The notes below the pieces were generated by a model. That model did not search any database. It was not told where the DNA came from and worked only from the letters and a program-made list of their open reading frames with translations. A stretch of 64,000 bases of DNA from Buxus sempervirens (Eukaryota; Streptophyta; Magnoliopsida; Buxales; Buxaceae). Both the position numbers and the translations under genes were made by a program. Where the stretch lies: positions 28,749,829-28,813,828 of the forward strand of contig OX387187.1 in NCBI GenBank assembly GCA_947561395.2, in the 5' to 3' direction. Positions 1 to 64,000 of the stretch are shown here, piece by piece. Position 1 is the stretch's first letter. Each line of letters begins with the position of its first letter.

Positions 1-332
1 GTCAGATGGGAGATGTTAGATTACGTAATGTTCTGTCAGTTAAAACTAGGAGAGGAGAGGGGACCTAGCCTATTTATAACATAATAGTCCTTCCATTAGG
101 GACTTTGATCGATCTTGAATAGGATTCTATGAAGACTCCTTACCCAATATGGTCTTCTAGTCTACATACAACTTATAGTACATAACAAATACAAAGAAAA
201 TATACTTGTATAATTAAGGTGCACTAAACCCAATTAAATTGATCATACATAATATTGGGTCAATCATAATATCATCATAAACTATATATTCAACTTGTTT
301 TTATAAAATCAAAAATCTATACCATATATAAC
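1..332. other. AT-rich sequence, nothing recognised
   Basis: No open frame of note and no similarity to the other parts of the window. A TATA-like stretch (tatttataac, near 71) is present but is not enough to call a promoter. The stretch ends at the 5-bp target duplication of the adjoining solo LTR. Confidence 0.4.
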
Positions 333-2758
333 TGTGAAACATGGAAATATCACCTAAGATGACTTCCTATATCGTCACGCGGGGATCGATAAAAATAAAG
401 AGTCGCCACCATTCAAGTTAAGGTGTAAATGGACACCAAAGGGTTCATAAGTGTCAAATAAAGCCAAAGTAGCTTTAAATTGAGGAAAAATCCAGAGATC
501 AGGTAAGGGGAATTAGTTATGAGTGAGGGAAGGTGTTAGGCACCCCCACTCATCCGTCTAAAACGGTTGCCACATGCTTGCTTATGCTAAGGATTGTTTA
601 CTAATAAAAAAAATAAACAAAGGATGCTTAAAATAAGCAAAATGTATGTGATTATTCCACATGAGTAGTCCAATAAATTTAGACTCTCCTCATGGATATA
701 TCACTTTAGGACTTCATGAGTGAAGGAAAATCCAAGTAAAATTTGAAGAAAACCCAAGTCCAGGAAAATCTGGAAAAATCAGATTATAAGAACATGAAAG
801 CTTCGATTAACCACAAATCACTTAATTTAAATTCAAATCCAATGAAACCAAAGCCATTTGAAAACTGGCATGAAGTAGAATACTTAGTAAGAAAATCAGT
901 TCAATTAGATTTAAAACAAGAGAGAAATCTTCTATGAAAATCTGCTGTTGTAACTCAAAGAAAAGCGACGAATAAGAATTTTTGAAACTCTATTTGTGGA
1001 GTTTGGCTCCATATAAATCCATGAAAATTTTCATGGATGAAGTATGTGGTGCCATCTTTCAAATGAAATAAGCCTCACACAAAACTCCATCCAGATGTGA
1101 CTTGTGTGCACTCTTGAATAGGCCTTGAAGACCACAGATTAGCTCCGGACTATGCCATTGAGTAGCTCTGAGTCAATCAAGCACACAGGCCACAAATCAG
1201 ATCAAAATCTGTTGAAACCAAATGGAAATGCAAATAGATTCCTCAAGGAAAATATAGAAACTGAAATCACTCAAAACGGATTAAAATTGAGCAAATGGTG
1301 CACCATCAAAACGGCAAGCTTAGCAATCTGGGCTGAACTGACTTACAGACTTTGAACAGATGGTGTCAAAAATTGGCTTCATAGAAATGAACGAAAATTT
1401 CCATATATCAACTAGACATGTTCATCTATCACATGTCTTTGGAATCACTTAAAAATTCATCCGAAGGATGAAGTTATAAGCATTCTAAGACAGGCCACAG
1501 ATGCTGCTCTGTTTTGAAGATTTTTGAAGAAAAAGCCAAAACTAGTGCATGTGTGCAAGTGGATTCGACCAAAACATTTGGAAATCAAGAAAAACCATCT
1601 CATGAAATCCTAAAATTCATTCTAAAGCCAATAAGCTCAAATTTCCCATATTAAACATGGAAATCCAAGATCTAGCTTATCATTGCAAAAAAATAGTGAA
1701 AAGTGTGTTTGGTGGTGGAAATCAATTCTCTAGGAGAAGGCTGGAATCCATTGCTATTGAGAGCAAGGATTCACACATCTTCTTCAGAGACAAATGCACA
1801 ATACATCAGAGAAATCATCCATAGGCTCAAAATAACCAAATAGCATGCTATTCATCATTTGTGGGTTCTAAGCCTAGAGGATCCATTCTTACTTTTTTTT
1901 CCCAAGGTTCTCTCTTCACGTTTTACGGCTAGAGAGAATTCCCAGGTACTTTGGAAGAGGTTTGGGGCTTTAAAAAGACACAAAATGGCCTTACACTATA
2001 GAAAGGTAGAAGATGGGAGTTGGAATGTAAAGAAGGTGCTAGAAACTGAACTAGAGCATTACCTTTTGTAGCTTGAGCACTTGAGGCAGCAATCCAGCAG
2101 AGTTTCTCCTCTTCTTGCAGAGCTTCCAAGCTTCAAATTATCAGCCATTTGCAAGAAGAGGACCCCTCTATTTATAGGCACAGCCAAGGGCAATAAAGTC
2201 CCAAGGGTATGCCTAAAAATCTCTCTAGATTGTTCCAATTCAAGTTAAAGCCTTGAATTGATGTAAATCTAGAGGTTTCGGAGGATAAAATAGGGAGTTC
2301 AAGTCCCTGAAAGAGAGGTAATATGCGTAAATAAAGCTTAGAGATCGAGCCTTTTCGCAAATCCCCGAAACAAGCAAAACCGTATACACAGTGCGGTTTC
2401 CACAGAACCGTCACTCTATATGCGGTTTCCATGCAAATTCACCTCAACCGCACATACAAGGCGGTTCCAATTCAGTTACGCTCGTCATGATTGCTGTCAA
2501 CGTAGCTCAACGGCCAAAGCTTCTAGAAGCCACGTGGCAGCTCACGCAAGAAGCATGAACATCAACCGTGCTATGTGTGCGGTTGTGACCGCACATACAG
2601 GGCGATTGAGACCAAATTCTCAAAAACCGTATATTTAGTGCGATTAGCACCATTCTTGAGTACTTTTGAGTGTTTGACATATGTCAAAGCTCAAATATAA
2701 CATTTAAAGTTCTTTTTGACTGTTCTCTTATATTGAAGTGCAATTTGGGGTATCTACA
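333..2758 (-). mobile_element. Solo LTR, family A (Tat-like Ty3/gypsy)
   Basis: Read on the minus strand it begins TGTAGATACCCCAAATTGCA and ends with CATGTTTCACA, the same ends as the LTR at 36799-39103, which is followed by a primer-binding site and gag-pol. Flanks are ATAAC (328-332) and ATAAT (2759-2763), a 5-bp target duplication with one mismatch, so this looks like a solo LTR. A TATA box (TATAAATAG, minus strand, 2168-2176) lies downstream of a palindrome array at 2376-2647. A possible splice donor follows the TATA box by roughly 100 nt. No internal region is attached. Confidence 0.85.
2376..2647 (-). repeat. Palindrome array, AACCGCA/TGCGGTT stems, LTR promoter
   Basis: At least six imperfect palindromes whose arms are variants of AACCGCA and TGCGGTT, separated by about 7 nt, at about 2376, 2405, 2444, 2562, 2586 and 2621. 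Spacing is 29 and 39 bp for the first three, then irregular. The array lies upstream of the LTR TATA box. The stem differs completely from that of the LTRs at 10359 and 36799, although the LTRs are otherwise alike. Confidence 0.75.
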
Positions 2759-2763
2759 ATAAT

Positions 2764-3289
2764 GAGAATAGGTCCATTCGGAAGCGTGCCAACAACTTTG
2801 CATGACTTCCCCAAAAAGTGCTTACTGTACATGTTCTTTGTAAAGGCATAATTAATATAGGGTTAAAATAGTCAAAACCCTATCTATTCATTTAAAATCT
2901 GAGCTGGTGTAAAACTATTCCCTCCCTTTATGTGCACCCCGCTAGTACAATTAATGTGAGCCCACACTAAAAAAAAGTCTACACGTTTATGTGGATTGAG
3001 GAAAGAAAAGAAGATAGAGAACAAAAGAATTTTCTTTTGCTTGATCTTTCATTGATTTTGATAAACATGTTTTTATAGCTATACATTAATTGGGAGAAAG
3101 TTCACATAATTACAATAGTAAGATTATAGCCTGAATGTTGGCAGCCACGTCGTCTGCAAAAGATATTTGATTTTCAAAATCTTGTGATTCAATATGGGTT
3201 CAATAGAAAATGAAATTAGATTAACCAAAAGTAAAATTACAAGAATTTTCTTTTTTTTTTTAATTACAAGAATTGCACTAAGAACTCTA
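2764..3289. other. Non-coding, nothing recognised
   Basis: AT-rich sequence to the right of the first solo LTR. I see no coding frame, repeat copy elsewhere in the window, or structural element in it. Confidence 0.35.
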
Positions 3290-4553
3290 AAGAACATTTT
3301 GTTAATTTCAAAAGCTGAATTTTCTGCTTCTATAAGCCTAGGCTATCTTTAGATATTTTTATCTAAAAAATCTTTTTGAAAACTGTCCTTTTTTTTTGGT
3401 TTGAAAATTGTCCTTGCCCAGCAAAATTTCAAATTTTTATATTGGAAAAGAAAAAAAATCTTTGTGAAAGGGTTTCAAACAGCAACTAATGCTTCTGTAC
3501 TATCAATCCTTGTTGTGGCTATAGTTGTGGCTTGTGGGGTAAGGTACATGACAAGCCAAATTTTGTTTTAATTGTGATGGTTGGTCGTTGTTAGGCTCCT
3601 CAAATGAATTCTTTTGTAATATCATCCGTGGTTAGTTCAATTTTCCAATCGCTATAGTTGTTCGGAATGATACAAGGCATGTCACATTTTGTATTAATTG
3701 TGATGGGATTTGTAGTTCGCTCTATTCAAATGCACGAAGTGTCCAAATGGTTGCTTGTTTTTAGACTATTCAAATGGAATCTTTTGTGACTTGTATTTTC
3801 AATCTAGAGTGATTAGTAGGGAAAATGGGTTGGATTGGATTGAGTTGGTTGTATATGTGGGTTCAACACAAGAGGAAATTAGATTAACCAAAGTAAAATT
3901 ATAAAAAATGACACTAAGAACCCAAAAAAAAAATGATTTCCTTTTCTTAAAAGCCAAATTTTCAACTTCTATATACCAAGGTTATTTTTTATTTTTTTAA
4001 AATTAAATAAAAAACTATTCTCCATATACAATTTCAGTTTTTTGTTTTCAAAAATGAAAAATCAATTTGTAAAAAGGGTTTCTTTATTGCATTTACTTAC
4101 TTTATTATGGATCCTTGCAACATTGTCAGAGTGATTCTTAGGGATGGCAACGGTTCGGTTAAAGTCGACAAACTGAACCTATTAGGATTAGTTTTGGGTC
4201 TTCAATAGTTGGTTTCGGTTTGGTTTTGGTTTCTAACTGAAAAAACTGATGCAGTTTCGGTTTGGTTGCGATTTTAAGGGGAAACCAAATCAAAGCCAAA
4301 CTGACTATATATAATATGCATAAGGTTTGAGTTGCACAATTGCACAACCCACTAGTCGGTTAGCTCATTAGGGATTTATTAAAAATTTTAGAGATGGAAT
4401 AGAACAACGTATTAGAGAAGAGGAGGCTAACAAGCTTTGATACAATTTTTCATTAATGAGCACATCCCTGTGTAAACACGGCATAATAATAGAAAATTTA
4501 ATTTATTTGAACTTCCAAAAAAGGCGGAACGACTCATTTCAGTCACAGTTTCA
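3290..4553. repeat. Direct duplicate block, copy 1
   Basis: This stretch resembles 6160-7305 in order and sequence, including the phrases around 'gctgaattttctgcttc', 'cacattttgtattaattg' and 'gggttggattggattgag'. Both copies carry the same hAT-type insertion at the same GTGATTCT site (4131-4138 and 6869-6876), so the duplication is younger than that insertion. Copy 1 breaks off at about 4553, where retroelement-derived sequence begins. Confidence 0.7.
4139..4553 (+). mobile_element. Truncated hAT-type non-autonomous element
   Basis: The start TAGGGATGGCAACGGTTCGG and the following sequence match the complete element at 6877-7433, and the upstream 8-bp site GTGATTCT is the same. The right end is missing: the element stops near 4553 and joins a relic of a retroelement gene. 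Confidence 0.75.
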
Positions 4554-4690
4554 ATAAATGCCACTAGTACCACGAAGTTCCTATCTCTGAAGTTGATCAT
4601 CGTCTCTGGATTTGGCTGATAAGTGCCAGACCATCTCACTTGATCATCGGGAAGAGTACCCAAAAAGGTGAACCAGCGCCATTCGCGGTC
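4535..4690 (-). pseudogene. Relic of DUF7745-like retroelement gene
   Basis: The minus-strand translation reads WFTFLGTLPDDQVRWSGTYQ and continues with a phrase like NFRDRNFVVLV. This matches the second exon of the gene at 57696-59449, which has WFTFLGLLQDDQVRWPGTYQ and NFRDRNFLIL. Only about 50 codons are recognisable; both ends are lost and other frames interfere. It is a decayed piece of an antisense gene from a family A-like element, whose palindromes (4707-4759) and an LTR-like start (5106) remain just to its right. The boundary with the hAT fragment is approximate. Confidence 0.75.
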
Positions 4691-4706
4691 GGATAAAGGG
4701 CCTTGA

Positions 4707-4759
4707 AATGCGGTCAACACCTGACCGCAAGATAAATGCGGACAACACAGAACCGCAAT
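4707..4759. repeat. Two palindromes with TGCGGTC/GACCGCA stems
   Basis: Two units: TGCGGTC-7 nt-GACCGCA (core of 4707-4731) and a weaker TGCGG...CCGCA unit at 4735-4759. On the minus strand they lie directly upstream of the DUF7745-like relic, the same position as the array at 59579-59720 relative to the intact gene. The stem resembles that of the LTRs at 333 and 19886. Confidence 0.7.
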
Positions 4760-5105
4760 TCCAATGTGGGCAGCATATGGAAAATGGATTTTCATTATTT
4801 TTGTCCACACTTATCAGGAGATTAATGTCCATATTAATTGTAAATTGCATGGATTACCACTTCACCCATTTTTATTTGCTCAAATATCACTTCATAGCCA
4901 TGAGTGCTTAGTAAGACTAGAGAGGAGGATTTGCCCCTTAAAGTTAGGGACTTTCAACAATTCTTCCACACAACTACTTTTTCCAAAATTACCTTTCAAA
5001 TCCTTGCAAATTGCAATTAGCTAGACAAAGCTCAAGAAGTGCAATTTGTGGGTCTTTTTGCTCTCTGTTGATAATTGGTTCTAATTCCAGCAAATAGGGG
5101 GTAGT

Positions 5106-5125
5106 TGTAGACAACCCAAATTGCA
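5106..5125 (+). mobile_element. LTR-like left terminus (relic)
   Basis: TGTAGACAACCCAAATTGCA differs by one base from the family A LTR start TGTAGACACCCCAAATTGCA, and a G-run (atagggggtag) resembling a polypurine tract precedes it. Sequence after about 5130 no longer resembles the other family A LTRs. Taken with the gene relic and palindromes at 4535-4759 this is probably the 3' end of an old, diverged plus-strand element. Confidence 0.55.
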
Positions 5126-5215
5126 CTACAAGAGGAGAAGATAAAAGAAAATATTCAAGATAAAGGAAAATATTCAATTGAGATTTAAATATTTTCCTTT
5201 ATCTTCTCCTCTTGT
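5125..5215. repeat. Inverted repeat, about 30-nt arms
   Basis: Left arm from tacaagaggagaagataaa and right arm ending tttatcttctcctcttgta are reverse complements over about 30 nt with a small number of mismatches; the inner spacer holds a second partial copy of the left arm. No function is evident. Confidence 0.65.
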
Positions 5216-6159
5216 ACTCAATTCCTACCAAAAGATAGAAAGAGACAAGAGAAAGACAAGTGTTCTGTCTTATTATAAGAAGGCACTAAGGTCCTACTCC
5301 CCAACATCCTTCACAAGTACTCCACAAATCCATAAGAAAACCCCTAAATTGCACATGCTTAATTATAATACCAACAATTATAATTTTTATATCAATAATT
5401 AGTACATTAATAGCACAAAATAATTTAATACTTTTCGTCCAATAAAATACCAAGTTAATCCTTAAATTAACAACCATACGTATAATTGCATAAATTAAGG
5501 AAGAAAACCTTAAATTCAAATTAACCCTAATAAATCCTCAAATAAATATATGATAATTAATAGAAAATCACTAGAAACAAAATATAATTAATCTCACGTC
5601 TAAAACATGCGAGATAAATTACAATTAATTCAATAAATTCCTCGATAATTAACAAAAAAAATTCCAAATTAATTTCAAGTCATCGTAAACACAGCAAAAC
5701 ATAAGAATCTCTAAAACTGGAATGTTACAATTCCAAACGTAGAATAAACATTACCCATTATTAAATTGACTGGTTGAACAGTTCGACATAGTTTTCTGCT
5801 TTAATTGAGTTATGTTTGAGGTAGATATGATTAACGTGGATTGTGTACTCCTAACCGTGTGAACGTGTTTTTGGACTTCATTGTATGTTTTGTTTTCTTG
5901 TGGAAAGTGGAAACCTTATTTTCCATCTTTTGGAAGAAAATCAATTTCTTATCTCCTATCTTTATGTCGAATTAAAGGTATACATTCGTCTCATTATACA
6001 TTTATGTTTGTAATCTTATTATTATTATAATTTTTGTATTTATCATCATAAATTGACATTTGTAATCTTACTATGAAGTTTTGCGTGACATTAAAATATA
6101 TGTAAACTTTTGTTAACTATTTTAATTTAATAACCATAATAAACTTCTATAAAATGTGA
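5216..6159. other. AT-rich non-coding sequence
   Basis: Low-complexity AT-rich sequence with no supported coding frame. A stretch at about 5805-5900 (gtttgaggtag, ctcctaaccgtg, gttttgttttcttgtg) recurs in weaker form at about 8407-8520, so the two areas share an old repeat. Confidence 0.35.
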
Positions 6160-7305
6160 ATTATTTTTCATTTGAAAGCTGAATATTTTCTGCTTCCATA
6201 AACCTCGACTAATTTTAGACTTTTTCTTTAAAAAAAAAAGTATTTTCTAAAACTTTCCTTGCCCATCAAAATTTCAAAATTTTATATTGAAAAAGGAAAA
6301 AATAGTTGTGGGGTATTTTTTTTTTTGGTAGAAATAGTTGTGGGGTATGGTACATGAAATTCCACATTTTGTTTTAAATTTTGGGTATCATACGTACAGT
6401 ACATGTCACATTTTGTATTAATTGTGATGGGATTTGTAGTTCGGTCTATTCAAATGCACACGGTGTCCAAATGGTTGCTTGTTTTTAAGACTATCCAAAT
6501 GGAATCTTTTGTGATTTGTATTTTCAATCCAAAGTGATTAGCGGCGAAAATGGGTTGGATTGGATTGAGTTGCTCGTATATGGGGGTTCAACACGAGGAA
6601 ATTAAATTAACCAAAGTAAATTTATAAAAAGTGACACTGAGAACTCAAAAAAAAAAAAAAAAAATTTTTTGATTTCCCTATTCTTAAAAGCCGAATTTTC
6701 AACTTCTATAAACCAAGGTTATTTTTTTATTTTTTTAAATTAAATAAAAAACTATTCTTTCCATATACAATTTCAGTTTCTTGTTTCCAAAATGAAAAAT
6801 CAATTTGTAAAAAGGGTTTCTTTATTGCATCTACTTACTTTATTATGGATCCTTGCTACATTGTCAGAGTGATTCTTAGGGATGGCAATGGTTCGGTTAA
6901 AGTCGACAAATTGAACCGAACCAAACTTATTAGGATCAGTTTTGGGTCTTCAATAATTGGTTTCGGTTTGGTTTTGCTTTTTAACTGGAAAAACTGATGC
7001 AATTTCGGTTTGGTTACGAATTTATGGGGAAACCAAACCGAAACCGAACTAACCACATATATTGTGCATAAGGTTTGAGTTGCACAATTGCACAGCCCAC
7101 TAGTCAGTTAGCTCATTAGGGATTTATTAAAAATTTTAGAGATGGAATAGAACAACGTATTAGAGAAGAGGAGGCTGAGAAGCTTTGATACAATTTTTCA
7201 TTAATGAGCACATCCCTGTATAAACAAGGTATAATAATAGAAAATTTAATTTATTTGAACTTCCAAAAAAGGCGGAACGACTCAATTCAGTCACGGTTTC
7301 AATAA
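6160..7305. repeat. Direct duplicate block, copy 2
   Basis: Second copy of the block at 3290-4553, holding the complete hAT-type insertion. Divergence is moderate, with small length differences in A/T runs. Confidence 0.7.
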
Positions 7306-7433
7306 TATGAAAATTAAACGGTTTTGGTTTTAAAATTAGTAAACCGTAACGATTATAGTTCGGTTATGGTTTTCATGGTCAACTTGTCGGTTTGGTTTTG
7401 ATTTTTTGCAAAACCAATCCGTTGCCATCCCTA
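6877..7433 (+). mobile_element. Complete hAT-type non-autonomous transposon
   Basis: The 557-bp element has terminal inverted repeats TAGGGATGGCAA at the left and TTGCCATCCCTA at the right. It is bounded by a perfect 8-bp target duplication, GTGATTCT, at 6869-6876 and 7434-7441. An 8-bp duplication and this TIR style fit the hAT superfamily. Inner sequence is built from runs like GGTTCGGTT and AACCGAACC, and there is no coding frame of useful length, so it must have moved with a transposase supplied elsewhere. Confidence 0.88.
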
Positions 7434-7441
7434 GTGATTCT

Positions 7442-8207
7442 TCTCCGATTTTTAATCCTGCCTGCATCAGTGTCCAATGAGAGTGGTGCACATAACTGTG
7501 AATTTTAAACCTGAGGGGTAAAGCTTAGCAGTTCAGGAGGGTACTGATGGGATCTGGTGCATTAGTGTTGGTATAATCATACCATAAAAATTCAGGAGGG
7601 TACGTTCTTTAGTCTTGTTGGAGACTAATACATGGACTGAAGATCTTAGATGAATTGCTTGGCTACATCATTATAATTGTGGGGTACCATGCACGAATGT
7701 CTTTTTGTAGTAATTGAGAGAATTCGCCTCATTAAATGCATATCGTATGCAAATGCTTGGTTGCTCTCAAACTATTCAACATCCAAAGCCATTCCTCTCA
7801 AGTCTTTTGTCCTCCTCTTGTATCAATCTCCAATCAGACTGCAACAGGTATCATAAATTAGTTTAAGAATTCTAAATGCAAGGAAAAGCTTACCAATTCA
7901 AGGATATATGTATCAATCTCATTGGAGGATGATATATAAAGAGACAACACAAGATTTGAGAGGAATTGTTTCCACAAACATCACCTTGCCATTTTAGATT
8001 AATCAATAATATGTCCAAATGGTACCATAGCGTGAAACGGACTTGACACATGTAGCCATTCAATAGGGGGCCCTACACCCCAAAAAAAATTCGAGTCAAT
8101 GGTATCACAATATTATCGGATTTTGGGACCAGAGGAAATGTGTTTGTCCAAATGTCCAGAGGATTTTGTCTAGATTGACAAGTATGATCAAACTACCGCA
8201 TTGGGTT
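7442..8207. other. Non-coding, nothing recognised
   Basis: No convincing gene or repeat. Short frames present are not supported by any recognisable motif. Confidence 0.35.
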
Positions 8208-8389
8208 GAAATCTTCTTCAATGCTTTACTGCCTTGCAGACTGCTATGGGTGTGAGATGCTATCATCTAGAGAATCTCATGATCTGTTATTTTTTTTTAA
8301 TAAAAAAACATTGACCATGAGGTGCTCTACATGGCATCATCTCATGCCCACAGCAGTCTACAATGCAGTAAAGCATTGTATAAGATTTC
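8208..8389. other. Long fold-back, possible miRNA-like precursor or MITE
   Basis: The 182-nt segment starts gaaatct and ends agatttc, and its two halves are imperfect reverse complements along most of their length. The left arm has caatgctttactgc, agactgct and tgagatg; the right arm has the complements catctca, agcagtct and gcagtaaagcattg. The loop is a T/A run near 8290-8310. Arm length (about 85 nt) and scattered mismatches suit a plant miRNA precursor or an old MITE. I found no match to a miRNA I know, including miR172, which I compared. Confidence 0.6.
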
Positions 8390-8721
8390 ATCTTGCTTTA
8401 GATGCCTTATGTTTGAGGTAATGATGCATGTGAATCCTATACTCCTAACCAAGCCAATATTTCATTTGCTTAGTCATTCTTTTTTCGTTTTATTGTATCT
8501 TTTGTTCTCTTGTCACGAACCTCGTTTTTCATGTTTTGCTCATAAGAGCATTTTCTTATCATAAATCTTTATGCTGTTTGAAAGGGTAAAAATATTAAAA
8601 TATTACTTACTTTTTAAACATCATTACTTTTAAGAATTTTTTATGGTTTTTTATTATAACGATTTGACATAAAGCATACCGATTTGATATAAAGTTAAAG
8701 TGGTTTGAGTTTAGGGAATTT

Positions 8722-8753
8722 ACAGTGGTTCCTCAAATTTGAGGAAGCACTGT
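8722..8753. repeat. Near-perfect 32-bp palindrome
   Basis: The core TTCCTCAAATTTGAGGAA is a perfect 18-bp palindrome. It is extended by ACAGTG and CACTGT outside one G/G mismatch. It touches the left border of the family B LTR that starts at about 8753. Confidence 0.8.
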
Positions 8754-10358
8754 GTTAGTACATGATTTTTGCACCTCTAAAATGAAGAAAAAAAAAGAAG
8801 TCAAACCCTGAGAGGGTCAAAAAGTTAACTTTTTGATCGGGTACAAATTGACCACCATACTTCATGCCATTGGAAAGAGGATTCCGATACGGTTCTAATG
8901 CCACTGAGTTTGCTCAATCGGAGTCCGGATGAAGAAGTTATGAACTGGTCAAATCTCAAAAAAACAAAAATCAACTTTCTGCTAAACCCCGGATTAGCTG
9001 CTCAAAATCCGATAAGGAGATATGAGCAAAATTGGCTCCGGAGCGCGACTCGATACTTTTGCTAAAAAACCCAAATTTGCTGCTAAACTCTAGCTCAGTG
9101 GGTAGAGAATCTCGACCTGATTCCAACGCCACTGAGTTTGTCAGAATCGGAGCTCAGATGAAAGAGTTGTGAGCAGTTAAAATTTCAATAAATCTACACG
9201 TGGCAAGAATTAAAGAAAGAACAAAAGAATAAAATAGTAATATAATATAAATATCTAAGTAATTAAATTAAAAAAAAAGGTTAGGGGATAAGAAAGGAAT
9301 CAATTCATCATTGTTTTCTTTAAAAAAAAGACATGATATAACAAATATTTGTATTTTGGTCATTTTTTAACTATAAAAGAGGGGCCACCCCATTCCAAAA
9401 GAAGGAGGAGTCCCCCCATCCCTTTTCATTCGACTCCCCCTCTCCTCTCTTGTGTTTTGCCACGTCCAACCTCTGTCCAAAACCCCTCTGCCATTTTCAA
9501 ATCCTGTTTGTTCCTAGTTTGCCCCTGTTCCACACCCTTTTCATCCCTACCTTCCACCCTTTCAACCCAAAGCAAGGGAACCCCCTTTTCAAACCCATTT
9601 CGGGAAATCAACAAGAGCACAGAAGCGCTGCTAAAATCTACCCACTGTCCCCACCTTTCATCTCTCTCAACCCAGAGTAAGAGAGACCCTTTTTCAAACC
9701 CATTTTGCGAACTCAACAGGAATGCGGAAGAGCTGCCAAAATTCTCGAAGAATCACAAACACACTGAAACAAGAAGGTAATAAGGTAGTAAGCCTTCCCA
9801 CATTTTTGTGTTTAACATATATGAAACCAGTTTATTCTGATAACCTTTGTTTCTGGTTTCATTTGCTTCGTCCTCACTATGTTATTTCTAACTCATTCGG
9901 TTTCTTTTGTGCATACAAATGTGACCCTAATGGAGGGAAACTTTCTTATACGATTCACTGGGAGAAGAGGAATGTCATATAAGCTAAAAGAACTCTCCTT
10001 AATGCTTTTTATACTAACCTTGTCTCTTTGATAATTTAACTAATTTATTTTGAGGAGGGATCTGTCCTCCTAAGACGTCTTTTGTACCCCCATAACTTCC
10101 CCCCTCTTTCCCTTCTTAGATTCCCATGCATGCGGGTTTGCAAACAACAAAGCATCAAAGGAAAAAAAAGATGAGGATTCGAAGCAAGTACAAGACATTT
10201 CTATCATCATAGAAGTGGTGAAAAACCAACAGAGGTCGCCGAACATTCAAGGAAGCCAACCGGACTGATCCCGGCCAAAAAAAGTGCAAAATTGAAAAAT
10301 CGGGCAGATGCCCGTATTTACTATACGGTCAGGCATGTCCGTATTTGCTATACGAGCT

Positions 10359-12659
10359 TGTGAGACATGGGAAAAATCACCGGAATGATCATCTCTCCGT
10401 CAACACACGGGGCTCGAAATAAAAACGGGAGAGTCGCCACCATTCATTTTTTTTTTGAGGTGAGAATGGACACCAAAATGTTCAAAATAAGCAAAAATAG
10501 CCAAAAAAAAAACATTCTAGGATAAAAATAACCCTACTTGAAAATCAAATCCAGAGATGGGTAAGGGGATTAGATTATGAACGGGGGAAGGTGTTAGGCA
10601 CCCCCATTCATCCACACGAAGTGGTTGCCAAGTGTATGTTCATGCAAAAACAAAGTAAGAAAGCTTGCTAAAAATCATGAGAAACCTTGAAAAAGGTCAA
10701 ATGTATGATATCTTCACATGAGAATCCAAATGAATTTTGGGTTCTCCTTTTATGTCAATATCATTTCTGGAACATTAAAGAGGTGGGAATCAAAGCACAA
10801 GTTGCTCAAAACCAAGTTAAATCAAATCCGGGAAGTTTGGTAAAAAGTATGCCATTTGTCTTGAAATCATTCAAATACAATTTTAAATCAAATCAAACCA
10901 AATCCATTTGAAAGATTATAATAAATAAGAGCCTCATGCAAAATTTCACTTCATTCCGACGAAAAATCTAGGAGTTATGCTCCTTTGAAGTTGCTGCTGG
11001 GGATTTTTAAAAGTGGTAAGTGGGCAACTTTGGAAAATTGTCTAGGAAAATCCACTACATAAAAGTCCACGAAATTTGGTGTGATTGAAGTTTGTATGGC
11101 CATCTTTCAAAAGAAACTAGCCTCATACAAAAATCCCTTCGGATGTGCCTTGGGTGGTCTCCCGAACAGGCCCCGAAGATCACAGATTTACCCAGAAAAG
11201 TACAAATGAACAGTTCTGAGTAAATCGGATACCAATAATTCAAATGGAATCCAAAAATTATGAAACCAACTGGATTTGAAAATAGACTCATAAAAGAGTA
11301 CTCAGAAACAAAAATCACTCGAATCGGACTTGAATCGAACACATGGCGGTCCGTCGAAGTGACAAGTTCTGTATTTGAACCTGAACTGTCCACTCAACTT
11401 CGACAGAGAGGTGTCAAAAATCCGCTAGATAGAAATTTGTGAAATTTGGTGGACATAAACTAGACAGCCTCACCTTTCCCATGGTTCTAGAATCGCCCCA
11501 AAATTCATCCGGATGATGAAATTATGGGCGTCCGAAGTAAGGGTACAGGTGCTGTCTAGTTAGGCCACTTTTGAAGAAAATCAAATCCGAAAATTTATAA
11601 AGTGTGTGAGATTCGTGTGAGATGAATCCAAAACCTTTGAAAAACATTTAAAAACACTCCAGAATTTGATTGAGGCCATTTATTAGAGATTTATCACAAT
11701 GAACGTAATAAATCCCCAAATGTGAGCCTATTCACCAAAAAGTGTAATATGTGTGCAAGAGTGAAAAACCAAGCAAGATCAATACAACATGCATATAGAT
11801 TCAACAAGATAGGTTCTAGCATAGCCTAGGGTTCCGTTCCATTATCGTTTCCCTCTGTTCTCTCTCCCCGTTAAACACGGATCTTCGAAATAATCAAGGG
11901 TACTTTGATTATAGAACGGTTTTCAATCAATCAAAAAGGCCTTATGCTACATGGGTTCTAGCACTAGGGTCAATCCCCAGTCTCGTTTCTCCTAGATCCG
12001 CCTTCACGTTTTACGGCTAGGGGAGTCTTGAGATACTTTGAGCCGATGAAGGATTTCCACACATACAAACAAGGCTTTACACTACAGAAAGGTAGAAGAA
12101 GAGATCTAGATCTAGGAATGTAAAGACAGAAAATAAAAAGAAAAGTTGAGGCTTACCTGAGTTCTGGAGGCGATTCCACAGCGGTTTTCTTCTTCTCTTG
12201 GAGTTCTTCTTTGCGAGAATTCAAAACAAGAGTTCAGTGCCATTTGCTCAAGGAGGAGACTCCTATTTATAGGCAAGGGCTAAGGTCATTGGTAGACACA
12301 ACTTAATGTCTAGAACCCCTCCAACCTTAACCCTAAGGTCATTTCCGCGATTTCCCCTCATTTAATGAGGGACATGATGGTAAAAGTGAAAAGCTCTCGG
12401 AAAACCCTAATTTTGAGCAAACTTAAGGTATCCGGTATGTCAGACCGGATAAAAAAGGGCCTTAAGGTATCCGGTACATGGTACCGGATACACTAAGGCT
12501 CACATGTATCCGATATGAGTATCCGGATACATGAAGGAGTACTTGTATCCGGATTGAGTATTCGGATACAGGTAAAAGTTTATTTTCTTCAAATTCTGTG
12601 CTGGCTTTCAAGGAGATAATGATTTTTGATGATTGTTTGTGCAATTTGGGGTGTCTACA
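10359..12659 (-). mobile_element. Solo LTR, family A, inside family B LTR
   Basis: The 2301-bp LTR has the family A ends (minus strand TGTAGACACCCCAAATTGCA to CATGTCTCACA). It is flanked by GAGCT (10354-10358) and AAGCT (12660-12664), a 5-bp duplication with one change. The TATA box lies at 12263-12271 on the minus strand, the palindrome array at 12428-12569, and a splice donor (cag|gtaagcct) near 12156. It has no internal region, so it is a solo LTR formed by recombination within an element. Confidence 0.88.
12428..12569 (-). repeat. 39-bp-phased palindrome array, GTATCCGG stem
   Basis: Four 25-nt units start at 12428, 12467, 12506 and 12545, exactly 39 bp apart. The best unit is GTATCCGGT-7 nt-ACCGGATAC at 12467. 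It lies upstream of the LTR TATA box (12263-12271, minus strand). The stem is nearly that of the A1 arrays. Confidence 0.92.
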
Positions 12660-13444
12660 AAGCTGGCCTGAACCGTAGTACATTTACGGGCTAGGCCAGA
12701 CCATATAATAAATACGGGCAATTTTAAAATAACTTAAAAATGGAATTTTTGGACCCGGTTGGACCCGAATCCGACCCAAACCATCTTGGCCTGATCCTTC
12801 CAGCTTTTTGGGCTATTCTTAGCCCATTGGTAGACTGTGGGCCTAAATGGGCCCACCAAGACCTCCTGAACCCACCTATGTGGTCCACCTCTGACCGACC
12901 CAAACCATGCCTGTTTTCAACAAACGGGCCCAAGGCCACTTGCATAATTTCCATTGGGCCCAAGCTAAGCCCATTAGGCCTTGAAAACCTTTAATCAAAT
13001 AAATAAACCAAAAAGGTTATCCAATAACCCTACTGGGCTCAAGCCTGATATTGGCAAATCACAGGCTTTCCAACAGGACCTGTACCTGACCCACCTCACT
13101 TAAATAAAAAGATAAAAAATGGAATAAAAAGGGGCCCACACCTTCAGAGGCCCCCACCAAACTAAAAAGGCACATGCTGGTCTATGAAGGGTGAACTTGA
13201 CTCAAAAACCAGGGAGACCCGAGGGACCCGTCAGATCGACGAGGCGGGCCGGGGTGTCTTCGGACTTCCCCGGACGTAATCGAAGACTTAGTTAGATCTC
13301 TAATAAGCTGCAAACCAGACTTAGACCCGGATAGGAAATTCCCGTGTCTGTCTACACCTCTCAGGCAGTGGCGACTCCGAAAGTCCCGAGGCACGCACTT
13401 GCACGTGCGCCTCGTGTGCGATCTAGGTTAGATTTAAGTGCACA

Positions 13445-14018
13445 CACACTATAGCAATCTCTAAATATATTTAGAGAATAATATAAAGATAGGGAAGCTG
13501 CTGCAAGTCAAATTGTGCCTCATTCCATTTTTTTCTTCCTTATTTTAAAGATAGGAATAAAATAAGGAATCTGCTGGTGCTAATGCTCTAATATGGACTT
13601 GTACTGATGATGAGCATTAAATGGGGACGTGCTGAACAAGGTGGCGTTGAGTTTATTTAAATAAAGTATCACTAAATAAGAATTATTTTGAAAAATATCG
13701 CTAAAAACCAATTGCCCCTTTTTCTGCCGCAAAGTAACCTTCCGCAGCACGCGAGCGTGACACATCAGCCCCAAAGCCCTGCGAGCCTGCCACCCAAGAC
13801 ACCACACCGCCCGCTTAATATAATAGATTATTGTACGGCCTTAGCCTTTTTTTTTTTTTTTTTTGGTAATGACCTTAGCCTCTCAAAGCCGGCATGTGCA
13901 ACATCAATAAAGTAGGGTCCCCCCTGCAACTTGCATGTCTTTAAAAGCTTCCAAGTTTTAGACCTCCAGTGCACAATTTTCATTAGAGATTTCAGAGGAA
14001 ATTAAGGATCTACAAAAG
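13445..14018. other. Upstream region of the ankyrin gene
   Basis: No coding frame on either strand fits a known protein. AT-rich stretches such as ttaatataatagatt (about 13815) and tttaaaagc (about 13941) could serve as a TATA element. The last 40 bases before the ATG resemble the start of the second internal repeat unit at about 14615-14643, showing that the gene's duplication took in 5' UTR sequence. Confidence 0.45.
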
Positions 14019-17000
14019 ATGGAGCCGGCCATGAAGAAAGCTGCAGATGAAAAAATGAAGAAGGCTGCAGAGACTGGAAACGTTGATGGTCTTGATGGCC
14101 TGTACTCATTAATCGAGCAAAACCCCTCCATTCTCGATGGTCGTGATGCACCCGAGTTCGATGATACTCCCCTACACGTAGCAGCAAGGACTGGGAAAGC
14201 CGATTTTGCGATGGAGATTGCGAATTTGAAGCCTTCGCTGGCCAGAAAGCTAAACAAAAAAGGGCTCAGTCCTATGCATCTGGCTCTGGAAAATGGACAC
14301 GATAGCATAGCGAGAGGGCTGGTGCGGGTTGACAAAGAACTCGTCCGTGTCAAAGGAAGAGGAGGGAGAACTCCACTCCACGAAGTGGCTTCTACTGGGA
14401 ATTTATCTCTGTTGAGCGTCTTTCTCGATGCTTGCCCAGCTTCTGTTGAGGACACGACAGTTAAACTGGAGACTGCTCTTCACCTTGCCCTGAAATCGAG
14501 CAAGGAGGAAGCGTTTTCGCTTCTGTTGAAATCTCTCAGAAAGCAAGATAAGAGTGAGATCCTGAGCTGGAGGGATAACCATGGCGACACCGTGTTGCAT
14601 GTAGCTCCCTCAGAGATGTCTGACGAAATTAAGGATCTGCAAAATGTTGCTGAGGCGGGAGACATCAATGGTTTGTACTCGTTAATTAAGCAAAACCACT
14701 CCACTCTTGATGGTCTTGATGCACTCCAGTTCGTTGATACTCCCCTACACATAGCAGCAAGGGATGGGAAAGCCGAATTTGCGATGGAGATAGCAAATCT
14801 GAAGCCTTCGATGGCCAGAAAGCTAAACGAAGACGGGCTCAGTCCCATGCATCTGGCTCTGGAAAAGGAACACTGGAGCATAGCGAGAGGGCTGGTGCGG
14901 GTTGACAAAGAACTCGTCCGTGTCAAAGGAAAAGGAGGGAGAACTCCACTCCACGAAGTGGCTTCTACTGGGAATTTATATCTGTTGAGCGTCTTTCTCG
15001 ATGCTTGCCCAGCTTCTGTTGAGGACACGACAGTTCAACTGGAGACTGCTCTTCACCTTGCCATGAAATCCAGCGAGTTGAAAGCGTTTTCGCTTCTGTT
15101 GAAATCGCTGGAAAGGCAACATAAGAGTGAGATCCTGAGCTGGAGGGATAACCATGGCAACACCGTGTTGCATGTGGCTACCTCAGAGTATATTCAAGTA
15201 TATTCTTTATATATATATCGATATATCTTCATTTTTTTTTTGTTGGTAATATATCGATATATCTTCATACATTCTTCTTTGATCGATCCCCTTCAATTAA
15301 TTATGTCAGGCATTTTTTGACTTAAATTAAGATTAATGCTCTGGCAGGATTTTCAAGTAAATGACATTAATACAGAGGGAAAGACAGCCCTGGAAGAGGC
15401 TCTGAACAAGGTTGCTGAGGCGGGAGACATCAATGGCTTGTACTCATTAATTAAGCAAAACCACTCCATTCTTGATGGTCTTGATGCACTCCAGTTCGTT
15501 GATACTCCCCTACACATAGCAGCAAGGGATGGGAAAGCCGAATTTGCGATGGAGATAGCGAATCTGAAGCCTTCGTTGGCCAGAAAGCTAAACGAAGAGG
15601 GGCTCAGTCCCATGCATCTGGCTCTGCAAAAGGGACACAAGAGCATAGCGAGAGGGCTCGTGGAGGTTGACAAAGAACTCGTCCGTGTCAAAGGAAGAGG
15701 AAGGAGAACTCCACTCCACGAAGTGGCTTCTACTGGGAATTCAGATCTGTTAAAGGTCTTTCTCGATGCTTGCCCAGCTTCTGTTGATGACACGACAGTT
15801 CAACTGGAGACTGCTCTTCACCTTGCCGTGAAAGAGGACACGACAGTTCAACTGGAGACTGCTCTTCACCTGGGCACGACAGTTCAACTGGAGACTGCAG
15901 TTCAACTGGAGACTGCTCTTCACCTTGCCGTGGAGAGCAAGGTGAAGAACAAGTGGAAAGCGTTTTTGCTTCTGTTGGAATCGCTCAGAAAGCAAGGTAA
16001 GAGTGAGATCTTGAGCTGGGGGGATAACCATGGCAACACCGTGCTGCATGTGGCAACCACAGAAAATAAGCACAAGGTAGGCTTGGCCTGTTGAGATATA
16101 TATCGATAGATCTTCATACATTCTTCTTTGATCGATCCCCTTCAATTAATTAACCTCGTATGTCAGTCATTGTTTTGACTTAAATTAAGATTAATACTCT
16201 TGTTGTTGTGCAGTTTGTTAAGAAGCTGCTCTGGGAGGAGTGTCAAGTAAATCATATGAATACAGAGGAAAAGACAGCCCTGGACATATTGTTGGAACCA
16301 GGAAGACAAGGGCACAAGCTAGTACGTCCCTTCCGCCGGGCCGGGGCTTTAAAGTCAGATGAGATTGAATCTGATAAGAGTGGTGGCTTTTTGCATGCGA
16401 TGGCGGAGATCCGAAGGAGAATATTCTTCTGGTCGAACTTGATCAGCTACTTCAAATACAATCCGGATAGAAACTCCCCAGATAGTGTGCGCAATGCACT
16501 TCTGGTGGTGGCGGGGCTGATCGCCGCCGCCACTTACCAGACGGGGATCTCCCCTCCCGGCGATAATTGGCAGCACAAATTCAAACCCGATCATCATAAC
16601 AGGAGAATCACCATTAAAGGTGGAGTACCTGCAGGACGGCCCTTTGTTCTAAGCAATGACGCTCAATTTTATTACTACTCATTTATCAACTCTTTGGGCT
16701 TTTACATGTCTCTTGGAATGATGATGATCCTCACATGGGGTTTCCCTCTGCAATTTGCGCTGATTTTCGCCCTACTGCCCTTGGTGGTTAATTACCTCTA
16801 TTCACTGCAAAGCATAGCACCACAAGGACACCACCCACTATTAGTCGTTCTTTTCGGCTATGCTTTGCCATTTCTCTACATATTTTTTGTGTTAAGGTCG
16901 AAACTAATGCTGCAGTACCTAATAACAATATTGATGTCGAAACTTTACACCAGATCAATTCGTGGACAAGATCAAGCTAAAGATGTTGAGCGGCAGGTGA

Positions 17001-17041
17001 ATCATGGTAGAGATTCAGAGCCCTCCGTGCGAACAAATTAA
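14019..17041 (+). CDS. Ankyrin-repeat PGG-domain membrane protein (ITN1/BDA1-like)
   Basis: Three exons fit: 14019-15197, 15348-16076 and about 16214-17041. All joins are phase 0 with GT-AG borders, giving about 911 residues. Exons 1 and 2 hold three related ankyrin blocks (about residues 15-205, 207-393 and 413-636) with typical TPLHIAA and GLSPMHLAL phrases. Exon 3 carries the PGG region (NALLVVAGLIAAATYQTGI then SPPG, about residues 730-752) and three or four hydrophobic spans near the C terminus. Plant members of this family sit in membranes and act in defence and salt signalling; that role here is from the family, not seen. Relatives with one block are usually 430-500 residues, so this one is roughly doubled by internal duplication. 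The start is the first ATG in frame. The gene appears intact. Confidence 0.88.
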
Positions 17042-17579
17042 TTGTAATGGGGTTGAGTGAAATAAACTTAATTGCAGTATTAGTTCTTATATATTAATGG
17101 CTGCTGTATCTTTCTAGTTCTCAAAGTCTGTAAATTAATCTGGGTTGGCTAGCTAGCTTGAAGCATCTATATATGTTTACTTGTCTTATTTTCTGGAGTC
17201 CTTCTATTGAACCTTCAAGAGTCGACTCTTGTAAATGGCCAAGCATTATCAATGGAGCGATCTTCTCTTTTCCTGATCTGCATATAATAAAAAAAACTGA
17301 GGTTCAGATGCTTTGTTATAACTGATTTACTCTCTACTTGTTCAGAGTCCCATTAGTTGGCTCTGAATCTCTGATGGCTCTAGGTCAAACTTCTTCACCT
17401 CTAGTAAAGTGGTCACGTCCATAACCAATATAGACCCATGTTTGCCGTTCACTTTATATGCAAAAGGAGTAAGAGAGAGGACCAGTTGGGAAACAGATGA
17501 CCGTTGGACCCATAGATGATAAGAAATGGCTAAACTGCTGTAAGAAAATGATCAATATCCTGAAGAGAAGGGTAATGAA
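17042..17579. other. 3' flank of ankyrin gene
   Basis: AT-rich sequence expected to hold the 3' UTR and polyadenylation site. AATAAA-like sequences occur (aaataaac at about 17061). No further gene seen. Confidence 0.4.
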
Positions 17580-18140
17580 ACGGAAACAAAGAACAAGACG
17601 GAGATTGATAGAAATTTACGTGGTTTCGCCTTAAATGCCTACATTCACGAGTGTACGTACAAGGTGAAGTTATTCTACAAGAGAGATCAGTAATTTCCTA
17701 CCTACTTCAAAGCTATAAATAAAATTATAGACAGGAACTGTACAGTCCCCTTTTCGACCCCCAAAATTTCGTGACCTCATCGTTAAATTCAACACATCTA
17801 CATCACAAGGCCAGCATTGGAAAACTCAAATTTCTCGTGGTTTTTTTTTTCTTTTTTTTGGCTTGGCGAGGCAATATACAAATAGAAAATCAAATTTCTC
17901 TGTAGTTTTGTTGGTTGGAAGCACAGAGATTTGGGAAAAAGGGTATAATTTTTTCGTTTCTGTTTTTTTTTTTTTGGACTGCAGTAGCACATAAAATATA
18001 TAACAATAAAGGTAAACATGGTGGACCTACTCCATGAAAGATATGTTGGTACAATGGTAAAGCATGTGTGTGCACGCTAGCTTCATACGACAAACTTGTA
18101 CACATCTTTCATCCTTGGTTATAATAGATCAAAATAGCCA
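17580..18140. repeat. Decayed LTR-like repeat, copy 1
   Basis: The sequence includes aatttacgtggtttcgcctt, aatgcctac and gaagttattctac, a phrase set common in plant LTR retroelements, and ends with 'tcatccttggttataatag'. The same order recurs at 18395-19180. I see no element ends and no coding frame. Confidence 0.55.
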
Positions 18141-18302
18141 ATTATTGCTCCTACTAATATCTTAATCCCCTTTTTCAGTCCTAATAAAATTCAAAATTTT
18201 GGTTACTCGAATAACACAAAGAAGAAATTGAAAAACTAAAGGTCAATATGATTAAAGATTTGAATCATCTATAGTTGGACCACTTGTAAAATGGTCCAGC
18301 TA

Positions 18303-18386
18303 TAGCCAATGCCTTGCAGTCACATGGGCCTACATGGCTAACACAGACCTGAAAAATGTCTGTGCCTGGCTGCATGGCATTGGCTA
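18303..18386. repeat. 84-nt fold-back between repeat copies
   Basis: Arms tagccaatgccttgcag and ctgcatggcattggcta pair over 17 bp with one mismatch, and an inner stem cacagac/gtctgtg closes a 9-nt loop. It could be a small MITE or a small-RNA hairpin; no flanking duplication is obvious. Confidence 0.65.
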
Positions 18387-18394
18387 CGGTCTCC

Positions 18395-19180
18395 AAGTAA
18401 AAATGCTTAAAACAAAACAAAGAATATGGAGAGACAAATTTACATGGTTTGGCCTTAAATGCCTAGTCCACGGGCATGTACTGTGAAGTTATTCTACTAG
18501 AGAACGAGGCAAATACGGTAGGATGATCTTCTGAGCTCCATCACTATGTTCTCAGAATACCTAAACCTTTGTCAAAACAACAAAATGCAACACACACTAA
18601 AAATGATCTAATTTCCCCCTTATATAAAACTCCCAAAACTTTGTTGCCCCAACTAATGAACCTTCCGGTTTGTTAAATCCAAGACATTATATCACAATGA
18701 ACAACATTGGAAATAAAATTTTGTATTACGGTTTTTGCTTGGAGGCAGAATAAAAATAGAAAATCAAATTCTCTCTAATTTTTTTCCTTGGAAGAAAAGC
18801 ACAGATATTTAAAAGTGGCTACAAAGAAAAAAGAATAAATGTTTCTAAAGAAGCAAGATTTGGGAGCGCTTTTTTGAAATCCATGTGTGAGGTCTCGAAA
18901 TCCACATTGCTCAGGAAGAATGAAGTGAAGTTCTATATATATAGTCTTGTGACTCCCTCAAATGACGAATCCTTTTGGGGTAAAACCCAAAAGCAAAACC
19001 ATGAGGCCCAATAGGCCAAAGCAAACAATATTGTCGCTCATGGGACTGGGGCATTACATAATGATATAAGAACTAGACCCGACCGGCCATTCCATGTAAG
19101 ATCTGCTAGTCCAACGGTAAAGCTTCATACAAAAATTTGGCATATATTTCATCTTTGGTTATAATAGATCAAATAGGCAA
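18395..19180. repeat. Decayed LTR-like repeat, copy 2
   Basis: Second diverged copy of the repeat at 17580-18140, with aaatttacatggtttggcct, gaagttattctac and ggttataatagatcaaat in the same order. It is longer because of extra sequence in its middle. Confidence 0.55.
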
Positions 19181-19845
19181 TGGTCCAAGAGACATTTAGC
19201 CCACTACATATTGATGCATGAAAAAAAAAATTTTCAAAATTTTGGTTGGTTGAAGAACACGAAGAAGAAAGCAAAGAAAAGTCATGTCAATATCATTAAT
19301 CCTTCATATAATCAACACATTAAATTAAACAAGGATGAGGAAGTCATTAAGGCGGCAAAAAAAAACCTTGAAATTCCAACTGGATAAGAGAGACAGGTAC
19401 TAAACACATTTTGGCGGATTAATGAATTTCTAAACATCGAAGAAAGAAAATTAAATAAAAGTTTCAAATCTGTTCAAAAAGGAACTTTGGTGCAATGACC
19501 AATGAAACCTTTCTTCGTAGATAATATCGAAGACTTGACCTCTCAAAATCAACAAAATTTATATAGGAAAAAACAAATAATTAAGTTATTAAATGAGGAT
19601 AAGTAGATCATTTAAAATAAAATAAGTAAAAATAAACAGAAAGAGAACACAACACCTACGTAAGCAAGTTAGATATAAGAAAGCTAAATGAGAGGCTGTT
19701 TGGTAACAATTTTTATTAACACAATTTGAAAACCATTTGGTAACATTTAGTTAAAATCAATTATGACTTTAAAAATCAGCAAAAATACGGCAATAGTTAA
19801 TGTTAATGATAGTGATTGTGATGATGTTGATCGTGGATTCGTGTG
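19181..19845. other. AT-rich non-coding sequence
   Basis: No coding frame or repeat relation recognised. Confidence 0.35.
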
Positions 19846-19880
19846 TGCGTGTGTGTGTGTGTGTGTGTGCGTGCATGCGT
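19846..19880. repeat. GT microsatellite
   Basis: A (GT)n run with a few GC interruptions, ending at gtgcatgcgt, directly left of the LTR insertion site. Confidence 0.9.
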
Positions 19881-19885
19881 GATGT

Positions 19886-22286
19886 TGTAGACACCCCAAA
19901 TTGCATTCAATATGAGAGAGCAATCAAAATGAACTTTAAATGTTTTGTTTGAGCTTTGACATGTGTCAAAAACTCAAAAATATTCAAAAAGGTGCTAACT
20001 GCATTGTACATGCGGTTTTTGTTAATTTGGTCTCGACCGCACTGTGTATGCGGTTGCGACCGCACACACAATGCGGTTTCAGTTCATGCTTCCCTGGTGC
20101 ACGCAAATGGGCTGCCACGTGGCCACCAGGCCGTTAGGCCACATCGGCAACAATCATTGGAGCATAACTGATTTTAGACCGCTCTGTAGTTGCAGTTGGA
20201 GGAGTTTTGCATTGAAATCACATACAAAGGGCAGTTTAGTTCAAACCGCACTTGTATACAGTTTTGCTCATTTCATGCATTTGCGAAAAAACTCGATTTC
20301 TGAGCCTTATTTACGCATATTACCTCTCTCTAGGAGGCTTGAACTCCCTATTTTAACCTCAAAAATTTGTAGATTTACACCAATTCATGCCTTTAATTTG
20401 AATTGGAATAATCTAAAAGGATTTATGGGCATACCATTGGGACTTTTATACCCTTGGCTGTGCCTATAAATAGAGGGGTCCTCCTCTTGTAAAGGGCTGC
20501 TAATTTGAAGCTTTGAAGTTCTGAAAGAAGAAGTGAAACTCTGCTGGATTGTTTGCTCAAGTGTTCAAGCTACTAAGGTAAAGCTCCAATTACTTGTCTA
20601 GTTTCCTCTTTACATTTCAACTCTCATCTTCTACCTTTCTGTAGCATAAGGCCTTGGTGATTGTTTGTAAACCCAAAACCACTTCCAAAGTACCTAAAGC
20701 AACCTCTCTAGCCATAAAACGTGAAGAGAGAGTTTGGGGACACGGATGTTGGAATGGACCCTCTAGGTTTAGAACCTACTTTGAATAGCATGTTGATCTT
20801 ATGTCGATCTTGTGTTTGAAGTGATTGTGTTTTGAATCTGGAGAAATCAGTGTGATCTGTGATCTCTATAGTAATGGATCCTAACTTTCTCCTAGAAAAG
20901 TGATTTCCACTTCCTCACACACTTTTCACTGTTTTCATCAAGAATAGGCTAGATCTTGGATACACCATGCTCAATATGGTAAATCTGAGATCCTTGGCCT
21001 TAGAATGAACTCTTAGGACTTCAGGAGAGTGTTCTTCATGATTTCAAACCATTTTAATCGAATCCAATTGCACACATGCACTGTTTTGTTTCTTTTACTC
21101 AAGATTTTCAAAACAGGACAGCATCTGTACCTTGTCTTAGAATGCTCATAACTTCATCATCCGGATGAATTTTTGAGTGATTCCAAAAACATGTGATAGG
21201 TGGGAATGTCTATTTAATATCTGGAAATTTTCATCAATTTTTATGAAGCCATTTTTTGATACCATCTGATCAAAGTCGGAAGGTTAGTTGAGTCCAGATT
21301 GTTGAACTTGTCGCTTTGATTGAACACCATTTGCTCATTTTTAATCCACTTTGTGTGATTTTGATCTTTGTGTTCTCCTTGGGGAGCCTATTTTCGAATC
21401 CAATTGATTTCAAGAGATTTTTTTTTCATTTGTGTCTTGTGTGCTTGATTGACTCAGAGCTGCTCTGTAACGGAGTTTTAGGTTAATCTGTGATCTTCTA
21501 GGCATGTTCAAGAAGTCACACAAGTCACAAATGGATGGAGTTTTGTGTGAGGCCTATTTCGTTTGAAAGATGGCACCACATACTTCATTCATGAAAGTTT
21601 TCATGGATTTATATGGAGCCAAACTCCACGGTTAGAGTTTCAAAGATGCTTACTCGCCACTTTTTTTGATTTACAGCAGTAGATTTGATTGAGTATTTCT
21701 TTCTTGTTTTAAATCGGATTGAGCTGAAATTTCTACTGAATACTCTACTTCATACCAGCTTGCTAAGGGCTTTGGTTTCATTTGATTTGAGTATAAATCG
21801 AAGGATTTATGAATGATCAAAGTTTTCAATCTCTTATGGTTTGATTTTCCCATATTTGCTTTAACTTGATTTTTCTTCAATTTTTACTTTGATTTTACTT
21901 ACTCCTGAAGTTCTAGGGGTGATATACCCATAGAGAGAGTCCATATTTATTGGATTACTCATATGGAGGAATCACACATATATTTGCTTATTTTCACGCA
22001 TTCTTTGTTTATTTGATTAGCAAACAATCTTTTGAGCATGAACAAGCATGTGGCAACCATCTTGTACGGATGAGTGGGGGTGCCTAACACTTCCTCTGCT
22101 CATAACTTATTCCCCTTACCTGATCTCTGGATTCATCTTTGAATTAGAGCTACTTTGGCTATATTTTACATTTTATAATCCCTTTGGTTTCCATTCACAC
22201 CTTAAATTGAATGGTGGCAACTCCTATTTTTTGTCAAACCCGTGTGATGATACGGAGATCATCTAGGGGATTTCCCATGTCTCATA
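19886..22286 (+). mobile_element. Solo LTR, family A, at the edge of a family B element
   Basis: Starts TGTAGACACCCCAAATTGCA and ends CATGTCTCATA. Flanks GATGT (19881-19885) and GCTGT (22287-22291) are a 5-bp duplication with one change. The TATA box is TATAAATAG at 20465-20473, a possible splice donor lies near 20577, and the palindrome array upstream of the TATA box has AACCGCA stems. It is much like the solo LTR at 333-2758 in sequence and stem type. Confidence 0.85.
19995..20280 (+). repeat. Palindrome array, ACCGCA/TGCGGT stems
   Basis: Units at about 19995, 20032, 20056, 20172 and 20243 with arms like GACCGCA and TGCGGTT. The second and third overlap at their edges. Spacing is irregular. 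Same position relative to the TATA box as the 39-bp arrays of the other family A LTRs. Confidence 0.75.
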
Positions 22287-22952
22287 GCTGTAAGCACCCA
22301 AATTTTGATCAAACAAAAAAAATGTGCTAAAAGACAACAAAACAGCTCAAAACCCTAGGAACAAAAATTGGCTTTCTGATCACAATCAAATTATAAGCAC
22401 CTCATTTTTGCATCCCCGAAAGGGCCGGAAATGCAAACCCTAGCTGGAAAGTCAAACCCTAAGTGGACAAAATTTGACTTTTTGACCAAGTGATAATTGG
22501 CTACATTGCTTTATCTCAATGGATATAGAATCCCGGCACGATTCCAACGCAACTGAATTTGCTGGAATCGGAGTCCAGATGAATGATTTACAGGACGGTC
22601 AAAGTTGAGGGGGAGCAGAAATTGACTTTCTTCTAAACCCCGTAACAGCTGCTTAATCACATCCCAATGAATAGAGGACTCCAATACGGTTCTAACGTAA
22701 CTGAGTTTGCTAGAATCAGAGTCCGGATGAAGAAGATATGAGCAATTGAAGTTCTAGGGCAGCAATGCCGAAAACTGCACACATGGCAAAGGAACTGCAC
22801 ACGTGGCAGGAGAGCAAATAAATATCTCGGGGGATTAGTCTGCAAATACGCAATTGATGTAAAAATATCCCAAGGGCAATCTGTAATTATCTCGGTTGTC
22901 AAATCGGTCAAATCCGGGGGACAATCTGTAAATATAAAAAATTCGCCTTTTT

Positions 22953-23197
22953 GTATCTGACATAATATGTCGGATACGCATATTTTTCTTTGTATTTGAT
23001 ATAATATGCCAGATACAAAAGATTTTATCCAAAATCTCGCCGAATTTTACAACAGATTTTCTTAGCGCATTTAATGTTTGAAATGATTGTGTTTGTATCT
23101 AGCATTTTATGTCGGATACAAACGAGGCTTAGTGTATCCGACATAATATGTCAGATACACACCAAATCATGTGTATCCGACATATTTTGTCAGATAC
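22953..23197 (+). repeat. 39-bp-phased palindrome array at family B promoter
   Basis: Five units of 25 nt start at 22953, 22992, 23095, 23134 and 23173. Spacing is 39 bp except for one gap of 103 bp. Arms are GTATCYGAC and GTCRGATAC with variants, and loops are mostly ATAATAT or ATATTTT. The last unit ends 10 bases before the TATA box. Confidence 0.92.
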
Positions 23198-23206
23198 AAA
23201 ATGCTG

Positions 23207-23216
23207 CATATAAAAA
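23207..23216 (+). promoter_or_regulatory. TATA box of family B LTR
   Basis: catataaaaa followed by a G/C-richer start region, directly after the palindrome array. It is the only well-placed TATA-like sequence before the pyrimidine-rich transcribed leader. Confidence 0.7.
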
Positions 23217-24352
23217 GGGAGCAGCACCCCCTTGGTCGAGGTTGGCTTCCTTTGGCTGGTTTTCACCCCTTTTCCCCCACACCCACTGGTTCGAATCCCC
23301 TCTCTTCCATCTCTCCTTGCCCCCATACCACCCAAATACCATTCGAAGTCTAATCTCTTCCTCTTTTCCTCTCTTCTTCTTCATTCTCACCCAAACAAAA
23401 GGAGGAGGACTTGCTGTTGGTGGCCAAAGAAGGAGCTCCAATCCCTTGCCTTGCTTCAAGGAACCTCAACCACACCACTCCAGAGTTTGTATACACCAAG
23501 GTAGTGTTTCCCACCATCTTTTATTACATATATGTGAAAATGGGATGATTTCATGAATGTTCTAGAGGCTTCGTAGATCTTTGCTGCAATCCGTTATTCA
23601 ACATGACCTTTGCATGTTCTCTCCTCTTTTTCCTCACATACACATCTCCTATTGTATGAGGAATACGTATGACTTCAAGGGGAGGCTGAGAGTCCACCCG
23701 TATATGATTTTCATGGTCATTGGGTTGCTATTTTGCCATCCTTTACTTCTCATTCGAATGGGGGGAGGGTGTTCCCCCTTTGTGTATTCATCTAATGTAC
23801 CCCACTTAACTGCCCGTCTTTCCCTTCTTTAAATAATTTTGCTTGGATGAACTTATGCATGTTTTGAGCATGAAGGTAATGGTAAGGTTGGTTGGTTTGT
23901 TCAGGTTAGATCATATGTGCATGTCTTCTAGGATATATGCTCTCTAACATCTTCATGTTAGTACTTTCTATCTACTGTTATAGGCAATGGGCATGTTCTC
24001 CTTTTTAGCACTTGCATACACATCAAACATGTCCTCATGTACATGCATTTTCTCACTAGAATCATGCTAAGCTGTTCCTTTGTTTGTTTGCCATTAGATC
24101 TTTACACATGTGAGCACACACAGTCTTATGAATGCATATAGTATGTAGGAATGCATATATTTCCATCATTCCTTAGAGTACGCAAGCTATCTTTGATCAT
24201 CGGGTTTTCATTTTTTTTATGTGTTTGTTGGCATGTTGAGTATGAAGAGCCGAAACAGAGATACTTAGGTCCCTGTCCCATTGCGGGAACACCACAAGAG
24301 GCCCAAAAACCCAAGCCCCTTTGAGAAATCTGGAAAACCCCTTTCTGTTTGT

Positions 24353-24494
24353 TGATCTGACAACTCAAGTCGGATCAGCCTGTGTTTGTTTGTAGCGGAC
24401 ATCCAAGGTCGGCTACATGTAATCTTGTGTGTAGTCGACAGCTAAGGCCAGCTACACTGGTTCCTGTGTGTAGTTGACATCTCAGGCCGGCTAC
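24353..24494 (+). repeat. 39-bp-phased palindrome array downstream of family B promoter
   Basis: Four units start at 24353, 24392, 24431 and 24470, exactly 39 bp apart. The first has arms TGATCTGAC and GTCGGATCA, the others GTAGYYGAC and GYCGGCTAC, so both arms change together. The array is about 1.15 kb downstream of the TATA box. Confidence 0.92.
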
Positions 24495-25393
24495 ATTGCC
24501 AGAATTTCATTGTCTTATTTTTCTAGGTTTCGTGCAATTTTCTTGCTTTTCCAATCGAACCAAATGAATGTAAATAAGAGAAATAGGTTAATTGAGTGGG
24601 CCGCACGATTCGAGGCCCAGTAAAAGCCCAAAATGAAGCATGCATGCTTAGACTAGGTGTGGTTTGGTCGAAACCGCAGGCCAGGGCCTGTCGGGCCCGC
24701 CAAGCCCATTAACCGTATTTGAAGGGTCAAAAACCTAATTTCCTAGGTAACGGGCCCCAAGCCCGTGCCTAGCCCATTTTGGCACAGATCAACCAAGATA
24801 ATTCAAATCACTTGGTTCCCATTGTGTGGCCCACCAAGGGGCCCACAAAGTCAATCCAGACCCACTTTGCATGAAAATCAACTTAATTTTAAACTTGAAT
24901 CCTAAGTAAAACCAATTCATTGAACCGAAGACCAAAGGGCCTCCCAGGCTTAGACTGAGGCCCAACAAGAGGCATGTGGGCTGGACTTAGCCCATCAAAG
25001 AATCCATGGGCCTTCCAACGGGGCCCACCCAATCAGACTCAGATCACCTAAATTAATCAAGATAAAATCAAATAAAGGGGCCTACACCACTCAGGTGGTC
25101 CCATCAGACTTAACCAAATGTGCATGCTGGCTTAGGAACCGGGTGAGATAGACCAAGTTGACTCAAACCAGGAAACCCATGGGACCCGTGATATGACAGG
25201 GCGGACCGGCGTGTCTACGGATTTCCCCAGACCGTAATCGAGACCCTGCTTAGAATCTCAAGCTGCAGACCGCCTACTAGACAAACTTAGGCGCTCAGGT
25301 GTCTGTCTGCACCCCATCAGGTAATGGCGACTCCAACCTTCCTGAATTAACCTTTAGGAGGCACGCCTACGCTATGGGACCATGCGCACAACC

Positions 25394-25412
25394 TGACGAC
25401 TCCGCTGGGGAC
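25394..25412 (+). promoter_or_regulatory. Primer-binding site, family B element
   Basis: TGACGACTCCGCTGGGGAC begins three bases after the LTR end, where reverse transcription is primed by a tRNA 3' end. It matches the site at 39106 except for its third base (A instead of G), so the TGG complementary to tRNA CCA is imperfect. I did not identify the tRNA. Confidence 0.7.
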
Positions 25413-26934
25413 CCTCGACCGAATCGAACCCTTGTTAACAAGTGTCAACATAAGGGTTATAGATTGGTTTAGGAAGATCTACTGCCATACGTTAGTGAAA
25501 TACGGAATACGTGCAACTGTGTGTTCTGGGGAGTTTTGTCAAACAGACGAGATAATTGCCTAAGGTAAGTGGAGTTTAAGTGGGATCCCTGTGTCCCTTC
25601 CGCTTACCTGGGGACTCTCTCGGAACATTGTATTGCATGCCAATTCTGCATTTCACTAGAACTAGGCTGCAAGGAACCCTTTACTAATCAAATATCCAGC
25701 AAAAGTCACCCGTTTAGACACAACACTTAGCCCAACCGCACACACGGGCACACCACCACACTGTGGATAGATTTCTTTTATAGTTTTTCATGATAAATTG
25801 CGTGGGGTGACATGCACAAGGGAGACTACATGAAGGATCTGACCCTGAATGGATGGATACGGATATTGCATCTTCTTTACCAAAACTTAGACATCTCTAG
25901 CAGCCACCCTACTGATTCCTATAAACTTACTTTTGGGATGGTATTAGCCCTAAGCTCCCGTGGCTTGTCGGGGAAAGCAGGTTAAAGCCATCTCCCTAGT
26001 TTTCTAGAGTTCTATAGCGCCATTGGTTTCTTGCCGTGGTATGCGAGAATCTAGTACTTGTCGAGACCCTTGTAAGCGTATGTCTCGGGCTGGGTATCCT
26101 TCCCCACCTATCGCTTCTGAATACACCGCAATTTGTGAATGTGATGTGAATGATGAATCAAGAGGAGTAAAATCAACTTAAAATCGAAGAGTCCATCAGG
26201 GGCAGCAACCCCCGTCTTTTTGCATCAAATTGAGTAAACCCTAGATCAGAGGCTACCTCGGCCCTAATTTAGGACACCAACCAAACTTTGATCAGGGGAA
26301 CCACCCCAGATCCATGCATTTAGTCTTGTGAGCCATGGGCCTCGAGCCATTGAGACCGCTGGAAGCACGCTAAGTCCGGGTCAGTCTTCAAGCAGATGAA
26401 AGCCAGCCAGATCAGAAAAAGCAGACGAAAGCAAGCCAGATCAAAGCAGGGGCAGTGAAACCCTAGATCTAGGAATTTTCAGCCTACCCCTTTTAAATCA
26501 ATTGTATCCTTTCCTAGGGTTCCCAACAACCCTGGGATCGAGCACTTTTTTAGCTTTTTAAGCTTCATGTGATTGCGCCCTTGCTGGCAAGTTGTAAGAA
26601 TTTCTTCCATCAGAAAGCAGAGATTCTTCAGAGCAGATGAAAGAAAAGACTGATTTGGACTCGGATGTGCTTCCCTACACAATTACGTCTAGGAGTCATG
26701 CCTTCGCTGGCACCAACCCTCATAGGACTACACACACATTTCAATTTCGTTTGTGTGTTTTTGCTTGACACTATGTCAGAGGATGGTAAGCCTTGCAACA
26801 CTTGTCCTTACCATCCTACACTTGCATGAACTGTTTGCACATCAAGGTGCACCCATTTCAAAATCAAAAACAATACCAACACGTTTGGTCAAAACTGCTT
26901 TGAAAAATTGTACAAAAAGAATTTTCAAAATCGA

Positions 26935-27093
26935 ATCGCCTTTGGGCGTACATCAAAGTGCCTTTGGGCATACATCAAATCGCCTTGGGGCGTATATCAA
27001 AGTGCCTCAGGGCATACATCAAATCGCCTCCGGGCGTATGTCAAAGTGCCTTAGGGCATACATCAAATCGCCTCCAGGCGTACATCAAGCCAC
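26935..27093 (+). repeat. Alternating hairpin tandem repeat, about 43 bp
   Basis: Units alternate between CGCC...GGCG and TGCC...GGCA, each followed by TACATCAAAG or TACATCAAAT (about 21-22 nt each). Seven units are visible. The first and last base of the small stem change together from C/G to T/A, so pairing is kept. Confidence 0.85.
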
Positions 27094-27224
27094 CTTCCGA
27101 GAAACATTGCATTGCCCTTTCATGGGTATACTCTTTTCAACTGAAGGAATGCCATCCATGGCATGACATGTGGAACCAATTCCAATGGTCCCCCAATGTT
27201 GCTACTTCATAGCACTAATTTCAA

Positions 27225-27700
27225 AATTTGCCATTCACGGCATGATTTCGGATTTCGCCATGAAATGGGAAAACCTTAGAAGAGATTTCCAAAAAGTGTT
27301 TTAAACCAATCTTTCAAAATCCTTGTGCCATCCACGGCACGCTCACAAAATTTCCAAAGAATCATTGTGCCATGCATGGCACAGTCCTAAAATTTTCAAA
27401 ACCATTGTGCCATGCATGGCACAAATCATAAAGTTTTCAAACTCCTTTGCCATTCACGGTACAAAACAAAAGAGAAAGAGAGATTTCAAAATTCACAGTG
27501 CCATTCACGGCACAGTAAAGCTTTCAAGCACATGGTGCCATCCACGGCACCTCACCAGATTCCCAAAAAAATCCATGTGCCATTCACGGCATAGAACCAA
27601 TAAAAGATTTTCAAAATTCATTTTGCCATCACAGCACCAAAGCCAAGATTTCAAAAATCACTGTTTCATTCACGACACCCTCGAAAATTTTCAAATGCAT
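27225..27700 (+). repeat. Dispersed TGCCAT-CAC-GGCA hairpins
   Basis: About nine copies of a short palindrome, TGCCATYCACGGCA or TGCCATGCATGGCA, separated by 30-60 bp of sequence rich in 'tttcaaaa'. Most keep the TGCC/GGCA stem; the last copies are degenerate. Confidence 0.8.
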
Positions 27701-27714
27701 TTTGCTATACACAG

Positions 27715-28370
27715 TAATCCCTTTTCGAGCTACCCTTCCCATACTCGAGATAGCACAGCTCACAATAAGCTACACAGCAATCCCTTTTCGAGCTACCCTT
27801 CCCATCCACGAGATAACACAGCTCACCTTTGAGCTACCCTTCCTGTACACAGGATAGCATAGCTCACAAACCACCCTTGGGCTACCCTTCTCATGTTTGA
27901 GATAGCACAGCTTCGGCTACCCTTCTCATGCATGGGATAGCACACCTTTCAAGACGACCACCATTGGGCTACACTTCTCGTTTTTGAGATAGCACAGCTT
28001 CAGCTACCCTTCTCATGCGCGGGATAGCACAGCTTTCAAGATGACCACCTTTGGGCTATCCTTCTCGCGTTTGAGATAGCACAGCTTTGGCTACCCTTCT
28101 CATGCACGAGATAGCACAGCTTTTAAGACAACCACCCTTGGGCTACCCTTCTCGTGTTTGGGATAGCACAGCTTCAGCTACCCTTCCCCTACACGGGATA
28201 GCACAGCGTTCAAGAAAGCCCTAATCACGGCATTCACCCTTGGGCTACCCTTGCCAATCCCTGGCATAGCATAGCTTTCAAGAAGGCCCTTATCACGGCA
28301 TTCACCCTTGGGCTACCCTTGCCAATCCCTGGCATAGCATAGCTTTCAAGAAGGCCCTAATACGGCATTT
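27715..28370 (+). repeat. GCTACCC...GGATAGC hairpin tandem repeat
   Basis: More than a dozen copies of GCTACCCTTCTC, a variable short loop, and GGATAGCACAGC or GAGATAGCACAGC. The arms GCTAYCC and GGRTAGC or similar pair. Longer combined units of about 85 bp repeat near the right end (28234-28355). Confidence 0.8.
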
Positions 28371-28612
28371 TGCCATACACGGCTGCAGCACTATCCACAG
28401 TGCGAAGATTCTTTTTATCATACATAGCATTTGCCATACACGGCTGCAGTACTATCCACAATGCGAAGATTCTTTTTATCATACATAGCATTTGCCATAC
28501 ATGGCTGCAGCACTATCCATAGTGCGAAGATTCTTTTTTATCATACATAGCATTTGCCATACACGGCTGCAGCACTATCCATAATGCGAAGATTCTTTTT
28601 TTCCATTCACAG
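28371..28612 (+). repeat. 61-bp tandem repeat with paired hairpins
   Basis: Four units start near 28371, 28432, 28493 and 28555. Each has GCC-ATACAC-GGC followed by GCACT-ATCCAC-AGTGC and a T-rich spacer. Confidence 0.85.
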
Positions 28613-28780
28613 CGCCAACACCAGCACAGAGCAAAATTTACCTTTTCATTAAAAACAACACTTTTCTGCCACACACAGCACTCTAAACCACGGCCGCCTT
28701 CGCACAGGAGCAGACCATTTTCAGAAGAAACTAACATGTTTTTTGTTTTGCCTTTCCTTTTTTAATTTTGTTTTACCAAG

Positions 28781-30403
28781 GTTGAAATCATTGCATCCAT
28801 TGCTAATTGGAGCCCATATCTACTAAGGTCCCATGCGATGATGAATCTAGAAGAGCCACATGCGCCTCAGCCACTAATACCACAACCTCAAGCACCACAG
28901 CAACCTCTGCCTAAGCGCCAAATTGAGGATGAGCTAGTAATCGTGAACTTAACTCAGCAAATGTGGCAAATCACCCAGCTACTCCAAAGCTTAATCAGGT
29001 AGATGCTGCAACCGGTCATCCCTCAACCTCCAGGAGAACCACAAGCGTTGCCGCAGGGACCGCCGGGCCACCACATGCCCTGCCGACACCTGTCTATCCA
29101 ATGCCTCCACTAGCTTTCCCTCCACAAGTTCCAAGTCCGGTGGTGCCGCAAGGTCAGCAGCCACATCAGCCACCTCCTGAAGAAGCACATCTCCCACACT
29201 TCCTGGTGATAAACCATGAAGAGGAAGACGAATGGCATAGACAAGGAGTCGAGGCAAGGGGCATCTCGCCTGAAGTCAGTGCCATGATCAATGACCTCAG
29301 AGCAAAATGGTAAGAACTAAAAGGACGGTCAGTGCCAAGAAGGATGATAGTTGACAATTTCTGTTTCTTCCCTGAAATAGTACCCCCGGCGAAGTTCAAG
29401 TGTCCCGACTTTGAGAAATTCGACGGAACTAGCTGCCCAATAGCACATCTCTGATCATACTGTGGAGCCATGATGGGGTACAACAGGGACGAGCAGTTAA
29501 TGATATAGCTATCCAGAGGTCCCTAATAGGGCAACACATCGGTGGTTTTCCACTTTGAACCCTGCACAGATCCGGACTTGGTCAGACCTGGCATGCCTCT
29601 TCACTAAACAATTCAGGTTTAACTCTGAGGTTGTACCTAAAAGGATGGAACTGATGAGGATAAGCAAGAAGACAGGCGAAATAATCCGGGATTATGCTTG
29701 GAGATGGCGTGAACATGCAATAATGGTGCGCCCACCACTGACAGAGGAAGAGATGGCCAACCTATTCACCTCAACCCTGGGACAACCATACTATTCCCAC
29801 ATGATTGACCAGCAAGAGACAAGCTTTAGTGCCTTGGTCCAGATAGCTGATAGGGTTGAGGGCGGCATCAAAGCAGGATTGATAGAGGCAGGCTCACTTG
29901 GGGCAATGTCAAGAAGACCAGTAAATGGAGGCAAGAAGCCTGAAGGTCAAAGGGAAGTGGTAAGTGTTGACTCTGCACAGGAGCAACAACCACTCCACCT
30001 GCAAAGAGGGTCTCATCCACATGGCGCAAGGCCCACGGGGTCAGCACCACTACAGGGTGCGCAAAAGGAAGATCGAAGACAGAAGGTATTTACACCACTT
30101 CCCTATACAATGGCTGAGCTCCTTCCTACATTGCTGAAGGGAGGCTATTTAAGGTTGATCACTCCCAACCCAAATGTAGCATTAGGGAGGAACTATGATC
30201 CCAAAGCAACCTACGAGTACCACATGGGGGCACTGGGGCATGCCACTAATAAGTGTTGGGCTTTCAGGCATGCAATCCAAGATCTGATTGATGCCAGGAG
30301 AATCACTGTAGACCCTCCTGCTCCTGCCAAGACACCACCCACTGCCACAGAAGTGAATCATCTTCCAGACAACAATGGGACATCTTCGAGCGGAACGGGC
30401 TAG
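28781..30403 (+). pseudogene. Broken gag of family B element
   Basis: Starting at the likely splice acceptor, the frame gives a short N-terminal part (ATG at 28838, ALPQ/P-rich) with stops. A middle part follows with KFKCPDFEKFDGTSCP (about 29392) interrupted by several stops, then a clean frame at 29555-30403. That frame holds the capsid-like retrotransposon Gag region (FNSEVVPKRMELMR, YAWRWREHA, LGQPYYSHM) and a knuckle-like motif, YHMGALGHATNKCW. Gag forms the particle that packages element RNA. Sequence and order match the gag of A1. No pol follows, so the copy cannot move by itself. Confidence 0.85.
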
Positions 30404-30967
30404 AAAGAGGCGAGGCAAGGTTGCAAGGCACAACCAATTCCCAAGAATCCAAAATCTTCACCAGACGCGGTCCCACACCAAGTCCACCATTCCCAGGCTA
30501 AGTTGAAATTTACTTTTTTGCATTAACTGTCCCTAGTAGGATTGGTCATTCTGTAAATATTTTTACATGTTTTTAATTTCATGCAAACTTTTGTAAAAAA
30601 ACCCTTTTTTTAAAAAAAAAAAGAAGAAAATACTTTTTGAAAAAAAATGGGCAAGTGCTCGGGTCTATGATGATATCATTCTAAGACCGCACCTTTTTTG
30701 GTACGACCATGATCATGGAAAAATGCTGAGTTGCTCAAAGGTGTCTTCAGCCGGATGCAACATACTGCTCCCATGAGAACCTTGACTGAGCCAAAGGCAA
30801 CTTTTTCTTAATACATGCCTTGATTTTCCTTCCAAACCAATCTTTACACTGGGGTAGAATGATCCTTGAGAGAAAATAAAGGAAAAGGAAAAAGAGAGAA
30901 AGTGCCTAAACCAATGAAGGGCCGAGGCCAGCTTTAACATCATGTCTTTAAGAAAGGATGAGAGGCC
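30404..30967 (+). other. Family B sequence after gag, pol missing
   Basis: No protease or reverse transcriptase motif is visible between the gag stop and the next LTR at 30968. Contents are A/T runs and unassigned sequence, so the copy lacks pol by deletion or because of the following insertion. Confidence 0.5.
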
Positions 30968-33411
30968 TGTGAGACATGGAAAAATCACCTAGATGATTCC
31001 CTCCGTCATCACACGGGCTTAACAAAAATGGGAGAGTCGCCACCATTCAATTTTAAAGGTGTGAATAGGCACCAAAAATCATCAAAATAAACAAAAAGGC
31101 AGAAACTAGAGTAAAAATAACTCTACTTGAAAATAAAATCCAGAGATGGGTAAGGGGATTAGATTATGAATGGGGGAAGGTGTTAGGCACCCCCACTCAC
31201 CCACACAAGGTGGTTGCCAAGTGTTGTTCATGCTGAAAAATAAGAAAGCTTGCTAAAATCATCAAAAACCTTGAAAAAGGATTAAACAAATGTATGATAC
31301 TTTCACATGAGAAATCCAATGAATTCCAAATCCTCTTTTATGTCAATATCACTTCTGGGATATCACCATTAAATGGAAATCAAAGCAAGACTTGAACAAA
31401 ACCAAGTTGAGACAAATCCGGAAAATTCGGTAAAAGATAGAGCCATTTGTCTTGAAATCATTCAAATCAAATTTTAATTAAGTCAAACCAAATCCATTTG
31501 AAAGATTATGATAAATAGAAGACTCATGCAAATTTTCAATCAAATCCGGTTAAAATCCTAGGAGTTATACTCCTTTGAAATCTGCTGTTGGAAATTGTTA
31601 AAAGTAACAAGTGAGCAACTTTGGAAATTCATTTGGAAAAATCGGCTCCATATAAATCCATGAAATTTGGTATGAATGAAGTATGTAGGGCCATCTTTTA
31701 GATAAAACTAGCCTCATACAAAATTTCATCCGGATGTTCCTTGGGCAACCTCCCGAACAGGCCGCGAAGATCACAGATTAACCCAGAAATGTGCTGTTGA
31801 GCAGTTCTGAGTGAATCAGTCACCCACCACACAAATGGAGTCAAAAAATTATGAAACCAACTGGATTCAAAATTATACTCCTGAAGGAAAACACAGAAAC
31901 AAAAATCACTCAAATCGGACTTAAAACGAACACATGGTGCTCATTCAAATTGACAGGTTCAGCAATTAGACCTGAACTGTCCTATCAACTTCGACTAAAT
32001 GGTATCAAAAATCCCCTTCATAAAAATCGATGAAATTTTACAGATATAAACTATACAGCCTCACCTTTCCCATGGCTTTGAATCACTCCAAAATTCATCC
32101 GGATGATGAAGTTATGAGTGTTCGAAATTAGGGTACAGCTGCTGTCCGGTTTAGACCTTTTTAAGTAAAATCAATCCAAAATGGTGATCAAATGTGTGTG
32201 ATCCGTGCAATATGAATCAAAATCATTTGAAAAATTGTTGAAGAACCTCTAGGTGGAAATAGGGCACAAGGTTGGCTCACCATCCTCTCCGATTGGAGAG
32301 AATATGCCAAAAACCTTCAAATTGAGCAAAACGCCCAAAACCGAGAGGTTAGACCGTGAGGTCTTCAATACTTGCTTGAAATCATGTTGAAAACCATTGA
32401 GAAATGTCCCATAACTGTTTGGGGCTATTTATTTCAGATCTATTACAATGACTGCAATAAATCCGAAATACAAGCCGATTCGACAAAAACGGGTGCTATG
32501 TGTGTATGTGTAAAAATCCACTCTTCAACAACATATAGCATTCATATCAATCAAATGGGGTTCTAAAAACCTAGGGTTCCGTTCCATTCTCATTTCCCTT
32601 AGTTCTCTCTCCCCGTTTTATGGTTCTTCGAGATAGTCTTGGGGTACTTTGAGTATGAAACGGTTTTCATAGAACAAAAGGCTTTTCAAAAGGGTTCTAA
32701 CACTAAGGATCAATCCTCAATCTCGTTTCCCCTAGATCCCTCTTCACATTTTATGGCTAGAGGGAATCTTGAGGTACTTTGAGTAGAGAAAGGGGTTGCA
32801 TACACAAAGATTAGGCCATTATTCTACAGAAAGGTAGAATAAAAGAGCTAACCCTAGAATGTAAAGACAAAAAAATAAAGAGGGTTTTAGGCTTACCTGG
32901 GTTTCTAGAAGTAGTGTGGCAGCGGTTCCCTTCTCCACTCGGAGCTCTTCAACCTCCAACCTCTTGGCCATTTGCTTGAGGAGGGGCCTCCTATTTATAG
33001 GCAAAGGCTAGGGTTAGGGTTTGCATGATGCTAGACACAAAATGATGTCTAGAATCCACCAACTTAAACCCTAAGGCTATTTCCGAGATTTCCACTTCTA
33101 AAATGAAGGATATGATGGTAAAAAGTGAAAACTCTCGGAAAACCCTAATTTTGAGCAAAAACCTTGTATCTGACAACTGAGGTCAGCTACAAGGACACCT
33201 ATATGTATTCGACATATGTCGTCGAATACAATAATACCTGCTTGTAGCCAACGACTTGTGTTGGATATAAAAAGGTCTTCTTGTATCTGATGACTTGTGT
33301 CGGATACAATAAAGAATGCTTAAATCTAAATTTTTGTGCTTGTTACAAAGGAAAGAATGATTTTTTGCCAATTATTCATTATTTTCTCAGTGCAATTTTG
33401 CGGTGTCTACA
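30968..33411 (-). mobile_element. 3' LTR of minus-strand family A element (A2)
   Basis: On the minus strand it starts TGTAGACACCGCAAAATTGC and ends CATGTCTCACA. A polypurine tract (33412-33426) lies just before it in the minus-strand reading, which marks it as a 3' LTR, not a solo one. The TATA box is at 32991-32999, a splice donor (CAG|GTAAGCC) near 32897, and the palindrome array at 33166-33307. The left target flank is AGGCC (30963-30967); the other flank is outside the window. Confidence 0.85.
33166..33307 (-). repeat. 39-bp-phased palindrome array in A2 LTR
   Basis: Four 25-nt units start at 33166, 33205, 33244 and 33283. The second is the cleanest: GTATTCGAC-7 nt-GTCGAATAC. Others use GTATCTGAC, GTAGCCAAC and GTATCTGAT with fitting partners. 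The arm type (..CGAC/GTCG..) differs from that of A1 (..CGGC/GCCG..). Confidence 0.92.
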
Positions 33412-33426
33412 GCTGCCCCTCTTTGC
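33412..33426 (-). promoter_or_regulatory. Polypurine tract of A2
   Basis: Minus-strand GCAAAGAGGGGCAGC immediately before the LTR start. Such tracts prime plus-strand DNA synthesis in LTR retrotransposons. Confidence 0.7.
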
Positions 33427-33565
33427 GGGAATTGCAGAGCAATGAGCTGCAAAGATTAGATAAGCCCAAATTGCGCTTCCTTGACCAAGATTTGCTTGGT
33501 TCAATTTAATTTTGCAAAATAATTTTGGGTGAAGATTTGCCAAAAAAGCCCTAATTTGAAGGGGG

Positions 33566-33925
33566 CATTTCTCCAAGTTGTCTTAAATTCCACTGAGCTC
33601 TCGTGGCTATGAAGTGGATTTTAAGCCCAAAATAAGATTTTTGAAAACTGATTTTTTATCAAACCAAGTTAAAAATTGAATGAATATTTTCCTTTTGACC
33701 AACACATTTCTCCAAGTTGTCTTAAATTCCACTGAGCACTCGCGGCTATGAAGTGGATTTTAAGCCCAAAATAAGATTTTTGAAAACTGATTTTTTATCA
33801 AACCAAGTTAAAAATTGAATGAATATTTTCCTTTTGACCAACACATTTCTCCAAGTTGTCTTAAATTCCACTGAGCACTCGCGGCTATGAAGTGGATTTT
33901 AAGCCCAAAATAGGTTTTTTTGTGA
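33566..33925. repeat. 139-bp tandem repeat near A2 3' end
   Basis: Units begin at 33566, 33705 and 33844 (catttctccaagttgtc), two full copies and a partial one, nearly identical. Each holds a small palindrome CCACT...AGTGG. Tandem repeats near the 3' end are common in Tat-lineage elements. Confidence 0.9.
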
Positions 33926-33947
33926 AAATAGTAGATTTTGTAGCACA

Positions 33948-34089
33948 CATTTTTTTTCTTTTTCTTTTTTTTCATTTCTTTTTTTTCTTTTTCATTTCTT
34001 TTTTCTCCTTTTTTCTCTTTTTCTTTTCTTTTTCTCCTTTTCTCTTTCTTTTTCCCTTTTTTTCTCTTTTTTTTTCTCTGTTTTTCTTT
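33948..34089. repeat. Polypyrimidine tract, about 140 bp
   Basis: An almost pure T/C strand (ttttctttttctt type) between the 139-bp repeats and the palindrome pair. The same place in A1 (63908-64000 and beyond) is a pure A/G tract on the plus strand. Long frames read through it are artefacts. Confidence 0.9.
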
Positions 34090-34090
34090 T

Positions 34091-34154
34091 GTATTCGACA
34101 TAATTGGTCGGATAAGAAAGGCCTCATTTGTATTCGACGTGATCCATCGGATAC
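34091..34154 (+). repeat. Palindrome pair at A2 antisense promoter
   Basis: Two units start at 34091 and 34130 (39 bp apart): GTATTCGAC-7 nt-GTCGGATAA and GTATTCGAC-7 nt-ATCGGATAC. The arm matches that of the A2 LTR array, not that of A1. The TATA box follows after 7 bases. Confidence 0.9.
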
Positions 34155-34161
34155 ACTAGGT

Positions 34162-34168
34162 TATATAA
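34162..34168 (+). promoter_or_regulatory. TATA box of A2 antisense gene
   Basis: tatataag at 34162-34169, next to the palindrome pair and upstream of the spliced PMD-like gene. The matching place in A1 has ttttattaag on the minus strand. Confidence 0.65.
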
Positions 34169-34189
34169 GTCACGCACGACCGCGACTCT

Positions 34190-36797
34190 TCCCCTTCTTT
34201 TCTTCTTCTCTGATTGCAAACCCCGGACACATTGCTTGTTCTCCACATCGGTTATCTTCTCCGACGGTTCTCTTTGATTCCGGCAACTACTTGCGAACTC
34301 CAGCGATTCTTATCAACTCCGGCGATCATCCACCTGCTGTTGCGACCAAGCCCTGGTTCAGCACTTCAGGTTTTCGCTTAAACCCTTACTTCCAATCAAT
34401 TCTGTTTGACGACTTCACCCAAGTTCTGGCAACTCCTTGCTCCATCCATCTCTCCACTGCTCTTGCCAATCAAACTGGGTTAGTGCACATTTTTCTTTGA
34501 TTGTATATTTGAGGTTTCATCTAGATTCAGATAAAACTTGTTGTTCTTCGGTAATGCATTCCAATTAACTGCATCAGATTGATTGTTAGTGATGATTTTC
34601 GACCAACTAAAATGCTCCTGGACACTGAATTTCTTGGTGCTTAAATACCATGCTAGGATTTTTCCTTTGTTCTTTTTCTGCAATCTGCTTTGACTTCACC
34701 ATTTATCTTAGGATCTTTCCATGAATTCCATGATTAATCCCACAGCTTGCATGACCACCCAATTCTACTGTACTGTGGTAGGTGAATTAATTTTGATAAT
34801 TTTTGAAGCATGACTACAGTTCCTGAGTCCTTAAATCGACAGTGACTAAGAATAATTGATTTTCTGCCGGTGGTGATTTTCAACTGAATGGCTTATTGAA
34901 TGGCATGATTTTCAGATTTTGCCAATGTTTCTGAATTGTTGATGGTCGATTTTTCATGTGTTCATCTTCAACTTTACTACCATACCATATTATGATTTTC
35001 CTCAATTTGTCTTGACTTCCCCACATGTCTTACCAATTCTTGGCTTGAATTCTGATTGCCTGTTGGTGGTGACCTCCCACTGAATTGCTTATTTCATTTT
35101 GAACTGTATGCTTTTTTAGATTGTGCATTTCCAATGCTTTGATGGAAACATAATTTCAAATGCTCATCTTTAAATTTGATCCAAATATCATGCTGTGATT
35201 TGTTCTTTTTCTTGCAATTTGCCTTGACTTTAGTACACTTTTGATCAATGTGGTGCTCCAACTGCCAGAACTTTTCCATGATTGGCCATTGGACTCCACA
35301 GTTGCTTTGATCTTTGATCAGCTAAGACCTTTGACTTTTGCATGTAGCAGTCCTGAAATAAATTAGCAGATATTAAGCCTTATAGATATCTTTGGGACAA
35401 AAAGCTTTAGAACCAGGATTTCACAAAATAGAAATACCAATCACTTCAAAAAAACTTTGAACTGAATCAAAAGTAAGATAAAATTCCTTCAAGACACAAT
35501 TCATGATAACTTTGAAAAGATCATATAAGATTCCTGATGAATTTGAACCGAGACCTAGACCAAAAGCATGGTAAAATTCCTGATAAATTTGAACTGAAAT
35601 TCATAAAACACTTCCCTGTGGCTTGTAGATGGCTAGGAGTCATTCCCGCGTCCGAGAGGAGATTGACCCTGCTGACCAGCCCTCCACTTCGTGGGCTCGG
35701 ACAAAGGCGAGTTCTAGTGCTACCCTGTCGGAGCCGCTAGATGATTCCAGAGAGAGCTCTGGGGAGGTAGGCTTCCCAATCTTCTTTTCCCTCCTTCTAT
35801 TCTCTTTCTACACAAACCTTCACATTTCTCTTTTGAATTTTAGCCTGTTGTTGCTCCTGCTCGAGGTCGGGGCAGAGACCGAGGTAGGGGCAGAGTTCAT
35901 GATCAGGCTCTTGAGGGTGAGGGAGGCCACGGCAGAGGCCGAGGATGTGGCAGGGCTAGAGGTGTGGTTCAGGATCAGGCCCCTGTGGGTGACGCCAGGG
36001 GATTCCGTTTGATTTTTCCTAAGGAGTTGAGAGCATCTGTTCAGGACACTGAGCTTCTCAGTGGATTGGATCATCATCCTTCGATGTGTGTCCGAGTAGA
36101 TGTTCCTTTTCGGTATCCCCCTTCTCATCTGAGAGGTAGTTGGGGGAAGTTCTTTGAGCTATATCAGACCCTATCTCCCAGACTGAGACGGGAGTTCCGT
36201 AGATGCCGCTTTGATCATTTTCTCCTCATCCCGTTGTTCCGAGCTGACCGCACTCTCATCTTTACCATGCTGGAGCAATACTTTCCTGACACAGAGTCCT
36301 TCCATCTGCCCGATGTTGAGCTGGGGATTCGTCCTTCAGATTTTGTCATGCTCATTGGCATCCCTTTGACAGGTAGGACTATAGAGATGGAGCGTCCTTC
36401 AGTTGCGGATATTAGCGCCCTGCTAGGGTACAAGCCTCTTCTGGAGGATGCTTGGGATGGCAGGAGTGGACGGATTTCTATCAGTTGGTTGCGCGGCAGC
36501 ATTGTTGATCACCCCGACCGGAGGCACGCTACTATCGCTGAGGCTCATGACGGTTTCGTCCCTCTATTTTGACGAGTCTTCCTGTTGATGCTGGGTAGCT
36601 GCATTTTCCTGGAGGTTACAACGTCGGTCAGTCCTGTCTTCTTGGACGCCCTGAGAGATCTTCAGCAGACTAGGTGGCTAGCATGGGGCTGGTTGATATA
36701 TGGGACTATATTAGTCGGACTGAGTCGAGTTGTCCGAGGTCTGGCTGCTCCGAGGGGAGATGGTATCAGCTGCCGATTTTTCTGGCAGATCTTACAG
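34190..36797 (+). pseudogene. Antisense PMD-like gene of A2, truncated by A1
   Basis: The gene lies antisense to A2. Proposed exons: a 5' UTR exon (about 34190-34478, donor at 34479), an exon with ATG at 35629 to 35766, a 77-bp intron, and an exon 35844-36797. The joined frame gives an N-terminal MARSHSRVREEIDPAD, an RG-rich stretch, then a PMD-like domain with ELGIRPSDFVMLIGIPLTGR. It aligns along its whole length with the gene at 59926-62627, and the intron sites are the same. One in-frame TGA lies at 36570-36572. The gene ends at the exon donor, where A1 is inserted. PMD proteins are found in plant transposons and in Arabidopsis MAIN/MAIL1. Confidence 0.78.
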
Positions 36798-36888
36798 GTG
36801 TAGACACCCCAAATTGCACAATAAATCATCAAAAATCATTATCTCCTTGAAAGCCAGCACAAAAATTGAAGAAAATGAATTTTTACCA

Positions 36889-37030
36889 GTATCCGGCAAC
36901 TCAGGCCGGATACAAGTACTTTCCTTTGTATCCGGTGGAAAATGCCGGATACAAGGAAACTTTAGTGTATCCGGCATCATATGTCGGATACATTAAAGCC
37001 CTGGTGTATCCGGCCTGAGATGCCGGATAC
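36889..37030 (+). repeat. 39-bp-phased palindrome array in A1 LTR
   Basis: Four 25-nt units start at 36889, 36928, 36967 and 37006, exactly 39 bp apart. Arms are GTATCCGGC (one GTATCCGGT) and GCCGGATAC (one GTCGGATAC), with 7-nt loops aactcag, ggaaaat, atcatat and ctgagat. Spacers of 14 nt are unlike each other. Confidence 0.95.
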
Positions 37031-37186
37031 ATTAGTTTTGCTCAAAAATTAGGGTTTTCCGAGAGAAATCACTTTTTACCATCATATCCCTCATTAAATG
37101 AGGGGAAATCTCAGAAACAGCCCTAGGGTTAAGGTTGGGGGGTTCTAGACATTAAGTTGTGTCTACCAACAACCCTAGCCTTTGCC

Positions 37187-37195
37187 TATAAATAG
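37187..37195 (+). promoter_or_regulatory. TATA box of A1 LTR
   Basis: TATAAATAG, conserved in all five family A LTRs in the window. Transcription should start about 30 bases downstream. Confidence 0.8.
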
Positions 37196-37214
37196 GAGGT
37201 TCCTCCTCAAGCAA

Positions 37215-37290
37215 ATGGCCAAGAAGTTGGAGATCCAAGAGCTCCGAGTGAAGAAGGGAACCACTGCCGGATTGCTTCCAGAACCCCAGG
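37215..37290 (+). other. LTR first exon with conserved splice donor
   Basis: From ATG at 37215 a 25-codon frame runs to CCCCAG at 37289, followed by GTAAGCC. A2 has a 25-codon frame of the same length ending at a CAG|GTAAGCC donor, and the LTR at 10359 has a 29-codon one. The donor joins in phase to the acceptor at 42193. Against translation of this part: the ATG is only 28 bases from the TATA box, close to or before the expected start of the RNA, and the differences between A1 and A2 mostly change amino acids. The donor itself is the better supported feature. Confidence 0.6.
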
Positions 37291-39105
37291 TAAGCCTCAA
37301 CCCTCATTTATTTTCTATATTTTACATTCTAGATCTAGATCTCTTCTTCTACCTTTCTGTAGAATAAAGCCTTCTTTGTGTGTGAAAATCCTTCCCCGGC
37401 TCAAAGTATCTCGAGACTCCCCCTAGCCGTAAAACGTGGAGGCGGGATCTAGGAGAAACGAGACTGGGGATTGACCCTAGTATTATAACCCTATTTGCAT
37501 AAGCCTTTTGATTCTATGTAAACCGTTTCATATTCAAAGTACCCTTGATTATCTTGAAGAACCGTGTTTAACGGGGAGAGAGAACAAAGGGAAATGATAA
37601 TGGAACGGAACCCTAGGCTGTTTTAGAACCTTATTTTTATAAATATGTATGCATGCTATGTTGTTGTATTGATCTTGTATGGTTTTTCACACTTGCACAT
37701 ACATAGCACTATTTTGGCGGGATAGGCTCACATTTGGGGATTTATTACATTCATTGTGATAAATCTCAAATAAATAGCCTTAATCAATTCTGGAATGTAT
37801 TTGGATGATTTTTAAAGATTTTTTGTTCATCTTGCACGAATTGCACACACTTTGTCACATTTTTGCATTGGTTTTACTCAAAATAGGCTTTACTTGACAG
37901 CAACTGTACCCTGACTTCGGATACTCATAACTTCATCATCCGGATGAATTTTGGAGTAATTCTAGAACCATGGGAAAGGTGAGGCTGTCTAGTTTATGCC
38001 TACCAAAAATCATTAATTTCTATGAAGCAGATATTTGACACCATTCTGCCGAAGTTGAGAGGTCATTTCAGGTCAAACTGTTGAACCTATCACTTCGAAT
38101 GGGCGCCATCTGCTTGTTTTAAATCCGATTCAAGTGATTTTTATTTCTGGGAACTCCTTTATGAGTCTATTTTTAAATCCAATTGATTTCATAATTTGTT
38201 GATTTAAATTGTGTTGGGGAGAGCAGATTTACTCAGAACTGCTCAACAGCACTTTTCTGAGTCAACTTGTGATCCTCGGGGCCTGTTCGGGAAGTCACCC
38301 AAGGCACATCCGAATGAGTTTTTGTATGATGCTAGTTTCTTTTGAAATATGGCCATACAGACTTCATTGACACCAAATTTCACGGATTTCTATGGAGTAG
38401 AGTTTTCTAGGTGATTCTCCAAAGTTGCCTACTTGCTACTTTTGATTTTCTCCGGCAGCAACTTTAAAAGAGCCATAACTCTTAGGATTTCAACCGGAAT
38501 TAATTGAAATTTTGCATGAGACTATTGTTTACCCTAATATTTCAAATGGATTTGGTTTGATTTAATTTAAAATTGGATTTGATTAATTTCAAGAGAAATG
38601 GCCTTACTTTTTACCAAATTTCCCGGATTTGCCTCAACTTGGTTTTATGCAACTTTTGCTGTGATTTCCATCTTTTTGTGATATTCCAGAAGTGATATTA
38701 ACATAAAAGAAGATCTGAAATTCATTTGGATTTTCATGTGAAGATATCATACATTTGTCCTTTTTCAAGGTTTTCATGATTTTTTAGCAAGCTTTCTATT
38801 TTCTTTTAGCATGAATAACACTTGGCAACCACCTTGTGTGGGTGAATGGGGGTGCCTAACACCTTCCCCCCGTTCATAATCTAATCCCCTTACCCATCTC
38901 TGGATTTGATTTTCAAGTAGGGTTATTTTTACTCTAGAATTTGCCTTTTAGCACTTTTTATCTCTTTTTGCTTGTTTTTAATTCTTTTGGTGTCCATTCA
39001 CACCCTAAACAATTGGATGGTGGCGACTCCCTCTCTTTATGTCGAGCCCCGCGTGTTGACGGAGGGATGATCATCTCCGGGTGATTTTTTCCCATGTTTC
39101 ACAAC

Positions 39106-39122
39106 TGGCGACTCCGCTGGGG
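39106..39122 (+). promoter_or_regulatory. Primer-binding site of A1
   Basis: TGGCGACTCCGCTGGGG starts two bases after the LTR end; TGG is the complement of the CCA tail of a tRNA. The family B element has almost the same site. I did not identify the tRNA with certainty. Confidence 0.8.
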
Positions 39123-39399
39123 CCTCTTGGATTTAAGCTATTTTGTGTATATTCATGCTTTTTCTTTACTTTTGAATGCTTGCTATTTTGTTTATTTTGC
39201 TTATGTATATTGAATCTCAAATCTGATTTGCATGATTAGAAAATTCACATGGATAAAAGCATGGGTATGTTGCTTGATTGTGTCTATGAATGTGTTTAAG
39301 GGAAAGCCCATGTTGTAATAGGACTTTGCTATGTTTTGTGAGAGCATGTGTTCTTTTGGGTTTCAATACCATGAGGTGAACATGAAAAAATTTAAGAAA

Positions 39400-39770
39400 T
39401 TGAAATCTGGAAATTTAGTGTTAATTTTGGGTATTCAAGCATGTTTCTCATGAATAATGCTTTTTTGTGCTTAATGTTTGTTTTATGCCATGCTTTTGAT
39501 TTGGGGGTATAGGATGACATGATTTGAGCATGAAAACAATGAGCAATGAAATCTGAAAATTTAGTGTTAATTTTGGGTTTTCAAGCATATTTTCACCATC
39601 AAAACCCTTCTTATACCATGACAAGTAGTTTCTGAATTTTTAGGCTTCAATTTGGGGTAAAAATAATGCACCTTTGAGCATGAAAAAGAGCATGAAAATC
39701 TGGAATTTTAGGGAATGCTTTTGGGTTTCAAGCATGCTTCCATGGTTTAATTGTTGTTTGCACAAATAAC
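39400..39770 (+). repeat. Degenerate repeat of about 140 bp, three copies
   Basis: The phrases gagcatgaaaa, gaaatctgg/gaaaatttagtg and ttttgggtttcaagcatg recur near 39380, 39530 and 39680. The copies differ by substitutions and small gaps. Confidence 0.6.
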
Positions 39771-40497
39771 ATGTTTGTATACCACTTTTTGGGCATGTAA
39801 TATTTTTGTGCATATTTAGTTGCTTTGGTTCTCTTGCTTGCTTGTATTTAGCTTCATTATTTTGTCATATATGCCTTGGCTTGAAATTGAATGCATGGCT
39901 ACGAAAAAGAGTGGCAAGGGGCTGGGACGTTGTGAATGTTACCTCAATTTCAAATGCACTTGAGCACAATAAACACTTTGCACAACCTACCCTTTTACCT
40001 ATAGGAAGTTGAACCACGAATGTGTGTCGCTTGGCGCACCGAGGTCGTGACTTCGGAAAGCGAAAGTGAAAACATTTACCTTAGAATTTGAGTCAATGAT
40101 GTGATGACAATGGGATCTGTGATTCGATTCTGGGCATCACTAGACTTGAGTTCTAAGTTGCCAATTAAGCCAAAACCCCAAAACCATACGCTTGAAGGTG
40201 GAGAAACACGTTTTCAGCTAAAAGTACACAATTGCGTTTGGGGAATTGGGTGTAAATGTGGGAAGGCCGTTTGCATGTTTTATAGGCCAAGGTATAATGT
40301 GAATACCATATTGAATGAAGGTAATACAAGGTGGCAAGGTAAAGCCATGCTCTTTTCATGATTTGGGGAATTTTGCAAATATGATGTCCAAGCCCAATTT
40401 GGGGCAAGTTTGGAAGGTCAAGTTAAGGTGAACATCAAGTGGGAATGAAAAAAAACCTAATCTGGTGAAAAAATGAGTCAAAATGGCCATTTCGGCA

Positions 40498-40639
40498 TTA
40501 ACCGGCAACTTAGGCTGGTTAAGAATAATTTTCTTCATATCCGGTATATAATACCGGATACAAAGGGTTATGCGTGTATCCGGTCATTATTGCCGGATAC
40601 AGTAAGGCATATGCTTATCCGGCACTTAATGCCGGATAC
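40498..40639 (+). repeat. 39-bp-phased palindrome array in A1 leader
   Basis: Four 25-nt units start at 40498, 40537, 40576 and 40615, exactly 39 bp apart. The first has TTAACCGGC with GCTGGTTAA, and the others ATATCCGGT, GTATCCGGT and TTATCCGGC with ACCGGATAC or GCCGGATAC. The first unit shows paired change of both arms against the GTATCC/GGATAC type. Confidence 0.95.
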
Positions 40640-40915
40640 ATGCAGAAAGTGAATAAATTGGCTTTTTCAGCCCGAATTTTCAGAATAAAATGCCTAAACA
40701 CTATAGATAATCCTTAGGCACCCAAAAGAAAATATAAAAATGTCAAAAAACATAAAAAAATATAATAAAAAAATATATATTCCTTTAAGATTAAACATAT
40801 TGTTAAAGCTCAAAGAACAAGCTAAGGTGTCATATTTTTTGATATCAATTCAATTCAAACATGTGTCAATCAAGCTTTAGAACTTGAAAATTGAGAAAAT
40901 TCAGCAAATTTCAAA

Positions 40916-42068
40916 AATGAAACCCTTGGTTGGTCTTTTTTTTACCAATCAAGTCAAAAAAAGTGGGACCTCTGGAAGCCCAAAAATATTCCATGAACTC
41001 TTGGTTGGTCTTCCTTTTACCAATCAAGTCAAAAAAAGTGGGACCTCTGGAAGCCCTAAAATATTCCATGAACCCTTGGTTGGTCTTCTTTTTACCAATC
41101 AAGTCAAAAAAAAGTGGGACCTCTGGAAGCCCTAAAATATTCCATGAACCCTTGGTTAGTCTTCTTTTTACACAACAAATCAAAAAATTGTGGGACCTTT
41201 GGAAGCCTTAAAATATTCCATAAAAAACCCTTGGTTGGTCTTCTTTTTACCAATCAAGTCAAAAATTGTGGGACCTCTGGAAGCCCTAAAATATTCCATA
41301 AAAAACCCTTGGTTGGTATTTTTTTTACCAATCAAGTCAAAAAAAGTGGGACCTCTGGAAGCCCTAAAATATTCCATGAACCCTTGGTTGGTCTTCTTTT
41401 TACCAATCAAGTCAAAAAAAGTGGGACCTCTGGAAGCCCTAAAATATTTCATGAACCCTTGGTTGGTCTTCTTTTTACCAATCAAGTCAAAAAAAGTGGG
41501 ACCTCTGGAAGCCCTAAAATATTCCATGAACCCTTGGATGGTCTTCTTTTTACCAATCAAATCAAAAAATTGTGGGACCTTTGGAAGCCCTAAAATATTC
41601 CGTAAAAAACCCTTGGTTGGTCTTCTTTTTACCAATCAAGTCAAAAAAAGTGGGACCTCTGGAAGCCCTAAAATATTCCATGAACCCTTGGTTGGTCTTC
41701 TTTTTACCAATAAAATCAAAAAATTGTGGGACCTTTGGAAGCCCTAAAATATTCCATAAAAAACCCTTGGTTGGTCTTCTTTTTACCAATCAAGTCAAAA
41801 ATTGTGGAACCTCTGGAAGCCCTAAAATATTCCATAAAAAACCCTTGGTTGGTCTTCTTTTTACCAATCAAGTCAAAAATTGTGGGACCTCTGGAAGCCC
41901 TAAAATATTCCATGAACCCTTGGTTGGTCTTTTTCGTACCAATCAAATCAAAAAATTGTGGGACCTTTGGAAGCCCTAAAATATTCCATAAAAACCCTTG
42001 GTTGGTCTTTTTCGTACCAATCAAATCAAAAAAATTTTGGGACCCTTGGAAGCCCTAGAATATTCCAA
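40916..42068 (+). repeat. Tandem array of about 75-bp units, some 15 copies
   Basis: Each unit reads like aacccttggttggtcttc, a T-run, accaatcaagtcaaaaa, gtgggacctctggaagccc and taaaatattccat. Units differ by small A-run changes (72-79 bp). TTGGT and ACCAA flanking the T-run can pair. The array is open in several frames on both strands only because it is repetitive; I do not treat these as genes. Confidence 0.92.
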
Positions 42069-42193
42069 CACAAAAACAAAAAAAAAAAAAAACAAATCTG
42101 GATTGGTGTTCACCTAACCTACTTGTTTACATGTATAGGGGTGTGGCTCAAGTTAAATAGAAGCTAACATGTTCTATTAATTTTTTTCCCCAG

Positions 42194-44484
42194 GTACATT
42201 TATTTGCAACCATTGCTCCCGTGACCAGATCCAAAGCCAGAGCCATGAACACTGAAGAGAACCAAGCCCAAGCCACCGTACCTGCTCAGGACTTTGCTCA
42301 GATGCAAGAGCAGGTGGCCGGTCTGGCCAAAATGCTGGGAGACCTACTGGAGGCTCAGGCCCAACAGGCTCAGACCCAAAATCAGGCATCGACTTCCCAT
42401 CAGGCACCACCACCTCAGGCCTACATACCGCCTTCGGCTCAACCCATGCCTGAGCCCATTTCTGAACCAATCCCTGAACCCATTCTGATCAGGGAAAATA
42501 CAGCAGAGTCCGAGAAAGAACTAGAGAAAGAAAAGGCCAGGGAAGAAACTGAAAGAAAAATGCTGCTCAGGATAGAGAGGATCCAAGAGGAGCTGAAGGA
42601 AGTGAAGGGGGGAAACAGCCATGGAGGCACCACCTTCGAGGATCTGTGCATGTATCCTGACATATGTCTACCAGCCAAGTTTAAGTGCCCGGACTTCGAC
42701 AAGTTCGACGGCACAGGCTGCCCCATGAGCCACTTAAAACTATACTGCGGGGCCCTATGCCAATTTGGCCGGGATGATGGCACATTGATCCAACTCTTTC
42801 AGAGGAGTTTGACCGGGTCAGCTCTTAGGTGGTTCGCTACAGTGGACCATGGAAGGATCAGGAGGTGGAAGGACTTGGCTGACGCGTTCTTGGATCAGTA
42901 CAAGTTTAACTCTGAGATTGTGCCGGACCGGTACGACATGATGAGGATGGGCAAGGGGAAATATGAGCCGGTACGGCAGTACGCCAAGAGGTGGAGAGAG
43001 GCCACCTCCCAGGTCAGGCCACCTATGCAAGAACCGGAGATGATCTCCACGTTTATGGGCACACTGGGGCAGCCCTTCTACAACCATTTGGTGGGTCAAA
43101 TCACCACCAACTTTGCAGCCCTGGTACAGGTGTCGAACCGGATCGAGTAAGGGGTCAGGTCAGGAAGGCTGATAGACTACTCTACTCTGATTGGCAGTCT
43201 GATTCCTCTGTCTCCATGGTCCAGAAGAAAGGGGCTGGATTCAAAAAGACCGGGGCCCGAAAAGAAGGGGAAGTAAATCTGGTCCAGGCTCCTCCAGCCA
43301 AGAAGCCGCTCCACGTCAACATCTCTGCAACCCAACAGGCCCAGCAGTCTTATCAGACCCCACTGAATGTCAATTTCTCCCCCTCCGTACCAGCAAACCC
43401 AAGGAGGGCTTTTACCAGGGAGGAAAGGGACGCCTGGTTAGCAACAAGAAAGAACCGGGTTTTCACTCCTCTCCCAATATCTCTTTCCCAACTGCTGCCA
43501 ACCCTGCTGAAGGGTGAATATTTGACTCTGAAAGAGCCCAACCCGAATGCCACCAGGGGGAGGAATTTTGACACAGCAGTCACCTGTGACTTCCACATGG
43601 GTGCACCAGGGCATTCTACAGATGCCTGCTGGGTGTTGAATCACGCGGTCCAGGACTTGTTGGACCAAAAGGCCTTAGTGTTTAACACTGCTGCACTAGC
43701 CCCGTCCGGGAAGGATATTGGGCAGAACCCTCTGCCGTACCATAATGGGGCAGGCCCATCCAATTCTATCACAGCCATATCCACCACAAGAAGGGCCTTT
43801 GACCCATCACAGCTCATAGCTCCCATAGGGACCACGGTCCAGGTCCGATTTTTCCCAGAGGAGGAAGAAGAGGAGATCAACATGGTCTTCCAAAAAAATA
43901 ATCCTGCTGCTGAGGACATAAGCTCCTCTTTAAACCGGGTCTCCTCTCTTATGGCCCAGATGAATACTGCAAGGCGCCCATTGGTCTTCAATTGCAGTCC
44001 ACCCACTTATTCCCCATCCAAGCCATCCAAGGCTCCACTGGTCATCAACCTTGACCCCACCACTGCTTCCATCACTTCTTCTGTCCCCACAAAATCCAAA
44101 CTTCAACCCTTGGTTGTAAATGTTCAGTCAGCCCAGACTATCCCTAAACCGGCCCATACATCCCGGTCCAAACTCCAGCCATTAGTGGTTAATATCCCCA
44201 AACTAGCCTATACTGAGGCCACTGTACCATGGAATTATAGCGAGGGAATCACGGCTACGGTTCCAAAGGTTAGGAACCAGAACCAGGAGGAGGTGAACCT
44301 CATGACGAGGTCAGGGAAATGTGCAGGGGGTGAAAAGAAGGAGAAGGAGACAGAAGCAGAAAAAGAAAAAAAAGAAAATGAAGAAAAAAGAAAACAAAAA
44401 GGAAAGAACAAAGTGGGAGAAGAAACCCCCCAGGGTGTAGAAAATGAGGCAGCCGACCTCATAAAAATCATAAAAAAAAGGTGA
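42194..44484 (+). pseudogene. A1 gag, split by one stop and a frameshift
   Basis: From the acceptor the frame runs through VHLFATIAPVTRSKARAMN, a Q-rich and E/K-rich coiled part, then the capsid-like domain with KFKCPDFDKFDGTGCP, LTGSALRWFATVD and FNSEIVPDRYDMMRM. It meets TAA at 43148-43150, and after a shift near 43200 it continues in another frame to 44484. The second part holds FTPLPISLSQLLPTLLKGEY and a knuckle-like CDFHMGAPGHSTDACW, followed by a P/K-rich tail. Gag forms the particle and binds the element RNA. The tail ends in a run of A where a further frame change occurs. Confidence 0.9.
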
Positions 44485-44521
44485 ATTCAATCTTGTGGAT
44501 CAGTTAAACAAGGTCCCGGCC

Positions 44522-45556
44522 TAGATTTCAATACTGGGCCTTTTGCTGAATTCGGAAAAGCACAGGGACGCATTGTTAAGGGTGCTACAGAGTGCACATG
44601 TGTCCCAGACAATTGATCCAGACCAGCTAGGCAAGATGGTTGGTCAAATCTTATCACATAATGTGATAAGTTTCTCTGAGGGTGAGATCAGCCCAAGTGG
44701 GTGCTATCACGTTGACCCTTTGCACATCACTGTGCTTTGTAAGGGCAGCATGGTGGCACGGGTTCTGATTGACAACGGGTCGGCATTAAATGTCTGTCCG
44801 TTAATCACTTTTGCCAAGCTGGGTCTGGACCAGTCAAAAATTAAACAAAATGGGCGGATAGTTAGGGCTTTTGATAGCTCCAAGACCCATTCCCTACGGG
44901 AGATTGAACTGCCGGTCACAATTGGGCCGAATATCTTCAACATCACATTTGAGGTGATGGATATACCCGCAGCATTCAATCTACTCCTAGGGAGGCCGTG
45001 GATACATTCGGCTAGGGCAATACCATCCACGCTCCACCAAATGGTGAAATATGTAAAAGGGCAAAGGGTGATAACAGTCCTAGCCGAAAACTTGGTGCCG
45101 TCCATCGTGTCACCTGATGTACCCTTGATCAATGTAGACTTGAATGTTGACAAGATTGCATTCCACTCATTTCAATTTGAGGCGGTTAATTTCATACCTG
45201 GGGGGTGTGAGAAAAAGAAAGAAAAGGGGACTACTGCTGAGAGAATGGTGAAGAAAGTGATGGAAAAATACCACTTTCATCCAGGAAAAGGCCTGGGAAG
45301 AAATTTACAAGTAAGGGTGGAGCCAGTCAAAGCAAACAAGCTGGTTCCCAAAGCAGGGTTGGGCTTCAAGCCCCGAGGCTGGAGAAGACAGAAGTATGAG
45401 GAAGGAGAGAGAAGAAGCCGAAGAAGTTTCCCTCATTTAAGGGAAAATTTTCCTAAACCCTCATGCATAATCCAACTGTCTCATCCCATGGACCAGTCCA
45501 AGCCTCCATACCACAACCTCAACCCATTCCAAAAACCCTATATTCCAACCCTGTAA
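44522..45556 (+). pseudogene. A1 aspartic protease with G-patch-like region
   Basis: The frame resumes after TAG at 44522-44524 with LLNSEKHRDALLRVLQSAHV. The active-site motif is LIDNGSALNV, a variant of the D-S/T-G triad usual in Tat elements, and the second conserved part is LLLGRPWIHSA. After the protease comes a G-patch-like stretch, MEKYHFHPGKGLGRNLQ (about residues 230-250). The protease cuts the Gag-Pol chain. A TAA at 45554-45556 interrupts the link to the next part, which goes on in the same frame. Confidence 0.88.
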
Positions 45557-46101
45557 CCCAATAACCCGTATCCAATACTGGAAGCAGCAGATGGGCCTGG
45601 GCCACAGCCCGAGCAGCAGGTGGAATTTTCTGAAGAGGTTGGGGCTTTCTTCGCCATGACTGAGGGCAATAAGACAGAAGCAGCTGAGGACCTGCCGTTC
45701 ATTGATTGGGCCGTAGTGAAGATTCCAGACGAGGTCATATCTGGACTGAGCCTTGTAGCAGAAAAGGGCAATGCCCACCCGGTGATGATGGCATCGGATT
45801 CTGGGCCTGAGGAGCGAGCTTGCACAATTTCCCCCGCTCCCGAAAAACATTTTTTTAATAATTGGGAGGAAACTCCCCTTACTTTTGAAGCAGCGTTTGT
45901 TCGGCAAACTGACGCGGCTTCCAAAAAAAAACTCCAATAGTAGATTGCCATTCCCCTGAAGGTTCTAATGGGCCTTCGTCTTCAGGGGGATTATGTTTAG
46001 AAGGCCCACAAAAAACCCAAAAAGATTTTTCTATTTTTTCTAGAAAATTTAATTTTTTCAAAAAGGTCCAAACCACTTATGAACCCTATAATCAAACTGA
46101 A
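45557..46101 (+). pseudogene. A1 pol linker between protease and RT
   Basis: The same frame continues after the stop through 45620-45940 with acidic sequence (FSEEVGAFFAMTEGNKTEAA, IDWAVVKIPDEVISGL) typical of the spacer in Tat pol. It is lost in an A-run near 45925, after which another frame leads to the reverse transcriptase. No enzyme motif is present. Confidence 0.7.
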
Positions 46102-48087
46102 TTGGACCAGGTTGAATATGACTTCGACTTTGATCTCATGGGGGTCGAAGAAGAGACCGAAGAAGAAGACCTTCCAAAAGAAATTGAATACCAATTGGAA
46201 CGTCATGAAAAGGGGGTCCAACCTAATATTGAGGACACCATATCCATAAATCTGGGGACCGAAGATGACCCAAAAATTGTGAAAATCGGGTCATACTTCT
46301 CTAATGTGCAGCAAAATGAAATGTCACGGTTCTTGGCGGACTACAAGGATGTGTTTGCTTGGTCGTATCGGGACATGCCGGGGTTGGACACAGACATGGT
46401 GGTGCATAAGTTGCCGATTTTGCCAGGGGTTAAGCCAATCAAGCAGAAGCTGAGAAGATTAAAGCCGAAATGGACCTTAAAGGTCAAGGACGAAGTGGTC
46501 AAACAATTCCAAGCCGGATTTCTGGCAGTCTCAACGTACCCAGAGTGGCTCGCAAACATAGTGCCAGTACCCAAGAAGGACGGAAAAGTCAGAATGTGCG
46601 TGGACTATAGAGACTTGAACAAGGCAAGCCCAAAGGATGATTTTCCGCTTCCACACATCGACATTCTGGTCGATAATACTCCGGTACATAGCCTGTTCTC
46701 CTTCATGGATGGGTTCTCTGGATATAATCAGATCAAGATGGCTAAGGAAGATCAAGAGAAAACGGCATTTATCACACCTTGGGGCACATTCCACTACACA
46801 GTCATGCCGTTTGGACTCAAGAATGCCGGGGCAACATATAAGCGGGCCATGACAGCACTATTCCATGACATGATCCACAAGGAGATGGAGGTCTACGTGG
46901 ATGATATGATTGCCAAATCATGCAAGGAGGAGGACCACTTGATCAATCTGAAGAAGGTGTTTGATCGGCTCAGGAAGTACAGTCTACGGCTTAACCCAGC
47001 TAAGTGCGTCTTTGGGGCTACATCAGGGAAGTTGCTGGGGTTTATAGTGAACCGAAGAGGAATTGAAATTGACCCGGCTAAAGCCAAGGCCATAATTGAA
47101 ATGCCAGCACCCAGAACCGAGAAGGTGGTCTGTGGTTTTCTCGGAAGAATTCAATACATAAGTCAGTTCATAGCACAACTCACTGCTATCTGTGAACCAA
47201 TTTTCAAGCTTCTGAGGAAAGATAACCCGACGGTCTGGAATGAGGATTGCCAGCAGGCCTTCGATACGATCAAGGAATATCTACTGAACCCGCCTGTGCT
47301 AGTGCCACCAACTCCAGGAAGACCACTGATCCTGTACTTGTCAGTGTTGGAAACGTCAATGGGATGTGTCTTGGGGCAGCATGATGAGACTGGAAGAAAA
47401 GAAAGGGCCATTTACTATCTGAGTAAAAAATTCACAGAATATGAAGCCAAGTACTCACCATTGGAGAAGACTTGCTGTGCTCTAGTGTGGGCAACTCAGA
47501 GGCTAAGGCATTACTTCCTTAGTCACTCCACACTATTGATATCCCGAATGGACCCGCTGAAGTATTTATTTGAGAAACCGGCACTGACTGGCAGGACGGC
47601 AAAATGGCAACTGCTACTGTCCGAGTTTGACCTCACGTACATCACTCAGAAGGCGATCAAGGGTCAAGCCATAGCTAATCACCTGGCTGCACATCCTCTG
47701 CCAAAATATCAACCTTTGAAGACCAACTTTCCAGATGAGGCAATCCTGTACACTGAAGAGGAGGAAAGTGAGAGTTCTTGGCAGATGTTCTTTGATGGGG
47801 CCGCCAATATGAATGGGAACGGAATAGGGGCAGTCTTGGTTAAACCAGATGGGTCACACATCTCGATTGCAGTAAAGCTGAGATTCCAGTGCACCAATAA
47901 CATAGCAGAATATGAAGCATGCATAATTGGATTGCAAGCAGCCATGGATCATGGAGTAGAGGAACTTGACGTATACGGGGATTCGAGTCTTATCATCTTC
48001 CAAACAACTGGTGAGTGGAAAACCAAGGATCACAAATTGATCCCCTATCACCAGTATTTGGAAGAAATAAGCACAAATTTCACTTGA
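46102..48087 (+). pseudogene. A1 reverse transcriptase, RNase H and second RNase H
   Basis: A 661-residue open part. Reverse transcriptase spans about residues 105-330, with FMDGFSGYNQI (about 201) and the catalytic YVDD (265-268). RNase H spans about 395-530; its expected first Asp lies in LETSMGCVLGQ, where Glu stands instead. The second, archaeal-type RNase H starts near 555 with FFDGAANMNGNGIGAVL, then EYEA (about 603) and YGDSSL (about 625). A double RNase H is a Tat-lineage mark. The frame ends in TGA (48085-48087) within the second RNase H, but homologous sequence goes on in the same frame. Confidence 0.93.
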
Positions 48088-49509
48088 ATTTCCTTCAACT
48101 ATATGCCAAGGGCCAAAAATCAATTTGCGGATGCTCTAGCAAAATTAGCTTCAATGGTCAGCATACCAGAAGGAGTAGACATCAGACCACTGGAAATTGA
48201 GGTTAGAGATGAACCGGCTTACTGTCTTGTTCTAGAGGGAGCACCAGAAGAAGAAGCACCGTGGTTTCAAGATATCAAAAATTTCTTGAACAATCGGAGT
48301 CTGCCAGAAAATGCCACTGCTACTGAGAAGAGGACAATACAGAGATTGGCTGGTCAATTTCTGCTAAGTGGTGGACATGTGTACAAGAGGTCACATAACG
48401 ATATTCTGCTCAGATGTGTAGCCAAGGCTGAATCGGAAAGGCTGATTGAAACTGTACATGGAGGAGTTTGTGGGCCCCATATGAGTGGGCACATGTTGGC
48501 AAAGAAGATCTTGAGGTTCGGCTACTACTGGACGACCATGGAGCATGATTGCTGTATACATGTCAGGAGATGCCATCAATGTCAGATATATGCAGATAAC
48601 AAGCATGCACCCCCAGGTGAGTTGCACAACATGACATCACCATGGCCCTGTCTCTATGTGGGGCATAGATGTCATTGGCATGATCTCACCTAAGGCATCG
48701 AACGGGCACAGATTCATCCTGGTGGCGATTGATTACTTCACTAAGTGGGTAGAAGCAGCCTCATATGCAAACATCACAAGCAACCATGTTATTAAATTTT
48801 TGAAGCACAATATTATTTGTCGCTATGGACTGCCAAGTGCCATAGTATCAGACAACGCTTCAAATATTAAGAACAAGGACATGAAGAAGATGTGTAAGCA
48901 GTTTCAGATCACCCACCACAAGTCAGCTCCGTACGGGCCGAAGATGAATGGGGCAGTAGAAGCAGCAAATAAAAATATAAAGAAAATCATTCAGAATATG
49001 GTGGTGAGCTACAAGGATTGGCATGAAATGCTACCACTTGCTCTACATGCCTACAGAACCTCGATCCGGACTTCAACTGGGGCAACCCCGTACTCCCTAG
49101 TCTATGGGATGGAGGTAGTCTTGCCCGTGGAAGTAGAGATCCCATCACTCCGAGCGCTCATGGAAGCAGAACTAGAAGAAGCCGAATGGGTACAGTCAAG
49201 ACATGATCAACTTAACCTGATAGAAGAAAAGCGGTTGAAAGCGCTTTGCCATGGACAGTTGTACCAGAAGAGAATGGCCCAGGCCTACAATAAGAAAGTG
49301 AGGCCCAGAACTTTCCAAGAAGGAAACTTGGTGCTAAAGAAAATCTTACCATTTTTGGAAGATCCTCGTGGTAAGTTCAAGCCCAATTGGGAAGGGCCAT
49401 ATGTCGTCAAGAAGGTCCTGTCAGGGGGTGCACTCACTTGGTAGAAATGGATGGGTCAGATTTTCCTGAGCCAATTAACTCTGATGCAGTAAAAAGGTAT
49501 TTTCCTTGA
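48088..49509 (+). pseudogene. A1 integrase, broken by two frameshifts
   Basis: After the stop the frame resumes with MPRAKNQFADALAKLASM (end of the second RNase H) and the integrase zinc-binding part (HMSGHMLAKKILRFGYYW, CHQCQIYAD). An extra base near 48650 shifts it. The core then has D in WGIDVIG, D in VSDNAS and E in GAVEAANK, with 35 residues between the last two, so DD35E. A lost T near 49441 shifts the frame again before the end, DGSDFPEPINSDAVKRYFP and TGA at 49507-49509. Integrase inserts the DNA copy into the genome. I see no chromodomain. Confidence 0.92.
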
Positions 49510-49683
49510 GTGAATATTTCTAGGAAATGATCCGAGGCCATCTTTTTTTATTTCCTTCAAAATTTGAACCCCTAGTCTAGCCAAGTTGAGCCGGTTCGTT
49601 TCTTTGAAAAACCCAAACCGGATTTACAGTCAAATTGGGGCAAAATCAATTGGGGCAAAAATAAGGAAAAAAGAAAAAGAGAG
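49458..49683 (+). repeat. 226-bp duplication, left copy
   Basis: End of A1 pol and the start of its 3' UTR. It matches 53536-53761 over 226 bp with three base differences that I can see (near 49555, 49588 and 49617). The two copies flank the Tekay/Del-like fragment. Confidence 0.95.
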
Positions 49684-52600
49684 GTTTAGCCATAAAAAAA
49701 AAAAAAAGGATAGGTGTTCTTAATAGAGCATGTATAAGTACTTTTATAATAAAGGAATAACAAGAGTGATTGTTATACAAGTTTTTTTTAAAAATAAAAT
49801 AAAATTTTAAGCTAATTGATAGGTGGATAGTTTAGGCTTCTCATTTAGGTGTATTAGTAATCTTAGAAGAGAAGAATTGTGATTTATTTTGGATAGGGAT
49901 GATTCTATTGGGAAAATAAACTCTTGAAATTGGAAATGAGCAACACCAAGCTGATGGTATTATCAAAATTGAAGTCGGAAAACTTCAAAGTGATCTAGTT
50001 GAATGATAATTTAATTAAGTGCGAATTGAAAGGGAGGATGAGATGAAGGAGATGTGCTTCGGTTTTGGGTTACTTCATTTTATCTTAAATTTCGAGGACG
50101 AAATTTTTGAAGGAGGGGAGTATGTAAAATCCCGAATTTTAATAATAATAAAAAAAAATTTGGATTTTAGGGTGGATTAATTTAGGTAATTGTTAAGAAA
50201 TTTCAGAAAAGAGGGATCAAGGTGTCAAACCGAAGTTTGGGTGAACCGGTTGGAAAATTTTATTTAAATCAGTTGGGGTTGTTGTTAAATTTTAATTTGG
50301 CTGGTTTGGGAATTTTCAGATGTTGTGGTTTATGGGGGGATCATGGCCATTTAGCCTTGCTGATGTAGGAAAGGTGTAGAGTGACAAAACATGTAATCAT
50401 GTTTAAAGCACTCTTCTGGCGGCAGCTATATATGGAGGCTCATTTGTGTTTTGGTGGTCTGTTTCATTGGTTGTGCGAATAAGAGATCTGGAAACCAGAG
50501 AGGAGAAGGAGGGTTAGGGTTCTAAAGTAGTTTCTGGAGGATTAGAGCTGATCAAAGAGATTTGATTGATAGTCGATTGATTCCTGTTCAAGAGAAGTGA
50601 AGCCTCTTGCGGCAGCTGTTCCAAATTCGTACAGGAACTGGAATTTCTACAATTGGATTCAATTCCAGGTGAGATTATCGTATTTGGAATAAATTCTTGT
50701 AGAAAATTATCAGAGCATCTCAGATCTGTAGAGATCTGATCTATTACATCAAAATCTGAAGGAGAGTTCAATTCCAGTTGAATTGGATCAGTTTTCGCTG
50801 GCGGCAGATGTCTCATCTCTTCTGGAGCAGATTAACCTTGAGAAATTAGATCAAAGGAAGGTTGGTGGCTGGTGAAACTTTGGGTTGCTGAGTTGTGCTA
50901 GGTGAATTGGGAAAACCTGAAGCTGTAGTTAGTCCTCCACCAGGTAAGTCGCACAATTCGATTTGGTTTGGATAATGGAATTTTAGTTCAGCTTTGAGCA
51001 AGCATTCAGCCGATCCCCTATTTTTGTTTGTGGCGCCCAGATCTGTTCATACATGAAAGTGTTTCAACAAAATTTCCAGGGCAGATCTGTGGTTTAGTTA
51101 GGTGATTAATGTTATGTTGAAGATGAATAAAAGAGGAAATATTTTATACTGCATGTTAAAAATTAGAAATCCTTTTGCTGTATATTAATTTTAGTTGGAA
51201 GAATAGTTATGAACGACTGTAGTAGATGTCTTTGATTGGTGAATAAATGAGGTTCGAATGTAAATTTAAACTATGCATAGAGTGTTAAGTTGAACTTGGT
51301 TCAAAATAATTTTAATGCAAGACATGAGTCAAATCCTGTTATTTGTCCATTAACAGAACTCGAACCTGGAAAACACCACCTGGCGCTGAGCACTATTCAC
51401 CTGGCAGCAACCTCAACAGAGGTCAGCGCCAGCAGCTTGTGGTGGTTTTAAGTAATCTACATAGTTGCTACATAGGGGCTAAAGTGAGGGGTTACTTAAG
51501 AGAATTAAGGATGAGAAAATCTACTCAATTCAGTACACAAGAGGTGCTGGAAAAATCCTGGAAACTATGATGGAGGATGCTAAAACTGGTTTGGGTTCTA
51601 GCATGGGCTGTTAAGTTGTTAATGGTTGGAGTGTTTAAATAATCCACGGCAGGTGAAACCTATCACTTAAATAATAAATTTTCATGCTGAAATTGGTTGG
51701 GAAGGAAAATATTAATTCAGTTTTATTTGGGAAATGGGACAAATAGCACTTCACATTTGGGTGTGTTAGGTGCTGCTGAGTGCAGTGGGTTGGCGCCTAC
51801 CTCCTCAAAAGGACAGCGCCAGCTCTCTTAATTAGATTGGCTAGTTGTCATTAATCTCAACTGATGAATTACTCTTAGGGAGTTAATTGGAAGTTATTAA
51901 GAGATTTTGAGGTATAGTAGGCACGGAAAAAATGTGAGCATATATAAGGTATAAAGTTATGAAATCAGAAACTTGTATTAGTTAAGTATTTGAGCATTCT
52001 TAGAATACTGAAACTAGTCGAACACATACACACTTTAAATTATGAAACACAATTGGGAAGATGTTGTAAGGATTGATTAGAAATGATAAAAAAGGGAGTG
52101 GAAGGAGTAAATAAGTAAGGTCTGAATTGAACATATATATCAGGTGTTACAGTCGAATAAGCAAGATGAATATTCAGATTTTGTGAAGGGTGAATTAGGT
52201 GTAATAGAGTTGCAGGTTGAGACTAAAGGAATGGATTATTGAGGTTCAGATTCTATCTAAAGATTTGGGTCAAATAATAGAGAATAATTACTGAATTTGG
52301 GATAACCAAAAGGAGGAAATTTATGGGTATTCATAGGTGAGATAGAAGTATTGATAGCAAACATTAAAGGTTTATGTTAAAGAGAGTAAACTAAGGTTAA
52401 TAACTATAGAAAGAGCCACTGTTTGGGCACAAGTTAATTAATTCAAGTCTGAATTTAGTAATGCTATTTAATTCTAGTTTTGACATTCGAATTTGCCGGT
52501 TTCGCCGAAATTGAGCAATTCCCCTAACTTTGATAATAAAGAGGGAAATTTTATGCAATACTTTGAAAATGAGCTTGGAATCAAATTATTTTGGTGAAAA

Positions 52601-53535
52601 ATGATTATTTGTTTTCTCTTTATACTTGAACAATGTTTTGATGGTTTGATGGCTGTTGCCTCCGTGTATCTCGGGGATGCCCGTGTAGCTCGGGATGAGG
52701 TTATTGAGATTTAGATGAGTTGTGATTACTGGTTTTCATTATTGGTTTTGGTTATAGAGTCTAGTGGGCATAGCTCGATATGGATCCATGTTGGGAGCTA
52801 GATAGTGGGAAGGATTGTTCTTTGCTAGTCGTAACACTTTGTTCACGCACGCGTTTCCATCGTGTATCTCGATGAGGCCTTCTCTGTATCTGGTTGGCTG
52901 CGGCTATGATAGGATAGTACATGCCAACCCATTACTGTATCTGGATGGGTTCTCTCGCAATAAGTCGATGACCGTGTAGCTCGGCTTCGCTCATAAGCCG
53001 GGAGGTGGCATAGTGAGCATGGTCTTACACTAGTTAAAGGCAGTCTTATTTCATGAGTCCTGCGGCGACTTATCAACTGTTGTTTTGATGATACAGATAT
53101 GTTCGTTATATTGGATTATTCTTGTTGTATCTTATATTGATCGATGAATTATTGTTGAATTACTCGGATTATTCGGAACTAAGGTGTTATCGCTACTGTT
53201 GCATGATCTACAACTGTATCATATTTTAGAACTGATAAACTGTATTTGAGCATGCATGTGCTGCTTACTGGGATATCCATATCTCATTATGTTTTGTTTT
53301 GTTTTGTTTTCAGTTTCTAGTAAGGACGGCAATCAGCGGGTATATACTTGGTTCATGTGAGTCAGCCTCGATTATGGTATTTAATATTTGAGCTTGGGTT
53401 ATAGTGCACTCTGATTTTATAGTTATTGTTTAATTCATGTTTTTCCTTTACTCTGATTTGCTATCCTGGGTTATATAATAACCTCTGGAGATAAGTTACG
53501 GTTTTATCTACGTAACTTGGATCCGGGGCGTTACA
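49684..53535 (+). mobile_element. Tekay/Del-like 3' fragment with 3' LTR
   Basis: It holds about 420 bp of internal sequence ending with aaatttcgaggacgaaattt, a polypurine tract (50108-50122, gaaggaggggag) and an LTR from TGTAAAATCCCG (50123) to CGGGGCGTTACA (53535). The phrase 'tcgaggacgaaattt' followed by a G-rich tract and a TGTAA start is typical of the Del/Tekay chromovirus lineage. No 5' LTR or pol is present. The 5 bases after its end, AGATT, also begin the left 226-bp copy. Confidence 0.8.
51340..51840 (+). repeat. GGCGCT/AGCGCC palindromes in Tekay-like LTR
   Basis: cctggcgctgagc (about 51378) pairs with ggtcagcgccagc (51421), and gttggcgcctacc (about 51790) pairs with ggacagcgccagc (51811). 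Arms are 8-9 nt with loops of about 15-40 nt. The same core occurs in the family B LTR array at 55199-55482. Confidence 0.6.
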
Positions 53536-53761
53536 AGATTTTCCTGAGCCAATTAACTCTGATGCAGTAAAAAGGTATTTTCCTTGAGTGAATATTTCTA
53601 GGAAATGATCCGAGGCCATCTTTCTTTATTTCCTTCAAAATTTGAACCCCTAGTCTAGCCAAGTTTAGCCGGTTCGTTTCTTTGAAAAACCCAAATCGGA
53701 TTTACAGTCAAATTGGGGCAAAATCAATTGGGGCAAAAATAAGGAAAAAAGAAAAAGAGAG
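53536..53761 (+). repeat. 226-bp duplication, right copy
   Basis: Near-identical to 49458-49683. The sequence after this copy is the continuation of the A1 3' UTR, whereas the left copy runs into Tekay-like sequence. Confidence 0.95.
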
Positions 53762-53964
53762 AAAAGCAATGAAAATTGGCAAATGAAAGCCAATTGTGGA
53801 AAAAAGAAGCAAAGAAGGCAATTTGGGGAAAAGGGTTAAATTCATCATGACTGTAAGTCCGGTTGACCTATTTCCACACTTGAAAATTTTTGGGCCTTTA
53901 ATACCCTCTTTTTCATAAACCAAGCCTAACCTTTGTTTCGTCCTATTTTTAAGCCCTCGGTGAT
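53762..53964 (+). other. A1 3' region, first part
   Basis: Non-coding continuation of A1 after pol, up to the family B solo LTR. The last five bases, GTGAT (53960-53964), are the target duplication of that insertion. Confidence 0.7.
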
Positions 53965-55198
53965 TGTGCGCGGGTGGGAAACGCGGCACGGGGAAATTCG
54001 GAGTCGCCACCGCCTGATGGGGTGCAGGCGGACACCTGGGTGCCTAATATTGTCTATTAGGGCTTTTGGTCTGCGGCTTTGAGATTCTAAGTAGGGTCTC
54101 GGTTGTGGTCCGGGGAAGTCCGTAGACACCCCGGTCCACCCCGTCGGGTGACGGGTCCCTTAGGTTTATCCTGGTTTGAGTCAGCTTATTTGGTCTCACT
54201 TGATTCCTAATCCGATATGCAGTTTGATTAAGCCTGGCGGGACCACCTGAGTGGTGTGGGTCCCTTTAATTGCTTTTATCTTGATTTAATTAGGTGATTT
54301 GGGTCGGGTTGGGTGGGCCCCATTGGAAGGCCCACGGTGTCCTTGGTGGGTTTAGTCGAGCCTGTGTGCCCTTGTGGGTGTCGACCTATCCTAGGAGGCC
54401 TTTTGGGCATTGGTTAAGTGAGTTGCTTTTATCTTGGAGTCCAAGTTGGATTATTAAGTGATTTATATGCAAAGCGGGCCGGTTTGGTTTGTGGGCCCAT
54501 TGGGTGGGCCGCACATGGTGGCCTGGTAATTTATTGGATTTTATCTTTCTTAAGTTTCCAACAAATGGGTAGGACACTGGGCTTGGGGCCCGTAGTCCCG
54601 ATTAGGGCTTGAAAGCCCAGGTTATGTGAGGTTAGGGTTTTGAACCCTTACTCAGTTGGTTCGTGGGCTTTGGCGGGCCCGATAGGCCTTTTGCCCTTAG
54701 TCTCGGCCAAACCACGCATTTCATGCATCAATTTCACAAGTCCGGTTCGGGTGGACCGCCTTAAGTTTGGCCCGCCCGGTTTAATCGGTTAATTTCGCTT
54801 ATCTTGATTAAGTTGCATGCATACATGTTTATTGGGCCGGGTGGGCCCCGTTGGAAGGCCCACTGGAAATCAAGTTGGACCGAGGGTCCAAGTCCCATGT
54901 TGGGTTTCCGGGTGACCCGGAAACCCTATTGGTTCATTTGGCTCGATTTAGGAATGCCACCCATACTTAGCCAAAGTTACAGAATATAGGCCACAGAAAC
55001 ATATCAAATTCAATACTTAGCAAGGAGAGATTAGCTCATTATGCTGGGTCCAAGGGGAGGTACCCGGGGCGTTTTCGGAATTTCTCAAAAATATAGCAAT
55101 CCGGCATGTTTTAGGGGTATGCGCCGACCTCAGGCACTAGGCGCAAGGTCAGCGAGGTGGGCGGATCGAAAAACCAAAGAAAACGAATCACGGGCAAA

Positions 55199-55482
55199 GT
55201 GGGCGCGAGCTGAGCGCCAAGTGGGCGCGAGCTCAGCGCCCAAAAAAGAAGTGGGCGCGAGCTTAGCGCCCCAAAAGAAGAAGTAGGTGCGAGCTCAGCG
55301 ACAAGTGGGCGCGAGCTCAATGCCAAGTGGGCGTGAGCTCAGCGCCAAGTGGGCGCGAGCTCAGCGCACCCAAAATAAGTGAGCGCGAGCTCGGCACGAG
55401 GTGAGCGCGAGCTCAGCGCGAAGTGGGCGCGAGCTCGGCGCGAAGTGGGCGGACCCAAGATAGGTGAGCGCGAGCTCAGCGC
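55199..55482 (-). repeat. GGCGCGAGCTCAGCGCC palindrome array
   Basis: About twelve units such as gtgggcgcgagctcagcgcc with A-rich spacers of 2-15 nt. Most keep the GAGCTC centre and the GGCGC/GCGCC arms; some have paired changes such as GCGCG. It is at the same place in the LTR as the array at 24353-24494, with a wholly different stem. Confidence 0.9.
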
Positions 55483-56166
55483 ATACCTGATTCTATGTTT
55501 TTTTCTTTCCAAACTCCATTTTTAAGGTTTTAAAGCTCTGTAACTGGTTTTTTAAGCTCTGTAATCACTCTCTGGGGATCCTTAGAACCCCAGAAGGCCT
55601 CTAAGCACACTTGGAAATTAATCTAAGCTTCTCTAACATCACAACCGAGATCCCCCTCGCACACAACCCTAATCCGAAAACCAACCACTCAAGACATGAA
55701 CAATGAGGAAGGGAACAGGGGGCTTATCGGGATACAAGAGATGCAAACATCAAGGAGAACATGCTCCCCCCTCAATCACACAAGCACTGTTACTAAACGA
55801 AATAACAGAAAAAAAAATATAGCAATGAACTTATTTATTTTGGACGAGAGGCCATTGGGAACATTACCTGGGTGTTTCAACACCTCTCCGAAGTGGGTGA
55901 AGCCTCCTTGGAGCGCGCGAGCAGCCGTCGGAACAACACCTCTCCACGCCCGCAGCAAGCTCTTCTTCGGGTTTGATGAGGAAGAAGAGGAAGAGAAGGG
56001 GCGGGGTCCCGAACCAGGTAGAGTGGGGAAGAGGGAAATGAAATCCAGGTAGAGTGGGGAAGAGGGAAATGAAATCCGGCAGAGTTGTGCCAACCCAGAA
56101 AGAACCAAGCTCGAAAACCTCCAACCAAAATTTTTTTCCCTCCCTTTGCGCGAGCACTCGCGCGGC

Positions 56167-56174
56167 TTATATAG
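56167..56174 (-). promoter_or_regulatory. TATA box of family B solo LTR
   Basis: Minus-strand TATATAAG just downstream of GCGC palindromes at 56195-56260 (ggcgcctagctcaaggtgagcgc on the plus strand is one hyphenated palindrome in this stretch). Confidence 0.65.
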
Positions 56175-56550
56175 GCAAGGGAGAAGAGGTGCCGCTCACT
56201 TTGGCGCCTAGCTCAAGGTGAGCGCATACCACTTGCCACGTTTGCGCGAGCGGCATAATGATGAAAAATCATTTAATGCCGCCACTCGCCGGTCGAAAAA
56301 TCTGAAAAATTCAGATTTGGTCCCTGGCCAATTTCAATTTAATCCGATGTTCTCGGATTTTTACAGATTTAGTCCCTGGGATATTTCGTATATTTGGATA
56401 TTTACGGATTTGATCCCCGAGATATTTTCCTGCGCAACTCGCCACGTGTGTAGCTTTTTGCCACGTGCGCAGATTGCCGGTTTTGCTGCTCGGGAATTTC
56501 ATCAGCTCATATTTTCTTCACCCGGGCTCCGATCTGGGCAAACTTACTTG

Positions 56551-57010
56551 CGTTAGAATCGTATCGAAGCCCTCTATCCCATGACCTAGGGGTAGGCCTC
56601 TGGATCGGATTTTAGCAAAAAGTCAACTTTTGGCTCTGCTCAAGTTTGACCGCCTGCAGAACCTTCATCCGGACCCCGATTCCTGCAAACTCAGTTGCGT
56701 TGGAACGGTGTCGAGATTCTATATCCAATGACCTAGGGGTAGGCCTCTGGATCGGATTTTAGCAGAAAGTCAACTTTTGGCTCTGCTCAAGTTTGACCGC
56801 CCGCAGAACCCTCATCCGAACCCTGATTCCTGCAAACTCAGTTGCGTTGGAATCGTGTCGAGATTCTCTATCCAATGACCTAGGGGTAGGCCTCTGGATC
56901 GGATTTTAGCAGAAAGTCAACTTTTGGCTCTGCTCAAGTTTGACCGCCCGCAGAACCCTCATCCGGACCCCGATTCCTGCAAACTCAGTTGCGTTGGAAC
57001 CGTGTCAAGA
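56551..57010 (-). repeat. 147-bp tandem repeat in LTR upstream region
   Basis: The marker tgacctaggggtagg occurs at 56582, 56729 and 56876, 147 bp apart each time, and a fourth partial unit follows. Units are nearly identical. The other family B LTRs hold one or two diverged units here. Confidence 0.92.
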
Positions 57011-57154
57011 TTCTCTATCCAATGGCATAAATTGAGGTGACCAATTTTCATTTGATCAAAAAGTCAACTTTTTACCCCTTAGGGTTTGACTTTCTATCCA
57101 GGGTTTGCATTTTTGGTTTTTCTGGGAACGCAAAAATGAGGTGCTTATAGTGAT

Positions 57155-57695
57155 CTTAGTTTGTTCATTCAAATGTCAGAGTAAGATGGGTGATGACGGA
57201 ATGTAGAAGCTGGCCCTAGTGAAAACCGTAACTGGCGCTATGGGCAATATTGGCAAAAAGAAAAAAAAAAAAAAAGAAAAATCAGAGGTTGAGTTGATCA
57301 TGGAGATCTAAGCTTGAAGCAAAATCGGCATGAGCAGAATGGGGTCAGTTTTGGCATTTGGGGATGACTCTAAAGGACCTAATATTGACGGTTCTGATCC
57401 CTCATCATTTTTTGGACTACCCTTTTCATTATTTAACTTGGTTTTAATTCCTTTAATTATAGGTGATTAAGTGCATGGACCAAATTTCAAAAATAAAAAA
57501 AATATATAAAAAAGAAAAATTATACTTTGGCCAGTGATGATAAATCAAATAATTTTCATAAAACCTTTGTTTTTAGAAGCATCTGAGATTTTTGAGGCCA
57601 ATAATATAAAAATTTTATTAAATCCTTTGTCTTTCCACTATTGGAGTTTGCTTTTGTACAAAAGTAGAAAGAAAAAATGTGTTCAGGAAATAAGG
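57155..57695 (+). other. A1 3' region, second part
   Basis: Non-coding A1 sequence between the solo LTR and the antisense gene, with A-runs near 57258 and 57490. Nothing else recognised. Confidence 0.5.
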
Positions 57696-59449
57696 CTAAT
57701 CTCTGTCTCCTAGCCGCTCCTCAAGCTCCCGAATCCGAGCTGCCTGAGCTGCGATAACTCCTGAAGCCCCCTTTGTAGCGGGACCACTCAGGAAGGATAT
57801 GACCTCATCTGAAAGGGCCTGTCTGATCCGCATACTCCTAAGGCTGGCCAAAGTATCCTGGTACTTCTGCCGTATCATACGGACCTCAAAGCGACGGGCC
57901 TGCCTCTGCTCCTCCAGCTTTTCCTCCATGGCGGTACGGCGGGATATCTGCTCCTCAAGCTGCCTCTCCAGATAAAGGCCCTGTATCCTGAGCTCCTGGG
58001 CCTCCCGAACCCATATCTATTGAAGCCGCTTATGAGAAGCTCTCTTAGACTCTAAAATATCCTCATAAGTGGGAGCCAAGAGTGCAGGAGGATCTTCGGG
58101 TACTGGGGCCTGACTCTGTATCTGCTCCTGGATCCAGAAGAGATAATCCTTCACACGGGCTTCTGAGAAGACGGGGCCACGCATGAAGCGAACATAGGAC
58201 CACTCCCTCATCAACCAGGCATTCAGCTTCATGGTATCTGGAGAAAGGGGCCCAAGATGATCCTCATGCCCACTTGGGATGATAATCCCCTGGGTCGCTC
58301 GGAACTGACGAAGGACCCGCAGAGGAAGATACAGCACTGCATGTCTCAGGCCAGCTAGGATCAGAAAGTTGCGGTCACGGAAGCTAATCACTGTCTCTGC
58401 ATTGGGCTGATAAGTACCGGGCCATCTCACCTGGTCATCTTGAAGTAAGCCCAAGAAAGTGAACCAACCCTGTTTGCCCCCTGGAATATCAGGACACCCC
58501 CGATTGCTCATCAAGTTGGGGAATTTCAGGCTAGGGAAGAAGTGTCGATTGATTTCTTCAATCTGACTCAGATGATCAAGTAGCCAAAGCTACAAAGGAA
58601 GAGAGATATTTCAGCACATTGTAAAAGAAAAAAGCAAAAAAAGCAAGAAAAAAAGCAAAAAAGCAAAAAGAAAGCAAAAAAAAAGCAAAAAAGAAAGCAA
58701 AAAGGCAAAAATAAAATAAATAAAAAAATAATTTTTTTTACTTGCAGGATCTGGGCACATGCTAAGAAGCGTTTCGACTTCCTATTGTAGCAATCAATCA
58801 AGGCCTGATACATCCCAGCCAAAATCATAGGGGCCAACCTCTCCCTCTCCCTAACCTGGCATATCACTGAAATCAAGGCCAAGTCCACCTCATCATCATC
58901 TCGTGGGAAAAGCAGCTGGTTGACCACTATCAGGGTCAAGGCATTGAACCGGGCTTCCTTGTTCTCCCCTCTCAAAAGCTTCTCAGTCAAAAAAGCCTTA
59001 GACAAGGTCAACAGTGTGTCAGAGTCCCCTAAGTCCTTCTTCCCTATGCCCAAGAATGTAGAAGCTTCCTTCTTGTAACTGGGCCTAAAAGGTGGGTTCA
59101 CCACCTTCTCATCAAACCTCAAGCCCAGGATGGTTTCCACCTCCTCAATGGTTGGGGTCATCTCATGGTTCCCAAAACGAAACAAGTTGAGGTCGGGAAC
59201 CCAATGACCAATCATGGCCTCTATAATCTCCCACTTGAAGGGAACCTTGGGAATGAGCAGGGTGTGGCCTAGATTAGTAGAATCCCATCTCCTCTCCTCA
59301 TCTAGGGTCATAGAGTTAACCCATCTTGTGTAAAAGGAATCCACAGGGTTATACCTAGTGAGATTTGGGGGTTTTGATCTAAAAGGTTGTTTTGCAGGGG
59401 AGGCAGTGTGAACAGACAATAATGGGGCAGAAGATGATCTGGATTCCAT
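57696..59449 (-). pseudogene. Antisense DUF7745-like gene of A1, two exons
   Basis: Exon 1 is 59449-58742 and exon 2 is 58589-57696, joined in phase 0 over a 152-bp GT-AG intron with a T-rich tract, 533 codons in all. I chose the ATG at 59449 because an ATG at 59542 lies too close to the TATA box. The domain part has FKWEIIEAMIGHWVPDLNLF, TPTIEEVETILGLRF and LILAGLRHAV; order and spacing resemble DUF7745/plant-mobile-domain proteins. After LWLLDHL at the exon junction comes WFTFLGLLQDDQVRWPGTYQ. The C-terminal part (from about residue 440) is a coiled coil rich in E, R, Q. One in-frame TAG (58017-58019) is the only break. Function unknown; it runs against the element's own transcription. Confidence 0.78.
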
Positions 59450-59559
59450 TAGAGTTGATGGGAGCAGGCTAGAACTCAAGATGAGGAAGAAAAAGGTGAA
59501 AAGGGGGTTTTCTAAACTCAAAAACTCGTAGAAAAAGTGCAAATCCCGATGCTGGTTGC

Positions 59560-59568
59560 ATTTATATC
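59560..59568 (-). promoter_or_regulatory. TATA box of antisense DUF7745-like gene
   Basis: Minus-strand gatataaatgc, 10 bases downstream of the last palindrome (59579) and about 115 bases upstream of the chosen ATG. Confidence 0.7.
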
Positions 59569-59578
59569 AGGTTTTAAA

Positions 59579-59720
59579 GTATTCGGCATATCAGGCCGGA
59601 TACAAAGCATTCTGTTCATATCCGGCAAAGAATGCCAGATACAAAGAAGTTTTAGCGTATCCGGCATACTATGCCGGATACAAAGAAAACTCAATGTATC
59701 CGGCCTGATATGCCGGATAC
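59579..59720 (-). repeat. 39-bp-phased palindrome array at antisense promoter
   Basis: Four 25-nt units start at 59579, 59618, 59657 and 59696, exactly 39 bp apart. Arms are GTATTCGGC, ATATCCGGC and GTATCCGGC with GCCGGATAC (one GCCAGATAC), the same as in the A1 LTR and leader. Confidence 0.95.
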
Positions 59721-59925
59721 AAAGAAAAACAGCAAAAAAAAGAGCAAAGGATGGAAAATCCAAATTTTTTACCTGTTTTACCTGTGTACAAGTCATAATT
59801 GCATAAAATTGAAAACAAAAGAAGTGCAACACAAGAGAGAATGAATAAAAAATATTTTCTTATATATATGCAAGTTTTTCTATACAAAGTGTGGTATAAA
59901 CACATGGAAAAAAAATCCAAATCTA

Positions 59926-62627
59926 CTACTCCTGTACAGGATCATCCCCGCGTCCTCGGCCGCGTCCACCTCTACGGCCTCTCCCTCGAAGCGATCGGCC
60001 ACTAGAGTAGGCCATAATACGCTCGGTAGCAAGACAAGGAAGCCGACCCACCACCTGCTAGATCTGATACTCCAAGCAATACTCCTCGAGGTCTGGGGGC
60101 GGAGCAAGAGCAGAATCAGAAGAGGCCTCTGGCTCAGCAGCAACCGACCCAACTAGGCCCTCAGCCATAGCAGGCTCTACTCCCGCAGCTCTAGAAGGCC
60201 CGGCAACAGCAGTAGAAGGACCAGGAGCAGAAGTAGCTGGGTCCACAGGAAAAAATCAGAAAATTGAGATATAAGGAGGAACCAAAGAGGAAAATTAAAA
60301 GAGAACATACCAGGAATGTCTGCAGCAGGAACCAGAGGATCCGGCTCATCAGGACCAGCCGCTGGGGCATCCTCGGGATCAGCAGCCTGAGCTGGAGACG
60401 GATCAGGAGCTAGAGGAGCCGGCTCGTAAGCAGCGTCATCCGGGACTGGGCCCTGCACAAGTCAAACAAGCATATCATAATAGCAGAAACAGGAAAATGA
60501 AAGAGATGAAAATATAAGAAGACCAGATACCTGTCTAGCCTGGAGCTCAGCAACCAGGGCCTCCAGCTCCCTGATCCGGGCATCCCTCTGGGCCACGACC
60601 CCGTCGTCCTCAGCGATCATATCATCGATCGCGGCCCGCTGGCTCTCGAACAGGTCTCGGATGGTATTCAGCTCGTGCACCTGCCAACAAGAACAGAAGT
60701 GGGGTCAGAAATGCATAAGGGAAGAAAAGTGGATGAAAATATTAAGATTACAAGGCTTACCGTGTCCTCATGGATCCGGATGCAGATCCCGCTGATCTCG
60801 GTCACCCCGGCACGAGTGGGTCAATCCATCAAGCATCCAATAGAGACTCTCTGGATCCACTCGTCATAATCCCCGTCTACTGTGAGCCCCTCCGCATCCA
60901 GGAAGTGATCAAACTAATCCACATCAAAGTCTGGGAGGAGTGTGTCGGGACCCACAAGAGGAGGAGGAACGGGGATGCGAAGTGTGCCTATGTGCTGGAA
61001 GTACAGGCGCTCTCCCAAATACATCACCCTACCAAGTCTTCCAAGGAAGCACTGGTAGGGCTGACGTCAGAGATCTCTATCAAAAGCATCCTGTACTGCC
61101 ATCTCACGAGCCGCTCCAACATCCACGTCATCAGAACGGGATAGGATGAGCTGCAAAGAATAAAAGTGGTCAGATACAATCAAGAGGCAGGAAGAGAAGT
61201 AAAAGAAAAAAGGATAGAGGATTTACATCGGATCGGCGAGCACGATCCAAGTGCACCCGAGCAGTGCGAGGCTGACTTCTATCAGCATCTCGGACCTGGG
61301 CCGACCAGCGTAAAGCAACGGGGAAATCCGCGACCTCAGGAACCGCGGATGGGCGAAAGAAAGTCATATTGGTGTACATAAACACCTGGCAAAAGAAAAA
61401 TCAGACAGAGATAAAGAAGGATAAAACCCAAGGAATTAAATCAGACAGATGAATCCAATACCTGCAGAATCTGCCAGAAGAACCGACAACTGACTCCATC
61501 GCCTCTCAGGGATGCCAGGCCTCGAACCACTCGGCACAACCCGGCCAGGATGGTCCCATAAATGAGTCGATCCCAAGCTAGCTGGCGAGTCTGGCGGAAA
61601 TCTCTCAAGGCATCCAAGAAGAGTGGGCTGACACTGGTGGTATCCTCCGGGAAGAAGCAACTCCCGAGCATCAGCAGGAATACATGGCGGAAGATAGGGA
61701 CAAAATCTGCATCCTCCACGGAGATGGTCTCGTGTCTCCCCTCATAATGATGAGCCAGGCTCTCCCGCAACCAGCTAATAGAGAGGCGACCACTCCGCCC
61801 ATCCCAAGCAACATGGGGCAGATCCGGATATCCCAGGAGGAGGCCGACATCCTCTGCAGAAGGCCGATCCAAGACGATGGTCCGCCCCGTCAAAGGAATG
61901 CCGGTAATCATCACAAAATCGGAGGGGCGGATCCCTAGCTCCACGTTCGTTAGATGGAATGACTGAGTCTCCGGGAAATATCTCTCCATCATGGCAAATA
62001 TGAGTGGACGATCGGCTCTGAACAAGGGGATGCTGATGAAGTGATCCAGGTGGCACCTCCCAAACTCGCGTCTGAGTGCCGGAAAAAGGGACTGAGCCAA
62101 CTCGCTGAATCTCCCCCAACTGCCTCGCAAATGGGAAGAATGGTAGGGAAGAGGCACATCTACCCTGATGCACAAGGAGGGGTGGCTATCCAAGCCACTG
62201 AGAAGCTCTGTATCATGAACAGATGCTCTTAGCTCCTCAAAGACCCCTGATAGAGCCACAGCAGCATCATCCTGAGCCGCACCTCTAGCTCTGCCTTGGC
62301 CTCGGCCTCTGCCACGGCCTCCCTCGCTCTCAAGGGCCTGATCCTGAACTCTACCTCGGCCTCTGCCTCGACCTCGAGCCGGAGCAACGACGGGCTAAAA
62401 TTCAAAGGAAAAGTGTGAAGGTTGTGTGGGAAAAGAGAATAGAAGAAAGAAAAGAGAGAAAGAATTTGGAAACCTACCTCAGCGGAACCCTCAACAGAGC
62501 TCTCTCTGAGATCATCCAGAGGCTCCGAAAGGGTGGCACTAAAACTCGTCTCAATCCAAGCTCGAGACGAAGAGGGTCGATCAGCTGGGTCGACCTCCTC
62601 TCGCACACGAGAACGACTCCTAGCCAT
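59926..62627 (-). pseudogene. Antisense PMD-like gene of A1, seven coding exons
   Basis: Exons on the minus strand: 62627-62478, 62394-61462, 61385-61227, 61150-60761, 60680-60531, 60452-60311 and 60236-59926. All introns are GT-AG, phases fit, and the total is 745 codons. A 5' UTR exon (to 63474) with a CAG|GTTAGT donor lies upstream. Parts in order: RG-rich stretch (PARGRGRGRGRV), PMD-like domain with ELGIRPSDFVMITGIPLTGR and VFLLMLGSC, a charged region, a short coiled coil (VHELNTIRDLFESQ), P/A-rich linkers, and an RG-rich end (RGRGRRGGRGRGRG). Breaks: in-frame stops at 61067-61069, 60914-60916, 60821-60823 and 60058-60060. PMD proteins MAIN and MAIL1 of Arabidopsis take part in transposon silencing; whether this relative does is unknown. 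Confidence 0.8.
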
Positions 62628-63843
62628 CTACACAGGGAAGTGTCCTATGAGTTTCGGTTCAAATTCATCAGAAATTCTACTTTGCTTTTAATCTAGGTTT
62701 CGGTGCAAATTACCTTGCTTTTAACCTAGGTTTTAATTCAGCTGAAGTTTTACAAGACTTTTTCAAGCTATCCTTTTATTTCTGCTATTGTGGTTCAAAG
62801 TTTTTTGGGAAAATATTTGATTGTCAGCTATCTTGGATCTATGCGAAGCTTAATACTTCCTAATTGATTTTCAGGAGTTGCTCTGGAAGGCAGGATAAAA
62901 TGGGCAGGATAAGGATCAATGGGGGAAAGCACACTCCGAAGGCTACTGAGACACCAAGTCTGGGGTGGTCATGAAGTCAGACATGTTCAAAAACAAATCA
63001 CAGACAAGTGTGAAAAGTTAAAGCCCCGCCTTGGTCAAAAGCATGTGGGGAATCAGATTGGGGAAAATACATCATCTGAAATTTGGAAAGTAGGCAATTC
63101 TCCACCACTGGCAATTCAAAAGCATTGAAAAATCATGCCAATCCGTAGGAATATGTCACCGGCAATTAGTCTCAAGGAATGGTCAAACTAAAAGCCAATC
63201 ACAGCATGGATATAATCATAGCAAGTGCAAAGTGTGAAATTGCATACATCAGAAGACAAGTTCACATTGGCAATCATCAAAGAACAACAATCAAGGCATG
63301 ATAAAAGTGCTTGGACATGGCAAATTAGGCGAAGCATATCGCAAGAAAAAAGAGCACATGGCATCAAGTCTGCAAGTTCCAAATATCACCAGAGTTGAGA
63401 ATACAAAATCATAGAATCATGTCATGATCAATTTGGGGATTTGATTACAAAAGTGCAAAGTAAATGCACTAACCTGGTTGGTGGACGAACAGTATGATAC
63501 CTCAAATGCAAAATGTGGAAGCAAGGTGAAGAAGGGAGGATCGCCCGAAGTCGGAGACGATTTTTTATACTCCGGAGGACAGTCGCCAAACTGTGAGATC
63601 AACAGAAAACAGCAAATCTGGAAAACGAGCTGGGGCTCGGCCACCACAGCAAGTGAACAATCGCCAGGGGATTTAGGCCTTGCCGGAGTCAATAGGAGTC
63701 GTCGGAGCTCAAGGATTCGTCGGGAATGGCCGGAGAAGAAAGGAGAAGACGAGCGCAAGAGTGGGCTGTGTCCGGAGTTAGTAATCGGAGAAGAAGAGAA
63801 TAATGGAAAAGTCGCGGTCACGCGCGACTTAATAAAAGCAGTA
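62628..63843 (-). promoter_or_regulatory. 5' exon, first intron and promoter of antisense PMD-like gene
   Basis: Minus-strand TTTTATTAAG (63829-63838) takes the place of the TATA box seen in A2. The 5' UTR exon ends at 63474 (CAACCAG|GTTAGTGC), and an 846-bp intron ends with TGTAG directly before the ATG at 62627. The A2 copy has the same donor phrase (GTTAGTGCA) and an acceptor directly before the ATG. Confidence 0.65.
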
Positions 63844-63907
63844 GTATCTGGTCACTCAGGCCGGATACAAGCAAGACCATTCTTATCCGGCTAAACATGC
63901 CGGATAC
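63844..63907 (-). repeat. Palindrome pair at antisense PMD-like promoter
   Basis: Two 25-nt units start at 63844 and 63883, 39 bp apart: GTATCTGGT-7 nt-GCCGGATAC and TTATCCGGC-7 nt-GCCGGATAC. The stem is that of the other A1 arrays. Confidence 0.92.
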
Positions 63908-64000
63908 AAAAAAAAAAAGAGAAAAAAAAACAGAAAAAAGGAGAAAAAGAAGAAGAGAATAAGAAAAAAGAAGAGAAAAAAAGAAAAGAAAAAAAGGGAG
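63908..64000 (+). repeat. Purine tract near A1 3' end
   Basis: Almost pure A/G strand running off the window end. It corresponds to the complementary T/C tract at 33948-34089 of A2, which lies 0.5-0.7 kb from the A2 3' LTR. Confidence 0.85.

Follow-up and report, generated by a model that had tools for sequence, protein, structure and literature searches.

Palindrome arrays with a preferred 39-bp period as probable cis-regulatory DNA of Tat/Ogre-type retrotransposons in a plant genome

The window analysed here, a stretch of 64,000 nucleotides, contains nine arrays of short palindromes that belong to Tat/Ogre-type Ty3/gypsy elements, and most of the arrays examined stand just upstream of TATA boxes. 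In our judgement these arrays are probably cis-regulatory DNA, that is, clustered sites for a symmetric and probably dimeric factor, located mostly upstream of Tat/Ogre-type TATA promoters. Each array would offer two to five palindromic sites to one putative factor. As a common array type precedes the sense LTR promoter of an element and also the promoters of two or more of its antisense accessory genes, this factor would reach the element as a whole, in the manner of a small regulon. We infer protein binding, the dimeric nature of the factor and an action on transcription from the positions of the arrays, their conservation pattern, symmetry covariation, orientation to TATA and genome-wide recurrence. 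Activation is likelier than repression, since an element that can spread only when transcribed keeps these sites at all of its promoters.

Array geometry and genome-wide recurrence

Each 25-bp unit consists of a 9-nt arm, a 7-nt loop and a second 9-nt arm, and holds two half-sites (TATCCGR) 16 bp apart; arrays have two to five units repeated every ~39 bp. All nine arrays of 9-7-9 units listed in a preliminary description of this DNA were recovered, and so was their spacing: 23 of the 24 within-array intervals measure 39 bp and the other 103 bp. With the unit score used for array detection (14 of 18 arm positions) there were no matches in 256 kb of sequence drawn from a first-order Markov model, which excludes chance as the source of the arrays.

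A scan of the 676.5-Mb plant genome that contains the window returned 24,495 exact units against 0 in the reversed control. A unit followed by a half-site at a gap of 1-31 bp was matched 13,528 times in forward and 14,298 times in reverse orientation (controls 0). Among the 100 such matches listed, all within the initial 7.6 Mb of contig C1 and many of them near-identical copies, the period is 39 in 83, 52 in 14, 38 in two and 41 in one; the value of 52 is read as a half-site within the loop of the next unit. Arrays were present in 3 of 15 random 10-kb stretches (150 kb), where unit distances below 400 bp were 39 (16 cases), 104 (1) and 143 (1). The period is also found in diverged copies across the genome and beside several unrelated promoters. 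Isolated units occur in 11 records among viral contigs, none of them 39 bp apart. The tens of thousands of similar sites in this one plant genome would suffice for titrating a host factor or for rewiring genes nearby.

The period had been described as exact. What the data support is a strong preference for 39 bp that is not absolute, as intervals of 38, 40, 41, 59, 64, 103 and 104 bp were also found: upstream of 20 copies of the accessory gene PMD58 (see below) the 60 intervals are 39 (45), 38 (14) and 59 (1), and an interval of 40, 41 or 64 bp is present in three of seven additional U3 arrays. A comparison of six U3 arrays gave 0 gaps in 15 array pairs versus 4.2 expected per pair; the proposal that indels are excluded from the arrays was rejected and the result is not relied on, because the six arrays had been preselected for four units at 39 bp and compared ungapped (the array at locus L011:2682, with a damaged first unit, being left out), and because of the off-39 intervals in the later U3 arrays. 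Same-face helical phasing was likewise discarded: 39 bp corresponds to ~3.7 turns of B-DNA, so that neighbouring units are not on the same side of the helix. Given this looseness of spacing, the arrays do not demand cooperative binding at a single set distance.

Host elements

One of the host elements, element D, is about 30 kb long and complete, with an LTR pair, a PBS word and a purine stretch; it is flanked on either side by the 5-bp target duplication ACAGG. Its 5' LTR (36799..39103, plus strand) starts with TGTAGACACCCC and ends with CATGTTTCACA, and is followed at 39106 by the PBS word TGGCGACTCCGCTGGGG, which rules out a reversed LTR orientation with the array near the 3' end. The 3' LTR lies beyond the window (L029:529-2830, equivalent to window coordinates 64529-66830) and is 95.1% identical to the 5' LTR by blastn. 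Pfam domains of gag (PF03732), a protease region with G-patch, RT, RNase H, RVT_3 and integrase extend over 42161..49444 (plus strand) in several frames; the second, archaeal-type RNase H (RVT_3) occupies residues 627-723 of the RT-RH frame and the integrase is in the next frames, which is the gypsy/Tat order. A second RNase H between RH and INT, an ORF with a plant mobile domain and a complete, bounded element are the features by which we call element D Tat/Ogre-type.

A second element is minus-oriented, with an LTR at 30968..33411 (minus strand) and a purine-rich, PPT-like stretch beside its minus-strand start. A plant mobile domain (PMD) gene at 35844..36798 (plus strand) is ~70% identical to PMD61 of element D, has a frame break and a Pfam score below the curated cut-off, and is interrupted by element D. 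The LTR at 10359..12659 (minus strand) is probably a solo LTR; inspection of its flanks revealed no PBS or PPT-like neighbours.

Position of the arrays relative to TATA boxes

Two classes of distance can be recognized: in the LTR U3 class the TATA box lies 156-169 bp past the array, and before the antisense accessory genes 8-13 bp. To the first class belong the four-unit arrays of element D (36889..37030, plus strand, TATA 157 bp past its end), of the probable solo LTR (12428..12569, minus strand, 157 bp) and of the minus-oriented element (33166..33307, minus strand, 167 bp). The TATA box of element D (GCCTATAAATAGGAG, 37187..37193, plus strand) is aligned in all seven U3 copies compared.

In element D two antisense ORFs score above the Pfam cut-off for the plant mobile domain. 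PMD58 (58568..59566, minus strand, ATG at 59449) combines DUF7745 with this domain (Pfam), and 89 of its 121 scored genome copies have no internal stop by hand count. Upstream of it stands a four-unit array (59579..59720, minus strand), with a TATA box (GATATAAATGC) 13 bp past the array on the minus strand, at 59566. The same combination of four-unit array and TATA at +13 was found in all 20 upstream regions sampled, which were taken at intervals along the ranking of the 121 scored copies. The other ORF, PMD61 (61441..62394, minus strand, 44.9 bits against a cut-off of 34.9), has a two-unit array ~1.45 kb upstream (63844..63907, minus strand), with a degenerate TATA-like word (TTTTATTAAG). In this class two good units at 39 bp are present in 4 of 8 sampled copies, the TATA word is variable or degenerate, and in 1 of the 8 windows there is no unit. 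In the minus-oriented element a two-unit array (34091..34154, plus strand) precedes an antisense PMD gene, and TATATAAG begins 8 bp past it.

The five-unit array at 22953..23197 (plus strand), which contains the 103-bp gap, is followed after 12 bp by TATAAAAAGGG; arrays of this type were also found at other loci of the genome (L013:8255, L029:8142 and in L037). Two types are not adjacent to a TATA box. One is the four-unit array at 24353..24494 (plus strand), ~1.15 kb downstream of the 22953-type TATA and with no TATA nearby, whose arms are diverged yet matched and which has relatives at L013:6028, L013:9728 and L029:9599. The other is the four-unit array in the leader of element D, between PBS and gag (40498..40639, plus strand, homologous array at L009:3256), in whose first unit the arms are changed but still paired (TTAACCGGC / GCTGGTTAA).

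A TATA word occurs within 15 bp of either array end in 7 of 24 arrays, compared with 2.3% of random intervals, and at 150-175 bp in 9 of 24, compared with 4.4%; in this test independence does not hold among copies of the same promoter type, but at least four types are represented (LTR U3, 22953 type, PMD58 and PMD61). Genome-wide, 4,765 half-sites (2,379 + 2,386) precede the LTR TATA at a distance of 140-170 bp, against 0 + 4 that follow it at the same distance.

Conservation and covariation of arms, loops and spacers

Identity across the six U3 arrays is 80.4% in the arms, 54.0% in the loops and 54.4% in the spacers; between arrays of different contexts the corresponding values are 80.6%, 44.6% and 43.0%. 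The preliminary description had taken the spacers as not conserved and the intervening bases as free. The arms are indeed kept while loops and spacers drift, but this drift is incomplete, with loops 50.1% identical at the same array position versus 34.6% at different positions, and spacers 48.6% versus 39.9%. Position-specific words persist in the first and the last loop (AACTCAG ... CTGAKAT), and in them the shared descent of one four-unit array is visible.

Arm pairing is high: 687 of 783 arm pairs are matched in 87 units, whereas in 2,000 shuffles of arms between units the mean was 620 and the maximum 640. When arms were shuffled within arrays only, the mean rose to 670 and 10 of 2,000 shuffles reached the observed value. 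Position 3 of the arm is A in 174 of 174 half-sites. Position 8 is A in 25 of 87 left arms, and 18 units have in common a changed pair at this position, that is, symmetric double changes.

It could be argued from the loop words that the arrays are the relic of a single old tandem duplication carried by the element copies, with a period that reflects descent only. That arrays of different contexts are 73-77% similar by blastn, and that a large number of the copies in the genome are recent and almost identical, would be consistent with such an origin. We consider it unlikely: identity stays at 80% in the arms but drops to 43-54% in loops and spacers, the double changes at position 8 preserve symmetry, and several promoters with flanks that did not align have the array in common. 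Shared descent does account for part of the period and part of the arm covariation.

The preliminary description had left the choice between phased protein sites and hairpins, and of these we prefer the former. Hairpins with 9-bp stems and 7-nt loops could serve the RNA of the element in packaging, dimerisation, translation or stability; pairing in the stems and the length of the loop are maintained, and the arrays in U3, at the 3' end of the genomic RNA, and in the leader at 40498 would both be transcribed. Moreover, the raw mismatches in the 20 PMD58 upstream regions are 49 G-T versus 5 A-C. However, 41 of these 49 represent three inherited changes at position 1, and counted as distinct events the ratio is 11 G-T to 5 A-C. 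The sense in which they are G-T is that of the antisense gene, while in the genomic RNA they are A-C mismatches, and the PMD58 arrays precede the TATA box of the gene itself. Elsewhere the mismatches in promoter orientation are 38 G-T and 36 A-C (23:22 by hand count in 15 oriented arrays plus 15:14 in the sampled PMD61 copies), with no excess of the G-U type over the A-C type on the promoter-sense strand, and a fixed distance to TATA is not expected of RNA elements. With the strand bias absent outside one inherited PMD58 set, selection for RNA hairpins was rejected as very unlikely, and dimeric protein sites in DNA fit better.

Nearly every half-site contains a CCG or CCGG word, and the mismatches are mostly transitions. 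Such words can be methylated by plants. The palindromes might be sources of small RNA or targets of methylation through which the element is recognised in host silencing, retained only through their overlap with promoters. In maize, palindrome-rich LTR regions of Sireviruses are reported, in the portions of two studies considered here, as hotspots of small-RNA mapping (PMC5311732, PMC10760457). Silencing alone gives no reason for the conservation of arms and symmetry, and we regard it as highly improbable as the explanation of the arrays.

Comparison with known systems

The statement in the preliminary description that no such arrays had been described is too strong. Palindromic repeated motifs (RM) were reported in 2010 for Sireviruses, Ty1/copia elements, in LTRs upstream of TATA and before the extra gene (PMC2829016), and were presented as peculiar to Sireviruses among copia elements. 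In the portions of this source considered here, as in our elements, a palindromic box is repeated in the LTR upstream of TATA, and further copies precede an additional gene, ENV in Sireviruses (77 of 79 linker copies) and PMD58 here. The RM of citrus Sirevirus (AATCCGGCTWRCCGGATT) has a half-site close to ours. The RM boxes have dyad symmetry with mostly a CGG-CCG core; here CGG-N9-CCG is found in units with arms ending GGY and is absent where they end GAY, CCG-N11-CGG being commoner. Differences are also clear. Sireviruses are copia, whereas our arrays are in elements of gypsy/Tat order; the RM reach 32 copies per element with no fixed period stated in the section considered, against ~39 bp here; the bases between the half-sites in the RM consensus sequences (Table 3 of PMC2829016) are fewer than the 7 nt of our loop; and the extra gene is envelope-like, in contrast to antisense PMD genes. 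The window presents the design of the Sirevirus arrays outside copia, in a superfamily unrelated to it; the period is strong, and a single element has the arrays at sense as well as antisense promoters. If our interpretation is correct, plant retrotransposons would have converged on this promoter design, gag-pol would be coordinated in a simple way with accessory genes on the opposite strand, and the role of these accessory genes would become directly testable by binding and reporter assays.

Ogre elements share with ours the order RT-RH-second RNase H-INT, the plant mobile domain (in 57% of them) and long non-coding regions (PMC6317226); the parts of that article considered here do not mention palindromic arrays for Ogre/Tat elements with extra ORFs. 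Our literature search found no similar palindromic repeats described for Ogre/Tat, and of 808 papers that contain some arm word of 8-9 letters, the 15 listed are unrelated by title. Retand and Grande also have antisense genes between pol and the 3' LTR, and for gene23 of Grande transcription from its own promoter has been reported and a regulatory role of the proteins suggested (PMC11963269, PMC7264820). The proteins of Retand are of the TRP28 type, those here PMD, and the descriptions of both elements, in the portions considered, mention no shared promoter array.

A possible regulatory circuit

A parallel is offered by the Arabidopsis PMD proteins MAIN and MAIL1, which are linked to the control of promoters sharing a DNA motif and to transposon silencing; the portions considered of PMC7156037 and PMC9899485 describe it as unknown whether PMD proteins bind DNA directly. 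A connection with the Arabidopsis DOWN motif was rejected, as the one sequence compared, from the MORC1 promoter (CATGCAGTTT), is unlike our arms. It is conceivable, though we think it rather doubtful, that an antisense accessory gene product (PMD58, PMD61 or another) binds the arrays of its own promoter and of the LTR, in a self-regulated or anti-silencing circuit in which palindrome and binding protein would change together between LTR families. The structural model of PMD61 is too poor to show a DNA-binding fold (mean pLDDT 43, 4 sequences); the protein search with PMD61 returned one relative, a MAIN-LIKE 2-like protein of Camellia. A sister LTR family, without the 39-bp period, carries a different palindrome, AACCGCA-N7-TGCGGTT, compared with GTATCCGGC-N7-GCCGGATAC in the family studied here.

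Occurrence and period of the arrays

The palindrome array is a real, widespread and promoter-linked feature, with conserved symmetry and a preferred period of 39 bp. All nine arrays that a preliminary description had located in the window are present where it placed them, and, in agreement with it, 23 of the 24 within-array intervals are 39 bp and the remaining one is 103 bp. The unit consensus is GTATCCGRY-N7-RYCGGATAC, i.e. two 9-nt arms flanking a 7-nt loop. The score used to find arrays gave 0 matches in 256 kb of Markov sequence; in the 676.5-Mb genome, where the window lies on contig C9, exact units number 24,495 and the reversed control has no match. A unit followed after 1–31 bp by a second half-site (one conserved arm word, of which each unit has two) has 13,528 matches on one strand and 14,298 on the other genome-wide, against 0 for the control. 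The 100 such matches listed are the first along contig C1, near-identical copies among them; 83 have a period of 39, two of 38, one of 41 and 14 of 52, the value of 52 being read as a half-site within the loop of the following unit.

Random sampling of 15 stretches of 10 kb found arrays in 3, with 39 bp accounting for 16 of the 18 distances <400 bp. Upstream of 20 copies of PMD58, an antisense accessory ORF, the intervals are 39 bp in 45 cases, 38 in 14 and 59 in one, and a sample of ten further loci yielded off-39 intervals of 40, 41 and 64 bp, one of each; the 39-bp period is thus clearly preferred, but not as strict as initially described. It persists despite diverged arms and spacers near 43–54%, and in promoters whose flanks could not be aligned.

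Relationship of the arrays to promoters

In the LTRs, the U3 array starts ~90 bp from the LTR start and is followed, after 156–169 bp, by the TATA box (GCCTATAAATAGGAG or a single change from it). This layout is found in the window at 36889, 12428 and 33166, and elsewhere in the genome at loci L001, L004, L009, L011 and L029 and in 7 of 10 further loci sampled. Genome-wide, 2,379 + 2,386 half-sites lie 140–170 bp upstream of an LTR TATA, versus 0 + 4 at the same distance downstream. A splice-donor-like word, CAG/GTAAG, ~100–130 bp past the LTR TATA (regions 12160 and 37330), is kept in 7/7 aligned U3/R copies; its conservation suggests a leader intron.

Arrays are also found at accessory genes. 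At PMD58 (58568–59566) the order is array, TATA at +13, then ATG 117 bp beyond. From 13,047 first-look candidates 121 copies were scored, and in the 20 of these that were taken, with 260–290 bp upstream, four units and a TATA at +13 are present without exception. The second antisense ORF, PMD61 (61441–62394), has a two-unit array ~1.45 kb upstream; among 8 copies sampled, 4 have two good units 39 bp apart, in 1 a good unit stands beside a damaged one, two sampled stretches apparently end at the array and one is without any unit. In a third type of promoter (22953), the array has a gap of 103–143 bp among its four or five units, with a TATA at +12 or +13; this type recurs at L013:8255, L029:8142, L037 and probably L011:7687. 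Overall, a TATA word lies within 15 bp of 7/24 arrays (random 2.3%), at 150–175 bp from 9/24 (random 4.4%) and within 175 bp of 17/24 (random 22.8%). Two array types are off this pattern: 24353 follows a TATA at a distance of ~1.15 kb, and 40498 lies in the leader.

Conservation and symmetry

Across six U3 arrays identity is 80.4% for arms, 54.0% for loops and 54.4% for spacers, and 82.9% (gapped alignment) for the 420 bp downstream. At several loci loops and spacers of the U3 arrays have diverged faster than the LTR sequence directly downstream. Within units 687 of 783 arm pairs match (87 units, 24 arrays), an excess, inflated by the relatedness of the arrays, over between-unit shuffles (mean 620, maximum 640); within-array shuffles of arms have a mean of 670 and attain 687 in 10/2,000. 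Examples of matched double arm changes are TTAACCGGC/GCCGGTTAA, TGATCCGGC/GCCGGATCA and GTAGCCGGC with GCCGGCTAC. Loops are kept by position, AACTCAG being the first and CTGAKAT the last, and this position-specificity shows that the arrays descend from one common array.

If pairing in RNA were under selection, G-T mismatches should outnumber A-C mismatches on the RNA strand. The raw counts for the PMD58 regions (n = 20) follow this expectation, with 49 G-T versus 5 A-C; however, 41 of the 49 go back to three inherited position-1 changes in the arm, distinct events number 11 versus 5, and these G-T mismatches would be A-C in genomic RNA. The numbers are nearly equal in promoter orientation, 23 versus 22 in 15 oriented arrays (five without TATA orientation left out) and 15 versus 14 in 9 of 10 further loci (excluding a locus that lacks a TATA, and a weak unit), which argues against selection on RNA pairing.

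The most likely reading is at the level of DNA: each unit would be recognised by a DNA-binding protein that is symmetric and probably dimeric, and rows of two to five units upstream of TATA would recruit this factor to the LTR and accessory-gene promoters, so that the element's genes on both strands, sense and antisense, would respond together. Since half-sites are 16 bp apart (~1.5 turns) and units 39 bp apart (~3.7 turns), neighbouring dimers would face different helix directions. The factor may activate transcription, and may be either a host protein or a product of the element.

The sister LTR family, at 333–2758 (-) and 19886–22286 (+), has the same LTR ends and carries the palindrome AACCGCA-N7-TGCGGTT, with 10 matches in the two LTRs versus 1.6 expected window-wide, irregularly spaced. 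Loop length and CCG-N11-CGG are common to the two families' palindromes and the flanking bases differ, a case of motif turnover between LTR families.

Comparison with known systems

The preliminary description knew of no such arrays, and our literature search, restricted to open-licence papers, likewise turned up no palindrome arrays reported for Ogre/Tat elements; however, palindromic repeated motifs are described in the LTRs of Sireviruses (copia), upstream of TATA, and before the envelope-like gene (PMC2829016). In maize Sireviruses such regions are reported as small-RNA hotspots (PMC5311732, PMC10760457). The Sirevirus motif and the gypsy Tat/Ogre arrays are alike in working, yet they are not the same motif. 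PMD ORFs are reported in 57% of Ogre elements (PMC6317226); a regulatory role has been proposed for the antisense genes of both Retand and Grande, and Grande gene23 is reported to have its own promoter (PMC11963269, PMC7264820).

Host elements

The window contains nested gypsy elements of Tat/Ogre type. The proteins encoded in it, gypsy gag-pol and plant mobile domain, mark the source as a plant. In element D, the 5' LTR (36799–39103) is followed by a primer-binding word (39106) and by gag, protease, RT, RNase H, a second RNase H and integrase (42161–49444); PMD58 and PMD61, both with plant-mobile-domain similarity, are antisense, and the 3' LTR lies outside the window (L029:529–2830, where 529 is window coordinate 64529). 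ACAGG is present on both outer flanks of the LTRs, which share 95.1% identity (blastn), or 95.7% over aligned columns (K2P 0.044), corresponding to an age of about 1.7 million years at a rate of 1.3e-8 substitutions per site per year. Element D is inserted into a PMD gene belonging to an older element in minus orientation (LTR 30968–33411), and its target (window 36799, L029:2831) resembles an exon-intron joint, ACAG/GTAAGG, of that antisense gene.

In element D, a G-patch domain (PF01585; 44525–45556) lies in the frame that separates gag from reverse transcriptase, and between pol and PMD58 (55197–55451) there are tandem 22-bp palindromic repeats, GGGCGC-GAGCTCA-GCGCCC, again with a 7-nt loop. 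A 40-bp unit with the perfect palindrome TTGTGCCATGCATGGCACAA is present in about four tandem copies at 27312–27464, and non-coding parts of the elements contain tandem repeats of 75 bp (40921–42067), 147 bp (56538–57024) and 139 bp (33566–33920). An ankyrin-repeat gene region at 13962–17041 has internal duplications.
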